Source: Chlorella sorokiniana
Lineage: Eukaryota > Chlorophyta > Trebouxiophyceae > Chlorellales > Chlorellaceae
Reading direction: 5' to 3'
Assembly: GCA_025917655.1 (NCBI GenBank)
Contig: CP084619.1
Location: 2,523,001 to 2,587,000, forward strand
Length of the DNA: 64,000 nucleotides
In this document: positions 1 through 64,000 of the stretch, one piece after another
How positions within the stretch are numbered: position 1 is the first letter of the stretch
Layout of the letters: each line of letters begins with the position of its first letter
The notes under the pieces: generated by a model
Told to the model about the DNA's origin: nothing
The model's input: the letters and a program-made list of their open reading frames with translations, nothing else
Databases searched by the model: none
Translations under genes and position numbers: made by a program

Positions 1-199
1 CCATTGTTTGCTCCCCACACTCTGCGCCTGCTGCCCTCCCTTGCCAAGCCGTGCTGCCATGGTCCACGCAGCGCCTGCTGCTTGCCTGGCTCAAGCGCAA
101 GCGCGGCTCACGCCCTGCCATGAGGCGCCGGCCCCACCCCACCCAGCTGGGAACCCGCTCGCTCACATGTCCGCCCTTCCACCCGCCTGTCCCTGCCAG

Positions 200-1397
200 G
201 TATGAACAAGATCAACGAGAAGCAGATCAGCGAGGTGGAGCGCAAGTACGCCATCTACGAGTCCATGATCAACTCCATGACCAAGCAGGAGCGGGAACAG
301 CCCGAGCTGCTGGCCAAGTCGCCCTCTCGCAGGTGGCTGTGGGTGCTGCTGCGGGCACTGTGTGGGGCTGGGGTGAGAGGAGGCCGGATGCTGTGTGGGG
401 GAGGGAGGGGAGGCAGGGTGAGACCACGCATATGCACGGAGCCCTGGCATGTGCGAGAATGTGGGTTGCCGGCTGTGGGGAATGGGTGGAGGGGCAGCCA
501 GGTGGCCGAGTGCTGGATGGAACGGGAAGTGGCATGTGAGGCCGGCAATGCATGGCAGCACATTGTTGATACAGACACACGACCGAGCGGCTGCGCGGCA
601 GCTTCTGCACTGATCGCAAAGCCAGTCGGGTCTGTTGGCACCTTGTTTCTCGCCCAAAAGCTCCCCTCCCGCCTGGGCCCCTCAACTTTGCGCCCGCGCC
701 CGCCCCCACCCCCCCAATCCCACACAAGCACAGGCGCCGCATTGCGCAGGGCAGCGGGCGCAGCGACGAGCAGGTGGCGGAACTGATTGCCATGTTCACC
801 AGCATGCGCATGCAGATGCAGACCATGTCGCGCATGATGGCCCTCAGCGGCGGCGCGCAGGGTGAGGCCCGCCACTCGCCCGCATCCGGCCTCGGCCGCT
901 TTCCTTGAATCATCGGGCTTGGCCCTGCCGGCCTCCCAGCGAGGCCTCGCTGCCTGCATCGAGCCAGTGGGCCTGCCGTGGGACGGCGGCAGCTGGCCAC
1001 GCGCGCCCCTCCGACCCCGCCCTGAACGCACCCTTCCACTGAGCCTCCTGAGCACTGGGCTGAGCTTCCTGCTGCCCTGCGTGCCGCCTCCCTCCCCGCC
1101 CCATCAGGCGTGCCTGGCATGCCCCAGATGAGCGATGAGGAGATGATGGAGGCTGTGATGGGCAGCACGGGTAGGGGCGGTGCACGCCATGCGTGGGCAA
1201 GCTGGCAACGAGCCAGCGTGCATCCGCCATGCTGCCTACCTTGCCATGCAGCCTGCCCGTTCCCGGGGCCCGTCACCAACATGTCTCAACATGATCACTT
1301 GTGCACTGCAGGCCCCCGCAAAGTCGCCGCTGGCAAGGTGCGGCGCAAGCGCAATAGCAAGGCTTTGGCAGAGCTGGTGGCGCTGCAGAAGGCGTGA
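200..1397 (+). CDS. cpSRP54: Chloroplast SRP54 (cpSRP54), C-terminal M-domain exons
   Basis: GTPase subunit of the chloroplast signal recognition particle, which with cpSRP43 carries light-harvesting proteins to the thylakoid and also acts on nascent plastid-encoded proteins. Only the C-terminal M domain lies here; the N and G domains must be left of the window. Four exons read cleanly: 200-332, 734-861, 1108-1170 and 1312-1397, all with GT-AG introns and matching phases, ending in TGA. Exon 200-332 begins GMNKINEKQISEVERK and continues with SMTKQEREQPELL, the Ffh/SRP54 M-domain core. The next exon starts with RRIAQGSGRSDEQVAEL, the RNA-contacting helix region. Methionines cluster in MFTSMRMQMQTMSRMM, the signal-peptide groove. 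The tail is basic (KVRRKRNSK), as in the organellar members. Bases 1-199 look like intron. The plastid assignment rests on resemblance to bacterial Ffh and is an inference. Confidence 0.9.
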
Positions 1398-2079
1398 GGG
1401 TGCAGCCCCCTCCCCCCCAATGCCAGTGGGAGGCCACTGCATCTGCTGTGCAACGATGTAAGAGGAGCCTCAAGGACTCTGGCGTCGACAGCTCCACAGC
1501 TCAAAATCAGCTGCACAGTTTTAAAATCTTGCTCATACGCGTTCAGATCAGTGTCAGAAACCCTTGCTTGAAGCCTTTCTGTACCCTGCACACTGCCACC
1601 GACCTAGGCGGGTGGTCGTGCGGACGTGGCGGCGCATCCCATGGCGCGACATGGCAAGTGCCGCGGCTCACTCCCACTGATCCTTGATTAAAAGGAGCTG
1701 GTGCACTCTGAACAACGTTTTATCCCGTTGCAGCCCGGCATGTTAGCACTGGTAGCCAGTTGCTCGACAGCAGCGACACGCATTGTAGCCAGGCAGGGCC
1801 ACAACCATGTCTTGCCGCCTCCCACAGTAGTCCGGCAACAAGCGGGGTGGCAGAATGGGGAGCGCGAGGTGAGCGGGGACTGAGGGAGCGGTGCTCGCAT
1901 CTTGCCGTCTGCTGTGCCGCCGAAATGCGACGAGCCTGACAATCCTCTACGCTGATTGCAGACGGGGCGGCAACGCATGCCAGTGCCTGCCGCCGCTGCC
2001 GCCGCCGCCGTTGAAGGGGCAGTCGCTAGCGGCGGCAGCCGCGACCAGCAGCACGCGCAGTCGCCCGCGGTTGGAGCAG
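1398..2079. other. Intergenic stretch and unresolved 5' end of the RlmN gene
   Basis: The first ~65 bases are the cpSRP54 3' untranslated region. The rest should hold the promoter, 5' leader and transit-peptide exon of the RlmN gene. A good splice acceptor (gattgcag) ends at 1961, and a methionine/alanine-rich frame starts at 1956, but neither joins in frame with the first conserved RlmN exon. I could not fix the start codon. Confidence 0.4.
1457..1461 (+). terminator. TGTAA polyadenylation signal of cpSRP54
   Basis: TGTAA lies 60 bases after the cpSRP54 stop. In green algae this pentamer is the usual poly(A) signal in place of AATAAA. Confidence 0.6.
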
Positions 2080-5000
2080 GGGGCGCCCTGAGGGGGAGCT
2101 GCGCTTTCCCGACAGCTTCTACGATGGCGAGGGGCGTCTGGCGCTCAAGAACCTGACCCTGCCTCAGCTGGAGGCGTGGTGCGCCTCCATTGGCGAGGAC
2201 GGCCCCAAGCGCGCGCTGCAGCTGTGGCGTTTCATGTACTACGACCGACAGTGGGTGCGCAGCCTGGAGGACGCGGCTGCGGAGCACGTGCAAAACGGTT
2301 TCAGCCGCGCGTTCCTGCTCAAGGCTACGCCGCTGGCTACGCTGGACGCTGGGCTGCGCCTGCAGTCGGTGGCCCGCGCCGCTGACGGCACCCGCAAGAT
2401 GGTGTTTGGGCTGGCCTTTGGCCCCGCGGCGGGAGGGCAGGTGGGATTGGGGGCAGCTGGGGTGGTAGCCGGGCGCAGCTGAGGGCCGTGGCATCTGCAA
2501 ATCTTCCCAGCGCTTAAACAGGCGGTGCCAGCCCTGGGCAGCGGCGCGCCTCCCCCGCCTGCACTTGATGAGTTGCAGCTCACTCCTGCCTTGTGCTCCC
2601 GGCAGGTGGAGACTGTGTTGATCCCGGTGGTGCGGGAGGCGGGGTCCAAGGAGCGAATCACTCTCTGCGTGTCGTCGCAAGTCGGCTGCGGTAGGCGCTG
2701 GCAGCAGCAAGCCTCCCATACCTCAGCTCGCCGTGCACCCCGCTGCATGTGCCATCCTTGTGCTGCTGGCCCCCCACCCAAGCAAGAGATCGCGCCACTC
2801 ACCCACCCCACCACCCACTACTATCCCGCCCGATCCGTGGCGCGCCTTTTGTCACTCCTTGCTTCCTCCCCCTGGACTGCGCAGCCATGAACTGCCAGTT
2901 CTGCTTCACAGGGCGCATGGGCCTGGCCGGTAACCTCACCCCCGGCCAAATTGTGGAGCAGGCGGTGGCGGCACGGCGCCTGCTGTTTGAGGAGGACTGC
3001 GCCGCCGGCGTGGACTTCCACGTCACCCCCATCGCCAACATCGTGTACATGGGCATGGGTGGGCTTCCTCTTTTCTCTGTTTGTTCACAGGCTGACCTGT
3101 TACGTACCAGTGCGTGTGGGTGGGGTGAGGGATGGGTGGGGTTGGAGGGCTGGATAGCAGGGCGACGATGCCTGCGCCCTGCCGTGCCCCACAGCCCATG
3201 CGCCTTTATGCGGGCGCAGGCTCGCCGGCTGCTGCTCCCCTCCTGACCCAAGGTGCTGACTGTGTTGCCTGTGCACCCGCCGCACCGCTGCCGCAGGCGA
3301 GCCGATGCACAACCTGGAGGCTGTGCTGCCGTCCATCGACACGCTTTCGCAACCGCTGGGCATGCACTTCGCAGCCAGCAAGGTCGGTTGGTTGGCTGGC
3401 TGGGGCAGCAGGCTGAGAGGGCAGCGGTAGCGGCTGACAAACTGTGGCCTTGTGTTCATCTGTGGTGGTGTTGCGCCCAGTGCCACGCTTCTGGCGGGTT
3501 GGCTCTGCCGCATGCAGCAAGCCGCCCACGTGCTTGGGCGGCTCTGCGCATCTGCACTAGCCACCTTCCCCCAACCCCTCCCCACCTCCCATGCCCTCCC
3601 ACCTGCCACCTCCTCACCTGCCCACGCCCTGTGGGTCCCGCCTCCCCTCCCCCGCAACCGCGGTTCCATCAGATCACCGTGTCCACCGTGGGCCTGATCC
3701 CCGAGATGCTGCGCTTCTCTGAAGAAAGCCGCGCGGTCATGGCGGTGTCGCTGCACGCCACCACCGATGAGGTCCGCGACTGGATCGTGCCCGTCAACCG
3801 CAAGCACGGCCTGCAGGTGGGGCGCTGGCTCTGTGTGCGTGCGCGCACGGGTGTGGTCTGGCTCTGGCACGTGGTTTTGGGTCACACCTACATTCAACTG
3901 CACAGGTGGCATCCAGACACAGGCACCCCCACACCGTTTGTGGGGTGTTCGTTTGGGGGTGGGCACACACAGAGCAGCTGGAAGCTGGAAGCTGCTCTTC
4001 ATCATGAGCCGCGTGCGCACCTGCGGGCCATGCGTTCACACCTCCCCTGCCCATGCTGCTGCCGCTGCTGCAAGGTCGGTGCCAGGCGCCGCGCTGAGCC
4101 CCCTCGCTGCCCCTGGCGCCCCCTGCTCCTCCTGCTGCTCTCAGGCCTTGGTGGGCGCCATGGAGCGCCTGTTCCCCAAGGACCGAGCGGCGCCGCGGCA
4201 CGGCCACCACGTGCTGATTGAGTACACTATGCTGGAGTGAGTTGCGGAAGTGTGGTTGGTGATTCGAATCCATGATGAAGCATGTGTGGGTGTGGGCGAC
4301 GTGTGCAAGTTTGGAAGTGGGTGGAGACGCTGCTGGCCCTTAACACCACCCGCCTCATCCTGCCGCCATGCAGCGGGGTGAACGACAGCGACGACGATGC
4401 GCTGCGCCTGCTGGATCTCACCAAGAACATCAGGTAGGTGTGTGCGTGTCTTGCGGGGGAGGGGCGCGTGAAACGTGCCGCTGGGGGTGCGGCACAGCAT
4501 GCAGTCGCAGAGGCGCTCGGGGCTGCGGGACCGCCATGCCTTCTGCTTCATTGGTCGCCGCGGCTGGCGTGCGTGCGTCAGGGTTTGCAGCTGTGTTGCA
4601 GGCCGCCAGGTTGACACTCTCTGCTCCGATGCCGCCGCTGCCCGCAGGTGCAAGATCAACCTGATTGTGTTCAACCCGCACGAGGGCACCCCCTTCCGCC
4701 CCTCGCCGCCTGAGCGCGTCAGGGCCTTCCGCTCGCTGCTCATCCAGGTGAGCAGTGCTGGCCGCTGCAGCCACCAGCGAATCCCGTGCGTGCGTCGCCT
4801 GGCATCCTGGTCAAGATGCCGCAGCATGCCGCGTCAGCTGCTAGTGTGCAGCTGCTCTGGCACCATATGCCTGGCCCCTGCAAACGCTTCCTTCTCACTG
4901 CAGGGCGGCCACGTGGCCACCGTGCGCGAGTCAAGGGGACGACTCCATGGCGGCCTGCGGCCAGCTGGGCAGCAAGGAGCTGGCCTTGCGGCCGCCCCCT

Positions 5001-5114
5001 TGCTCTCGCCGCCGGAGCGCCTTCGGGCGCGGTGTCGGTGGATCTCACGGCGTGACGAGGGCGGCAGGAGGGAGCGTCTCCCATCTTCCAGCACCTTGCC
5101 GTGTAATCTTGTAA
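2080..5114 (+). CDS. rlmN: RlmN-type 23S rRNA (adenine-2503-C2)-methyltransferase, organellar
   Basis: Radical-SAM enzyme that methylates C2 of A2503 in 23S rRNA (the bacterial family also modifies some tRNAs); in an alga it probably works in chloroplast or mitochondrion. Exons: ~2080-2440, 2606-2690, 2885-3058, 3297-3382, 3673-3816, 4145-4236, 4374-4433, 4648-4747 and 4904-5114. The N-terminal exon has DSFYDGEGRLALKNLTLPQL. The 4Fe-4S motif CAMNCQFC (CxxxCxxC) is completed across the 2690/2885 junction. Other family marks are MGMGEPMHN, TVSTVGLIPEM, AVSLHAT and LIVFNPHEGTPF. In the last exon homology shifts frame at about 4931: the uninterrupted frame loses the motif AACGQL, which is read one frame over and carries the cysteine that is methylated during catalysis. 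With that frame the stop is TAA at 5112-5114. Identification is firm; the 5' end and the true C-terminus are not. Confidence 0.88.
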
Positions 5115-5141
5115 ACCGCTGGTCGCTCTAAAGAACTTACA
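5102..5141. terminator. Facing polyadenylation signals of RlmN (+) and SDP1 (-)
   Basis: Plus-strand TGTAA lies at 5102-5106 and 5110-5114; minus-strand TGTAA (TTACA on plus) lies at 5137-5141. The two convergent genes therefore seem to end within about 40 bases of each other. The minus-strand signal would give SDP1 a 3' untranslated region of nearly 1.2 kb. Confidence 0.45.
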
Positions 5142-6319
5142 GGCCGGCACGATCGAAACAAGCAGACAAAACGCGATGCAGTCAACGCTGGCATGAAATG
5201 ATCGAGGCGGTGAATGCAGTGGGAGGGGGCAGGTCAGCGCAATGTCGCTAGTCAGGGGTTTGTGCAGCGGGGTGCTGCAGGGCTACGGAAGTACAGGCGC
5301 GAAGGGAGCAAGGTAGGCAAAGGGAGGTGACTACATGACAAAAGGGGCAGAGCAGCAAAGCAGGTGACTGCCGACGGGCTCGTCGGGCAAAAATTGGGCA
5401 GTGGGTGCGCAGCCACTCTCTTGTGCTGCGAATATGCTAGGAACAGAGTGCACAGGCGAGGCGGAAGCGGTATGTGGCTCATGGGGCTGCAGGCAGCCGC
5501 AGCGGCGAGCAGACAGCGACGAAAAACAGAGGGGCGGTAAAAACTGCCCGCCGCCCGCCACAGCGCCGGCTTTTGCGTCGGCAGGGCGGCGGGGATGGAT
5601 GGAAGGAATAGGGCGAAAATGGGTTAGGCCGCTAGCGCAAATCCTAGGGCAAAAGTGTAGAGGGGTGGCCTGGGAGGCTTGCTGCCAGGCCCCCAGCTGC
5701 GGCAGGGAGCGAGGAGAGGGGCCAAAACTGGGCGCCGCCCCGCCCGGTGGGCAGCCGCGCACCGGGGCCAGAGGGGGTGCTGGCTCGAGGAATGGCAGAG
5801 AGGACTCTTGATCAAATAGCACCTAACGGGGTAGGGGGTATGGTCGGGAACCACGATCGAAAGGAAGGTGGTGCCGGCAGGCAGCCGAAGCTCAAGGGAT
5901 TTGGTCAGGGACCACAATCGAAACGGAAGGCGGTGCCGGCAGGCAGCCAAAGCCTTCCGCGACTTCAGGGACGGGACACCGAAAGAATGCGCACAGAGTC
6001 TGGAGGCATTGATGCTTGAAGCGGCCTCACGGTGGTACGAGTACGGTCGAGAATATCCCCAGGGCTACGCTAGCTAGTGGTCAGGGCCAGGGCTGCTGCC
6101 GCCGCCGCCTTGCTGCGCTGACGCCGCACCTGAAAGGCACTGTGCATCTGGCTAAGAGCGCTGAACAGATCCAGGGCCAAAATTGGGACGCTGCTGCAAA
6201 GAATCGCTGTGCCAGCAAGGTGGGACGGGCGCCCGGGGCACACCCGCTGCACCGCTTGCAAGCACGGGCACCGAGCCACGGCTGGCGCCGCTGCACAGCC
6301 GAGCAGCTCCGCTGTGCAC
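5142..6319 (-). other. Gene-free stretch, probable long 3' UTR of the SDP1-like gene
   Basis: I find no conserved coding signal on either strand. The longest minus frame (5331-5822) is proline- and serine-rich with no family I recognise. It could be a further C-terminal exon, since plant SDP1 proteins have long poorly conserved tails, but I see no support. A tandem duplication lies at 5841-5962. Confidence 0.4.
5841..5962. repeat. Imperfect tandem duplication, 61-base unit, two copies
   Basis: Copy 1 is 5841-5901 and copy 2 is 5902-5962. Both start TGGTC(G/A)GG and share the stretch GGTGCCGGCAGGCAGCC apart from one base. They differ at a handful of positions, so the duplication is not brand new. 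Confidence 0.75.
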
Positions 6320-9300
6320 TCAGGGTGCAATGGCATCCAGGCGGTCGGTGCTGTGGTGCTGTCGGGCGCGGGCGAGGAAGGCGGCGCGTGGGCTGCCGCC
6401 GTCGCCGCTGCTCCAAACGTTGGCTGAGGCGTCGGTGCAGTCAAAGGTGGCCGCAGGGAAGAACACCTGCATCATGGCAACCAAGCAAGCAGACGTCAGT
6501 CAGAGAAAAGCGGGGCGCGAGGGCCGCAGCCTGAGCGGGTGAGCTGGTGCGCCCTTGCCATGCGGTCGGTCGCGAGGTGCGCTGGTGGCCATCTCTGCCC
6601 CCGAGCCGCAAGCAGCGGCGGCGGGGAGCTCTCACCCTGCCGGCCCCCGGCGCTCGTTCCTCGGGCAGCGGCAGGTGGTCGTCATCATAGTAGATGCCAT
6701 CGTTGTCATAGCTGCGGGGGGTGGGGTGGGGTGGGGGTTCAGTGGGATGCGCGAAGGGCGGACACGACGCAGCATCAGGCACTTTGTGGGGGGGGGGGGT
6801 CCGGCACTCGCGGGTCTTGGTGCAGCACATGCGGCATTCCTTGACAGAATTCCTTTCGAAGGCAAGCATGCCTCGATGGAATTCCTCGCCAGCCACATCA
6901 GCAAGCAGCCCCCGCCCCTCCCCCACACTCACCCCGCCAGCGAGTCCTGGCTGGCGCTCTTGGTCACGGCGGAGGGGAGGTGCATCCAGGACGGGATGCG
7001 GCTCTTCATGCGCAGCGGGGAGCCGCCGGGGCCGCCCGCCGCCGCCGCCGCGGCGCGCTTGCGTCGCTCCTGACGCTCCCAAGTGGACACCTGCACTTGC
7101 ATCGCCATCATTGTCACAATGCGTGCGTGGGTGCTCCCTTTGGACCCAGGCGTGGCTGCCACTTGGTCAGCAGCAGTGGCCGCCCAGCGCGCACCCGCAG
7201 GGCGGCTGGAGCTCAGCCCACACCTCCCCGCTGCCTTCGCCCCACCTCCCGCCCACCCTCCTCAGCACAGCCACCCACCTGCTGGATGCAAGCGTCCAGG
7301 GTGGCCTCGATGCCGCAGTTGCACTGGATGGCGCTCAGCTTGGCCCAGGTGCACAGCTCCCCCTGGCGCACCGCCCGCAGCAGGTCTGCACGGCGGCGCA
7401 CAGGGCGCGGGGTCAGGCGGGGCTAGCGCGGCTGGAAGGGACGGCCCACAGGCCTCACAGCGCGGTGGTGCAAGGGCCGACCCCAGCAGCCCGGCAGCTG
7501 CTCTCGGCCGCACTGCCGCAGAATGCTGGCAGCTGCCGGGCGCCACCATGCGCAGCGATGCTGCCGGCCCCCTGCCTGCTTGCGCACCCGCGTTGCTGGG
7601 GTTGACCACCGCCTTCCAGAGCTGGAGGAAGGTGTGGGGCAGCACGATGGTCACGTCGCCCTCCCACTGCTGGCTGAACACCCGCAGCCACTTGGAGGGG
7701 GCCCAGGACGGCAGCACCTCCACCAGCTGGCGGCACCTGCGGGCACAGCCAGCGGCAGGCGCTTCGGCTCCGCAAGCAGCTCACGCAGGGAGCGGGAGTG
7801 GCGGTGAGCAGGCGACGCCCCGGAGGGGCGGCGCAGGTTTGCGAGCGGCGCTGCTGGATAGGCCCCACCCCGGCGGCACTCCCCCCGCTGGGGCTTGCCT
7901 GTGCTTGAACTCGCTCTCCGCAACCGCGCCGGCGGTGCCCAGGCGGCGCTTCAGGTTGAGGAAGGGCACGACGTGAGGGTTGGTCTGGCTCACGATGAAG
8001 TGGTTCACGCTGAACATCTCGCTGCGGGGCAAGCAAGGGGGCGAGGGGGTGAGCAGGAGAGGAGCCAACTTGCACCAGGCCCCAGCCGGCAAAGATTGGA
8101 GAGGCAGAGACGGCGTGTGAGGGTTGCATGGCGTGCCGGTATGCGCGTGCCCCAGTGCAGGGAGATGCAGACACCCCCGCCCCCAACCACTGGCGCATGT
8201 ACCCTCAGCCCGCCCCTACCTGAGCCCCGCATGGGCAAGTCTTCTTCCAGGGAGCCGTCCCGCCAGCGCCGCGACCCCTCCCCGCCCCCACCGCCTCGGA
8301 CGAGAAGCGCACGAGCTCGCCGCCCGCAGAGCGCGCCAGCAGCTCCTGCGGCTGGAACAGGCCGGGAAGGCGGAGGAGCAGGCCACCGCCGACCAGACGA
8401 CGACGTGGGGCGCGGTGAGGTAGTTGAGCAGGCGGGGCGGCTCGTTGGTGTCTGCCGCCGTCACTGACACGTTGAGCACGCGGCCTGGGGGGCGGGGGGC
8501 GGGGGAGCACAGGTTGAGTGCCAAGAGCAGGGGAGGGCAGCCAGGACCCAGGTGGGGCCGCATGGGGGGGGCATGTTTGTTTCCCACACTGCGCACGCAT
8601 GGTTCGCCTGCAGGTGAGGCCCCGTTCCTGCGGCGCATGTAAGAGGGGAGCCCACCATGCAATCCCCCTTGCACGGCCCTTCCCTCCAGTGCGCGTCCTG
8701 GTTCTCCCCGCACACCCTGCAGCCCACAGCTGCCAGGGCACCCGCCCTGCCCACCCGTGTGCTGGAACGCCTCCATGAAGGTGAGGTCCCCCAGCATGTG
8801 GCGCAGCCGCTTGGTCAGCACGCTGTGGTCATGCAGCGTGCCCTGCAGGGCCGCAGCGTGGCGGCGGCACAGCGCGCTCTGGAGACATTGCAGCAACTGC
8901 GGCGCTGCCCCCAAGGAGGCAGCTCTAGCACGGTTCAGCCCTGCCAGCGGCCCAGCAGCAGGGGCGGCGGCGCACCTTGGCCAGCAGCTGGCCGATGAAC
9001 TGGGGGGTGTGGAGGAGGAGAAGAAGGAGAGGTCGAAATCGGCGAGGGAGGGGCTGCACAGCATGCCTGCCAGCTCGGCGTCGGTGCGCGTCGCCACCAG
9101 CGCGCACACTGCAAGGGCGGAGGGGGAGGGGGAGGGGGAGGGGATCGACGGAGGAACCATGTGTGCATGTTTACACTTGAAGGGCAGGATCAGTCTAAAC
9201 AACCACACCGAAAGAGTGAGCAGCCGCCAGCTGGCAGCGGCTGCTGCCCCTGGTGCCCAGCGGGCGTGGCTGTGGGCCATCCCTGCAAGCTGCCACACCC

Positions 9301-11035
9301 ACCGATGGAGCCCACGCTGGAGCCAGCAAGCACACGTGGCAGCATGCCATGCTCCAACAGCGCTTTGACGACGCCCAGGTGGAAAGCGCCGAGCGAGCCA
9401 CCGCCGCTGCGCAGCAGGTGCATAGAAAGGTCCGGGAGATTGGCAGACGAGGGGCGTTGAGGCTGCCGTGCATGCGTACGCTATGCCCAATGGCGCCGTC
9501 CAGGGGGCAGTACGCTCCGCAGCGCTGATCCCAGGGGTTCTGGCTCGTGAGCGCCGCAGCAGCGCGGCAGCCCCACCTGAGCACGAGGGCGGTGCGTCCA
9601 AAGGCGTGCCGCGTTTCCTTCAGGAAGGCCGCCTTCTCCTCCAGCGGCAGGTCTGCGGGCGAGCAAGGGGCGGCTGGGGAAGATGTGAAGCAGAAGCACT
9701 TGACGCTGCGTGTTTATGTTCGGGCGGGTAGGCTGCCCAGGGCCTTCCACATGCGCCCACTCACACATACCCCCTCCCGTCTTCCCCCTCCACCCACCCA
9801 CCCACCCGGCGAGTTGGCCACCTCCTCCAGCTGCCCCTTCACCTCCTCGATGTACTCGCGGATGGGCTCCGGGATGACGGGGAAGTGCTCATGCAGCGCG
9901 CTGCGCAGGCAGGGAGGGACGCGGGGCAGGGTGCGAGTCGCAAGGGGAGGCGCTGGTGCGCGCAAGTGACAGAGGCTGTGCCGCGGGTGCTCATGGGCCT
10001 CCATGCGCCTGCAGCTGATACATGCACGCGCGCACACACACGCACCTGTTAGTGATGTTGCCCAGGTTGCGCAGGAGGTCGGCGCGCAGCGCAAACATCT
10101 GGTCGCCCACCACGCCCCCGCCCGCACCTTGCGCAGGTGGGCCACCTTCTCCCTGCACGAATGGGAAGGGAGAGGGAGAAGGAGGGAGGAAAAGCGGGGT
10201 CACGGGCCCAGGCACGAGGCATCATGCGGGCTGCTCGAAAGGAGTGCAGCGGCACTTGTTCCACCGCGCCTGCCGGCGCGCACCTCAGCAGCTTGCGGTC
10301 GTACAGGCGCGTCTCCTGGCTCCAGCGCTGCTGCTGGTCCACGCCCTCCAGCGCATCCAGCTTGGCGGCGTTGATGGACCACTCAAAGTAGGAGCGGCTG
10401 GCCGCCATCTTCCATGCCAGCCGCCGCTTCTGCTGTACCGCCTCGTCCCGCAGGTCTCGTGCCCACCGCGCTGCTCCCGCCGCAGCCGAAGCCGCCAACA
10501 CGCCGGCTGCAGGCGCAGGAGGCGGGGAATGAAGGGGCGGAGGGGAGTCTACAGAGGTGGGGCGGTGCCCTCGCGCACAGCATGGGGGAGCGGTGCCAGC
10601 AGGCGGGTCCATGGCCTTGAAAACAGGTGAGCGATACCGTGTGTCTCAGGGACAGCAATGCTCCAATAAACAATCAACAGGCAGGCCTGCGGTAAGGCTG
10701 AGCTACCAGAGGGGCCAGGGCATACGCGGTCGCTGGCCCTCACCTGCGGCAAGATGCCACCGCCGCACATCAACCGCACTGCCGCCTAAGTGTCGCAGGG
10801 CCCGGCTATGCGGCGCCGCCGCCATATACCCCAGGAAGCGCAGCACAAAGCGGCGCAAGGCTAGGGCTAGGTGCCATGTCGTGCTTGCCCATCGTGCCGA
10901 GGTCCGAAACGGCGCTCCCAGCACCGTGTCAAGCACCGTGAGCAGGAGGCGCAACAGGGACAGGTCCAGCAGCAGCGAAGTAACCGTGACTTGACGGGTG
11001 GGGCCCCCAGGGCACCTCCTCAATGCCGCCTTCAT
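6320..11035 (-). CDS. SDP1: SDP1-like patatin triacylglycerol lipase
   Basis: Triacylglycerol lipase of the SUGAR-DEPENDENT1 family, which starts oil-body breakdown. ATG at 11035. Exons: 11035-10744, 10506-10284, 10152-10046, 9900-9806, 9652-9577, 9406-9303, 9108-8976, 8878-8755, 8484-8220, 8021-7899, 7736-7588, 7385-7279, 7090-6933, 6711-6636, 6466-6320. The first exon holds a hydrophobic stretch ([15 protein letters not shown]). Then comes the DUF3336 region ([33 protein letters not shown]). The patatin domain shows the oxyanion motif [12 protein letters not shown] and nucleophile elbow [38 protein letters not shown] (catalytic DG, Asp of the Ser-Asp dyad) and [16 protein letters not shown] follow, then [10 protein letters not shown] and SRIPSW. 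Homology changes frame at four points (about 10117, 8364, 8260 and 8228), mostly in G/C runs. The intron 7898-7737 has a GC donor (AG|GCAAG). Confidence 0.93.
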
Positions 11036-11368
11036 GGGCTGCCGTGCGCTCAACAACACATGGGAAAAGGTACAGCGGCGTGGCGTAGAGTGACGGACGG
11101 GGCCTCGAGACGCCGCCGCCTCATGCTCCTGGCTGCCGTCGACCCAGCATGGCTTGGCGCGTCAGGCAGGGCACGCAGGCACCTCCTGAACTTGCACCTT
11201 CCGGTGCTAGCTCTGGCCTTAGATCTCTTGCTGGCAAGAGACGTATGATTAAACACCCATTAACTGAAAGAAACCTCTTAGAATTCGGAATCTAACACAG
11301 CGTTCAAAGGGCGGCCAGACTGATGCCGCCGTCCAGCGGGCTGCAGCAGCTGCCGTCAACCAAGGAGC
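11036..11368 (-). other. Spacer between two tandem minus-strand genes
   Basis: It must hold the 3' UTR of the G-patch gene and the promoter of the SDP1-like gene. I see no TGTAA on the minus strand and no coding signal. The part around 11240-11310 is clearly richer in A and T than its surroundings. Confidence 0.4.
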
Positions 11369-11758
11369 CTAACTCCCTTCCTCCTCGCTGTCGCTGCCAA
11401 ACAGCGCTGCACGCTTTCCTCCCGCTGCAGGTTTTCCTCTGACCTTGGCGCCCCCAAAGAAAAGCCGCCGACCGGCTTGAGCTTTGCGCCGCCCGGCCAG
11501 GCTGATGGGCGCAGCGGCAGGCTTGGCGGGGGCGCTGGCTGCTGCGGCGCTGCGGGCAGCGGCAGAGCGCCCGATACCGCTGCAGGCGGCGACGGCGCAG
11601 CACCCGGCGGTAGGGGCGGCAAGGGCGGCGCTGCTGCTGCTGCGGTGCGTGGTGGAGGAGGGAGTGGAGGCGCCGCGCTGGCACCCGCGTTCGGTGCAAA
11701 TGGGTCGTACGCATCTGATGGCGCAGGCGGCGTTGCTGCTGTTGCCCAACCGCCTTGG

Positions 11759-11794
<36 letters not shown>

Positions 11795-14008
11795 GGTGGC
11801 GGCAATGCCGCTGCTGCTGCCGGTTCTGTTCCCAGGGTGCCCGCCTGCCAGCCCCCGACACAAACGTCGAGCGTGGCTGGGCGAGCTGCTGCGCCTGCTG
11901 CACCTGCTGCGCCTGCTGCGGCTGCTGCTCCTCCTGGGCAGGGCCCCAGCCCCCGCTGCTCTCCTGCTGCCAGCCGCCGCCGCCGTCGCCGCCTGGACTG
12001 CTGGCCTGCCAACCCCCGCTGCCTTGCTGGCGCAGTCCGATGCTGATGCCTGCCAGCCGCCCCCGACTCCCAGCCACCCGCGTCGCTGCCACCAGGCGGA
12101 TGCTCGGGTGGTTTGGGTGCTTCTGGTTGAGCTTCATCCTCTGGTGGCGGCGGAGGTGGTGGTGGCCCGCCGCCGTCTTCCGGGGTGGCGGTGGACCGCC
12201 CTCATCGGGCGGCAATGGAGGCGGCTCCTCCACCGCAATTCCTGCCGCCCGCTGCGCCGCTTTGACCCTGCAGCACAACCCGGACCGCCAGGCAGAAAAG
12301 TGCTGTCAGCTCAAGCATGCACTGGCCAGGCCAACACAGAAACAGGAGGGACGCTCGTACGACTGCAGCTCCCATGGACGTGCAAAAGCCCCCCCCCAAG
12401 GCTTTGCCCCCAAAGAGAACCACAACCAGCTAGACACTGCAATCATCTGGCACTCACTGCGCCGCCATGCGCGCTGCCTCCTTCTCCGCCCGCCGCCGCT
12501 CCTTGCGCTCGCGGTCCTTGCGCCCGCTCGCTCAGCATGGCCCGCGTCTCGGCCAGCCGCTTGCGGTGGTGGTGGTCGTACGACGACAGGTGCTCCTCCA
12601 TCTCGTGAGCAAACTGGTACTGCTTGTGGCACACCTGCGGTATGGTGGGCGGGTGGGGGCGCGGGGGATGCGGGCAGAGATGGAACAGAAAGAGTAGGGT
12701 GAACAACGCGCACGGGCGGCACCCAGCCTGGAACTGAGTGCAGGGAGGGGCAATGGCGCGCGAGTGCCGCCCCCGCATGCTGTAAGCTTGCGGGAAAAGG
12801 CAGCGAAGCAGGCGCGGAGTGGCAGCGGCAGGGGAGGTGGCAGAGGGCTGGGAGCACCGCCGGTGCGGGAGCACACAGGACGCAGCGCGGTTGCTGCCGT
12901 CAGTTTGCTCTGTGCAGTTGGCGCTTGCCTGGCAGTAGAAAACGCGCAGCTCTCGCTTGACCTCCTCCCGGATCTTGCTTTGCCGCTCCGCCTCCGCCTG
13001 CAGCGACCGCCCAGGGCGCCAGCTGGCTCAGGTCGGGCGGGCACCCAGCTTCCAATGGCCTTGAGCCCGTGTCAACAGCTGAGCTGCGGCACCGTCTACT
13101 CTACGCTGCCCCGCGCTCTCCACCCCACCTGCCCCTTTGCTGCCTGCCGCCCATGCGGCCACCCTCCGCTGCTCACGCAAGCACTCCCGGGCGCCGCACC
13201 TCGCGCTTGCGCCGCCGCTCCTCGTCCTCATCCGCCTGCAGCTCCACCTCCAGCGCCCGCCGCTCCACAAACTCTGCTGCCGTGTACTGGCGCTCCTGCT
13301 CGCGCCGCCCCAGCCCCGTGCGCGTGCCGGTGTCGTTGGCGTCGAGACGCACCGGCTCAGAGATGCCTGGGGGCGGCGGGGCATCCGCTGTCAGGACTTA
13401 CTGCCGTGGCGGTGTGCCAGGCGGGCGAGCAGCAGAGCGGTGACGCGGGCGTAAGACGGAAGGGGGCGGGGTGCAGCGGGGGGTGCTGCTGCGGCTGCGG
13501 CGGCGTCGCACCCTGCTGCTGCCGGCCGAGGCCCGCCCGGGCGCCAGCCCATGCGCTGCAGCAGGCGGTAGCCCACGTTGCTCTCGGGGATTGCTGCCTC
13601 GATGGACGCGCACTCGGTTTCGTCCAGGTCGACGTTCTCCTCGACGAACCGCGTCATGGGCAGCCTGGCAGGGTGACAGGGCAGGGAAGAGCGAGGGGGA
13701 GCACATCGGGGGAGGGCGCAGAGGGCAGGATGGTGGTGGCCGGCCCTCTGCCAACGCTGGTGGCAAGCAGCGGCTGCCAGGCAAGCAAAATTATGCGTTA
13801 TCGCTGCACTAAGCACGGTGGGTTGGCGGGCAGGTGCAGGCGAGGTGCGGGTGGAGCAGCAGCGGCGGGGCACAGCCGCACCGAAAGTCCTCGCCCTCCA
13901 GCGCCGCCAGCTCCACCAGCTCATCCACCCGCGCCCGCTGCGTGGAGGCTCGGAACTCGTCGCCACGCCCGCGGCCAGGCGAGGGTCCACCACCTCCACA
14001 GGCTGCAT
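11369..14008 (-). CDS. G-patch and C2H2 zinc-finger protein (GPATCH8-like)
   Basis: Nuclear protein of the G-patch/zinc-finger class related to animal GPATCH8; G-patch domains usually contact DEAH helicases in RNA processing. Exons: 14008-13882, 13664-13512, 13366-13200, 12997-12929, 12634-12458, 12267-11369 (TAG). Exon 1 gives VDELVELAALEGEDFRCG. Exon 2 carries the G-patch: SNVGYRLLQRMGWRPG and, one frame over, GLGRQQQG. Exon 3 continues ISEPVRLD and TGLGRREQE. Exons 4-5 form a charged helix and the zinc finger FYCQVCHKQYQF with EMEEHLSSYDHHH (C-x2-C ... H-x5-H). The final exon is low complexity: proline runs, a run of 11 glutamines and an acidic end GSDSEEEGS. Homology or composition changes frame at several G/C runs (about 13963, 13543, 12565, 12210). 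The intron after FYCQ has a GC donor (CAG|GCAAGC). The divergent neighbour is the L31 gene. Confidence 0.82.
11761..11793. repeat. CTG/CAG microsatellite (11 units) encoding polyglutamine
   Basis: Eleven perfect CTG units on plus, read as CAG on minus inside the last exon of the G-patch gene, giving a glutamine run followed by proline-rich sequence. Confidence 0.9.
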
Positions 14009-14445
14009 GGCTGCCGCTGGCTGGCCGCGCAGGCCGCGTTACAGCTCGTGCCCAAACAAGCGCTGACGGCTGCGGCGCGGCAGCAGCGACGGCCGGAGGG
14101 CAGCCCGCCCAATGGCGCGAGGTTTAGCGCTTAGCTCAAAATTGTATGCGTCCAAGCCTGTCCCTTACAGTTGGCACAGTGGCAGAGCTCGACTTTCGAT
14201 CAAGAAGCTGCTGCAGTAAAGTTTGGCCGTAATTCAGCGTCAGATGATTGGGAACATAAGGGACACCGGCCATGCAGCGGAAAGCGCAGCGGGGCGAGCA
14301 AACTGGGGAGACAGGCTGGCAGTCTGGGAAGAAGGCGCGCCGCAGGGCTTATCTCCTTTACCGTGCATTGTCCGTAGTCTTCCTCAGTCGAGCCACATAA
14401 GTGTTTAACAGCGTCACCCGGGGCTTTGTCTGGCAGAAGGCAGCC
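14009..14445. promoter_or_regulatory. Shared upstream region of the G-patch (-) and L31 (+) genes
   Basis: 437 bases separate the two divergent start codons, so both promoters and both 5' leaders must fit here. I recognise no TATA box or named element. Confidence 0.5.
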
Positions 14446-15346
14446 ATGCAGAGCCTCACCGTCCGCAGCGCGCCCGTGGTTGGCAGCAGGCAATGCAGCG
14501 TTCGCAGCAGCCAACGAGGCATGCAGGTGCGTGCTGCCGACGGGCTGGTATGGGCAGGAGTGCCAGCCGCTCCACGGGCTGCCGCTGCCTCTCTCCATGC
14601 CGTGCTGCCGCAGCCTACCGCAATTTACATGAACAAGAACAAACTTTGCGGACAATGCGCCTCATCGAGCGGCGCAAGCGGCCGTCGGCGTTGGGCGGGC
14701 AGCGCAGAGTTGCCGCTTTCAGCAACTGCATGGGCCGTGGCTGGTGTACCACTGCAGGTCGTGGCCATGGCGAAGAAGGGCATTCACCCTGAGTGGCACA
14801 ACGAGGCCAAGGTGCTGTGCAACGGCGAGGAGGTGCTGGTCACCAGCGGCACCCGGGACAGCTACACCGGTGCGCTGGGTGCCCCTCACTTGCCGCGCGC
14901 CACGGAGGCAGCTAACTTGTGTTTGACGAGAGCCAGCTCCAGCTCGCAGCTGTGCAAGCAATAAATCTGGGGGTAGCGACTCGGCGGCGCCACGTGGCTG
15001 TCTTGCCATGCTGTCCGCCGCCTTCACGCCCGCTACACTCATGCCTGCCATGCAGTGGACATCTGGAGCGGCAACCATCCCTTCTTCCAGGGCAACACCT
15101 CCACCGTTGTGACTGACGAGGGCCGCGTCAACCGGTGGGCTACCGCCGCTGCCAAGTGCACGCTTGCTCCGCCCCTCCTGCTTCTGCGCCACCGCCCCTT
15201 GACCGGGCCCCACCACCGCTCTTCACCCCAAGGCCTGTGCTCTTGCATCTACCCCCTGCAGCTTCAAGCGGCGTTTCGCAGGCCTGGAGAGCTTGGCGGC
15301 TGTGGAGACCATCACCAGCGCCAAGGAGAAGGCGGGCAAGCAGTGA
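14446..15346 (+). CDS. RPL31: Plastid ribosomal protein bL31
   Basis: Large-subunit ribosomal protein L31, nuclear-encoded and imported into the chloroplast. Four exons: 14446-14526, 14758-14869, 15056-15134 and 15262-15346, with TGA at 15344-15346; all phases fit. Exon 1 ([20 protein letters not shown]) is serine- and arginine-rich without acidic residues, as expected of a transit peptide. The mature part starts near AKKGIHPEW. It has the bL31 marks [33 protein letters not shown] and RVNRFKRRF. The zinc-binding cysteine set of some bacterial L31 proteins is absent, so it is the C-minus form. The gene is intact, unlike many neighbours, with no frame change. Its poly(A) signal at 15430 is shared in mirror form with the kinesin gene. 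Confidence 0.95.
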
Positions 15347-15429
15347 GCGGGCGCTGGTCACCCCAGTGCACCGTCTGCTCACCGCATCCCCTCCTTTGCT
15401 GCCGCTTCTCCCTCTTGCTCCTCCCCAAA

Positions 15430-15440
15430 TGTAATTTACA
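15430..15440. terminator. Palindromic bidirectional polyadenylation signal
   Basis: TGTAATTTACA reads TGTAA on both strands around a central T. It lies 84 bases after the L31 stop (+) and 330 bases after the kinesin-5 stop (-), where each convergent gene should end. Confidence 0.65.
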
Positions 15441-15769
15441 TTGTCAAGAAGTTTTGGACAACTGGGTGTGAGCTAAGCGTCGCGAGTGAACGGTGAAGCG
15501 AGTGAACGGTGAAGCAGTCGGCGATGGCGGTTGGCCGCATGCTGGGATGCGCGACAACAACAGTGAGAGCACGTCACGGGTGGGCGTATGGCGAGCCGTG
15601 GCATGCATTAGCCGCGTGCTGCTGCAGGTGGGGAGTTGCTAGCACGGCCAGCACCGCTCGCCATTCGCGACATGGGCAGCCCCTGGCCTCAGTCGCGTCG
15701 TTCGCGCGCGCGCGCTGCGCTGCAGGTTCCGTGCAAACGCACCGCGCAGCTTGGACGGGGTGCGCCCCG
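15441..15769 (-). other. 3' UTR of the kinesin-5 gene
   Basis: Non-coding stretch between the kinesin-5 stop (15770) and the palindromic TGTAA site. It holds a 16-base tandem repeat, gcgagtgaacggtgaa, twice at about 15481-15512. Confidence 0.5.
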
Positions 15770-18700
15770 TCACGGGCGTCTCCCCTCGCCGCCCCGGCTG
15801 CGCTTGCCGAGGGCTGACGGCGAGAGCGCAGGCCTGCCGCCCTTGATTGCGGGCAGCGCCGTGTCCAGCGGCGGCACCCGCGGCGCAGCGGCCGCCACGT
15901 TGCCGGCATCCGCATTCTCAGTGGCCTCCTCTGCAGCGCTGTCGTCGCCGGCCGCCTCCTCGCCCTCCTGGCTGACCACCTCCGCCGCCATGTCCTCCTC
16001 TGGCAACTCGCGTTCGGCGGCAGCACCTGCGCGAGTACCAGCGAGCAGGCTCAAAGAAGGGAGAGCGCAAAGGCAGCCTCTGCAACCAATAGGCCGTTGC
16101 TGGAATAAACTACATGAAAGATGAGCAGGGGCACAGAAGGTGCCCGCAGCAGGCCAGCGCCCCGCCCCCCAAAGAGCAGCAACGCACCCGCAGGCGGTTC
16201 CTGTGACACCAGCTGTGCCCGGAACTGGGCAAAGAGCTGCTCGGGGCGGGAGCGCGCAGCGCGTCAATCTCGGAGCGGGGCGGCACGGCGTGCTGCCGCT
16301 GCAGCGGAACCTTGTCTGCAACAAGCGGGGCAACAGTTTGTGGGTCATGCCAGTCTCAGGCTGAGGAGTGCAACAGGTCGGGCTGCAAGGCCTCTGGCGA
16401 CACTCGTCTTGTGTTCAGGCCAGAGCCCTTTGCGACAGCGATCGCACCTCTGTTGGCATCCGAACGGTACCGCCCCCAACCTGCTCCTGCACCAGCCCTG
16501 ACAGCGCTGCCAGCGCTGACACCTGCTCGGCGGCAAAGCCTGCCAGCGCGGCGCCGCCCTCCTCGCCCAGCTGGCGCAGGCGGCCTCCGTCGGCGCCGTC
16601 GGCAGCCAGGCTGGCAGTCGCCGCAGCCTGCATCTCGGAGCGCGCCGCGGCCGTCTCTGCCACCACGGCCGCACACTTGCCCTGCTCCTCTGCAGCCAAG
16701 CCAGCAAGGGCCGCAGTCTGCCCGGCCACAGCATCTGCCACGGCGGCGCTGTGCGCCTGCAGCAGCGCCACGCCCTCCTCGGCGGCCGAAGCCGCCGTGG
16801 CCTGCAGCTCGCCGCCGCGCTGCGCAGTGCCCGCGAGCGTGGCACGCAACACCGCTTCCCCGGCCTGCAGCCCGCCCGCCACTGCGGCGTGCGCTGCGCC
16901 GGTGGCTTCCTCGTTGGCAGCCAAGGCGGCCAGGGAGGAGTGCGCGCTTTCCTCCATGCCTGCCAGCGCACCCTCCAGCCCCGCCTGGTCTGAGGCGAGG
17001 CGGGAGCGCAGGCCCGCCGCCGCGCTCTTCACCTCCGCCTCCGCCTTGGAGGCAAAGCTGCACAGGGTGGGTGGCGCCCGCGCTGGTTTGGTCAGGAGAG
17101 GAGTCAGCAGTCAGAGAAGACGGGTAAGGCCCGCCGATCACGGCCATGCATCGCCGCTGAGAGGCACAATACCCGCCCCCACCCCATGACCCCATGATCC
17201 GCAGCTCTCACGCGCACCTGGCCAGCAAGCCGGTGATCCGCTGCAGCAGCGCTGCCTGCTCCGCCTGGCTGTTCTGCAGGAACGAGGCCTCAAAGGCGTC
17301 CACCGCCCCCGCCGCCGCGCCCAATCGGGCCGCCACGTCGCCGCGCGCCGCGCCGCCGCCGCCGCGTCGCGCGCCGCGCCAAACTGCTGCCGCGCGGCGG
17401 ACAGCGCGGCCTGCGTGGCGGCGGCGGCCGCCTCGCCCGCGACCCGCTGCTCAGCAAGGAATGCGCCCAGCTGCCGCTCCTCCTCCTGCAGCCCCGAGCA
17501 GAGCGAGGCGTATGCCGCCGCCAGCTGCTCCCGGGCCGCTGCCGCCGCCGCCGCCGCCTCCCCCAGGTGTGCGGCCTGCTGCTGGCCCAGGCCCGACAGC
17601 GCGCCTGCCCCAGCCCCTTGCACCGCCTGAGTGGCTGCTGCCGCCGCCGTGCCCACCGCCTCCAGCTGAGCCTGCAGGGCCGCCGAGTCTCGCTGCAGGC
17701 GCGAGGCCTCTGCCGCCTTGCGATCCGCAAAGCCCGCCAGCAGCGCGCCCGCGCCTCAAATCGCTGCGCCTGCGCCTGCGCCGCAGCAGACACCGCCGCC
17801 TCCATGGCCGCCAAGCGCTCCGTGGCGGCGGCACGCAGCTCCTGCAGCGGCGGCGCGTGCAGACAGCATCAGCCCTTCGTCCCCAACAGCTCCCATCACC
17901 CACCTTTCCACCCCCGCCGGGAAACCGACGCTGCCCGCACACCGGCCTGCCTGCCGACAAGTCCCAAACCTCTTTGGAGACTTCTCTTCCCCCATGCATG
18001 CGCCCACCTGCACCAGCTCCAGGTTGGCGTCCTCCATGTCGTTCTTCTCGTCCCACCGCTCAAACAGCAGCGCGACGTCGGCCGCCGCCGCCGCCAGCGC
18101 CGAGTTGAGCGCCGCGGCGTGGCCCGCCAGCGCCGCGTCGCAGCGCTGCTGCGCCGCGATGGCCGCCTCCCGCTCCTGGCAGGCCAGGCGGGCGGACGCC
18201 AGCTCCTCCCGCGTTGCCGCCAGCTGGCCGCGCACCTGAGGGTGGGCGGGCGGTCAGGGGGTGGGGGAGTAAGGCTAGGACGGACGTCAGCAATCAGTTA
18301 AAACCACCAACCCAGAAAAGCTACATGTGGAAGCACTGTTGCGAGAGCGTGCATGGTTTGCCAGGGGGACAGCTGGACCTGCGGCTGCAGCACGCAGGTT
18401 CGGCGCAGGGAGCAGGCACGCCGCTTGCAAGGCACGCTCGATAGCAACTGCCTCTAGCTCTCAGGTGCCATTGCAGCCTCCCACCCCCACACACACACGC
18501 ACGCACCTGCCCCAACTGCAGCTCGTGCGCGGCCTGCTGCGCCGCCATCTCCTGCTGCCACTCCTCACGCGCCAGCTCATGCTGCGCTGCCACCGCCTCC
18601 GCCTCCGCCTCCAGCTCCTCGCAGCGCGCACCCAGCAGGCGCCGCTCCTCGCACTCATCTTCGTATTGCTGGGCTGGGATGTATACGCCTGCAGGGCACA

Positions 18701-21414
18701 GCCGGGAGCAGCACGCAGCTGATGAACCCTGGCAGCACTGCAAGCCGAGCTGCAAGCTGCCACAGCAGGGCTACCACGTGGTCGCGTCGATCGTACTCTG
18801 GAGGCAGCCACAGGCACGCTGCCAGCACAACCGCGTGATCTGCCGCGCCCAAGCCCACCGTTCTTCTCCCGCGTGGCCAGCAACATCTGCTTCAGCTTCT
18901 CTATCTCGAAGTTCATCTCCTTGAGGTGCGTGGTCTTTGAGATGCGGGCGTTGATCTGCAGGCACATCATGCAAGCGCGGGCAGGTGCATGAACCAGGCC
19001 TGTGTGGGCAAGCGGCAGCTGGCTGTGTGCAGGCAGAACGGCGGCAGCCTGGCGCACGGGCGCTGTCCAGCAGCCCCAGATCTTCTTCTTGCAGCCAGCA
19101 GCAGCATCCCTCCCCCCGCCCCAGGAACCCCCAAGAACCCAGAACAAGTGTGCAGGGCGTGCCTCTGGCTTGTTCTTGATGTTCTTGGCCCGGTGCGCAT
19201 AGTCCAGGGTGGACAGTGTCTCCTCCTGGCAGTGCACCGTGGGTGCGATGGTGGCAATGATGCACGTCTTGGTCTTGCCGCCCAGCGAGTCGCGCAGCAG
19301 GCTGCAGGCGGTTGCGAAAGCAGGGGTAGGCAGCTGCAGTGACCAGCCGCCCAGCATCTGCTGCCAGCGCATTCCAAGTGCGCCTCACAACACCATCCAT
19401 ACTGTTCATTTCAGCAGCCCCTGCCACCGCCACCCGTGCCACCCACCGTGTGAGTTTGGAGTCGCGGTAGGGCACGTGCCCCTGCCCCTCCACCAGCGCG
19501 GTGATCACGCGCCCCAGCGTCAGCAGGCTCTTATTGATGTTGCCTGCCTCCTTGGCCCGCTGCTCCACGGCGCCAGAGCTGCAGCGCAGGGTGGGCATGG
19601 CAGCAGGCTGGGTGCGCGCGGGGGTGACAGGCAGGCCGGGCAGGAGCAGAAGCCAGGTTTGTAGCTGCGAAGCAAGACCCTGTCCTGCCCCCGCCGCCAT
19701 CACATGCCCTCGTTGATCCAGCCCACCGACATGAACACATTCCCATTGCCGCCACCGCCCCCTGCCCACCGCGTGATGTTTTCTGAGCCAGCCAGGTCCA
19801 CCAGGTAGAGCTTGCCCACACGGATGACCTCGTCGCCCTCGGGTGTCACCTCCCGCACGCTCACCGTCACGTTGAAGACTGGCAGGGGGCGGGTGGGGCC
19901 AGGCAGGTGCAGCAGAGGGGCGCTAGGGCTTGTGCGCAGCAAACGGGGAGCGGATGGCTGTCGGGGTGAAGCAGCGTGGATGCAGATCATTCCCTGGAGC
20001 TGGAAGCAACCCAAGGCTATGGAAGCAGAGCCCCTGAGCGTGACAGCGCCGTGCCGCTGGGCACCCACCCGAGTGCGACCGCGACGACTGCTTGTTGAGC
20101 AGCGTCTCAGCGGTGCGTCGCTTGGCCGACCCCTGCTCCAGCAGCGCAAAGATCTCGCGACTGCTCTTTACGATGCTCTCCTCGATGCCGGCCAGCACCA
20201 CACCGCTGCGGTCCTCCATAATGCGCACCTTCATGCATGAGCGTGTGGTGGTGGGGGGGGGGGGAGGGGGAGAGGAGGAAGCTCGCAGGCAGATCAGACG
20301 GGTGGCTTGCAGCGCAAGTTTACTTTGGCAAGGCAGCAGGCGAGCTGCTGTGCTGGCGTGAGTTGCTGCCGCTGGTGCTGGATCGCAAGCTGCCGTTCTC
20401 GTTTTGATGCTCGTGGCACCGCTGCAGCAGGGATCCCGCCGCAGCAGGCCCGCACCTTGGGCACCTCCGCCCCCACTGCCAGCAGGTCGGTGATCTCCTC
20501 GTTGTACAACTCCAGGTAGGAGCACTTGACGGTGTACTCGGAGGCCAGGCCGTCCAAGTAGGCGAAGATCTGGTGGATGGCACGCGGGATGACGCCCGCC
20601 GCATGCCCAAGATCCTCGCCCAGGTCTCCCGTCATCGTGTGCGTCTTGCCCGTGCCTGTCTGGCCGTCTGCAAGCATCAGTGGGGAGTGACGTGGGCGGG
20701 CGCCCAATGCAAGCTGAGGCAGGAGCTGGCCGGCCGGCCAGCCGCTGCTGCAAGCAGATCCAGCATCGCAAGGCCCTGGCCTACGGGCACCAAGCCACTG
20801 CATCACGCATGGACGAGAGGCAGCGCACATGCGAAGATAGTGCAGTTAAAGCCCTCCAGCACCTCCTCCACTATGGAGGAGACGGCGGAGCTGTAGAGCT
20901 TCTCCTGGGAGGTGTCGGGGGAACACCTGCAAACCAGGGGCCCAAATCTCCGGGTAACAGACTGTTTGAGTTTTTTCCGCCAAATGCCCTGCTTGCCACC
21001 AAGTCTGAGCTCTGGCGGCAGTTCTGTTCATCTGAGCGCATGCTGAACTGCACCTTGTCAAAGTGGTACGTGCGCGTGGTGTGCTGCTTGAGTTGGGCAG
21101 CGTCTGCGTGAGGGTCACGCTCTTCATTGCCTCGTCGCACTTGACCACTTGAGGCGTGCGAGCCGCCACCTCCTCCTTCGATGGTGGCCTGTAAGACGTG
21201 TAAGCATTAGTTTGGGTGTCTGTCACAGCCATGTTCTTAGGGGAGCACAGTAGCAGCCAAGCTTGAACTGGGAGCTTGTCGTGCGGCGTGCCGCCACTCT
21301 CCCCGCACAGCCTCAGCTGCACCTGCATCGCAGGATGACTTGCACGTTGACGGCATCCTGTGCGTTGCCCATGACACTGTTGGTGCGAGGTGGGGCCTTG
21401 TTGTTGGCCGCCAT
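15770..21414 (-). CDS. KIN5: Kinesin-5 (BimC/Eg5 family) motor protein
   Basis: Plus-end-directed tetrameric mitotic motor that slides spindle microtubules. ATG at 21414. Exons: 21414-21323, 21188-21054, 20926-20829, 20667-20456, 20228-20069, 19878-19770, 19578-19447, 19301-19163, 18955-18859, 18688-18507, 18235-18008, 17841-17218, 17057-16481, 16315-16188, 16026-15770 (TGA). The motor has [16 protein letters not shown]-loop GQTGTGKT, switch [10 protein letters not shown], switch II DLAGSEN, then [16 protein letters not shown] and [16 protein letters not shown]. The neck reads [14 protein letters not shown] and [10 protein letters not shown], typical of kinesin-5. The stalk is very alanine-rich coiled coil; the tail is acidic, then basic (KRSRGGEG), with a possible Ser-Pro site near the end. 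Frame jumps occur at about 21099, 20918, 17775, 17318 and 16245. Intron 19162-18956 has a GC donor. Confidence 0.93.
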
Positions 21415-21723
21415 TTGCCGCAGCTGCGCCGAACTGTCAAGGGCGCATGGAGAGGGGAGAGGGTGAGGAGCTGCAACTGATCTGAACAAACCAGTAGCCT
21501 GCGCCCAGCAAGTCGTCAGCGAGCATAGACCAAACATAGGCATCTGTACAGCGCCAGGAGCGTGTACATCCTGGTGCATCCCTCGCCACCTGCAGACAGC
21601 CACGGCTCCCTGCAGTCAAGCGCACTGACATTCAAGCAACGAGGCATGTCTGGGATGTGCACTCTGGGCTCGATCGAGGATTGAGTGACTTTGACTGGGT
21701 ATTAGCTGAGCCCGCTGGGGGCC
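21415..21723. promoter_or_regulatory. Shared upstream region of kinesin-5 (-) and CDC50 (+)
   Basis: Only 309 bases separate the divergent start codons. The middle part (about 21640-21700) is less GC-rich. No specific element recognised. Confidence 0.5.
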
Positions 21724-23693
21724 ATGCCCCGCAGCGAACAAAGTGGCGATGCCACCTCCGTGTACTCGTTCACCACCGAGGACACGGCAACCAGCGAGGA
21801 ACTCGCCCGTCGCGGCCCTAAGAAGTACAACTTCCACAAGCGCTTTGCCTACCAAAAGCTTGACGGATGGCGGCCCGTGCTGACACCGCGCATAGCAGGT
21901 GAGGAGCCTCCCGCGAAACCGCCTGCTCACCTGCGGCCTACCGTGCCCGCCCCAAGCTCGCTCCAACGCCCTTGCGCCTCTGTGCACAGAGCTGTTCTTC
22001 CTCTCGGCGGGCGTGCTGCTGTTGGCACTGGGCATCCCCATCCTCATAGCCTCGCTCAACGTGGTGGAGTACAAGGTGCCCTACGCCTTTGAGGGCCCGT
22101 TTGCCGGCAGGGACGCCGCCGAGCGCCAGAGCCTGCTCTGGAGCGCCCCAGACGACACGGGCGTGCAGTACACGGTGCCCATCTTGGTGGACCAGCGCAT
22201 GGAGCCCCGGTGCGCTTGCGGCTGGGTGTGGGCTGGCAGCGTGCCCGCTGTGGTGCGATGTCAGGGTTTGCAGTCGGGGCCAGGTCTCGATGTTGGGCGC
22301 TCCTGAACACCGCCGGACTGCTCCATGCATAGCATCCCTCACCATCCGCTCCTCACCCTCCATCCTGCCACCTTCCCGCAGATATACTTGGTGTTCGAGC
22401 TGGGCAGCTTCTTCCAGAACTTCCGCCGCTATGTGCGCTCGTACGACCCCAATCGCATGCACGACGGCGCCGACAGCGGTTCCCCGTCTCCGCCTGCCAG
22501 CCCTTTTCCTACCTGGGCGGCAACGGCTCGCTGCCCATCAACCCCTGCGGCCAGATTGCCAACAACTTCTTCAACGACACATTCCGGGTGCTGGGCCCCG
22601 GCGGCGAGCTGGAGGTGGATGACTCGTCAATCGCCTGGAGCAGCGATGCCGACCACCTGTATGGTCCCGTTGCGGCGGTGAACTACAACCCGGCAGACGC
22701 GGCGGCGCTGCGGGCGGCAACACCACCTTCCAAGTGCTCAACCAGAACCAGCACTGGATGGTGCGCTGGCAGGGCTGCCGGCATGTGGCACGGGGCTGGC
22801 ACAGGTCTTACGCTGCTTGTGCTGGCCGCCTGTGTGCAAGGCCCGAATCGGAAGGGACTGATCTGGGTTGCTTTTCATGCTGCACCCCCTTCCCCAGGTG
22901 TGGATGCGGCCGCACAGCCAGGTGGCGGTACAGAAGCTGTACGGACAAATCAACACGCCCATCGAGGCGGGCACCCAGCTCACAATCGAGGTGCAGAACC
23001 GGTACAACACATACGAGTACGCTGGTGCCAAGACACGTGAGTCAGGCCGCCTGTGCATTCCAGTGCTACGCGGGAAAGGCGCAGCGCAACACGCGTGCGG
23101 CTGCTCAGATGCGGGTACTGCTCAGATGCGGGCTCAGATGCGGGTACTCTCGCCCGCCCCACCCCCGCACTAAGCAGCCCTGTTGTCCCTCCCACTGCTC
23201 CTGCAGTCATCCTCACCACCAACAGCTGGGTGGGTGGGCGCAACAACTTCCTGGGCGCGTGTTACATCGCTGTGGGGGCCTCTGCCTCATCGCGTCCCTC
23301 TTCTTTGTGGTCGGCTACGACATTGGTGGGTGCTGACTGTGCCCATTTTGCGCTTGGGGGCCAGACTAGCAGTGGTTTAGAGTCATGTATTTCTTCTTTG
23401 AGCATCGCTCAGTAAATCCCATTGCGCGGCCAGCAGGCTGCCTTCCCCAATATGCTGGCCGCCTTCCCCAATTAGCTCCCTGTCCACTGCCCCGCGCCTT
23501 GTTTACAGGCTTGATCTGGAAGCGGCCGTTCGGCGACCTGTCCAACCTGTCATGGCTGCGCCGCCATGCCTCCGAGATTCACACGCAGCAGCAGCTCGTG
23601 GCCGCCCTCAGCAGCAACAGGGTGGGCAACGGTGACGCTGCACCTGCTGCTGAGGCGGTGGCGGAGGTCCCTGCCAGCGTGTCAAAAAACTAG
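21724..23693 (+). CDS. CDC50: CDC50/LEM3/ALIS family flippase beta subunit
   Basis: Non-catalytic subunit of P4-ATPase phospholipid flippases, needed for their exit from the ER. ATG at 21724. Exons: 21724-21898, 21990-22209, 22382-22760, 22898-23036, 23207-23325, 23509-23693 (TAG). Cytosolic N-terminus includes KRFAYQKLDGWRPVLTP, the first membrane span is LFFLSAGVLLLALGIPILI, and the lumenal part has FFQNFRRYVRSYDPNRM, INPCGQIANNFFNDTF, IAWSSDADH, QNQHWMVWMRP, YGQINTPIEAG and NSWVGGRNNFLG. The second span (GLCLIASLFFVVGYD) is read only if one G is added to the run at 23274-23278. Other frame slips lie near 22209/22382, near 22485 and near 22716. The C-terminal tail is WKRPFGDLSNLSWLRRHA. N-glycosylation sequons (NDTF, NTTF) and lumenal cysteines are present. 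Confidence 0.93.
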
Positions 23694-24633
23694 AGGCCCG
23701 CCGCTGCAAGCGTGCTGCAGCGGCGGTGGCTCCGGAGCCCCTGGCGGTGGGTGCAGCTGGCAGCAGCAGCGAGCAGGAGGCTGTGGCAGACCCTGCTCCG
23801 TCACCGCTGCCGAGCGCCCCGCCGCCGTCCTGATGAGCCCAGGCGCCTTGACCCGGGCGCTTGCTCGCATGTCAGCACGTTTCGGCGCACAGCACTGGCT
23901 GCACAAGTCTCGACTGTGTGCCCCCTGGCCTGGCATGCCCTGCTGGGACGGCTCCACTTGTAGCGCGTTGTTACTTCTCCGCTCTGCGGTTTTCTGCTTG
24001 TTCGTGTTGCTGACAACCTGTGGGTGCTCCAAGCAAGGCGGGCGCAATATCCTAGGGTTTGACCACTCAACTACCGCAATTCAACCAAGCGCTCTATGCC
24101 TCTTTCCTTCTCTTTCCACTGACAGCTGTGTTGCCTTGTGCGCGACTCGACGAACGCTGGACCGCAGGAGATCCGGCTGCAGCTCCTTACCGGTGCTTCT
24201 GCCTGCTGGCTCGCATGTGCACCAGCTGCCGCGCTGCTGCTTAAGCCTCTTTGCTCTGTTCCTTGCATGTGAATCAGCAGATTGGCAGTGTCAAATGCCC
24301 AGCATGCGCATGGTGCAGGGAGAAAGAGGGGGCTGGGGAAAATGGACAGGTGAAAGAGAGGTGAAGGGGTTTGGACAGAGAACTTGGGAAGAGAGAAAGG
24401 ATTACTGGTGCAAGTGAGGTCTATGCGGAGATTGATAAGAGGTACCAAAGGGCGAGTACAGCAAAAAGCTAGCTCGGCATGGGATGGGCGTCAGAGTGTG
24501 CCGCAGCGCTGGTGTGTTGGGTTTGAGAGGCTCATGTTGCTGGGTAGTGGATGGGGGCCGGAGCTGAGGCCTGCCGGCCAACCCTGGCTGCATCAGGGTG
24601 CGTGCCTTGCATCGGCTTGTGCAGCGATGCAGG
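23694..24633. other. Convergent spacer between CDC50 (+) and fasciclin A (-)
   Basis: Should hold both 3' untranslated regions. I find no conserved protein signal and no TGTAA on either strand. A long plus frame (23566-24417) overlaps the last CDC50 exon in another frame and looks like a shadow. Confidence 0.4.
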
Positions 24634-26897
24634 CTATTGGGTGGCGGGGAGGGGGCGCACGCGTGCGCGCTCATGCAGAAGGGGCAGGCCGCCGCAGTCA
24701 CAGCAAAATCGAGGGGCGGGTGGTGAGAGTGCAGCACCCGCATGTCCCCCAGCCCGGCCGGCGCATGGTACAGAGCAGGGGGCGCTGGTGCGGCTAGGCG
24801 TCAACAAGGAGTGTGACGGGCGCAGGCTGGAGCTGCGCTTGGTGGCCAGCCCTGCAAGTTCCGCCTCCTCCTGCTGCGCCAGCGTGTCCATGGCGCCGCG
24901 CCGCCGCCGCCCCTCCGCGGCACGCCTGCGCAGCAGCACGACTGCCACCACCACCGCACAGGCCGCCACCGCCGCGCCCGCCACGGACGCTGCAATGACG
25001 AGCACGCGCTCGCTGCTGCTGCCGCCGCTGCTGGCGGCGTCGCCGCCGACAGGGGCCGCTGGCGTTGCTGGCATTGGCGCGCCATTGCCGCTGCTCACCG
25101 TGATTTCGGTGTCGTTGGAGTGCCGGCCCCCGCCGCCGGCGCTGCCATCGTTGCTGCCATCGGGGCGGGTGATTCGCCGCCGCTGTCGCCGCCGTTCACA
25201 GCAGGCGACGCACCGCCGCCGTCGCAACCTGGGTCGCTGGCAGGGGCGGGAGCCGCACCCAGCAGGCTGCCATCCAGAAGCTCCCAGAAGCTGCTGCCAT
25301 TCCTCAAGTCCGGCACATCATCCACCAGCCGCGGCAGGTCGCTGCGACAGCAGAGGGCCGGGCGACCCGGTGTTCTTGGCGGAGCCGGGCGAGAGCCGGG
25401 CGGGCAGCGAGCGGGAGCGCGCAGCCAGGCCACGCAACACCCCAGCTGCTGCACGCAGGAGGCCTGCCGCAGCCATCACGGGTGTTTAACAATAATGGTG
25501 GGGAGGGACTGGCGGGGGATGACGGCGGCGGCTGCTGCGGCGGCAAAACTAGCGCCCAACCCTGTCGCGCCAGACGCCACCGCCCGGCCCCAGCCCCCGC
25601 CAGCCCCCACCTGAACGACTGCGTGGGCAGCAGCACCGCGTCAATCACATGCAGCCAGCCGTTGCACGCCTCCCGGGAGCCCAGCAGCCGCGCGTTGTTG
25701 GCGGGCCAGCCGCCGGTGGCCACCACGGGGCGCGTGGAGGCGTCCAGTGAGACGGTGAAGCGTGCGTCGTCGGCGCCCAGCGCGCGCCCCAGGCTCGTCT
25801 GCAGCCCCGAGTAGCCCTCCGCCACCAGGCGGCCAAGGTTGTAGGCGCTACGGGTAGCAAGGGGTGGGAGAGGGAGGGGCGCTGGGGGCATGCACAGGCA
25901 AGCAAATGGCGTGGGAGAGGGAACAGCTCACCCATGTCCCAAACAGCGGCGGCAGCGACGGCCGTGGCTGCGCCGCGTGCGCCAGGCCGGCGGCGCATGC
26001 ATGGCTGCCCTGGCTCACCCCCGGGTATTTGGTGGTACAGCAACACCGAGTAGAAGCCGTCCTGCAGGCTCTGCTGCTCCTCCAGGCTCGCTGCGTCTGC
26101 AACACGACTGGGAAGCAAGATTCCTGGCCTGCCACAAGCCCGGCTGCCCCTTGCCGCGCAGCTCCTCAGCATGCCAGAACACGGCGGTGCACCCAGCTGC
26201 AGATGCAGTCAGAAGATGCATGGTGCAGCGAAAAACGGTCAGGCGCTTGATTCAACCGTCAGAAGGGGGCGGCGGTCCATCTGGAGATTCGCTGGATAGC
26301 GTGCAGATATGGAACCTGCACCATCTCCCGGCACCCAGCACACCTACTGCCAGCGCCTGCAACGCCGCGTTTGTGGGCAGGAACACCGTGAAGTTCTTGC
26401 CGCCGTCCACTGAGAATGCGTTGTAGCCTGCGGCTGCGAGCTGCACCATTTGGCGCAGCTGCGGGTACTGCCGAGCGACGTCCACCAGCGACGGCCGACA
26501 CCGCTTGGGCTTCAGCGTCGTGCTGCCGTCACTGTCATCGCTGTCTGTGCCGCCATCGGCAGTGTTGTTGGTAGTGCCAGCGGCCTGCTGCAAGCGCCGC
26601 TCCAGGTGCGCTGGTTGCATGGCGCTGCTGCTTGCTGCCGCCGTTGCCGCCAACCCTCTATCACCCTGCACCAAGCGGTAGTGCGGCGTGGCGGCCCTCA
26701 GCGGCGGGTTTATTTGATTCCTGATGCCGTCAGGAAGGTAGAAGGGCTGCAGGAGGTGGGCACGGATCTCCCCAGCCTCCTGCAGTTGAGGGGTTGCCGC
26801 AAACAACGCCAGCGCTGGGCAGCAAACGCACCTGGCGATTGCTGGCGAGCGCATCAATCAATAGCAGGAGGAAGACCAGCCGCAGAGCGCTCATCAT
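24634..26897 (-). CDS. Fasciclin (FAS1) domain protein A, membrane-anchored
   Basis: Secretory-pathway protein with a FAS1 adhesion fold; algal and plant members sit at the cell surface. ATG at 26897. Exon 1 (26897-26832) is a signal peptide: MMSALRLVFLLLLIDALAS. Exon 2 (26779-26344) has SLVDVARQYPQLRQMV and the FAS1 H1 box KNFTVFLPTNAALQAL. Exon 3 (26096-26019) gives SLQDGFYSVLLYHQIPG. Exon 4 (25847-25611) gives DARFTVSLD and the H2-like CNGWLHVIDAVLLP. Exon 5 (25341-24634) is a Gly/Ser/Pro-rich stem, then one hydrophobic span (VLVIAASVAGAAVAACAVVV) followed by LLRRRAAEGRRRR, i.e. a type I membrane topology with basic stop-transfer. Homology changes frame near 26015 and near 25140. It is a distant relative of fasciclin B at 40656-42734. 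Function beyond adhesion fold is unknown. Confidence 0.8.
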
Positions 26898-27296
26898 GCG
26901 AGCGGCCCAGCAGCCTGGGCTTGCGGCTGGGAAGCCCTGGCTGCCCCAAACTTGTCCTGTCAGCTAGCAGTATGACAATGCAATGCCCGGGGTGCGTAGG
27001 CAGGGGACATGGCCAAGCCGATCAACGCTGGCGCCAACTCCTCACAGTGGAAGGGGCCCTTGCGGGTGCGGGCCCTGCCGGACCTGCCTTTTGGGCGAAC
27101 TGACGATCGGGTTCACGCTCCGAACCCAAACACGGGAGATAAGGCAGTCCCATGGGCCGCGGTGTCCGCAGCCGTCCTCCCCGCCCTTGCTTGCCCCTGG
27201 CCTGCCTCAGCTCAGCAGACACACGAGGTCTGAGTGAGTTGCACACTGGTCGACAACCACAGTGAGCAGACGCAGCCTGCAGTCAGCAGAGGATCA
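26898..27296 (-). other. Spacer between tandem fasciclin A and DUF2358/SOUL genes
   Basis: 399 bases that should hold the 3' UTR of the SOUL gene and the promoter of fasciclin A. No coding signal or recognised element. Confidence 0.4.
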
Positions 27297-29193
27297 CTAC
27301 CACAGCTGGAACCCCTGGATTGGAATCAACACTTCGCTGCGCCACCGTGCCGGGCTGCGCGGCGCCGCCGGGCCGCCGCCGGGCGCCAGCAGCCAGTTGC
27401 GGCCCACGGGCTGCAGCCCCGCCTTCGCCAGCGCACCCTCTAATCGGGCCCTGACCAGCTCGGCTGCCCTTTGGTCCGGCTCTCCATTGAAGTCTGCCAC
27501 AGCATACACGTTGTGGCTCTCCTCCATGTCGTCCACAAACTGCGTTGCATTCTGAGGCAGCCGGGTGTACCGCCGCACCTCATATGGCTGCCGCTTCAGC
27601 AGCACCTCGTACTGCCCGGGATCTTGGGGACCCTGCCGCAAGTCTCCCACCTGCGGCGCAACGCACATGGGGGCAGGCGCACTGATGGAACAGCCCGCTG
27701 CTGCCTCAGCTACGGCGCATGCCACAGACCACGGTTGCGACCGCTCCAAACTTGCACTGCCTACTACTTGTACTGCGGCCTCCCTCCCTGCGCTGTGGCT
27801 CAGGCCCGTACAGCCAGCGACAGCACAGAGCAGAACCCCCAAAACAAAACACACACCCACACAAGCAGCTGCAGGGCGCCTTGGGAGCCCACCTGCTGCA
27901 GCATGTGCAGGAAGGCCTCGAGCGAGAAGTACCTCTGCTGCTGCACAGCGTCCCACGTGTCCACGTGGCGGTTGAAGCGGCCTGGAGAAGGGAATGGGTG
28001 CCGAGGGGCCTGACAGTCAGTGAGGCGTCAGCAAACTGGCAGCCCCGCAGCAAGCGGGCAGGGGGCACAGGGCAAGCACTCTGTTGGCAGGCTCCTGCTC
28101 GGCTCCGTCCTGCCGCACAGGCACCTAGGCAAGCCTTCTGCGATGCGCAGGTGTGCCCAGGGAGGCAGGCAGGCGCAGGCGGCACCCACCCGTCTCAGGG
28201 TTGATGCCCATGATGCTCGTCCCCGTGAAGGTGAGCCGCGGGTCCCAGACGCGGCGCAGCAGCGTGCCGCGAGCCACCGCCAAGCCCATGCGCATCGTCC
28301 AGCGCGTGGTCACCTCCAGCGGCCCCGTGCGCCGGATGTCATGCAGCACAAAGATGGGGGAGAAGACGCGGCGCAGGAAAGCGATGTTGAAGAGGTAGCC
28401 TGCGTGAAGGGGGACAGCGTGAGGGTGCAGGGCAGGCAGGCACAAGGGCATGTCAAGGGAAGCATGGCTATTGCCGAGAAACGGCCGTTGCGGTCAGTCT
28501 CAGCTGGTACGTGCAGGCGCCGTACGCACCCTGGATGCCATTGTAATAAGTGATGGGGTCTTCAAACACCACCTGCAGGCGGCAGGCGCAGAGCAGGGGT
28601 CAGTCAGACAGGTGGCTACGCTTGCGGGCGCCGCTGCTTGTCCCCAGCACCCGGCCGAGGCAGAGCCTGCCGCAACAGCTGCTCGGCGTGCAGCTATCAG
28701 ATGAGGGCATCGCAGCATGCGGCAGCAGCGCCGCGCGGCGTGAGAGGAAGCAGCGGCAGCGGCGGGCTCACATCGGGTTCGTACTTGCTGGCATCAATGC
28801 CCCGGTCATCGAACAGGTGCTGCAGGTCCTCCTTCAGGAAACTCATGAGCTCCTGCATGCATCATGTCCAGGCTGCGCGATGAGTTGATGGGCCATGGGC
28901 TATGGGGCTTTGTCCTGCTGCCCCAGAGCCGCCGCACGCACCTCAACAAGGCGGTCCTGCTGATCCGGGTGCGGGCGGGGATGCAGCTGGCCAAGGCGTC
29001 GCTGCCCAGAAGTGGCATCCTTGGGGTTGGCATGGGCTGCGAGCGGCCTGGCAGCGTGCCTGGCAGGGGAGGATCGAGCTGGGAGGAACGCCTGCCGGGC
29101 CAGGCCGGCAGCAGAGCGGCGAGCACTGCCAGTCACGCCGACCGCGATAGCGCCAGTTGCGCTGCAGATACTGAAACCCCAAGCACAAGTCAT
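27297..29193 (-). CDS. Chloroplast DUF2358 + SOUL heme-binding protein
   Basis: Two-domain protein as in Arabidopsis At5g20140: N-terminal DUF2358 (NTF2-like) and C-terminal SOUL domain, which binds heme or other tetrapyrroles. Exons: 29193-28942, 28852-28772, 28572-28530, 28399-28190, 27981-27893, 27650-27297 (TAG). Exon 1 is a Ser/Ala/Arg-rich transit peptide ending DQQDRLVE. DUF2358 marks follow: HLFDDRGIDASKYEPD, VVFEDPITYYNGIQGYLFN, GPLEVTTRWTMRM and LTFTGTSIMGINPETG. The bridge reads RHVDTWDAVQQQRYFSLEAF. SOUL marks are QYEVLLKRQPYEVRRYTR and, at the end, ELVRARLEGALAKAGLQP with RWRSEVLIPI. The SOUL part is short (about 115 residues): most of the middle of a normal SOUL domain, including the PMTTPV-type segment, seems to be missing between FVDDMEESH and YAVADFNGEP. 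Every phase fits without a frame change. Its divergent neighbour is the CRM gene. Confidence 0.9.
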
Positions 29194-29584
29194 GCTGCTA
29201 CCGCGGCAGGGAGGGAAGCCGGGTGGTATGGCGACAGATTGGATTGACTTGCTGCGCACACTGGAGGTAACTTGAATGATGGCGCTTAGATGAATACAAG
29301 CTCGATGGTTGTGACTGGTCGGAGACAGTTCGGTTGCGGCAGGGCTGCAGCCTTGAAACCAGCCTCGGTGGATTGGAAGGAGAGGAACAACCAGCACTCG
29401 GATGCACGTTCTGCTGCTTACTGATTATCTAAGACTAATCAATAACCCGTGAATTTGTTTCGAAGTCCAGTGGTGGCGCAGAGGCCACCGCCGCAACTTG
29501 CCTCCCAGCATCGGGAGCCAGCAGCCGTGCTCGACCATCGGCAGCTAGCCTCGAAGAGAAGAAGGTCACGGTACTAACTCCATC
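29194..29584. promoter_or_regulatory. Shared upstream region of SOUL (-) and CRM (+) genes
   Basis: 391 bases between divergent start codons. The stretch 29420-29460 is AT-richer (gattatctaagactaatc). No named element recognised. Confidence 0.5.
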
Positions 29585-30585
29585 ATGCATTGCAGCCGCA
29601 GTGCACCCCACGCAGCCCAGGGCCACGCGGCCGCCGCTGTGCGTCTGCGGCAGTCAGCGCCCGCTCCACCGGCGCTCGTCACGCCTGCCGCCCTACGTAT
29701 CCCCCGGCTGGCCAGTATGACCCCTGCGGTAGGGACAGCGGCTGCTTCAGCGCCTCGCCGCATGGCGGTCGCTGTGGCAGCAGCGGCAGCAGACGACAGC
29801 GGCGGCGGCCACCAGCGCCCGCTGTCCAACGCCGAGCGCAAGGCCAAGCGGGCAGAGGCACAGCGCCTGGGGCGGCGGCTGTGCAGCGTGAACTTGGGGC
29901 AGAAGGGCTTGACGCCCGCCTTCCTTGAAGGCTTTCGGCTTGCCCTCGCCGCCAATGAGCTGGTCAAGGTGGGTACTCATGAGTGCCGAGGGGCGAGAAC
30001 GGCAGCACCCCTCTCAGCTCCCTGGACGTGAAGCCCAGCACAACGCAATGCCTGCCAGCGCACAGACAGCAGGGCGGGTTGCCGGGGAGCGCGGCTGGCG
30101 AGGCAGGCCAGTCTGGATGGGGAGCGTGCCCTCAGCCCTGGCCCCCGGCGCTGAACCTGCGTTGTCTGGCCCGCAGGTGCGCGTGGGCGCCTGCGACGAG
30201 ACGCGGGAGGAGGTGGCGGCAGCACTGACGGCGGAGTGCGACTGCGTGTTGGTGCACTCAATCGGTTTCACCCTGACCTTCTATCGGGAGGCGGGCCTGC
30301 CGCCGCCGCCCGCCTCGCGGCGCGGGCCTGGCGCCGCCGCTGCGCCTGGGGGAGGAGGAGGGCAGCGGCTGGGAGGAGTGCGACCCCGACGAGGTGGATG
30401 AGCTGGACCCTGAGCTGGCGGCCCACCTCATGGAGAACGAGGACGCATTCAGCGACAGCGACAGCGAGGGCGAGGGCAGCGACGGCGAAGCGGAGGCAGG
30501 CGGCGGGCGCGGCGGCAGCAGCGGGCGGCAGGCGGCGAAGCAGGGGCGGCCTCCGCCGCCGCCCGAGTTCACGGTCTTGAGCTGA
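29585..30585 (+). CDS. CRM-domain (YhbY-like) RNA-binding protein, probably organellar
   Basis: Small protein with one CRM domain, the fold of bacterial YhbY and of plant chloroplast splicing factors (CRS1, CAF). Two exons: 29585-29968 and 30177-30585 (TGA). The first 70 residues are Ala/Arg/Ser-rich and look like a transit peptide. The domain begins LSNAERKAKRAEAQRLG, continues GLTPAFLEGFRLALAANELVK across the intron, then VRVGACDETREEVAAAL and CDCVLVHSIGFTLTFYRE. The usual GxxG loop is weak here (VNLGQKGL). After the domain the open frame changes to Gly-rich, but a single missing base near 30347 restores an acidic tail (EEEGSGWEECDPDEVDELD, then a Ser/Asp/Glu stretch) ending EFTVLS. I prefer the acidic version because its composition is protein-like. 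RNA target unknown. Confidence 0.82.
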
Positions 30586-31932
30586 AGGTGGCGGCTGCAG
30601 GTTGGTCACCCAATTGGCATTCTCTTTCCCAGCGGACGCTGTGAGCTTGAGCAGTGGGAGGATCAGGTCACACAGGGCCCGCAAGAGCAGGCAATTATAT
30701 CTCGATGAGGGGATGCAAGGTGGGGCATGGACAATAGGCTTGGAGATCAAAACGACGCAAGCGGCTCTCGAGTGTGGTCAAGCTCAGCGTGACGCAGGCG
30801 CATCGGAGCGCTGACGCATGGGAAGTACAGCGGGGTTAGGCTTGATGGGATATCATAGTCAGCCTGGCGCGGGGCCAGAGCAACTTTGCGAGGGAGGGTG
30901 GGCAGCCCATCGGGTGCAGGTGGGCGGCCAGAAGGGAGACAAAGTTGCATGCAGGAGCATCGCGAAAGGGGGACAAGTGCTGTGTCTTGAAGAGCATGAG
31001 CAGCAGGGGCACTGCTGGGTGGGGAGAGGGGCGGCAGCAGGGCTGCGGGCTGACAGTCCAGGGGGCCACCGCCGGCAGAGCGTTCGCAACAGAGGGAGCG
31101 CAGGCACCAAGAATTTCAGGAACCCGTGACGGCGCTCCACACACGGAAACGAAGAAGATGTGTTGCGTTTTGGGCTGGGTGCGTTAAGGTGGGGGCCAGC
31201 GGTGTGCGGCAACTGCGCCATCGGGTTGGTGGTTTGTGAAGCGCTTCGGGGAATGCGCGGGGGCCGCTGCAGAGAGCTTGCCCAAGGGGGCTCAAACTGG
31301 GGTGGCGGCGTGGCGGCACACGCCCGGCATCGAAAAGCAGTGGCAGGTGTTGAAGGTGGGAGTGGAGAAGCATTGTGGAGTGTATCGCTCGCAGCCAGGG
31401 GGCGTTGGCGCAGCGCAATGAAAGCCAGGTGCGGTGACAGGGTAAAACCTTTGGGGCAACAGCAACGGACGAGGAAGCGCGTGTGAGGGCAGGCCAGCAC
31501 GCCAAGGCTGGGGCATCAAACCTAAGCGAGGCGAAGAGTGTTGGGCAGGCAAGGAGGGCCGCCCTGTCGCGGCATGCAGGCTGCACGGGGCTGGTAGGCC
31601 AGCGCAAAGGCACAGGTTTGAGTTGAAGGGGGAGGGAGGGTGGTGCAAGCCCTCGCGTGCCAGCAAAAGAGGGGATCGTTGACGGGTCAGTCTCGTGAGC
31701 AGCCGGCGGCCATCATATTTGCAGGTGGGCAGCGCTGTCAGCTTGTTGCGTGCGGACCTTCGTCCGCATCATGGGCACTGGGGCAGGCTGCTATGAATGG
31801 GGCGGCAAAATTGTGGGCGCTGTGCGGCTGCGGGGCGCCCAGGACACTAGGGGCGGCCGCCGGAGGTGCTTGCGCGCAAAACAATGCGGTCTGACAGGCC
31901 CCAGCGAAGGGGCAGCGACTTGGGCAGGCGCC
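30586..31932. other. Long convergent spacer between CRM (+) and UBP1 (-)
   Basis: 1.35 kb with open frames on the minus strand (e.g. 30859-31500) that are Pro/Ser/His-rich and match no family I know. Probably two 3' untranslated regions plus spacer; UBP1 messages in plants have fairly long 3' ends. No TGTAA seen. Confidence 0.4.
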
Positions 31933-34900
31933 TCAGTTGGCACCGCCAGCGCTAAAGAATGCCATGCTGGGCTGCATGCCGGCGCCGCCATAGGGCAGCG
32001 CGTAGGGCATCGCGGCCATCTGCTGCAGCTGCAGATCGGGGTGGGGCGGCCAAGGGCAACTCACTGTCTGCATGCTGCGGTTCCAGCTCTGAACACCACC
32101 AACACTGGAACAGCTGGTTGTACAGCAGCGAGGCGGCAGATGCAACCAGCCCCGCACGCTCGGCAGCGCCTTGGCCCCGGATGCTCCCCGCCTTGCCTGA
32201 GAGGGGTCCAGTGAGAGCCCCGCTGCTGCGCGCCGCCATTCCCCAGCATAGCTGCAGATACCGCACCCTGCTGGCCCACCCCCATGCCCGCCATGCCAGC
32301 AACGCCGCCGTGAATCAGCGCCTGGGCGCCCGCAGCGGCCATCGGCATGTGAGCGCCGCCCATCACCGCGCCGCCCATCATTGCGTTGGCCATCATGCTT
32401 GGCAAATGCGTGCCCACGCCGCCATGCGCGCCCATGCCGCCGTGCACGCCCATGCCGCCGTGCACACCTGTGCCGCCATGGCCAAGCATCGCAGCTGCAA
32501 CATCGAAGCAGAGGGGGCTGGGAGTCAGCAGCAGGGCTCAGAAGGTCTCCTGATCACTGGGCCCTCCCAGCTTCCCAGCAACGGGGAGGCACTATGGCAG
32601 GGAGTCCGGCAGGGCAGGAGGGAGGCTGCTGGTGGGCGCCAGCCGCGGCAGGGCGCACCAGGCGAGACCATGGTGAGCGGGTTGATGCCCGCGGCTGCCG
32701 CCAGCATGAGGCTCGTCTGCACGCCGCTGGGGGTGTTGGGGTGGCGCCCCCACGAGCACTTCATGACCTTGCCGCCCAGGGCCTGCGGCCGCAGGTTGGT
32801 GGGCAGCAGGGTGAGGGAAGCCTGCCGGGCAGGCTTGCGCACGGGCAGCACTTGGCGGGGGTGTCCTGCCCAGCAGCAGGGGCGGGCTGGCGGCGGAGGC
32901 GCGGGCGAGGGACTCTGCTGTGCCCCCGGTGACGGTGCAGCCCGCCCCTCGCCACAAAGGGCTGGCACAGCGCCAGCGCAGGCCCACCTGGCCGTTCATG
33001 CCGACAATGGCCCGCACCGCGTCCGCGTGGTTCTTGTACCGCACGAATCCGTAGGAGCCCTTGCGGTACAGCTTCACCTCGGTGATGGGGCCAAAGGCGC
33101 CAAAGTGGCGCCGCACCTCCGCGTCTGCACCGGTGCGGCGGCAGCGGGCGCCCGACTGTGAGCGTGGCGTGCGTGCTGCGATGCGCAGTGAGGGCCCGCA
33201 TCACCCTGTCGTGCCTCAGCCCGCGCGGTGCCGCAAGCACCCTCGCGTGCGGCGCCCCATGCAGCAGGGCTGCCCTGCAGGCGCGGCGTGCCGCCCTCAC
33301 CAGGCAGGCTGGGCGACAGGTTGCCCACGTACACGTTTGTGTTGGTGGGGTCGGCTCTGTCCAGGATCTGGGGGTCCATGGACACCAGGCCCTCCGTCTT
33401 GTGCTGCGCCCAGCCGCAGCGCACGCGCCGCGCGCCAATGAACTGGCCATGCATCAGCTGAACGAAAGGGCGGGGGCGGGGGGGAGCACTGCTTGGGTGT
33501 GACACACACGTGGATTCCCGGCCTGAAGAGGGAGACAAGCCCCGGTGCCTGGCCTTGCCCACACAGCAGCTGTGTGCTTGGTTGAAGTTGCCACACACCG
33601 CCACAGGAAACATGGAGCTGTGCAGCAGCTTTTCAACCGTCCCCCTCCCCCAACATTCCGCAAGCCCCCACCTGGATGGCTGCCTCCGCCTCCTCCCGAT
33701 GGCGGAAGGACACGAAGCCGTAGCCGCGGGAGCGGCCCGTTCCGTGGTCCCACATGACACGCGCGTCGCTGCAGCCCGGGCAGGGCTGGAAGGCGGCGTG
33801 CAGCATGGCGTCCGTCACGTCTGCACCCAGGGAGGAGGGGCGCGCACGCATGCATGTGGTGGGTGTTGCGTGTCGTGTGTGGGAGGGTGGGTGGGGGTGA
33901 ATAGTTGGAAGGGCAGCAGTGTGCCGGTGTGGGGGTGTCGTGGGGGTGAAGGGGTGCACAAACGCACGCACACACGCAGGCCCGATGCCGCCCCACAGAG
34001 CAGTGCCCTGGCTGCACAGGCCGCGGCTGCGGGGTGCGGGGCGCCCACCTGAGGAGAGGTCGCCCACAAAGACGTGGAAGTGGTGGGCCACCTCCTCCTT
34101 CTGCTCCTTCTGGAAGGCCCAGTTGATGCGCGCCTCCTGCCCAAACAGAACAGTCTTGGCCACGCGGTCCAGGGCGGCCTGCGCGCTCGCTGGGTCTGCC
34201 GCACACGCGGTTGGGGAGGGGCGGGAGGGGGCATGTGGGGTGAGACACTGGAGCAGCCGCTCTCCTGCAGGCTGGGGGCAGGCAGCGCGCATGTGCTGCC
34301 CGCGTGCCCTGCCGACCAAGTGCAACAACACGCCCCCGAACCGAGGACGCTGCCCTGTTGCAGCAGAGCACGGCGCCCCAGCCCTGTGGAGAGCACACCC
34401 GCAAACTTGGCAAAGCCGTAGCCGGCCGACACGCCCGTGGCCTTGTCCTTGATGACCTTCAGCTCAGTGATGCCGCCCAGCCCCGCAAACACCTCCTGCA
34501 GCGTGGCCTCGCTGACAAAGGGGTGCAGATTGCCCAGGTAGAGCGTGCGGTTGCTGTCGGCGCCTGCCGCGCCGCTGGACGCGAGGCTGGCCGAGGAGGG
34601 GCTCACGGCCAGCAAGCCGCTGCCGCCGCTGCCGCCCGCCGCCAGCACAGAGTGGGAGGAGTCGCTTGGGGGACGATGGCGCTGGGCAGGCCACCAGGGC
34701 CTGTTGGGTCAAGGCAGCGCGGTTGTGGTCAGGGAGCAGTGAGCGGCAGAGGGGCATGGGGCGAGAGCAGGCATGTACCAGTGTACCAGTGTACCCTGCC
34801 AAACCCCGGGCGCACAGCTGGCCGTCCAGCCAGGCAGCGGCGAGCTCACCCTGTGAGGGCAGCGCGACCGCCTTGCCGTTGCCTTGCGGCGACAGCTGGA

Positions 34901-35180
34901 GGGGCAGCTGGGCTGAGGCAGGCGCTGGGCTCGGCTGCTGCTGCTGCTGCGGTTGCAGCGGGAGGGGCACTGACACTGGGGCCCCTCCCTCGGCTGCGCT
35001 GCGGCCCGGCTGCGTGGCGGACGCCTGGGTCATGGTGCGGCCAACACACACGCTGCTCGCAAGCGCCGCTGGCAATGACTCGGGGTGCTGCTGCTGCTCC
35101 TGCTGCTGCTCGTGCGCGCTGCTGCTAAAGGCGGGGCCGGCGCTAACGATGTTCCCTCCCGTTCCGGGCCCCAGGTCCAT
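31933..35180 (-). CDS. UBP1: UBP1/TIA-1-type RNA-binding protein with three RRMs
   Basis: Oligouridylate-binding protein related to plant UBP1 and animal TIA-1, acting on pre-mRNA and in stress granules. I choose ATG 35180 (MDLGPGTGGNIVSAG); an in-frame ATG at 35033 is the alternative. Exons: 35180-34850, 34681-34399, 34195-34049, 33820-33672, 33457-33301, 33124-32988, 32782-32659, 32494-31933 (TGA). The N-terminus is Gln-rich. RRM1 has RNP2 LYLGNL and RNP1 AGYGFAKF. RRM2 has VFVGDL, ARVMWD and RGYGFVSF. RRM3 has VYVGNL and GSYGFVRY. The linker RRVRCGWA and the RRM3 end KVMKCSWGRHPN are the classic TIA/UBP1 signatures. The C-terminus is built of Gly/Met/His repeats (GVHGGMGVHGGMGAHGG) and ends MPYALPYGGAG. 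One frame slip lies near 34662 in a C run; the last exon mixes frames and may hide a small intron. Confidence 0.92.
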
Positions 35181-36347
35181 CCAGTGTGGCAGGCTGCACC
35201 AGCCCCAGAAAGTTGTCGCCCTTCCGCTGCAACCAGTGGAGGAGCAAGGAGCTCCTGCGCAGATGCTAAAGCAGGCTGCCTGCAGCAAAAGGAGGGCGCA
35301 GAGCCGATGTAGCGGCATGAAGGTACGGAAACGACGGTGGCACCGATGGTAGGGGGCTTGTTCCCACGGTGCTGCTTGGGGCGCGGAGAAATGCAGCCGG
35401 ACACCCACGGCCCCAAACCCTCTTTTCCAGGCCTGCTGCTAGGACAAGGTGATGGGGAGACGGCTGCCCATGCCTTCAACGCTGTCCCAGGCAGGCAGCG
35501 CCCTCAGTGGGTAGCATTGTAACCCAATGGGCATGTGTAGATGAAACCGAGCATCGAGGGCTCCTAACAGGCCCCCTAGGCTGCCTGCTAAGCAAAATGG
35601 GCAACCCGTCGAGGCACAAGCGCTCGGCGTTGCGACAACAAACCCCTTCCGCAGATGCATAATCAATAAGAACTACGGCCAGGCTATTTCACCCACCGCC
35701 TAAGCAGGCTCTCTCGCCAGCGGCTGCGGAGCCGCCGCCGCTCGCGCACCCCTTGCGCCCTTTGGAACCTTCAGATGCTGCAGTCGATCGCTGAAGCCGA
35801 TGTGCCGTTCGCACACGCACCCAGTTCCAAGAGTGGCGCCTCGACCGCTGTTGGGGAGGGGCGTTGCGGGACTGTAGCGCTGCAATGCATCAGTGCACGA
35901 TTTAAGGAACGCGCAAGATGGGACGTCATGATATTGCTCATCATGATATTGCGTAAGGCAGGAGACGTGGGGGATTTAACAGTTATCCATCTATTTAACC
36001 TTCCTGCCTTTGCTGTAACAGCGGTAGCAACCGAAGGCAGCCTCGATCAGTTTCGAACTGTGCCGCAGAGGCGGGCCCCTCTGCGTTGATACCGGGCGTC
36101 CGCCGCGTTCCCTTTGGCTCAGGCGGAACCCCACCCCCTGAATTGTGTGATGCAGCAACCATGTGCTTCTCGACTCCAGTGATGGGCTCCACAAGAATAG
36201 TGTCTATCTTCGCCGCCGGTGCCGCCTGCTGGCTGCCAGCCTGGCTCCCATCCTGGCCAGTTCCCCCTCCCCTATTCAAACTTCAGCACTGGCATCTCGC
36301 TAGCTCGCTCAACTTGACAGTGCCCACTGGTCCATTCCATGTGTGCG
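35181..36347. other. Spacer upstream of UBP1, content unresolved
   Basis: Holds the UBP1 promoter and the 3' UTR of the transporter gene. Part of it (about 35880-36010) is AT-richer than anything nearby and has an 11-base direct repeat, catgatattgc, at about 35927 and 35942. A 95-codon minus frame (36279-35995, includes KIDTILVEPITGVEKHM) has normal protein composition, but I recognise no family; it could be a C-terminal exon of the transporter, an unknown gene or chance. Confidence 0.35.
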
Positions 36348-39300
36348 TCATCGCGGCAACACCATGGGCGCTCGAGCGAGCAACTGTGCGGCGCTGCCGC
36401 CTGCGCCATCCGCCATGCTCGAGCTGGACTGCACCCGGGATGCCGGCGTGCTGAGCGACAGCAGGTGGTCCATGGAGGGGCTCACCGCAAGCTTGGGCGG
36501 GTGGCTGGGGTGGTCCTTGGCGGGTGCCGGCGCCGCCGTGCCCTTGAGGCTCCCTGCGGCGTGGCGGTGCGGGCACATGAGGGCCATCGCAGCAGGGCAG
36601 CGCAACTGGCACAGCAGCACGAGCAGCCCGCCAAGCAACCGCTGGGCAGGCTGCAAGTAGGCACTGAGGCAAGGGATGTGCTGCAGTTCCGCAATACACG
36701 CGCAGCGCACGAGGCGGCAGGCTTCACCCATTGAGAAAAACAGATGCCTGCAGGCACGGTGACGAGGCAAGAAGCGAAACGGGGCTTGTGGGTGTGGTGT
36801 GGGCAGCAAGCGCAGATAACATCCAGCCAGCGGCACACACCGCTGCCGCCCCAGCAGCCTGCAGTAGCCCCCCGCCCACCCGAGCTGCCCGCTGGCTCAC
36901 ATGGAGATGAAGACCACCGACACGCCAATCAGGAAGTTGAGGGTGAGGGCGTGGCCAAAGAGGGCGGCTGAGGCCAGGCCCGTCAGGATGGTGGCGATGG
37001 TGGAGGAGTACTTTTTGAGGATGGTGTCGGCGTACTTGTAGAAGAAGCTGCGGGGCAGCACTGGAGGGTTTGCGTTGAGTATGCGGGTGTGGGAAGGGGA
37101 ACTAGCAATCGTTACGGATGTGTGTGTGTGTGCATGGTGGGGGTGGGGGTGCTTCGAACCGAAAGAAATTGTGCAACGCAGCGCGCTAAGTTGTCGCATG
37201 AGCCGCAGCAGCACCCTATGAGCCAGCACGGTGCCGGCCGGCAGCCTTGCCTGCTGAGGATGCCCTGCAGCGCGTTGTTCACCACCAGCAGAACGGTGAC
37301 CTGCGGCGTGGGCAGGCAGCAAGCAAGTGGGGGAGAGAGTGAGCGGGGATCCGGCACAGCTGCATTGCAATGGGGCTGCAACAGGGCGGAGCTTGGAACT
37401 CAAGCTGGGGCTGGGAGCCGCAGGCGCACAAATAAAAGCTGCCGAGTCTCGCGTCTGCGAGTGGCGGCCAGGCTGGGGCAACAGCAAGCGGCGGCCTACC
37501 CCACGAAAGCCCTGCAGCATGTGTCCAGGGGCGATGTGGCCACTGGCCATCATGACCAGCAGGCACGCCAGGTTGACCATGAGGCCGAAAAAATAGAGGA
37601 AAAAATTCTGCAAAGCAATAGGGCAGGCGGTAGGCAGGGCCCGTTAAAACTCGGCGCGTCCCCCGGGATGCCGCAAGACCGCTCTGCTGCCTTGTACAGC
37701 CCACCCTGTCGTACCTGCAGCAACACAGACGTTGCCATGTGTTTCTTCAGCGCAAATTCATTGTACACGGAGGCGAGGGAGGGCACGGTGATGGAGCCTG
37801 CAAGGCGTCACAGCAGCGGGGCTGGCAATGACGTCATCGGTGAGCAGGTTGTGGGCAGCTCAATGCTGCAGCGTCAAGTGAATGCCTCCATGCCTCCCTC
37901 GGCGCACCCAGCGTGTATAGGAGGGCTGGGGTGGAGAAGGTGTCGCCGCCGCTGTCAGGGGAGCAATAATTTAGCTGGTTGACTGGGAAGGCAGCGGGGG
38001 TGGGGGGGGCGCGCGTGCGGGCACAATTGAGTAAATGAGCACATCCTCACTTCACATACAAACCCGCGCTGCACACCGCGAACGCGGCAGTCAGCGCTCA
38101 GCTGTCCGGCAGCAGCCATCGTGGTGCGACTGAAGCGGGCGGCGGCGCGCACCCGTGATGCCCGCCACCAGCAGAAGCAGTGCCTCCCACTGAAACACGT
38201 TGAAGGTGCGCCCCATCACGCCCTTCATCAGCACTGCAATCACCAAAATCTGCACACAGGAGGGTGCCGCAAGCGGGCGACCGCACTAAGGCCAAGGCGA
38301 CCTGGGAAGAAGACTGGACGCCGGCAGCCCGCAGCCACACCTGCGACACAACTGATGCAGCAAGGGCTCCCCAGCTGGCCTGACCACCCCCGCCAAGCCT
38401 CTGCAACCCTCCCCTTTCCCGCCATGCCTTCAGGTTGGACAACATCTTGGCGGTGGTGGGCCTGAAGTAGAGCTGCATCAGGAACTTGAGGTAGTTGTTG
38501 ACCTGGGGCGCGCGCGGGCCGGGGGCGCTGAGCACGCGCGGCCATCATAGGTTCTTCAGGCAGGCTGACCGGGGAAACACGGTGCAGCAGAACTGCGTCA
38601 CCACTGAAACCTTGAAGCGTCCTCTGATCCTGCCCTAAAGGGATCAGGTTTTGCCAGATTCCTGGCAGCGCTCCGCCCGTCCCGGCTCACCGCATACAGA
38701 GCCGCTGGGATGAGCAGCAGGTGGTTGTGCTGCGCATCCCGTACAAACGCCCGCCAGCTTCGATACATGGGCGGCCCCGGCCGGCCCGTGCCCTGCAGCC
38801 CACAGCAATGGGTGTGGCACCACAGGCGTTGCACAGCAATGCAAGCTAGTCAAGGCAGTGCTGGCTGCCAGTCGAGCCTAGTGCACAGCCACGCCAGCCA
38901 AGGCCACTGCTGGCAAGCATGCGCAGCCTGCCAAGGGTATGGCAGGTGGCCAGCGATGCCACTGCTTACGTAAGCTACAAGTGTGCCCAGCGCAAACAGC
39001 GTCTTGGCCAGCTCAACCAGCAGGTTGACGGAAATGGGGCTACGGCGGGCAGCAGCGGCGGCAGGTGGAGGCCGCCTGTCAGCACCATGCCCTTCACGAC
39101 TGCGTGTCGCACAGCTGCCATGCATCTCCTTAACGTGCACTCCCAAGATGGAGTCTCCATCATCCCAGCACAAGCAAACACCCAAACGCAAGGTTGCGTG
39201 TTGCCGGTGGTGCGTGCTGCTATCGGGGCCGCTGCTCCTGCATGCACCTGAAGGCGTAGTGCCCCTCCGCATCTTTTGCCATGTGCACCAGCACGGGCGC

Positions 39301-39636
39301 CAGGCCGATCAGCGTGCAGTCGCCCAGTACCAGCCACACCTTCCAGGCTGTGCTCTTCAGCTGGGCCTGCCGCTTGTGCACCTCTTGGTAGGCAAGCGCA
39401 ACCGCAGGGCCCTGCGCCATCAGCCGCTCCAGGTCAGCAGCGCTTGATGCAGGCTGGCGCAAACAGAGAGCAGAAGATCGGGAAGCGGCACCACGCACCT
39501 GCTCTTTGGGCAGTGGACTCCCTGACGCGGCGCTGGCGTCCTCCGTGCCGCCACGATGGTAAGGGGCCGCCAAGGCTGCGGGCCCGTAGCGAGTGACGCC
39601 GCCGGGGGGCTTTGGGGGCAATCCATTCGCGTGCAT
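36348..39636 (-). CDS. Golgi nucleotide-sugar transporter (CMP-sialic acid/UDP-galactose transporter family)
   Basis: Multi-pass antiporter that brings nucleotide sugars into the Golgi lumen, closest in pattern to plant transporters of the At3g59360 type. ATG at 39636. Exons: 39636-39248, 39039-38970, 38792-38691, 38502-38428, 38249-38153, 37982-37908, 37797-37715, 37607-37500, 37300-37251, 37047-36901 and a last exon from 36747. Marks in order: [182 protein letters not shown]. Nearly all junction phases fit. Two introns have GC donors (38427-38250 and 37250-37048). The tail after MHLFFS is not conserved, so the stop at 36348 is provisional. Confidence 0.93.
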
Positions 39637-40655
39637 TCCTCACACACTGCCCAACAGTCCGCACTGCCACAGGAGTTGGCACGCCGCAGCGGGTGAGCTT
39701 ACAGCCGCCGATGAAGGTTTGATTGCAGTATAATTGCGTATAACAATCTGACTCTACAGCCGTTGCCCAAAGGTTGCAAACTTCCGGTAACTGATTGTGG
39801 ATGGCGCAGATTGGGCCTTGCAGCTAGAATCGAACAATGAATCATACTAAAAATGTGCGAAACATGCGGATCATATCTGCCGGCAGGAGTTTCATGAGGA
39901 ATGGCAGCTGTTCTGCACCGCCGCCATCTTGCTCCCGCTGCAGCCCTTCAGCGAGGTGGCAGAAGCGCGCGCAGTACAGATTACAGGCAGCATACCAGTG
40001 GCCTTTGCCATTGTTTCATAGTATTGTAATAAGCAAGCGCCATGCAGACGAATCCGCGGCTGCCCAGCCGCCAGTGACGGTGCCAGCGCCCGGTGCTGCA
40101 GTACCAGGCCATGCAGCAATCGCTTCACTTCCCAGCTGCCCACGTCATCACTGGCATCAGGACCACCGCTGCCGCCCAGGATGGCACAGCCCAGCAAGGT
40201 ACAGCTGCATGCCACAGTGAGTTGCACGGCGACATCTATGACTTGTGGTTGATTGGGCCAAATGAGGCCCTTTTGTTTGGAAAGTCGTGGAGTGTAGGCT
40301 TTGACTGAGCAGAAGACAAGGGATGGATGGAAGGGTGATGAAAAATAAAACACTCAAGATTGTCACGTGGGCAAGGAGTACTGGTGGTAGCCGCACAAGG
40401 CAGGGAGCGGGTGACGGCAGGCAGCATGGCCGCAAATGGCGAGCGAGTAGGAGGATGAATGCGGTGCAGTGTGACAAGCAGCCAGCTGCAGCGGAAGAAG
40501 AAAACAGTGGTATTTGTCGTTATTTGTGAATGGGTCAAGGCGGCGTGAAGGAGGAGGGCACAGGGCATGCTGTCCAACAGTGCACAGAATAAAGAGCTAG
40601 GCCTGGCAAAGGCCTGTGCGCTGGGTGTGTTGTAGAAATGCACGAAGGGAGTCGT
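39637..40655 (-). other. Spacer between tandem transporter and fasciclin B genes
   Basis: About 1 kb without conserved coding signal. It should hold the fasciclin B 3' UTR and the transporter promoter. A minus-strand TGTAA (TTACA at 39981-39985) is a candidate end for fasciclin B, giving a ~670-base 3' UTR. The stretch 39715-39860 is AT-rich and could be promoter. Confidence 0.4.
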
Positions 40656-42734
40656 TCATGCTGCAAGCCGGAGCAGTGCGAGCACCAGAGCTGGCACCAG
40701 CACTGCAGTCACGCTGCTTTGGGTGGCGGGCGCTCCGGAGCTCGGAGGCGGCGGCGGTGCCCAGCCTGCGGGGTCGGCCTGCCCCGCATCAGACACGGCT
40801 GTCTGCGTGCTGCCGCTGCTCATGACGCCGCCATCCACCGCACCACCACACCCCGCCACCAGGCTGCCATCGGTTTCGTTGATCAGCCGGCCGCTGGCAG
40901 CCAGGCCGGCACAGTCGGGCGGGAACCCTGGCGGCAGCGGAGGCGCCGGCGCCGGCGGCGCTGCGGCTGGCGCCGGCGCAGCTGCAGGTCCGCCTGCAAT
41001 GACGAGCACACCGTCGGCCAGCGCCGCCGGATACCCTGGTGCCACGGCTTGGCTGCTGCTGTCAACGCCAGCATCTGGTGCTGGGGCGGGCATGCCGCCC
41101 AGCAGCTCGGGGGCGGGCAGCGGGCCCACCCCGTCCAGCGCAGCAGCGGCCGCGCCCGCCGCATGGCCGCCAGGATGCGGCGCCACTGGGCGGGACGGAT
41201 GGGCTCCGCGCTCTGCAGCTTGGGCAGCTGGCTGAGCTCTGCCATTGGCTGCAGCATGGTGTCCAGCACCAGCAGGTGGTTGCCGCAGGCCTGTGGGGCA
41301 GGCAGGGGAGCGGGACAGGGACACAGCGCGACGCGTTGATGCGCAGCAGCGGGGAGGACGACGGCTGGCCTGCTTCCAGCGATCACCAAGACAACTGCGC
41401 TTGGGTTTGGCGGCAGCGCCACCTACCTCCACCTCCCGCACCACGCTTGCATAGTTGTTTGGCGCCCGGCCGCTCACGACGTATTGACCCTGGTATTGGC
41501 CTATCTGTGCAGGGGCGATGGAGGGGGCAGCAGCGGCGGCGGTGGCGGCGGCTCACGTAACACATTCCTACAGCGTACGGCATGCATGCAGCAGCTGGCT
41601 GCTGTGCAAAGCTCGCATAAAGTTGGCAACTGGGCAGCCAGGTGCCTCACATCCAACGTCAGCTGCGGGTCGTTCAGAAGAGCACCCAGGGCAGGCACGA
41701 TGCTGTACCGCTCTGCCAGCTCAGCCGCGCTGAGGCCCTGCTGGAGGTACTGCAGCAGGGCAGCACGGCCAGACGCAACACGTGGCCATCGATCAGAGTT
41801 GATGTCAAACTTAGATACTTGTAGCTGCGGCGTGTGTTGGACCTTGTTGGGAGCTAGCGGCGGCATCGTCATGCACGGTATTAACAGAACAGCCGTGCAT
41901 GTGTGTTCTGGGGTGAGGGGTGCACGCGCACCTGGTGGTACAGTAGCAGGGCGGGAAGCGGTCCTTGAGGCCCTGCTGCTCCGGGCCAGAGGTGCCGTCT
42001 GCAGCGAAGCCAAGGGGCGCAAGTCACATTGTCACCGGCAGAACAGCGTCGTGGCTTGCACCGTTGGGAGGGGTGGGTGTGGAGGGGTTGATGAAATGAT
42101 GGCAGGCGGGCTGTGGAGGGTTGTGTGAGAGGCTGCAATTGCTTCCCCTGCGGGGGCGGATCCCTGGCACTCACTGAAGGCCAGGAAGAAAGCGGAGTCA
42201 GTCGGGGCAAACAGGGTGAAGTGGCGCCGGCTGCGCCTGCCAAAGGGCTTTAAGAAGTCGAGTGTGGTCATCTGCTGCACCGTCGTCAGCATCTGCAGGT
42301 CCGGCATGCGCTTAGCCAGCTCCCACAATGCGCCGCCGCACTCGTCCCACTGGCTGTCGTCGTCGCCGTCGTCGGTCGTACCGTCGGTTTCCTCGCCGCT
42401 GCTGCCGCCCACGCCATCTTTGTCATCCTTGGCTCCTTTTCGCGTGCTCGTGACTTCTGCTGGGCTTGTGCCTGATGTAAGGCCAGGATCAACCTGGACA
42501 GGCACTTGGAGCATGCAAGGGTTAGGGTGGCCCCAGCTCCTTGAGAGCGGGCACCCACGCAGCCGTCAGTAGGTGGCACGCGCTCAGTGGCGTGGCCCTA
42601 GCAGTGGGAGCCGCAGCATTGGATGGTCTTGCCTGTGCCATAACAGTGGCCGTCTTGGCCGCCAGCAACAGGAGCAGCAGTGCGAACAGCCGCGGAACGG
42701 CACGCCAGCCCACCGTGCGGCACCTGGCGCCCAT
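40656..42734 (-). CDS. Fasciclin (FAS1) domain protein B, possibly GPI-anchored
   Basis: Second FAS1 protein of the window. ATG at 42734; the signal peptide has LFALLLLLLAAKTAT. After a Ser/Asp/Glu-rich linker (GEETDGTTDDGDDDSQWDE) the domain starts with ALWELAKRMPDLQMLTTVQQ and the H1 box RHFTLFAPTDSAFF (exon ~42497-42175). Exon 41998-41932 gives GPEQQGLKDRFP then, one frame over, ALLLYHQ. Further exons are ~41846-41651 (QYLQQGLSAAELAERYS), 41503-41427 (QYVVSGRAPNNYASVVREVE) and 41290-40656, which carries the H2 box ACGNHLLVLDTMLQP. The C-terminal part is long and Pro/Ala/Gly-rich and ends in a short hydrophobic run (VTAVLVPALVLALLRLAA) with nothing after it. That is the form of a GPI-attachment signal, unlike the basic-flanked span of fasciclin A. 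Frame slips occur near 41954 and 41150. Confidence 0.8.
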
Positions 42735-43120
42735 GCGCTGCAATTTGCTACTCTTCAATCAATTCATGATCATTATCGAAACGAAAGAGGCGTCCCGCAA
42801 GGCTGCAAAGGACGCTTGGGTTGCTAGCAGGGCTTTGTCAATTATGCCTAACGTAAACTGACACGAAATAAGTGGGCATACTGTTGCGAACAGGGCTAAA
42901 CAGCGAGAGGGGTCACCAAATGCCAACACGCTCCTTGCCAACCTGGCGCCAGCGGGACGGTTTTAGGGCAGAGGACCTTCGAGCTTGCCGGCAGCATTCG
43001 CATATGTGTCTGGTATCGCATACCATCTACACTGCACCCCAGCACCCCCACTCAATGCCCCCGCGGGACCGTGTCTGAACCCTGCTTTTAGCGACGTCAC
43101 TTGGTTGCAAATTTGAAGAC
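42735..43120. promoter_or_regulatory. Shared upstream region of fasciclin B (-) and VSR (+)
   Basis: 386 bases between divergent start codons of two secretory-pathway genes. The part 42750-42870 is clearly less GC-rich. No specific box recognised. Confidence 0.5.
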
Positions 43121-46100
43121 ATGCGCTGCACAGTTTTCTTGGCGCTGCTCAGCGCCATCGTTGTCGGTGTCCGGGCGCGCTTTGTGATCGAGGAAGGGGC
43201 TTTGAAGGTAGTTCTTCCGCCCGAGGCCAAGTCACAGTACCCCAATGGCTTTGACGTGGCTCTTGCCAACTTTGGTGAGCGCGCCAGTGGCTGGCAGCGG
43301 GCGGGGGTGGTCGGCGGTGGCTGAGGAAGGTGGGGCGTGGCACAAGGTGGCCGCAGCGTTGCTGGCACAGCAGGTTGTCAGCTTTTTTGCCCTGCAAGTC
43401 TTCCATGGCAGCAAAGCATGATTGTTGCGCACACTGCAATGGTGAGCAGCTTGCATGGCTCCCCTGTTGGGCGCCCCACCGCCTTCTGGGACCCCAGCAC
43501 CCAGTGGCCCTCACGGCACCCTCCGACTCTTTTCGCCTGTCGTGCAGGCGCGCCGCGGTACGGCGGTGCACTGCGCGGCCGCCTCGTCTACTTGGACGCC
43601 GCATACCACTCCGAGCAGCACACCTGCTCTCCGCCCTGCGTGTACGCTTGCCAGGACTTTGCGGTGAGAGGCTGTTCCGCCGCATGCAGCAGGCCTCACC
43701 TCACCGTCGCGGCCTCCCCCATCCACACGAAGAAGAAAGCTTCGCTCGCTCGCAGCGCAGCGTTTCGGCCTGGTTGCCTGCCTCCGCACGGCCGCTGCGG
43801 CCAACGCCGCGCCCGGGTGTGCCCCGCATCCTTGCAGGCCGCCACGCCGCCGCTCGACCTGCGGGGCGACCCTCAGGAAACCTACATCCTGCTGGTGGAT
43901 CGCGGACCCAACGCACCCGCCACCCCCTGCAAGTTTGCGGAGAAGGTGTCGCTGCAGCTGTAGCCACAGCCGGTTTTGTGGCTGTGGCCGCTGTGCGGCT
44001 CAAGGTCCTTGGTGGGGAGGGGGTCAAGGTGCTTCGGCATGGCCTTCCAGCCGGCCGCTGGCCGTCTGCATCCATCCGCGCCCGCGCCACGCGCGCCCCC
44101 TGTCACAGGTGTGGAATGCGCAGTCTGCGGGGGCGCGGGGTGCCATTGTGGTCAACTACGAGGACAAGATGACCACGATGGAGGCGCCCGACGACGACGA
44201 CGAAGCCAACGTGAAGTTCCTCACGTGAGAGTTTCTCTTGCTGATCTCTTTTTGTTTGTTGTTTGTTGGGATGTTTTCAAGGGTTGGAAGGGTACACATT
44301 GGGTAGCAGAGAGAGAACGTCGGCCAGGAAAGTCTAACAGCATGTTGATGCATGGAGATAGGGGATCCCCTAACCCCCACCCACGCCACTCGCAGCAACA
44401 TCACCATCCCCGCCACCTTTGTCACCAAGTCCACCGGGGACGCGCTCAAGGCGCTGCTCAAGGGCGGGGCAGCCGTGTACGTCAGCATGGACTGGACTGA
44501 CATCCTGCCAAGAAGCAGCAGGTGTGTATGTGTGTGTGTCTGTGTGTGCAGCAGGGGCGGGAGGGGGCTGGGAGGGCAGCGTTCTTGTTGAGGAGAGGCA
44601 GCTTGTTGCTGCCCTGGCAAGGCATCTTAAAAGGCGCTGCACAAGCCGCCCTCGTGTGTACCGTGTGAAGTTCCAGTGGTGCATGGCAAGAAAGGTGGAG
44701 TAGCTTTTGGTGAAGCGCTTTCCGCGGGCTGCCTTCCCCCGCCCTTAGGTCTTTTGGGAGTTCTGGACCAACAGCAACGACCAATGCGGCCCCATCTGCG
44801 ATGTGCAAAAGGAGTTTATCAAGCAGTTTGTGCCTGTGGCGAAGGTGCGAGTGTGGGCTTGGGTTTGGGTGCAAGCGTTGTTTGTGCTGGTGTCTGGGGA
44901 AGGGGGTGGCTGCAGGGCAGCCCTTGCGCCGACTCGAAGGCTGCCGTTGACCACCACCTGTGCGCCCAAGGAGCATGCGCCGCAGCCTCGCTGACCCCGG
45001 CCCCTCACACACCCGGGCGCCTTGCGCTCCGCTTTGCCTGCACATGCCCCCTGGTTTCGTCGCACTGCTGGCTTTGCGCAGTCCCCCACCCCCTCCTTGC
45101 CCTATTACTCGCCCACCCACCCACCCACCCACCCCGCTGAAAACTCCACAGGAGTTTGACTCCCACAACTGGACCGTGTTCACGCCGCACTACATTGTGT
45201 GGATCTGCCCCGTGCTCTACCGCGGCAGCGACGAGTGCCGCAGCCAGTGCATCCGCAAGGGGCGCTACTGCTCCCCGACCCGGATGGAAACCTGACCGCC
45301 GGCTACTCTGGCAGGGATGTGGTGCAGGTGGGGCGGAGGGCGGCGGGCAAGGGGGGATGGGTGATGGGTCGGATGCCAGTTACGTCGCCACAGCGGCCCG
45401 CCTCCCTGTCATGCTGCCTGCGTGTTCCGGCAGCACGCCTTCTTTGTGGGGGCAAGGGCGGGTGCGTTCGCGGGCCAGCGACGGCGAGCCCCCTGGTGAG
45501 ATCAGTGAGAAACCTCTCAGCGTTTTGCAGCCAACGTGCTGTTCCTGCCCCGCACTGTCCGTCCCGGCAAACCCCAGCCTGCCCACACTCCTGTTCCCGC
45601 CGCTGCCCCCCCCGTCGCAGGAGAACCTGCGCCAGCTGTGCGTGTTCAAGATGGCAAAGGAGGCGGGGCGGGCATACCTGTGGTGGGATTACGTCACCGC
45701 CTTTGGCGAGCGCTGTGACATGGAGAGCGGCAAGTACGGCCACGATTGCGCGCTGCAGGCGAGCCGCAGCGTGGCCCGCAAGTTCACTTTTTATGTTTGG
45801 GGGAAATTGGTGTGGGGTCCCTCTGGTGTGACCTGGGCAGGTACGGGACTGAGGTTGATTCCTTGGTGTGTGGCCATGACAACAGCGTGCTGACTCAGCA
45901 AAGCGCTGTGTGTCATGCTGCTGTGGAAGCACTGACGCCCGCTCCGCCCACGCGCCGCCACGTCGCCTGTGCAGGTGTTTGACCAGATCAACACGGACGG
46001 CTGGTCGAGCCGCAGCGCGCTGGAGGCGTGCATCGGGGACCAGGCGGCGGACGCCGACCACCCCATCATGGACGCGCAGCTGGCGGCGCAGAAGGGCGAC

Positions 46101-48800
46101 GAACAGACGGGGGAGGGGAGGTGCGCCGCTCTGCCCTTCCTGCCTCTCTTCCACCCGGCCTCGCAGGGCGTGAGGGCGTCGGGCGAGGGGGCTTGTTCGC
46201 GCCTCCCTGCGGCTGATGCTTGGGGCATTGGTGCGGGGCAGAGGCGGGCTGCCGCAGCCCCGGCACAGCAGTGCCAGCTGGCGCACTCCCCATCACCAAA
46301 CTCTCCGCTCCACACGCATCCGCCCCATTCGCCCGCTCCCCCAGAAACCTTCACACTCACACACCGCATGTGCTCGCATGTGCCCCGCCCCCGCCCAGGT
46401 CTTCATCCTGCCCACCATCCGCATCAACGGCGCCCAGTACCGCGGCAAGATGGCCACGGCCGAGGTGCTGCGCGCCATCTGCGCCGGCTTTGCCGCAGGC
46501 AACACGCCCGAGGCCTGCTCCAAGGTGGGGGAGAGCGGGGGGGGGGGGACAGCAGGTGGAGCAGGGATGTGGCCAGCTGGCGCCCGCCTTGCACGCCTGC
46601 CCTCTGCCACCCTCTCCCAGTGGGGTCTGCCGCCATCAAGTCATCCTGCCCAACACCTGGTACCGCCCGTTACCGCTCATATGACCCCAACCCACACCTG
46701 TCACCACCCATCCACCCCGTACCCCGCCCCCTACACACACCAACACACACCTGCCACCGCATGGAGCAGGCCGTGGACGACCCGTGCATGCAAGGCGGCA
46801 AGGGCTACCAGGAGTGCGCCGCCCGCACAGACGGCAAGACACAGGCACGCCCTGCCCCCCACTCTGACCCCCTGCCGCCTGCGCTACCCATGCTTCTTGC
46901 CAGGCAGCCCGGCAGGTCCCCTGCCCCAGTCGCGCCTGCAGCCGCCGCACCGCCCGACGCTTGCTCTCCCAGACTCGCTGCACACTGCTGCACCTGGCCC
47001 ATACCCTCCTCACCATACCCGCCCACTCACATGCTGGGTCTCACGCTGGTCTGCACGCTGGTATGCACATACACACACACGCGTGCCGCTCTTCTTACTG
47101 CAGTGCGTGGCCACATTCACCGGCTTCAACTGCACCTGCGGCCACGGCTTCATCTCGCACATGGAGGCCAACGGAACGGAGGTGTGTCGCCGCACGGGCC
47201 GAGCTCCCGGCGTGGTGCAGGGTTGGTGGAGGGTGGGAAGACTGCGGCGGCTGGCAGCTTGCATCAAGGGCAAGCCGGCAGTCCCGCAGCTAGTCAAAAT
47301 GTCATCCAACTATCCAACCCAATCGGCACCAGATCGTTTCCAAAGACCCTGGCAAACAGAGCAAGCCTGGCATCTCGCCCCCTCCCCCGCTTCCCCCTCT
47401 GGCAGACGTGCCTGGACATCAACGAGTGCCTGTCCATCTCCCAGCTTGATCCCAAGTGCACCTGCCCACGCTGCGCCTGCAACAACACGCGCGGCGGATA
47501 CGAGTGCGCGGCCGCTGCTCCTGCGGCGCTGCCGCCAGCACACTGTCCACATGCACGCTGCTGCATTAAACCAGTTTGGAATGTGTTGCACGCGAATGCC
47601 ACCAATTCGCCACGAGTGCCAGCATAGGGCTGCCCTGCGCTCCTTGCTTGCCCCTGCTCTGCCCTTGGACCCCATGCACCGCTCCCATACTGCCCTGCAG
47701 GTGCATCACCGACATCCCCAACGAATGCGCCACCAACTACGGCGGCTGCTGGCACGCCGACCTGAAGGTGGGGGCCAAACCCAGAGCTTCTCGGCATGCA
47801 AGGACAACCTGCAGGCGTACAAGGTGCGCAGCAGAGCTATGGGAGGGCGGGTGTCTTTGTTTTCCCTTTGGTTGGTGGGGCGTGGGGAGGAGGTTGGACA
47901 GCTCTCGGTTATGGTATGTGCAGGGTGCCTGCCTCTCTGTCAAGGCCCAAGCGTGTGCCTGCACCATGCTGCGTGTCCCCCACGCTCTCCTGTTGCCGCA
48001 CTGCATGCGTCGAAGCACCGACCGGCATCCTGCTAAGGCTCAACCCTTCAGCCTCTCACGCCCCCTTACGCCCCCAACCCCACCCACAGCGCGCCTTGGC
48101 CCGCGGCCTGCCCGTGGCTGACGTGCCGCTGCATACATGCACCTGCCCGCCCTGCTTTACCGCCGTGGAGCACGGCGGCGCCATCACCTGCACCCCCAAG
48201 TGCGACCTGCGCTACTGTGACCTGGATGTGGGGGTGTGCCACGCGGAGCCGGGTGGAGGAGGTGAGCGGCGGTTTTTTTGTGACATGCCGCCACTCCCGT
48301 GCAGTGTTGGGTGCGTGAGGTGGGGCTCTTGTGGGGGCATGCCAGGCGATGGATCTTCTGATCTGGCACGCCGCGCTGCATTGCCTGCAGGCGGCGGGTT
48401 GGGTGCGGGGGCCGTCGCCCTCATCGTGCTGGCGGTGGTGGCGGTGCTGGGCGGCGCGGGATACCTGGCCTACCAGTACCGCATCCGCAGCATCATGCAG
48501 CAAGAGGTGCGCGTGCATGTGGTGTATTTCATTCATTGCTGTTCATCGATTCGTTTGTTTTCATCGGGTTGCGAGGGGCGGTTGAGTCTTGGCTGGTTCT
48601 GCGCTCTGCGACGGGGGCTGCGGGCGGCACCTTGCGCCTCTCCCACCCCTGCTGCCCCCGGCCTGCAGGTGCGGGCCATCCTCAGCCAGTACATGCCCCT
48701 GCCGGAAGACGGCGACCCAGACCGTGGCCTGGCTGCGTTTGGCAGCAGGCTGAAGCAGCTGGGCGGAGGCGGCGGCGGCGCCAGCAACGGCGGCGTGTGA
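43121..48800 (+). CDS. VSR: Vacuolar sorting receptor (VSR/BP-80 family)
   Basis: Type I receptor that sorts soluble vacuolar proteins at the Golgi. Signal peptide MRCTVFLALLSAIVVGVRA starts at 43121. Exons: 43121-43274, 43548-43663, 43838-43945, 44109-44224, 44396-44521, 44749-44844, 45152-45327, 45621-45758, 45975-46120, 46399-46524, 46770-46844, 47104-47181, 47406-~47550, 47701-47823, 48090-48261, 48391-48506, 48669-48800 (TGA). The PA domain covers GALRGRLVYLDAAYH, ILLVDRG and GARGAIVVNYED. The VSR-specific part has WEFWTNSNDQCGP, NWTVFTPHYIVWICP and RINGAQYRGKM. EGF-like repeats follow (CTCGHGFISH, DINECLS, NECATNYGGCW). One membrane span (AVALIVLAVVAVLGGAGYLA) precedes YRIRSIMQQEV and YMPL, the tyrosine sorting signal of plant VSRs. 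Frame slips lie in C or G runs near 44509, 45275 and 47772. Introns after 46844 and possibly 45758 have GC donors. Confidence 0.96.
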
Positions 48801-48934
48801 CCCCGGGCGCCCACCTCCTGCCTCCCAATCCACGCCTGCACCTCCTGCAGCCTGCGTTGTATCCTGTAGCTGTAGATAATTAAAGCTTGTTGTCCCGGGC
48901 ACCTTCCATGTGACGCCCTGCTGGGCATGAAGCC
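48801..48934. other. Short convergent gap between VSR (+) and FANCI (-)
   Basis: Only about 130 bases lie between the VSR stop and the provisional FANCI stop, so the two 3' ends probably overlap, or FANCI stops earlier than marked. No TGTAA found; an AT-rich patch (gtagataattaaagc) is at 48872-48886. Confidence 0.35.
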
Positions 48935-51900
48935 CTACCCAGCCGCCCCAGGGGCAGCGCAGCTTCGCCCGGTCGAGGGCCTTGCCTTGCAGTCGCCCTC
49001 AGCACATGTCCACAGCGGCAGCGGGAGATGCAGCATGGCGCCCTGGGCCCGCCTAGCCCCCTCTGCACCCATCAAATACGTCGCGCCGTACGTTTCGCCA
49101 CCCTCCTCCTCCCCCTGGCCAGCCTCTGTCTGCATGCCCGTCCCCTCGTCCTCCTCCCGCAGACCATGCAGCTGCTCCTGCCCATGCGCGCGCGGTGGCT
49201 GGTGCGCTTGTTGGCGCGCGCGCTTGCCGCGCGGCTCCCCGTTCGCCTCTTCGCCGCCCTCCCGCGGCTCCAGCTCGATCTTGAAGTCCCTATTGGTGGC
49301 TCGCCGCGCGCGCTGGCCATCAGGTTGACGCCGGCTGACCACAAGGTGTTGCGTGTGCACAAAGCAGCGGCATGAGCAGCGTCACCCACCGGCGTGCAGT
49401 GCAGGCAAGCAGCGCAGGCAGGGTCGGCAGCGCTCAACCAAGATCGAGCAGGAGTAAAAGAAGGAAGAAAGGAAGCAAAGCAAGACCGGCTCGATCACGG
49501 GTGCTGGGCGGCGCAGCTGCAGCGCACCTTGCGTGGACAGGAGGATGAGGTGGCGCTCAAACTCCTCAATCTGGAAGATGAGGGCGGGCACCTGGCGGCT
49601 CTCGCGCTTGGCGCGGTTGGCCGCCGCCGCTCCTGCGCGCGCGCGCTTGCGTGCTTCGCGTTGGGCATCTGCAGGTAGGAGGCCAGGCGCATGAGCACTG
49701 ATGGATGAAGAACTATGAGGTGGTTGGATGTATGGAAACAAGAGCCAAGCGTGCCAAGCAGCCTGCCCCACCCCACCCCAGCTGTGCCAGAGCAGCCGCG
49801 ACACTTATGCCTTGTGCATCACCCTCATTACTGTCAGTGCCTTGGTTCTCCTGTTCCCTGCAGTCGCCTGGAGCAGCGCCATGAACCTCCTGCGGGCAGC
49901 AGGCAGGCGCAGCGTGCTGGGCAGACGGGGTTACAACCGCTGCGCTGCCACGTGCTGCAGGATCCCAGAGCGTGGGGGGCTGCACCAGGCACATGAGAAG
50001 CACTGCACAAAGGCCGCCAGCAAAGACAGCCCAGTGGGAAGCCCAGCCGCACCTGCACAAAGCTATAGACGGCCGGGGTGCAGCTCTTGTTCACCCAAGC
50101 CACCAGCTCGGTGAAGGCGGTGCTGAGTGCCAGCTTGGCGTCCCGGCTCGCTGCAGCAGGGCCACCGTGCAGCACGCGGGAGGCTCACGTCACAGAGGCA
50201 GTCAAGTGACAGGGCTGTAGGGCGGATGGCGGGGCGAGCCACAGCAACCCGGACACACCAACAGACACAGCTCTGCGGGCATGTGCCCACCGGCGCCTCG
50301 CGGCAGCGCCTGCGTCTTGGCTGCCGTCGCCAGCAGCTTGAACAGGCGGGTGAGCGCCTTGAGCAGCATGTCGCAGGGGCTGCCGGTGAGGGGGTGTCAC
50401 ACAGGACGGCTGCACCACGCGGGGCGCACGCCGACCTCACAGCCGTGACCCGCTTAGGAAGACGGATGGACCCTATCTTGGCGCCGATGCAGCTGCCCTC
50501 CTCCCCTCCCACCTAGCACCTCCGCCACGGCACGCAGCCGCGCCAGCACCGCGCGCTCCCAGGCCCGCCGCGTTGCCTCCAGCCGGTTGCTGCGTGCCGC
50601 AGCGCCCTCCCGGCCGCCCGCACGCGCCGCTGCGCCCATGGCCCGCACCTTGGCCAGCGCCCAATCCAGAGTGCTGCAGGGGGCAGCAGGGTGGGCCGTG
50701 GGCGCCGCAGGAGCAACCGGGTCAGCAAACAGGGGCCACCCCTCCGCCGACCCTTCCTATGCAGCTCGGCTGTTCTGCGGTTGCCTTCTCTGCCCTGACC
50801 AAAGTCTGCTGCCTGCGGGCCCAGGCCTCCAGCTGCACCTGTAGCAGGAAAGCCCTCCCACCAGCCAGCCCAGCAGCCGAGCCACGCAACACACACACAC
50901 ATGCGCATGCGCAGCCCGCCCACCCCAGCACTGCCTCCAGGTGGCTGCCTGCCACCCCCAGCATGCCCTGGTATGTGCGTGCGGTGAGCGCGCCAAATCG
51001 CTCCCCCTCCTCCAACATCACCTCTGGGAAGGGAAGGGGTAAAAAAGGGGCAAATCTACGCACCACCAGCATGGGCACGTGGGGCGCTGCCGCAAGCGCG
51101 ATGGCTGCGATGGCGCCGGCAGCGGGCGTGAGCCGCACCGCAGGGCAGGCCAGGAGCTGACCCGCCGCGGCCGCTACCCCTTACACACCTGCATTGAGCA
51201 TGCCGTGGATGTCCCGGGCAATAGCCAACAGCAGGGACACGTTATCGCCGTCGCCGCTGTCCGCAGCCGTCACAACCCCGCCGCCATCCGGCGCCGCTGC
51301 GGCGGCCCGCCCCCGCAGCGCCAGCTGCAGCAGCGCCTTGGCCGCCGACACCTGGGTCAGGCCGGTAATGCGTTCCAGCCCCTCCACTGCCCAGCCAGCC
51401 ACGGCGGCTGCGAGGGGCCGGGCCAGCAGGGGTGCCACCGCGGCCAGCCCGCTGCACAGCTGCTCCAGCTCTCTGGCGCAGCTGGGTTTCAGCAGTGCCA
51501 CCAGCAGCTCATGAAAGAGAGGCAGGGCTGCCGCCACGGCCAACTGCTCCTCATCCAGGCCATCCAGTGCGGGGAGCCCCGCCTCCTCTGCTGCAGCGGC
51601 GCTCGGCGGCGGCAGCCGGCGGAGCACGGCGGCGACGCTGGCGAGGCCCCCAGCCGCGCCCATGCTCAGCAGCTGGTGCAGAGCACTTGCTGCAGCCTGC
51701 AGGGCCGCCGTGTGCAGAGGTTGAACCTAGCAGCGGACGCAGGGTCTTGCTTGCTGACAACAAGCAGCGGATGCAGCGGCGCACCTGCGTCACTGCCTCG
51801 GAAGCATCCTTTTCCTTCTTCAACCCTGCACTCCCAGCCGCCTGTGCAACGCGGGGTTTGCAGTGGGACAGCAGCACCGTCTGCGCAGCCCTGCAGCAAG

Positions 51901-54900
51901 CCACAACAGACCCGGTGACACGGCTGCAGCACCTCTGAGCATAACGGTGGTTGGAGGAGGTGGCGGCTGCAGGGCGTGAATCCGTGGCAGCAACAACAGG
52001 CCACCTGAAGATCGGGCGCGCCAGCTCCTGCCACTCTGGCACCGCAAACAGCTGCTTTGCCGCCACGGCATCCGCCTCGCTGCCAGCTGCAGGCAAGGGA
52101 GCACCGAACCGTGTTACACGCCCGCTGCCCTTTCCCCATATCACGGAAGTATCGTTGCAAAGGTATCGCAATGCTTGAGTTCGCGGCAGCAGCGGGGGGC
52201 CAGGGAAGCACCCACCTGTGCCCGTGCCAATGGCTCCTGCCAGCTCGCTGGCTTCGCAGGCGTGCAGGCGGCGCAGGGCGGAGGTGAGCGCAAAGGCGAT
52301 GAAGTCGGTGCTGCGGCAGAGCTCGCGGGTCAAGTCTGTAGCTGGGGTGCCCGCGCTCTGAGCACAGGGCGTGTGTGGGTGGGGGAGCAGGGGGAGAGGG
52401 GTGGGGGTGGGGGTGAGTGAGTGTGGGGGGCAGGTGGGAGGGCTGGGTGGGGTGGGTGGGGGAGGGAGGGGGCGCCACGGGGAAGCCCCTGAAATAACGC
52501 CCATCACCCGCGTCGCTTCCGGCAGGCAGGGCAGGGGGTGGGAGCTTCAGCATGATCGACGCGAGGGGCAGCCGCAGCTCACGTTGGACAGCGCAAAGCC
52601 GTCGTCCGCCACGCCATCCAGCATCTTGGCCAGGCAGGCCAGGCTGCAGGGAGGGGGAGCACCACCCGCATGCTGGGAAGGCACGCTGCACTCCTGCGGA
52701 ACCCGTTCCGGCTTTGAAGCTGCCACAGAGACGTCAGCGCCGCACTGCACCTGAGCACCGGCACGCGTTGGTCCACCCCAACCACGCTGCTCTGCTGCAC
52801 GGAGGTTGCGCTGGCGGCGGCAGCCAGGGGCGGGCGGCTGGGGCCGCGCTTGGGGCCTCCCACAGCCTGCAGCGGCGCAGAGAGCCGGACATTCAGAATA
52901 CACACTCGGATATTAGGCTGCGCAGCTTCTTTGGCACGAGCACAGCAAGACCTGCAGCGCAGCATGCATGGGAGCCGGTGATGCAGCACACACCACGCAC
53001 CTGTGTCAGACCCTCTCCCTTCTTGCCCCTGCCCCCTTGCATTGCGCCGCCACCAGGTCTTCCAGCCGTTGGTGTTCCCTGTGCAGGCGCAGCAGGCACG
53101 CGGCCAGATCCTCTGGGTCCTCCACCTCCTCCTCGCCCTCGCTCCCTGCGGCTGCACCACGTGCAACGTACACAGCAGGCAAGCGGGAGATGAGCGGGCA
53201 CAGGCCAGCGGCGATCGCACCGTGCCCAGCCACGATTGCCTACACCGCTGCTACAGGCGGGCAGCGGGCCCACTCAAGCAGCTTTTGAAGGCGGCACCAG
53301 CCCAGCCGCTGCCGTCCAGGGCGAGCGGCTTGCTGGGAGCAGGCACGCCACGCACCCGCGCCGCCGGTCAGCTGGCCCAGCAGGTCCTCCATGGCCACCT
53401 CCATGCACCCCAGCAGAAGGCCCGCGCTGGCCTGGCCCAGCTGGCCGCCGGATGAAGCCAAGTTGAAGTCTGCAAGGCCGGGGGCGTCCCAGACGGGAGC
53501 AGATGCGCTGAGGGACAGAGCAAGAGGCGGGGAGCCAGCGGGCGACAGGTCCAGAGCTGGTCCTTGGCCAGCGGCAGAGGCGCTGCTGCCTGAGCTCAGG
53601 ATCGTGGGCAGCGCAGCACACCCTGGGAGGCATCCAAGTGGAAGTCCTCCAGCGTGGAGTCTGCCAGGCGGCGGCGCAGCGCAGCAAAGCGCAGGCGCAG
53701 CGCGGCGGCGGCGCCGTCAGCGTCATCGCCGCCGCAGCTGCCGCCGCCCGCGAGCAGCGCAGAGCGCACGGCCGCCAGCAGGTGGGGCAGCGGCTCCACC
53801 AGCCTCGCGCCCTCGCCCTGGGCTCGCGCGCACGCCTCCAGCTTCAGGGGCGGCGACAGCTGCTCGTCCTCCTCGTAAAAAGCGTGGAAGTGCGGGAGCA
53901 GCGGCTCCACCACCGCGTCCTGCGCAGGGCGGCAGCAAAACCACCAGAGCAAGCGCTCCGCTGAAGCCTACAACCTCTGCTTAGTCACATCAGGTTTCTT
54001 CGGCCCCCGTGTAGCGCTCGCCAGGCTGCTGGCGGCAGTCTCCACCTGCTCCTCACCTGCACAGACGGGTCTGCCGCCAACAGCGCCGGCAGCCCGTCGT
54101 ACACCACGCACCGCACCTCGGGTTGCTGCGTCGGGCAGAGCAGGGCAGCACGCGGGGGTTTTGGAGGGCGGCGAGTGCACTCGTGCGGGCAGCCACAGCG
54201 CACGCCTCTCGCATGTCTCCCTGCACAGGCCATTGCCATGCACGACCAGCCCGAACACAGCCGCCCTCGCCCCCGCTCCACCTGCGTGAGGCAGCGGCGC
54301 AGGAAGGACATGGCCTCGTGCAACAGCGTGCCGCCGCCGCCGCCGCCGCTCAGCGATGCCAGCTGGCTCATGGGCACCTGCGGTGGCGGGAGGGGAGGGG
54401 GGTGGACAGCGCCGGGGGCAACCTCATCCCTCAGCACTCGTGCGTCATACTTGTATGTTTCTTGCTGGGCATGCACCCGGCCCTAAAGACTGGGAAGAAG
54501 ATGAACATGCATGCACGGGCTGTTTCGTTCCCTCCACGGCGCCTGCTCAGCCACCTGACCTGGCTGGGTCCAGGTTGGCTAGTGTCAAGGCCTGCACCGC
54601 CAGCGCCGCCGCCGTGCATAAGTTCCTGTGTCACCATGTGGAGGAAGCCGCGGGCTGCCAGCAGGCGCGAGTGCAACTCGCGGCTGGGGGAGGCGGGGGG
54701 CACAGGTTGCGGTGACGGACAGCAGCGACAGCGATTGTGCTGGACATGGGAGTTCACAGCCCCGCATGCACACCTGCCCTGGGCGGATGCAGCACGTTGC
54801 CACGATGCGACCACACGAGGCTGCTCTGCTGCCATGGAGGGTGCCCTGGGAGCGAGCACGCGCCACCCACCCTCCAAGTACCCACACCCGCACCACAACC

Positions 54901-57900
54901 CCTGCCGCCGCGCACGTTCACACCTGAACATGGCCTTGCGCAGCAGCATGGCGAGGTAGTCCTGGGCGTCGCGGCGTGCGCGGCACAGCGGCGCGACCGC
55001 CAGCAGCAGCGCCAGCGCGCAGCCCGGCGGCAAAAAGGCCAGGTGCTCCAGCGAAAGCTTCATGTCGGGCAGCTGGTCTGCGGCTCTCCTCGGGAGGGGA
55101 CACGAGCGGGTGTGGGGTTAGGGAGCCAGGGGCGTGCATGGACACAAAGCTTTTCTTAATGCAGCAAATCCCTCGCAGACGTGGCCTCAAGCACACATGA
55201 GCAGCAATGGCTGCGCAAAATAGGCGAGAACCTGGCCTGGGTACGCAACCGTGGCTGCCCGCCGACGCTCACCGCCGATGGTGGCCTGGTTGCGGCGCAC
55301 CAGCAGAGCCAGCAGGCGCACGTACGGCGCCGCGACCTCCTCCCGCGCGCCCAGCAAGTGGAGGTGGCACAGCGACACCAGGTCTTTGCGGAAATCGCGG
55401 TGCGCCTCAAACAGCTCCAGCAGCAGCCGCACGCCCAGGCTGGACGCGCGCTGAGCAGGCGGCGCCATGGAGGCGGCTGTGGCGCCGCCGCCGCCGCCTG
55501 CGTCCGCGGGGCCGCCGCTGGTTGCGGCTGCGGCCGCGGCAGCAGCAGCCGCCAGGCCCTTCCCGCAGCGCCGATGGTCGCAGTACCGCCGCCACCCGCC
55601 TCTATGAGTGCAACCGCCAAGGCTACCATGGGCTGTACCATGCCCGCCTGTGCATGGCCCGAGCAGCGTGCGCAGCGCAGCAGCGAGTCGCGCAGGGCGG
55701 CCACCTGCCCCGCCCCCAGCTCCGCCGCTGCCTTGCTGCTGGGGAAGGGCAGCCAGGGGCAGGAGGCCACCGACGCCGCATCCTTGAATGCGCCCAGCAC
55801 CACCGCTTTCAGCGCGTCTGCAGGTGGGAGAAAGAAAGGGCGACAGCTCACGCATCGCCAGGAACAGCCTCAGCTGGGGCCGCCTCGGCTTGCGCCGCAG
55901 TTCAGGCAAGCAGGATATGGAGCCACAGCAGCGCTGCAAGTGATGCGGCAGCAAGGCAGCGCCACGGCCCAGCGCTCCCACCGGTGACGGGCTGCTCAAA
56001 GCGCTGCATGGCAGCCAGGGTGAAGGAGAGCGCCAAGGCAAAGGGCGTCAGCCGCGGCGGCGCCTCGGCGCGCAGCTGGCGCAGCCAGGCCTGCCCCAGC
56101 TCCGCGTCGTGCTTGGCCGCCATGTCAATGTGCAGCAGCACTGCGATTTGTGTGGGGGAAGGGGAGGGGGTGCGGGGAGGGAAAAAAGGGGGGTGCGGGG
56201 AGGGAAGGGAGGGGAGGGGGACAAGGCAGCGTCGACACAAGCGCAGGTGCCCGTTCAGAAGATGTTGGAGCAGGTCCAGTACATTGTCAGAACTTGGCCC
56301 GAAGGGGCAGTTGCAATGGGGCGGCATGCAGCGGGGACACGGCCCACCCCAGGGCGCACAGGCCAGCCAGGCGCGGGTCCGCCGACGCGGGTCCGCCACC
56401 GGGCGCCCCAGCACCCACCTGCGCCCTGCACCTCCTGTAGCTGGCGCCCCTGGTGGGGGCTGTCGGCGGCCTGCTGCTCGCGGTACTCAAACAGGCGCAC
56501 AATCTCCTGCGGAGCAGGGTGCGCAGGACCCAGCCGGGAATCAGAGATCCAGCTGGCGGCATCGCTTGGGAAACACAGAAACAAACAGGCTTGTTGTGCA
56601 TCTTGGCAAGCGGCATGCAAAGTGTCATCTTGCCTCCTGGATCACCAGCCCTTGCGGCCGCTCCCACCCCCTGAGCCTCACCCCCAGTATCAGCTCCCGG
56701 CAGCCACGGGTGGATAGCATGAGCAGCTGGTGTACCACGGCGGGTAGGTCCTGCGGGCTGGCCACCCGCGCCCGCTCCCCCGCCTTCTTCACCACCGCCC
56801 GCAGCTGGTCCTGGGAGCTGCAGGGGGAGTGTCGGTGCCAGGGAAAACCAGCAGGCAGTACCTGTGAGGACTCCAGTAGCATAGCAAGATACCCGTACTT
56901 CTGCAAGCAGCACGACAGGCTGGGGGCAGACAATGCAGCTACGGCTACACTGCCCCCAGCGCAGGCAGCGGGGCGCGCTCACAGCTGGAAGGAGCGGAGA
57001 GCGGCCAGCACGCGGCCGATGCCGGCCAGGGGCCAGCCGTGCTCGATGACGCGACCCACATACGCCTTGCACACGTCTGGGGGAAAGAAGATGGGCGGGC
57101 ACGCAGCTGTCTGGGTACAGCACCCACATGCTCAGCAGGCGCCCGGAAGAGGTCGGCCTGATGAGTCAGCGGGACGATCTGGTGCAGCACTGCACCCACC
57201 CATCCCAGCAGCAGCACCCACCTGAGACCTGGCATGCTGCGGCGGTCCCCTCCCCGCTGGGCACGTCCACCTCGCCCCCATGGCCTGCAGCAGCGCAAGC
57301 GCCTTGGGCAGCAGCTCCAGCGCAGCGCAGCCCAGCGGGCCGTCGCTCTGGAACGCATCAAACGCCGCCTCCACAACCTGCGATACAGCCGTAGCTGACC
57401 AGCTCACTGCGTAACAGAGCCCGAGATCAAGAGCTGCCCTGCATGCTTTGATGAGCAGCAAGCACTTGCAGCACAGCAGCAACGCATGAAGCCACTGCTG
57501 CTGTGATGCTGATGTGGGACATTGGTTTGCACCCACCTCAGACAAATCTCCCGAACTGCCAATAGTGCCCAGCTCGCAGTCCAGTACAGACACCAAATCG
57601 GCAGCCTGGCGCTCCGTCAGCGCTGGAGCGGAGGATGCGGCAGCAGCGGCACTGGCATTATCCGCACCCTCCTGGCTGCCGCTGCCAGTCGGGGCCAGCG
57701 GCTGTGCACCCAGCAGGCCCAGCACCGCTTGATAGACGCCGAGACGCACCGCCGCGAGGCGGTTAGCGTCGTGTGTAGAACACGGCAACGCTGTAACACC
57801 AGGGCGGCTGGCCACCAGCACTGCTTGCACGTACTCCTGCAATGAGGGAAGACAGCAGAGCTGTTCACCAAGCTGTGCGCTGACAGATGGAAGCAGGCGG

Positions 57901-58151
57901 CGCCAGCCCTATGCTGCACGCGGCGGACATGTCCGTGGCCGCTGCACTCGTCACTAAGTTCCACGAATTCGCAAGAGCCTCTCCAGGACGGCGCCCACCG
58001 TGTCCGAGTTCTCCTTGACGGAGCGGGCCGCGGCTTCTGGTGCGCAGCCCAGCACGAGCTTTTGCAACTCCACGGCAGCCCTGAGCTTCTCTTCAAGGCC
58101 TGCAGCGCTGGCGTAAGCCCTGGCCCCCGAGATCAGTTTCTCTCGCTCCAT
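48935..58151 (-). CDS. FANCI: Fanconi anaemia group I protein homologue
   Basis: Partner of FANCD2 in the ID clamp that marks and repairs DNA interstrand crosslinks. ATG at 58151; about 27 exons. N-terminal exons: 58151-~57963, 57836-57537, 57377-57229, 57076-56983, 56817-56682, 56506-56419, 56140-55982, 55817-55273, 55083-54924. Later ones include 54377-54282, 54125-54057, 53919-53622, 53469-53356, 52866-52751, 52643-52583, 52357-52216, 52086-52005, 51890-51785, 51697-51189, 50149-50053 and 49668-49528. Colinear matches to human FANCI: VVHQLLMLSTRGCREL, LLHIDMAAKHDAELG, LTPFALALSFTLAAMQRF, LAFLPPG, LAMLLRKAMF, EVRCVVYDGLPALL, LSPPLKLEACARAQGEG, IARDIHGMLNAG, ALIFQIEEFERHLILLS and RDFKIELEPREG. 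A lysine (codon 55060-55058, DMKLSLEHLAFLP) falls near human K523, the monoubiquitination site. The C-terminus is basic (GKRARQQ), but its stop is provisional. Confidence 0.9.
52376..52475 (+). repeat. G-rich tract inside a FANCI intron
   Basis: About 100 bases made almost only of G runs of 3 to 6 separated by T or A. It lies in the intron between the exons at 52583 and 52357; the FANCI transcript is the C-rich strand, so in RNA this is a long pyrimidine tract. Confidence 0.8.
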
Positions 58152-58328
58152 TGCGCGCCTGCTTCCGTTATCCACAATCAAGACATTATAATAGGCTGTG
58201 ACCTTCGGCAAAATGCGTCCTGCGGCTCGCACACTATTGAACAGGCGCCAGGATTCACCCCCTGCTGAGCGTGCTCCGGCGGCGGCCCTATTCAACTCGA
58301 CGACGCAGCACGAGCCAGGCGGCACGCC

Positions 58329-58333
58329 TTACA
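58329..58333 (-). terminator. TGTAA polyadenylation signal of the GT10 gene
   Basis: TTACA on plus is TGTAA on minus, 13 bases after the GT10 stop. That would leave less than 200 bases before the FANCI start codon on the same strand. Confidence 0.5.
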
Positions 58334-58346
58334 CGGCCAGGCCCGT

Positions 58347-61017
58347 TTAAAAACGCCTGCGCAGCGTAATCGCAATTGTGGCATTGGTATCTGCCGCGCT
58401 CCCGCCTGCTTCGTCGCCGGCTGCACGCCGCAGCAGGCGTCGGTCGGCGAGCAGCTGGCAGAGCTGGCAGCGCGTGGTGGGCAGCGAGTAGAGGCCTAGC
58501 ACGGCACGGTAACCGGGGTTGAGCTGCTCAAACGGCAGCGTGCGCCAGGCCATGTAACGCCGCCAGGCGCCCTCATCCCCTAGCACCCGCTTGACCTCCT
58601 CCGCCAGCTCCTCCAGCGTGGGGAAGGCCTCCACCATGATTGCGCTGTCGTTGGCTGGAAAGAAGTCGGCAGCGGCGTTGGGAGCACCCAGGTAAAGCGG
58701 CACGCAGCCTGCCTCAAAGGCGTGCCACGGCTTCTCCGTCACATAGTCCAGCGAGTTGCTGTTCTCCATCGCCACACACACCTGCACATCACAGCGTAGC
58801 ACAGCATAGCACAGCGTGAACAGCAGGAGGGCAGCTGACGCGGCAGGCGGGAATGTGGGGCAAGCTAGCGTGCATGTCCATCCGACCACCAACCATGCAA
58901 GCCGGCCCCAGCCGGCCGTCGCCCCCTCACCGTCGCAAGCGCCCACCCCAACACCTACCCACCCTTGCCTACCCACCCTGTAGTTTTTCAAGTTGGCCAG
59001 CTTGCCGCCGGGCTCCTCCTGCATGTTGTGCATGCATCGGCCCATAGAGTCCACTGGCACCCCAAGCGTCCCGTTGAGCGCGTGCATCACCTCCTCCCGC
59101 TTGTTCAGCGGCCCGCAATTGGAGTTGATGTAGGCAACGGCAGCGCGGCGCTCAGCCCACCCAGGCAGCGCGCTCTCGTTGGAGCGCCTGCAAGCCAAAC
59201 GGGAAGGGGGGCTTTGAAAGGGTGATGGGAAAGGGCGGGCCTGGTTTTGCCCTACTTCGGCGAGCACAGCTGCAGGCAGCGGCAGCTGCCGAGCAGGAAG
59301 TCAGCTTGGGGGTGTGCACCGGCGGCGGCAGCAGAGCAGGGAGGCAGGCCCTCCTGGCTGCAACGTCACAGCCCCACCCTCCAGCAGGCCAGCCCCCCTC
59401 AACCGCGCCTTCATGCAACGCCGTAGAAGCAAGCCCCGCCTGCTGCGCAGCCACCCGGGAGCGAGTCCCCAGTGCGGGGCCCTCGCCTGATGTCGAAGGG
59501 GGGTAGATGACGGGCACATCGGAGCCGGGGTGGTAGGTCATGGTGAGGTCAAAGGAGGCCATGAAGTCAGGGTTGTCCACTTGGGGGTAGTACCCCGCGC
59601 CCTCCATGGAAAAAACCACATACGTCTGGCCGGGGTGGACCCGCGGCGGCAGCTCCTTCGGGGACCCTGACATGTGCGGCGCGTGGAACCACAGCGCATC
59701 CGCAGTGGCGGCATCCAGCGCGGTGCCAAAGTGGCAGGGCAGGCGGTGGCCACGGTACGGGCACTCGATGTCGTCGCCGTCGTACTCCTTCTCCAAGTAG
59801 TGCGCCGTGGCGGTTTTGACGTACACTTCGCCAGGTGGTACCGCCGCCAGCTCGGGCGTCAGCCCTGGCGCGGCTGCCCAGTGTGGCACCTCCCCAGCAA
59901 AGCCGGTCAGCACGAACGGCGCTGCCTCGGCGCCAGGCGCATACCAGCCGGCTTCAAAGCCTACGACATCGCTAACGCTGGCGTTGCCGGGCGGGGTGCT
60001 TGCCAGCGCGCTTCCCGCCTGCTGTTCACGCCCTCCCGCCCGCTCGCCGCTATCTTGCGGTACAGCTGAGCTGGCGTCAACACCAGGGACTTGTTGTTGT
60101 GACTGCTGCTGCTGCGTGTCCTCCGCCTGCTGCTGCTGCTGCTCTGTGCCCTCCGCCTGCTGCTGCTGCTGCTGCTGCTCTGTGCCCTCCACCTCCTGCT
60201 GCTGCTGCTGCGTGTCCTTCGCCTGCTGCTGCTGCTGCTCTGTGCCCTCCGCCTGCTGCTGCTGCTGCTGCTGCTCTGTGCCCTCCACCTCCTGCTGCTG
60301 CTGCTGCGTGCCCTCTACCTCCTGCTGCTGCTGCTGCTCTGTGCCCTCCGCCTGCTGCTGCTGCTGCTGCTGCTCTGTGCCCTCCGCCTCCTGCTGCTGC
60401 TGCTGCTTGCCCTCCGCCTGCTGCTGGGCCTCCTTGACCGAGTCACTGCCCGCTGTGGCGTCCGCCTCTTTGGAGCTGCATCATCAGGTTGGTCCTGAGG
60501 CTTCGCGTCCCCATCACCGTCTGAGGAGGTCCCAGCCGAATCTGCAGCAGCTTCTCGAATTGTTTTCGCCTCGGCTGCGCCAGAGGTTTCGCCCTTGAAA
60601 CCCTGCAAAGTGTGACAGCAGCACGGGCATGCCATGGGTGAGCTGCTGGCAGCGCCCTGCAGCTTCCCCCGCAGAAGCTGCTGCAGTCAACCCCGCCAGG
60701 AGCCCACCTGTTGGGCCTGTCGCATCAGGATGTCCTGCCGCTGGCTGTCGTTGTGCCCCACCAGCAGCAGGTGCTTGCGGGACTCCAGTGCAAACACTGC
60801 CAGCATCAGCAGCAGGAACGCCTGCGGCGAAGAGCAGGCGCGTCCACTGTGGCATGCTGTCCCCCTGGCCACTGGGTTGCAAATGCAAGGCTGCATCACA
60901 TGCGATCCGCGGCGAGCCTGAGCGGCAGCCTGCTGCGGCACGCACCGTGAGGAACTTCCTGGAAGCACACAGGGAGGACAACAAAGGAACGTGCGCATGG
61001 CGGCGTACCCGGGCCAT
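58347..61017 (-). CDS. GT10 alpha-fucosyltransferase, type II Golgi protein
   Basis: Family GT10 glycosyltransferase, which moves fucose from GDP-fucose, usually alpha-1,3 or 1,4 onto N-glycans. ATG at 61017. Exons: 61017-60946, 60821-60708, 60602-59489, 59187-~58977, 58781-58347 (TAA). A short cytosolic head (MARVRRHAHVPLL) precedes the single span in AFLLLMLAVFALESRKH, the type II anchor. The stem (residues ~70-230) is almost entirely Gln-rich repeats. The catalytic part starts with EVPHWAAAPG; it has TADALWFHAPHMSG, DFMASFDLTMTYHPGSDVP, AVAYINSNCGPLNKRE and the family block VCVAMENSNSLDYVTEKPWH followed by AFEAGCVPLYLGAPN. The Cys-rich end (TTRCQLCQLLADRR) is typical. One base seems missing near 60460, where the stem frame changes, and the phase is off by one at the 59489/59187 junction. 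That intron has a GC donor (CAG|GCGAGG). Confidence 0.92.
60104..60426. repeat. Gln-coding minisatellite in the GT10 stem
   Basis: Blocks of 4 to 7 CTG (CAG on the coding strand) alternate with short spacers coding EGTE, AEGTE, AKDT, AEDT or EVEGT. A higher-order unit of roughly 100 bases (EGTE-Q7-AEGTE-Q5-AxDT-Q5-EV) is repeated with small changes. All copies keep the same frame. Confidence 0.85.
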
Positions 61018-61831
61018 CCTGCATACTAAGTTGATGGGAAAAGATGTGAAACACACTGCCAGGGCACAGGCTTGAAGCCAGGCTCATATGCACTCAGCAC
61101 AAGGCGGCCAAGCTTGCAAGTGGTGGGCAAAGGGCGGCATGCATGGACCCAAGGCGCTGCACACAGGCACCTGCCTGAGTCTCTTCCACAGTGAGTTTCA
61201 CCTGGTCTAAAGGCTGCCAACAATCAGCATGCGCCCAAAACCACTGCCTTTTAGGCAGATTTTGAACCCTGTGGCACTGATGGACAGAAGGGCAGCTGGA
61301 CAGCCTCGGGGGACACTCTGGGCCCAACCAGGCACACCGCTACAGCAGGGAAACTGTCCCCTTGGGGCGTGCTTTGAGAATCTACCGCTTTCTGTTTCCG
61401 CAGCGCCGGTCCTCGCACTTACTTGTGGAGGGGCCCGGAACGCACGGTGACCAACCCGGGGAGTGCTTATTAAAGACACGGAATAACACATCGATGGCAG
61501 GGCTCGGCTTGCACATGGAACCCAATGTGCTGCGAGATCGGCTGCTATGCCACGTGTGGGCTGCTATGACATGCCTGATGTTCAATTGAGTTAAGGGGGA
61601 AAGGAGCAAGCACTGCAAATTGCAGCAGACGAAAGTAGCGAGAGCAGGGGAGGGGGAACTGCCGCAGGAAGAGTGCCGAATTCAAGGACGCCGCTCAACA
61701 TAGCAAGTGGCAGCAACCACAGTGGGAAGGTGGGGGACAGCAGCATCAAAGAAGCAAAGATACACGGAATGGCAATTCGTTGGGCAAGAAGAGCGCCAAA
61801 TGGCCTTGACCCGCCAGCACATGCGCCACAG
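61018..61831 (-). other. Spacer between GT10 and the amino-acid permease
   Basis: 814 bases without conserved coding signal. It should hold the permease 3' UTR and the GT10 promoter. No TGTAA on minus. The right half is less GC-rich. Confidence 0.4.
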
Positions 61832-64000
61832 TCAATTGAACAAGCTGAACTCGCTGGCGAGCACGGCAATGTTGCGGGCGCTGCCAACTAGGGAGAGCAG
61901 AGCAATGACGGTGCAGGAGGCAGCGATGGTCAGGTTCAGCGCCAACTCAGCCCCAACCGGGCTGCGCGATCGAATCCACATCACCGGCGGCAGGATAAAG
62001 GTGATGGGCCTGCGGGGACAGCGAGCGGAATGGCATGGGTTGAGGACACTCGGACGTCACGTGACGAACGCAGCGGCAGAGACCAGCACAGCACAGCAGC
62101 AGCAGGCAATTGCAGGATCGTAGCAGGCAGCTGGCTGTGCAGGACGGCCTCAACGCGGTGCCTGCCCCTCACATGAGGCCCACGCTGGAAATTAGGCCCC
62201 TGTGGGAGAGCCGGAGCAGGCCGCGGGTGGCAGGTTTCAGAGTCAGAAGCGCGTTTGGCAGGGCTTGCAAGTTAGCCAGAGCCCCCAGGCAGCAAGGGCG
62301 AGGGTTGCCAGGAGGCCCGGCAGGGAGCGGCGGCACAGCACAGCACAGCACAGCATGGCTTACATGAGCTCCCCAAAGAAGGGCAGCATGCAGGCCACGA
62401 GTGTGACCGCCGCCACGTAGGCGCTGCGGACCAGCAGCCGCAGCACCAGCGGCCGCGGTGGTGAGCGCATCGCACGCCGCAGCGCGGTTTCGATCGAGTC
62501 GAAGATGGGCATGGCAAACACCTGGGGGTCATGTGGAAGCGGTTGCTTGGCCGGGAGGGAAGGGACGATGCGCGATGAGCAGCGCTTCCTTGTTCCGCTC
62601 CCCCGCCCCCCCCGCCCCCGACACACAGAGAAGCAAAGGAGAACATAGAGCCAATGGTTACCTGCCAGGCAGCCGCCACGTGAGCACCACCATCATGTTC
62701 GCCGCCGCCACCAGCCCCGAAGGCTCCTGCAAGTTCAGCAGCACGTCTGGGAGAGAGGAAAGTGGGGGCAGCAGGGTTGGACATGACTGGAAGGGGAATC
62801 AGCAGGCAGAGACGCCCTGCCCTCAAGAGCCTGCCGCTCGCAGCCTCCTATCTTCTGCGCATGCCCGCCACCCTTCCCTCTTCCCCCTCTCTGTGCTGCC
62901 CAATTCATCCCCACCAACCAGCACAAACCGCCTCTGCTTCGCACCCGAGCTGACGTCCGCACCAAAGGCGGCGTAGCCTGCCACCGCCACGCCGTAGTAG
63001 GCGGCAATGACCACCACGTACGACAGGCCCAGCCCCCGCATCATGGTGGTGACGGTGGGAGGGGGCCGCGCCAGCGTGGCCTGGATCTCCGGCAGCACTG
63101 CCTGGCCTGCAGGAGGGGCACACAAGGGGGGACACAAGAATGCACTGCGTGTAATTGTCGTGTCGAAACGAATCTTCTGGGGCAGCAGTGGCGGTCGTGT
63201 CATGAGAGCCACGAGTTCGCCACGCAGGAAGGAGCGCATGCGCCGGGCCGCAGCAGGCCAGCACAGCACCCGCAGCAGCGGCCCATGTGCCGGTGCTGCA
63301 CCCGCCGCGCACCCCCAAAGGTGAAGGCCACCCCGCCCAGGGCATTGAACACGGAGAAGACGCGGTCGGCGGTGGACAGGCCGTCGTGGGTGGTGTTGGC
63401 GGCGGGGCCGTGCCGCGCGGCATGCACAGCGCTCATCACAGTGGCTATGGTGCAATAGCCGCAGCTCATGAGAGCGCCCAGCAGCGAGATCCACCTGCGC
63501 CAGAGCATATGTGTGCATGTGGTAAGGTTAGGAGGGGTGGGTGGAGATGCATGTGTGTGTGGTGGTGGTGGCGGTGTGGGGAGGCATGAGGCTCAGGAGG
63601 CTTGGGAGGCATGGTGAGGGGCGGGGTGAGGCATTGACCGGTTGCCTCGAGGGAAGCCGCAAGAGAATGAAGGGCAAGCACGCCATCAGCCAGCTGGAGC
63701 ATTGGCTGCAAGGCTGCGCACCAGAGAGAGTGGAAGTCTGGCACCTGGCTCAACAGCAGCTGTACAGCGCCAAAGAGCACAATCCAGCCGGAGATGCCCT
63801 GCGCGAAGGGGAGTTGCGGGGACAGCGCGCCGCCGCGTCGCGCAGGCGCATGCAATGCATCGGGGAGCTCCGGGGTGGGTGTTTGAGGCAGTGGCCCAGG
63901 GGCCCCCTTTCTGCCAGCTCCAGCGCCGGCCCCAACTCTCGCCCCTGCTCACCTCCTGGCAGTCCTTGCCGTTGCAGTCCTCGCTGGCCATGCCCTTCAG
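61832..64000 (-). CDS. Amino-acid permease of the AAAP family, 5' end outside the window
   Basis: Proton-coupled amino-acid transporter like plant AAPs, at the plasma membrane or an internal membrane. Only the C-terminal two thirds are here. Exons: beyond 64000 to 63953, 63798-63722, 63494-63313, 63106-62945, 62746-62662, 62521-62364, 62009-61832 (TGA). Marks in order: DCNGKDCQE; WIVLFGAVQLLLSQVPDFHS then WWISLLGALMSCGYCTIAT, matching the AAP segment with FHxLWW; ADRVFSVFNALGGVAFTFGG; GQAVLPEIQATL; SYVVVIAAYYGVAVAGYAAF; VLLNLQEPSGLVAAANMMVV; VFAMPIFDSIE; LPFFGELMPITFILPPVMW; and a last span (LTIAASCTVIALLSLVGS). All junction phases fit except one missing base near 62682, where HVAAAWQ is read one frame over. 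At least seven membrane segments are visible. Confidence 0.93.

Follow-up and report, generated by a model that had tools for sequence, protein, structure and literature searches.

Frame changes in conserved genes of a GC-rich 64-kb sequence are very probably one-base errors left in a long-read assembly

Deletions predominate in nanopore-only assemblies, and many of their genes are out of frame, as described in the cited excerpts of PMC5466710 and PMC12007338. In the nanopore-only Canu assembly of yeast, 454 of 6243 genes are free of indels (PMC5466710, cited section). The same section reports that R9 chemistry tended to insertions in homopolymers. Homopolymers are also treated in the excerpt of PMC5889714 used here, in which base-callers other than Scrappie are described as 'consistently capping homopolymers at 5 bp', and A/T homopolymers are hit hardest and are the most under-represented. 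The stretch of DNA analysed here (64 kb, hereafter the window) resembles these assemblies, insofar as the excerpts describe them, in that deletions predominate and many genes are out of frame. It contains about one site of frame change per kb of modelled coding DNA (18 in 15,958 bases), which is near the yeast figure after polishing (17,445 deletions in 12.2 Mb) and far under the figure before polishing (128,050 deletions in 12.0 Mb), both as listed in the cited section of PMC5466710. The tendency of R9 chemistry to insertions, as given there, counts against the fit to the loss-dominated pattern of the window.

The window is about 66% G+C and contains intron-split genes on both strands. A codon model trained on the window itself finds 95 pieces of consistent frame, which add up to 15,958 bases. 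We searched 14 stretches of the window frame by frame against Pfam profiles, on the strand indicated by the codon model, and used NCBIfam for RlmN. The families matched are RlmN, the SRP54 M-domain, an SDP1-like lipase (DUF3336 and patatin), a G-patch gene, L31, kinesin, CDC50, a CRM protein, an RRM protein, VSR, FANCI, a GT10 fucosyltransferase, a nucleotide-sugar transporter, a DUF2358 protein, a fasciclin domain, and an amino-acid permease. Several of the single-frame Pfam matches score under the curated cut-offs, as anticipated where genes are split. The genes present in the window, together with its composition, suggest a green alga. Searches of the window for tRNAs and Rfam families gave no matches. 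No second copy of the locus is found with the kinesin exons, the VSR exons, or one exact 29-base pattern in viral contigs. The RlmN exon, compared with genome contigs, retrieves 11 bacterial relatives (35–58% identity), no alga, and no second copy, and positions 40000–64000, compared with phages, have no copy there.

The 18 sites (Table 1) pool the list of the initial annotation with candidates of our own, and are neither unbiased nor chosen blindly. They are identified by profile matches, codon use, three-frame reading, and presumed family motifs. Four of them (13963, 30318, 41141, and 49630) are counted despite instability across the settings of the codon model. A further candidate of the codon model, at 21092, appeared at one setting only and is left out of the count.

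Table 1 Positions of the frame changes in the window
Feature	Positions	Strand	Frame change
RlmN-like last exon	4902..4982	+	near 4931-4938, net one extra or two missing
SDP1-like lipase exon	8286..8482	-	~8359-8366, one base short
SDP1 exon, G/C run of six	9002..9007	-	one base short; codon model at loose threshold and three-frame reading
SDP1 exon	10048..10156	-	five-base run 10115-10119, one base short; three-frame reading
G-patch gene exon	12457..12647	-	codon-model shift near 12527, net one extra or two missing; no homology support
G-patch gene first exon	13884..14008	-	near 13963, one base short
Kinesin-5-like gene tail	17219..17848	-	codon-model shifts near 17353 and 17754, each one base short
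CDC50 exon	22382..22596	+	near 22479, one base short
CDC50 C-terminal exon	23206..23327	+	G5 run 23274-23278, one base short
CRM (CRS1/YhbY) gene	30176..30537	+	weak codon-model shift near 30318, net one extra or two missing
Exon of unknown family	41080..41285	-	codon-model shift near 41141, one base short; some settings only, and frame reading
'Fasciclin B' site	41915..42000	-	near 41953, one base short; frame reading only
VSR thioredoxin-like domain exon	45152..45330	+	45273-45276, one base short
VSR cysteine-rich exon	47699..47829	+	G5 run 47770-47774, one base short
FANCI C-terminal part	49532..49698	-	codon-model shift near 49630, GC alternation, one base short; one setting
FANCI N-terminal exon	57220..57377	-	five-base run 57275-57279, one base short; three-frame reading
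Amino-acid permease exon	62662..62747	-	near 62682, one base short; three-frame reading

The frame change near 22479 in CDC50 is the firmest of the set. Residues 56-85 (E 4.9e-6) and 94-125 (E 3e-8) of profile PF03381 are matched in two different frames, and the codon model also places a shift there. In addition, the right-hand piece has an alignment with CDC50B (E 3.9e-5) and the left-hand piece with CDC50A (E 0.03). This two-sided case is absent from the clear cases of the initial annotation. In the VSR exon at 45273, PF25011 is matched from 34 to 73 (E 1.2e-13) and then from 74 to 91 in the next frame (E 0.039, 14.1 bits, versus 13.2 for an unrelated family on the same 20 right-side residues). 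The weak right-side match carries weight because the profile positions are consecutive (73 to 74).

Since the genes are intron-rich and many exon ends are left open by the codon model, the switch points might be misread exon borders, with short or unusual introns in between. However, the VSR profile passes from 73 to 74 in contiguous DNA, and the aligned profile parts at CDC50 22479 are separated by 17 bases, which is too little for an intron. Introns are therefore a very unlikely explanation of the set as a whole. The weaker sites at 30318, 41141, and 41953 could be misread exon borders.

The other junctions have support on one side or from frame reading. At CDC50 23274, only the left side matches PF03381 (243-267, E 5.3e-7) and CDC50A chains (E ~5e-5); the 20 residues past the switch gave no match, and the codon model finds the shift at a loose threshold. 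At VSR 47770, the shift is seen by the codon model and in three-frame reading, and neither side of the junction matches Pfam. The left side of SDP1 8363 matches patatin 127-163 (E 0.063), the right side is unmatched, and the codon model places a shift at 8365. For three sites the family is recognized elsewhere in the gene and the junction pieces are unmatched: the exon adjoining SDP1 10115 matches DUF3336 6-54, FANCI_S1 125-168 is matched downstream of FANCI 57275, and Aa_trans 208-259 and 289-350 are found in the gene of permease 62682. At VSR 47770, SDP1 10115, FANCI 57275, and permease 62682, the frames agree with what we take to be the family motifs. The exons upstream of RlmN 4931 match TIGR00048 in two frames; the switch itself is visible in the three-frame translation, where it was read with what is presumably the end motif of the last exon, and the junction pieces have no NCBIfam match. 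Overall, the junction pieces have mostly no match in Pfam, NCBIfam, or PDB.

At 12527, 17353, 17754, 30318, 41141, 49630, and SDP1 9002, the codon model proposes a shift that no homology supports. The change at 13963 is read in three frames and found by the codon model at one setting; the G-patch domain sits in another exon, and the first exon (13884..14008) has no NCBIfam match. The kinesin motor exon is nearest to kinesin-5 cut7, and the tail has no homology. In the gene of the 30318 site, parts of the CRM domain are matched at profile positions 1-54 and 47-84 in two frames, and the shift disappears at an entry penalty of 5. FANCI_S4 180-224 is matched in the gene carrying the 49630 site. 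The site at 41953, which the initial annotation labelled fasciclin B, has no fasciclin match, and the label is unsupported.

The initial annotation had claimed that host genes switch frame at single points, mostly in G or C runs, and that losses of one base predominate. Its observation is largely right. The switches are present in the sequence; among the nine places checked (its eight clear cases and 4931), one has profile support on both sides (VSR 45273) and one on a single side (CDC50 23274). Losses do predominate: 15 of the 18 sites are one base short, in unrelated genes and on both strands, and three (RlmN 4931, 12527, and 30318) have one base extra or two short. The location in runs is borne out for half of the clear cases, four of the eight lying in runs of five and the other four in runs of two to four. 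The FANCI change is readable as claimed, at 57275-57279 and not at 57273-57277. Over the whole set, five of 18 sites touch a G/C run of at least five, and such runs with one base on each side make up 1.6% of coding positions. At the remaining 13, the sequence is a run of two to four or a CG-rich alternation.

A common direction (15 of 18 changes) would also be expected if the sequence were correct and the ribosome changed frame at many genes, conserved housekeeping genes included. In line with such programmed frameshifting, CDC50 23274 and VSR 47770 share the nine-base context GTGGGGGCC. However, comparison of the 18 contexts by eye reveals no common slippery motif among the others, and the 13 sites outside runs of at least five also speak against it. 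We know of no case of wholesale programmed frameshifting in green algae. Programmed frameshifting would, moreover, leave unexplained the shortage of long G/C runs outside genes described below, and we consider it extremely unlikely, somewhat more so than introns.

When a stop and a shift have equal cost, the codon model places eight shifts but not one in-frame stop over 15,955 coding bases of the window. The bacterial controls, 14 loci that are presumably mostly coding (11 loci of RlmN relatives and three 50-kb Nonomuraea stretches), have 37 shifts in 175,918 bases, which is 2.1 per 10 kb versus 5.0 in the window (entry penalty 7). Two further comparisons give 5.6 in the window versus 2.5 in the controls and 3.8 versus 2.0 per 10 kb; one control locus, L003, lies above the window in both (7.4 and 5.0). 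At an entry penalty of 5, the rates per 10 kb are 4.1 in the window (8 in 19,400 bases) and 0.73 in the controls (13 in 177,691). An entry penalty of 5 combined with a shift penalty of 11 or 13 is uninformative because a non-coding detour then costs less. Part of the bacterial shift rate is probably due to overlapping or abutting genes. With entry penalty 7, the window exceeds the pooled controls by a factor of only about two, and L003 exceeds the window, so the codon model by itself is weak evidence. The observation is carried by the homology cases, not by the codon model.

The same data bear on whether the genes are truly broken, that is, whether the window holds a block of decaying genes with real single-base indels. 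The frame changes do exist in the sequence, and slippage in runs is a common source of natural indels as well. However, decay by substitution should yield some in-frame stops, and there are none at equal cost. Nonsense changes beside the indels and a loss of codon bias, as in pseudogenes, are not seen; codon bias and conserved residues persist on both sides of the switches. In addition, decay would need to have struck some ten unrelated genes, from both strands, at once, and the shortage of long runs extends outside genes. Gene decay is thus unlikely, though the least unlikely of the three alternatives.

G/C runs in the window accumulate at a length of five. The fraction of runs that continue is.290 from two to three bases,.321 from three to four,.342 from four to five,.121 from five to six (34 of 281), and then.324 (11 of 34). 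Outside the coding pieces of the codon model, 48 kb that still contain exons missed by it, the fraction is.359 and then.133 from five to six (33 of 249). The drop is present in all eight 8-kb bins, and GGGGGG/CCCCCC is the most depleted of the 1878 hexamers tested. Compared with a constant.328, the shortfall outside genes has P ~1e-12. The bacterial controls also fall at this step, from.219 to.120 (62 of 518), about half of the cliff in the window; if their relative drop is granted as natural, the shortfall outside genes has only P = 0.03. A search for eukaryotic control DNA in viral contigs, by beta-tubulin and histone H4, found none. Among five-base runs flanked by coding pieces at threshold 3, 13 of 15 keep the frame and two change it, and one run of six has a change; at a score threshold of 5, one of five has a frame change.

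The pile-up of G/C runs at exactly five and the net losses are like the capping described in the cited excerpt of PMC5889714. In contrast, A/T runs are the worst hit in that excerpt, whereas in the window they are uncapped (9 of 24 exceed five) and G/C runs of 6-12 bases survive (34 runs of at least six). Because the controls drop too and A/T runs are uncapped, the cliff is support and not proof.

Taken together, the frame changes are very probably one-base errors that remained in a long-read assembly, and homopolymer collapse would account for only part of them. This reading is favoured because one cause then explains why the changes are of a single base, mostly losses, spread across unrelated genes and both strands, and free of accompanying stops, and why run lengths shift outside genes as well. 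The window would be GC-rich nuclear DNA from a eukaryote resembling a green alga, and its assembly would have used long reads prone to error, most likely from nanopore sequencing, with imperfect polishing. Residual indels, mostly losses, would land in G/C runs, where six or more bases are called as five, as well as in GC-rich stretches of lesser length, and those landing in exons would switch the reading frame. The genes are probably intact in the cell, and we infer that the shifts are absent from the molecule itself. The initial annotation had ascribed the changes to homopolymer miscalling. Its artefact interpretation is probably right, and artefact is the best explanation; homopolymer miscalling alone covers only part of the sites, given five of 18 at runs of at least five, the uncapped A/T runs, and the cliff in the controls.

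Gene models from this contig will come out split or shortened. Absence or truncation of VSR, CDC50, SDP1, FANCI, RlmN, or the permease here should not count as biology. As biology, the finding is ordinary; its value is as a warning to annotators. Counting run lengths is an inexpensive check for which reads are unnecessary, if the counts are set against non-coding DNA of similar composition. L31, which the initial annotation described as intact, is so: both its Pfam stretches share one frame.

In the bacterial control DNA (loci L001-L014), run continuation, the fraction of G/C runs of at least a given length that reach one base more, is halved from five to six bases, a result relevant to anybody who detects bad assemblies by run-length cliffs. 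At the long end, the run-length count of the window finds a single nine-base G/C run, composed of C, nothing at ten or eleven bases or beyond twelve, and three G runs of twelve, which are possibly another calling or polishing artefact.

Features of the window
Feature	Position	Remarks
G run	6788-6799	exactly twelve
G run	20253-20264	exactly twelve
G run	46537-46548	exactly twelve
DUF2358 match and adjoining SOUL-like exon	27363-28398	Pfam for DUF2358
Tandem array, 96-base unit	60103-60426	3.3 copies, 94%

For the gene at 41138-42431, named fasciclin B in the initial annotation, the frames that were searched gave no match to fasciclin; a fasciclin domain is placed instead at about 26348-26455. 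The exon adjoining the DUF2358 match presumably resembles a SOUL heme-binding protein; SOUL itself gives no Pfam match there at E 0.1. The tandem array is CTG-rich and is flanked by the fucosyltransferase gene and the permease gene.
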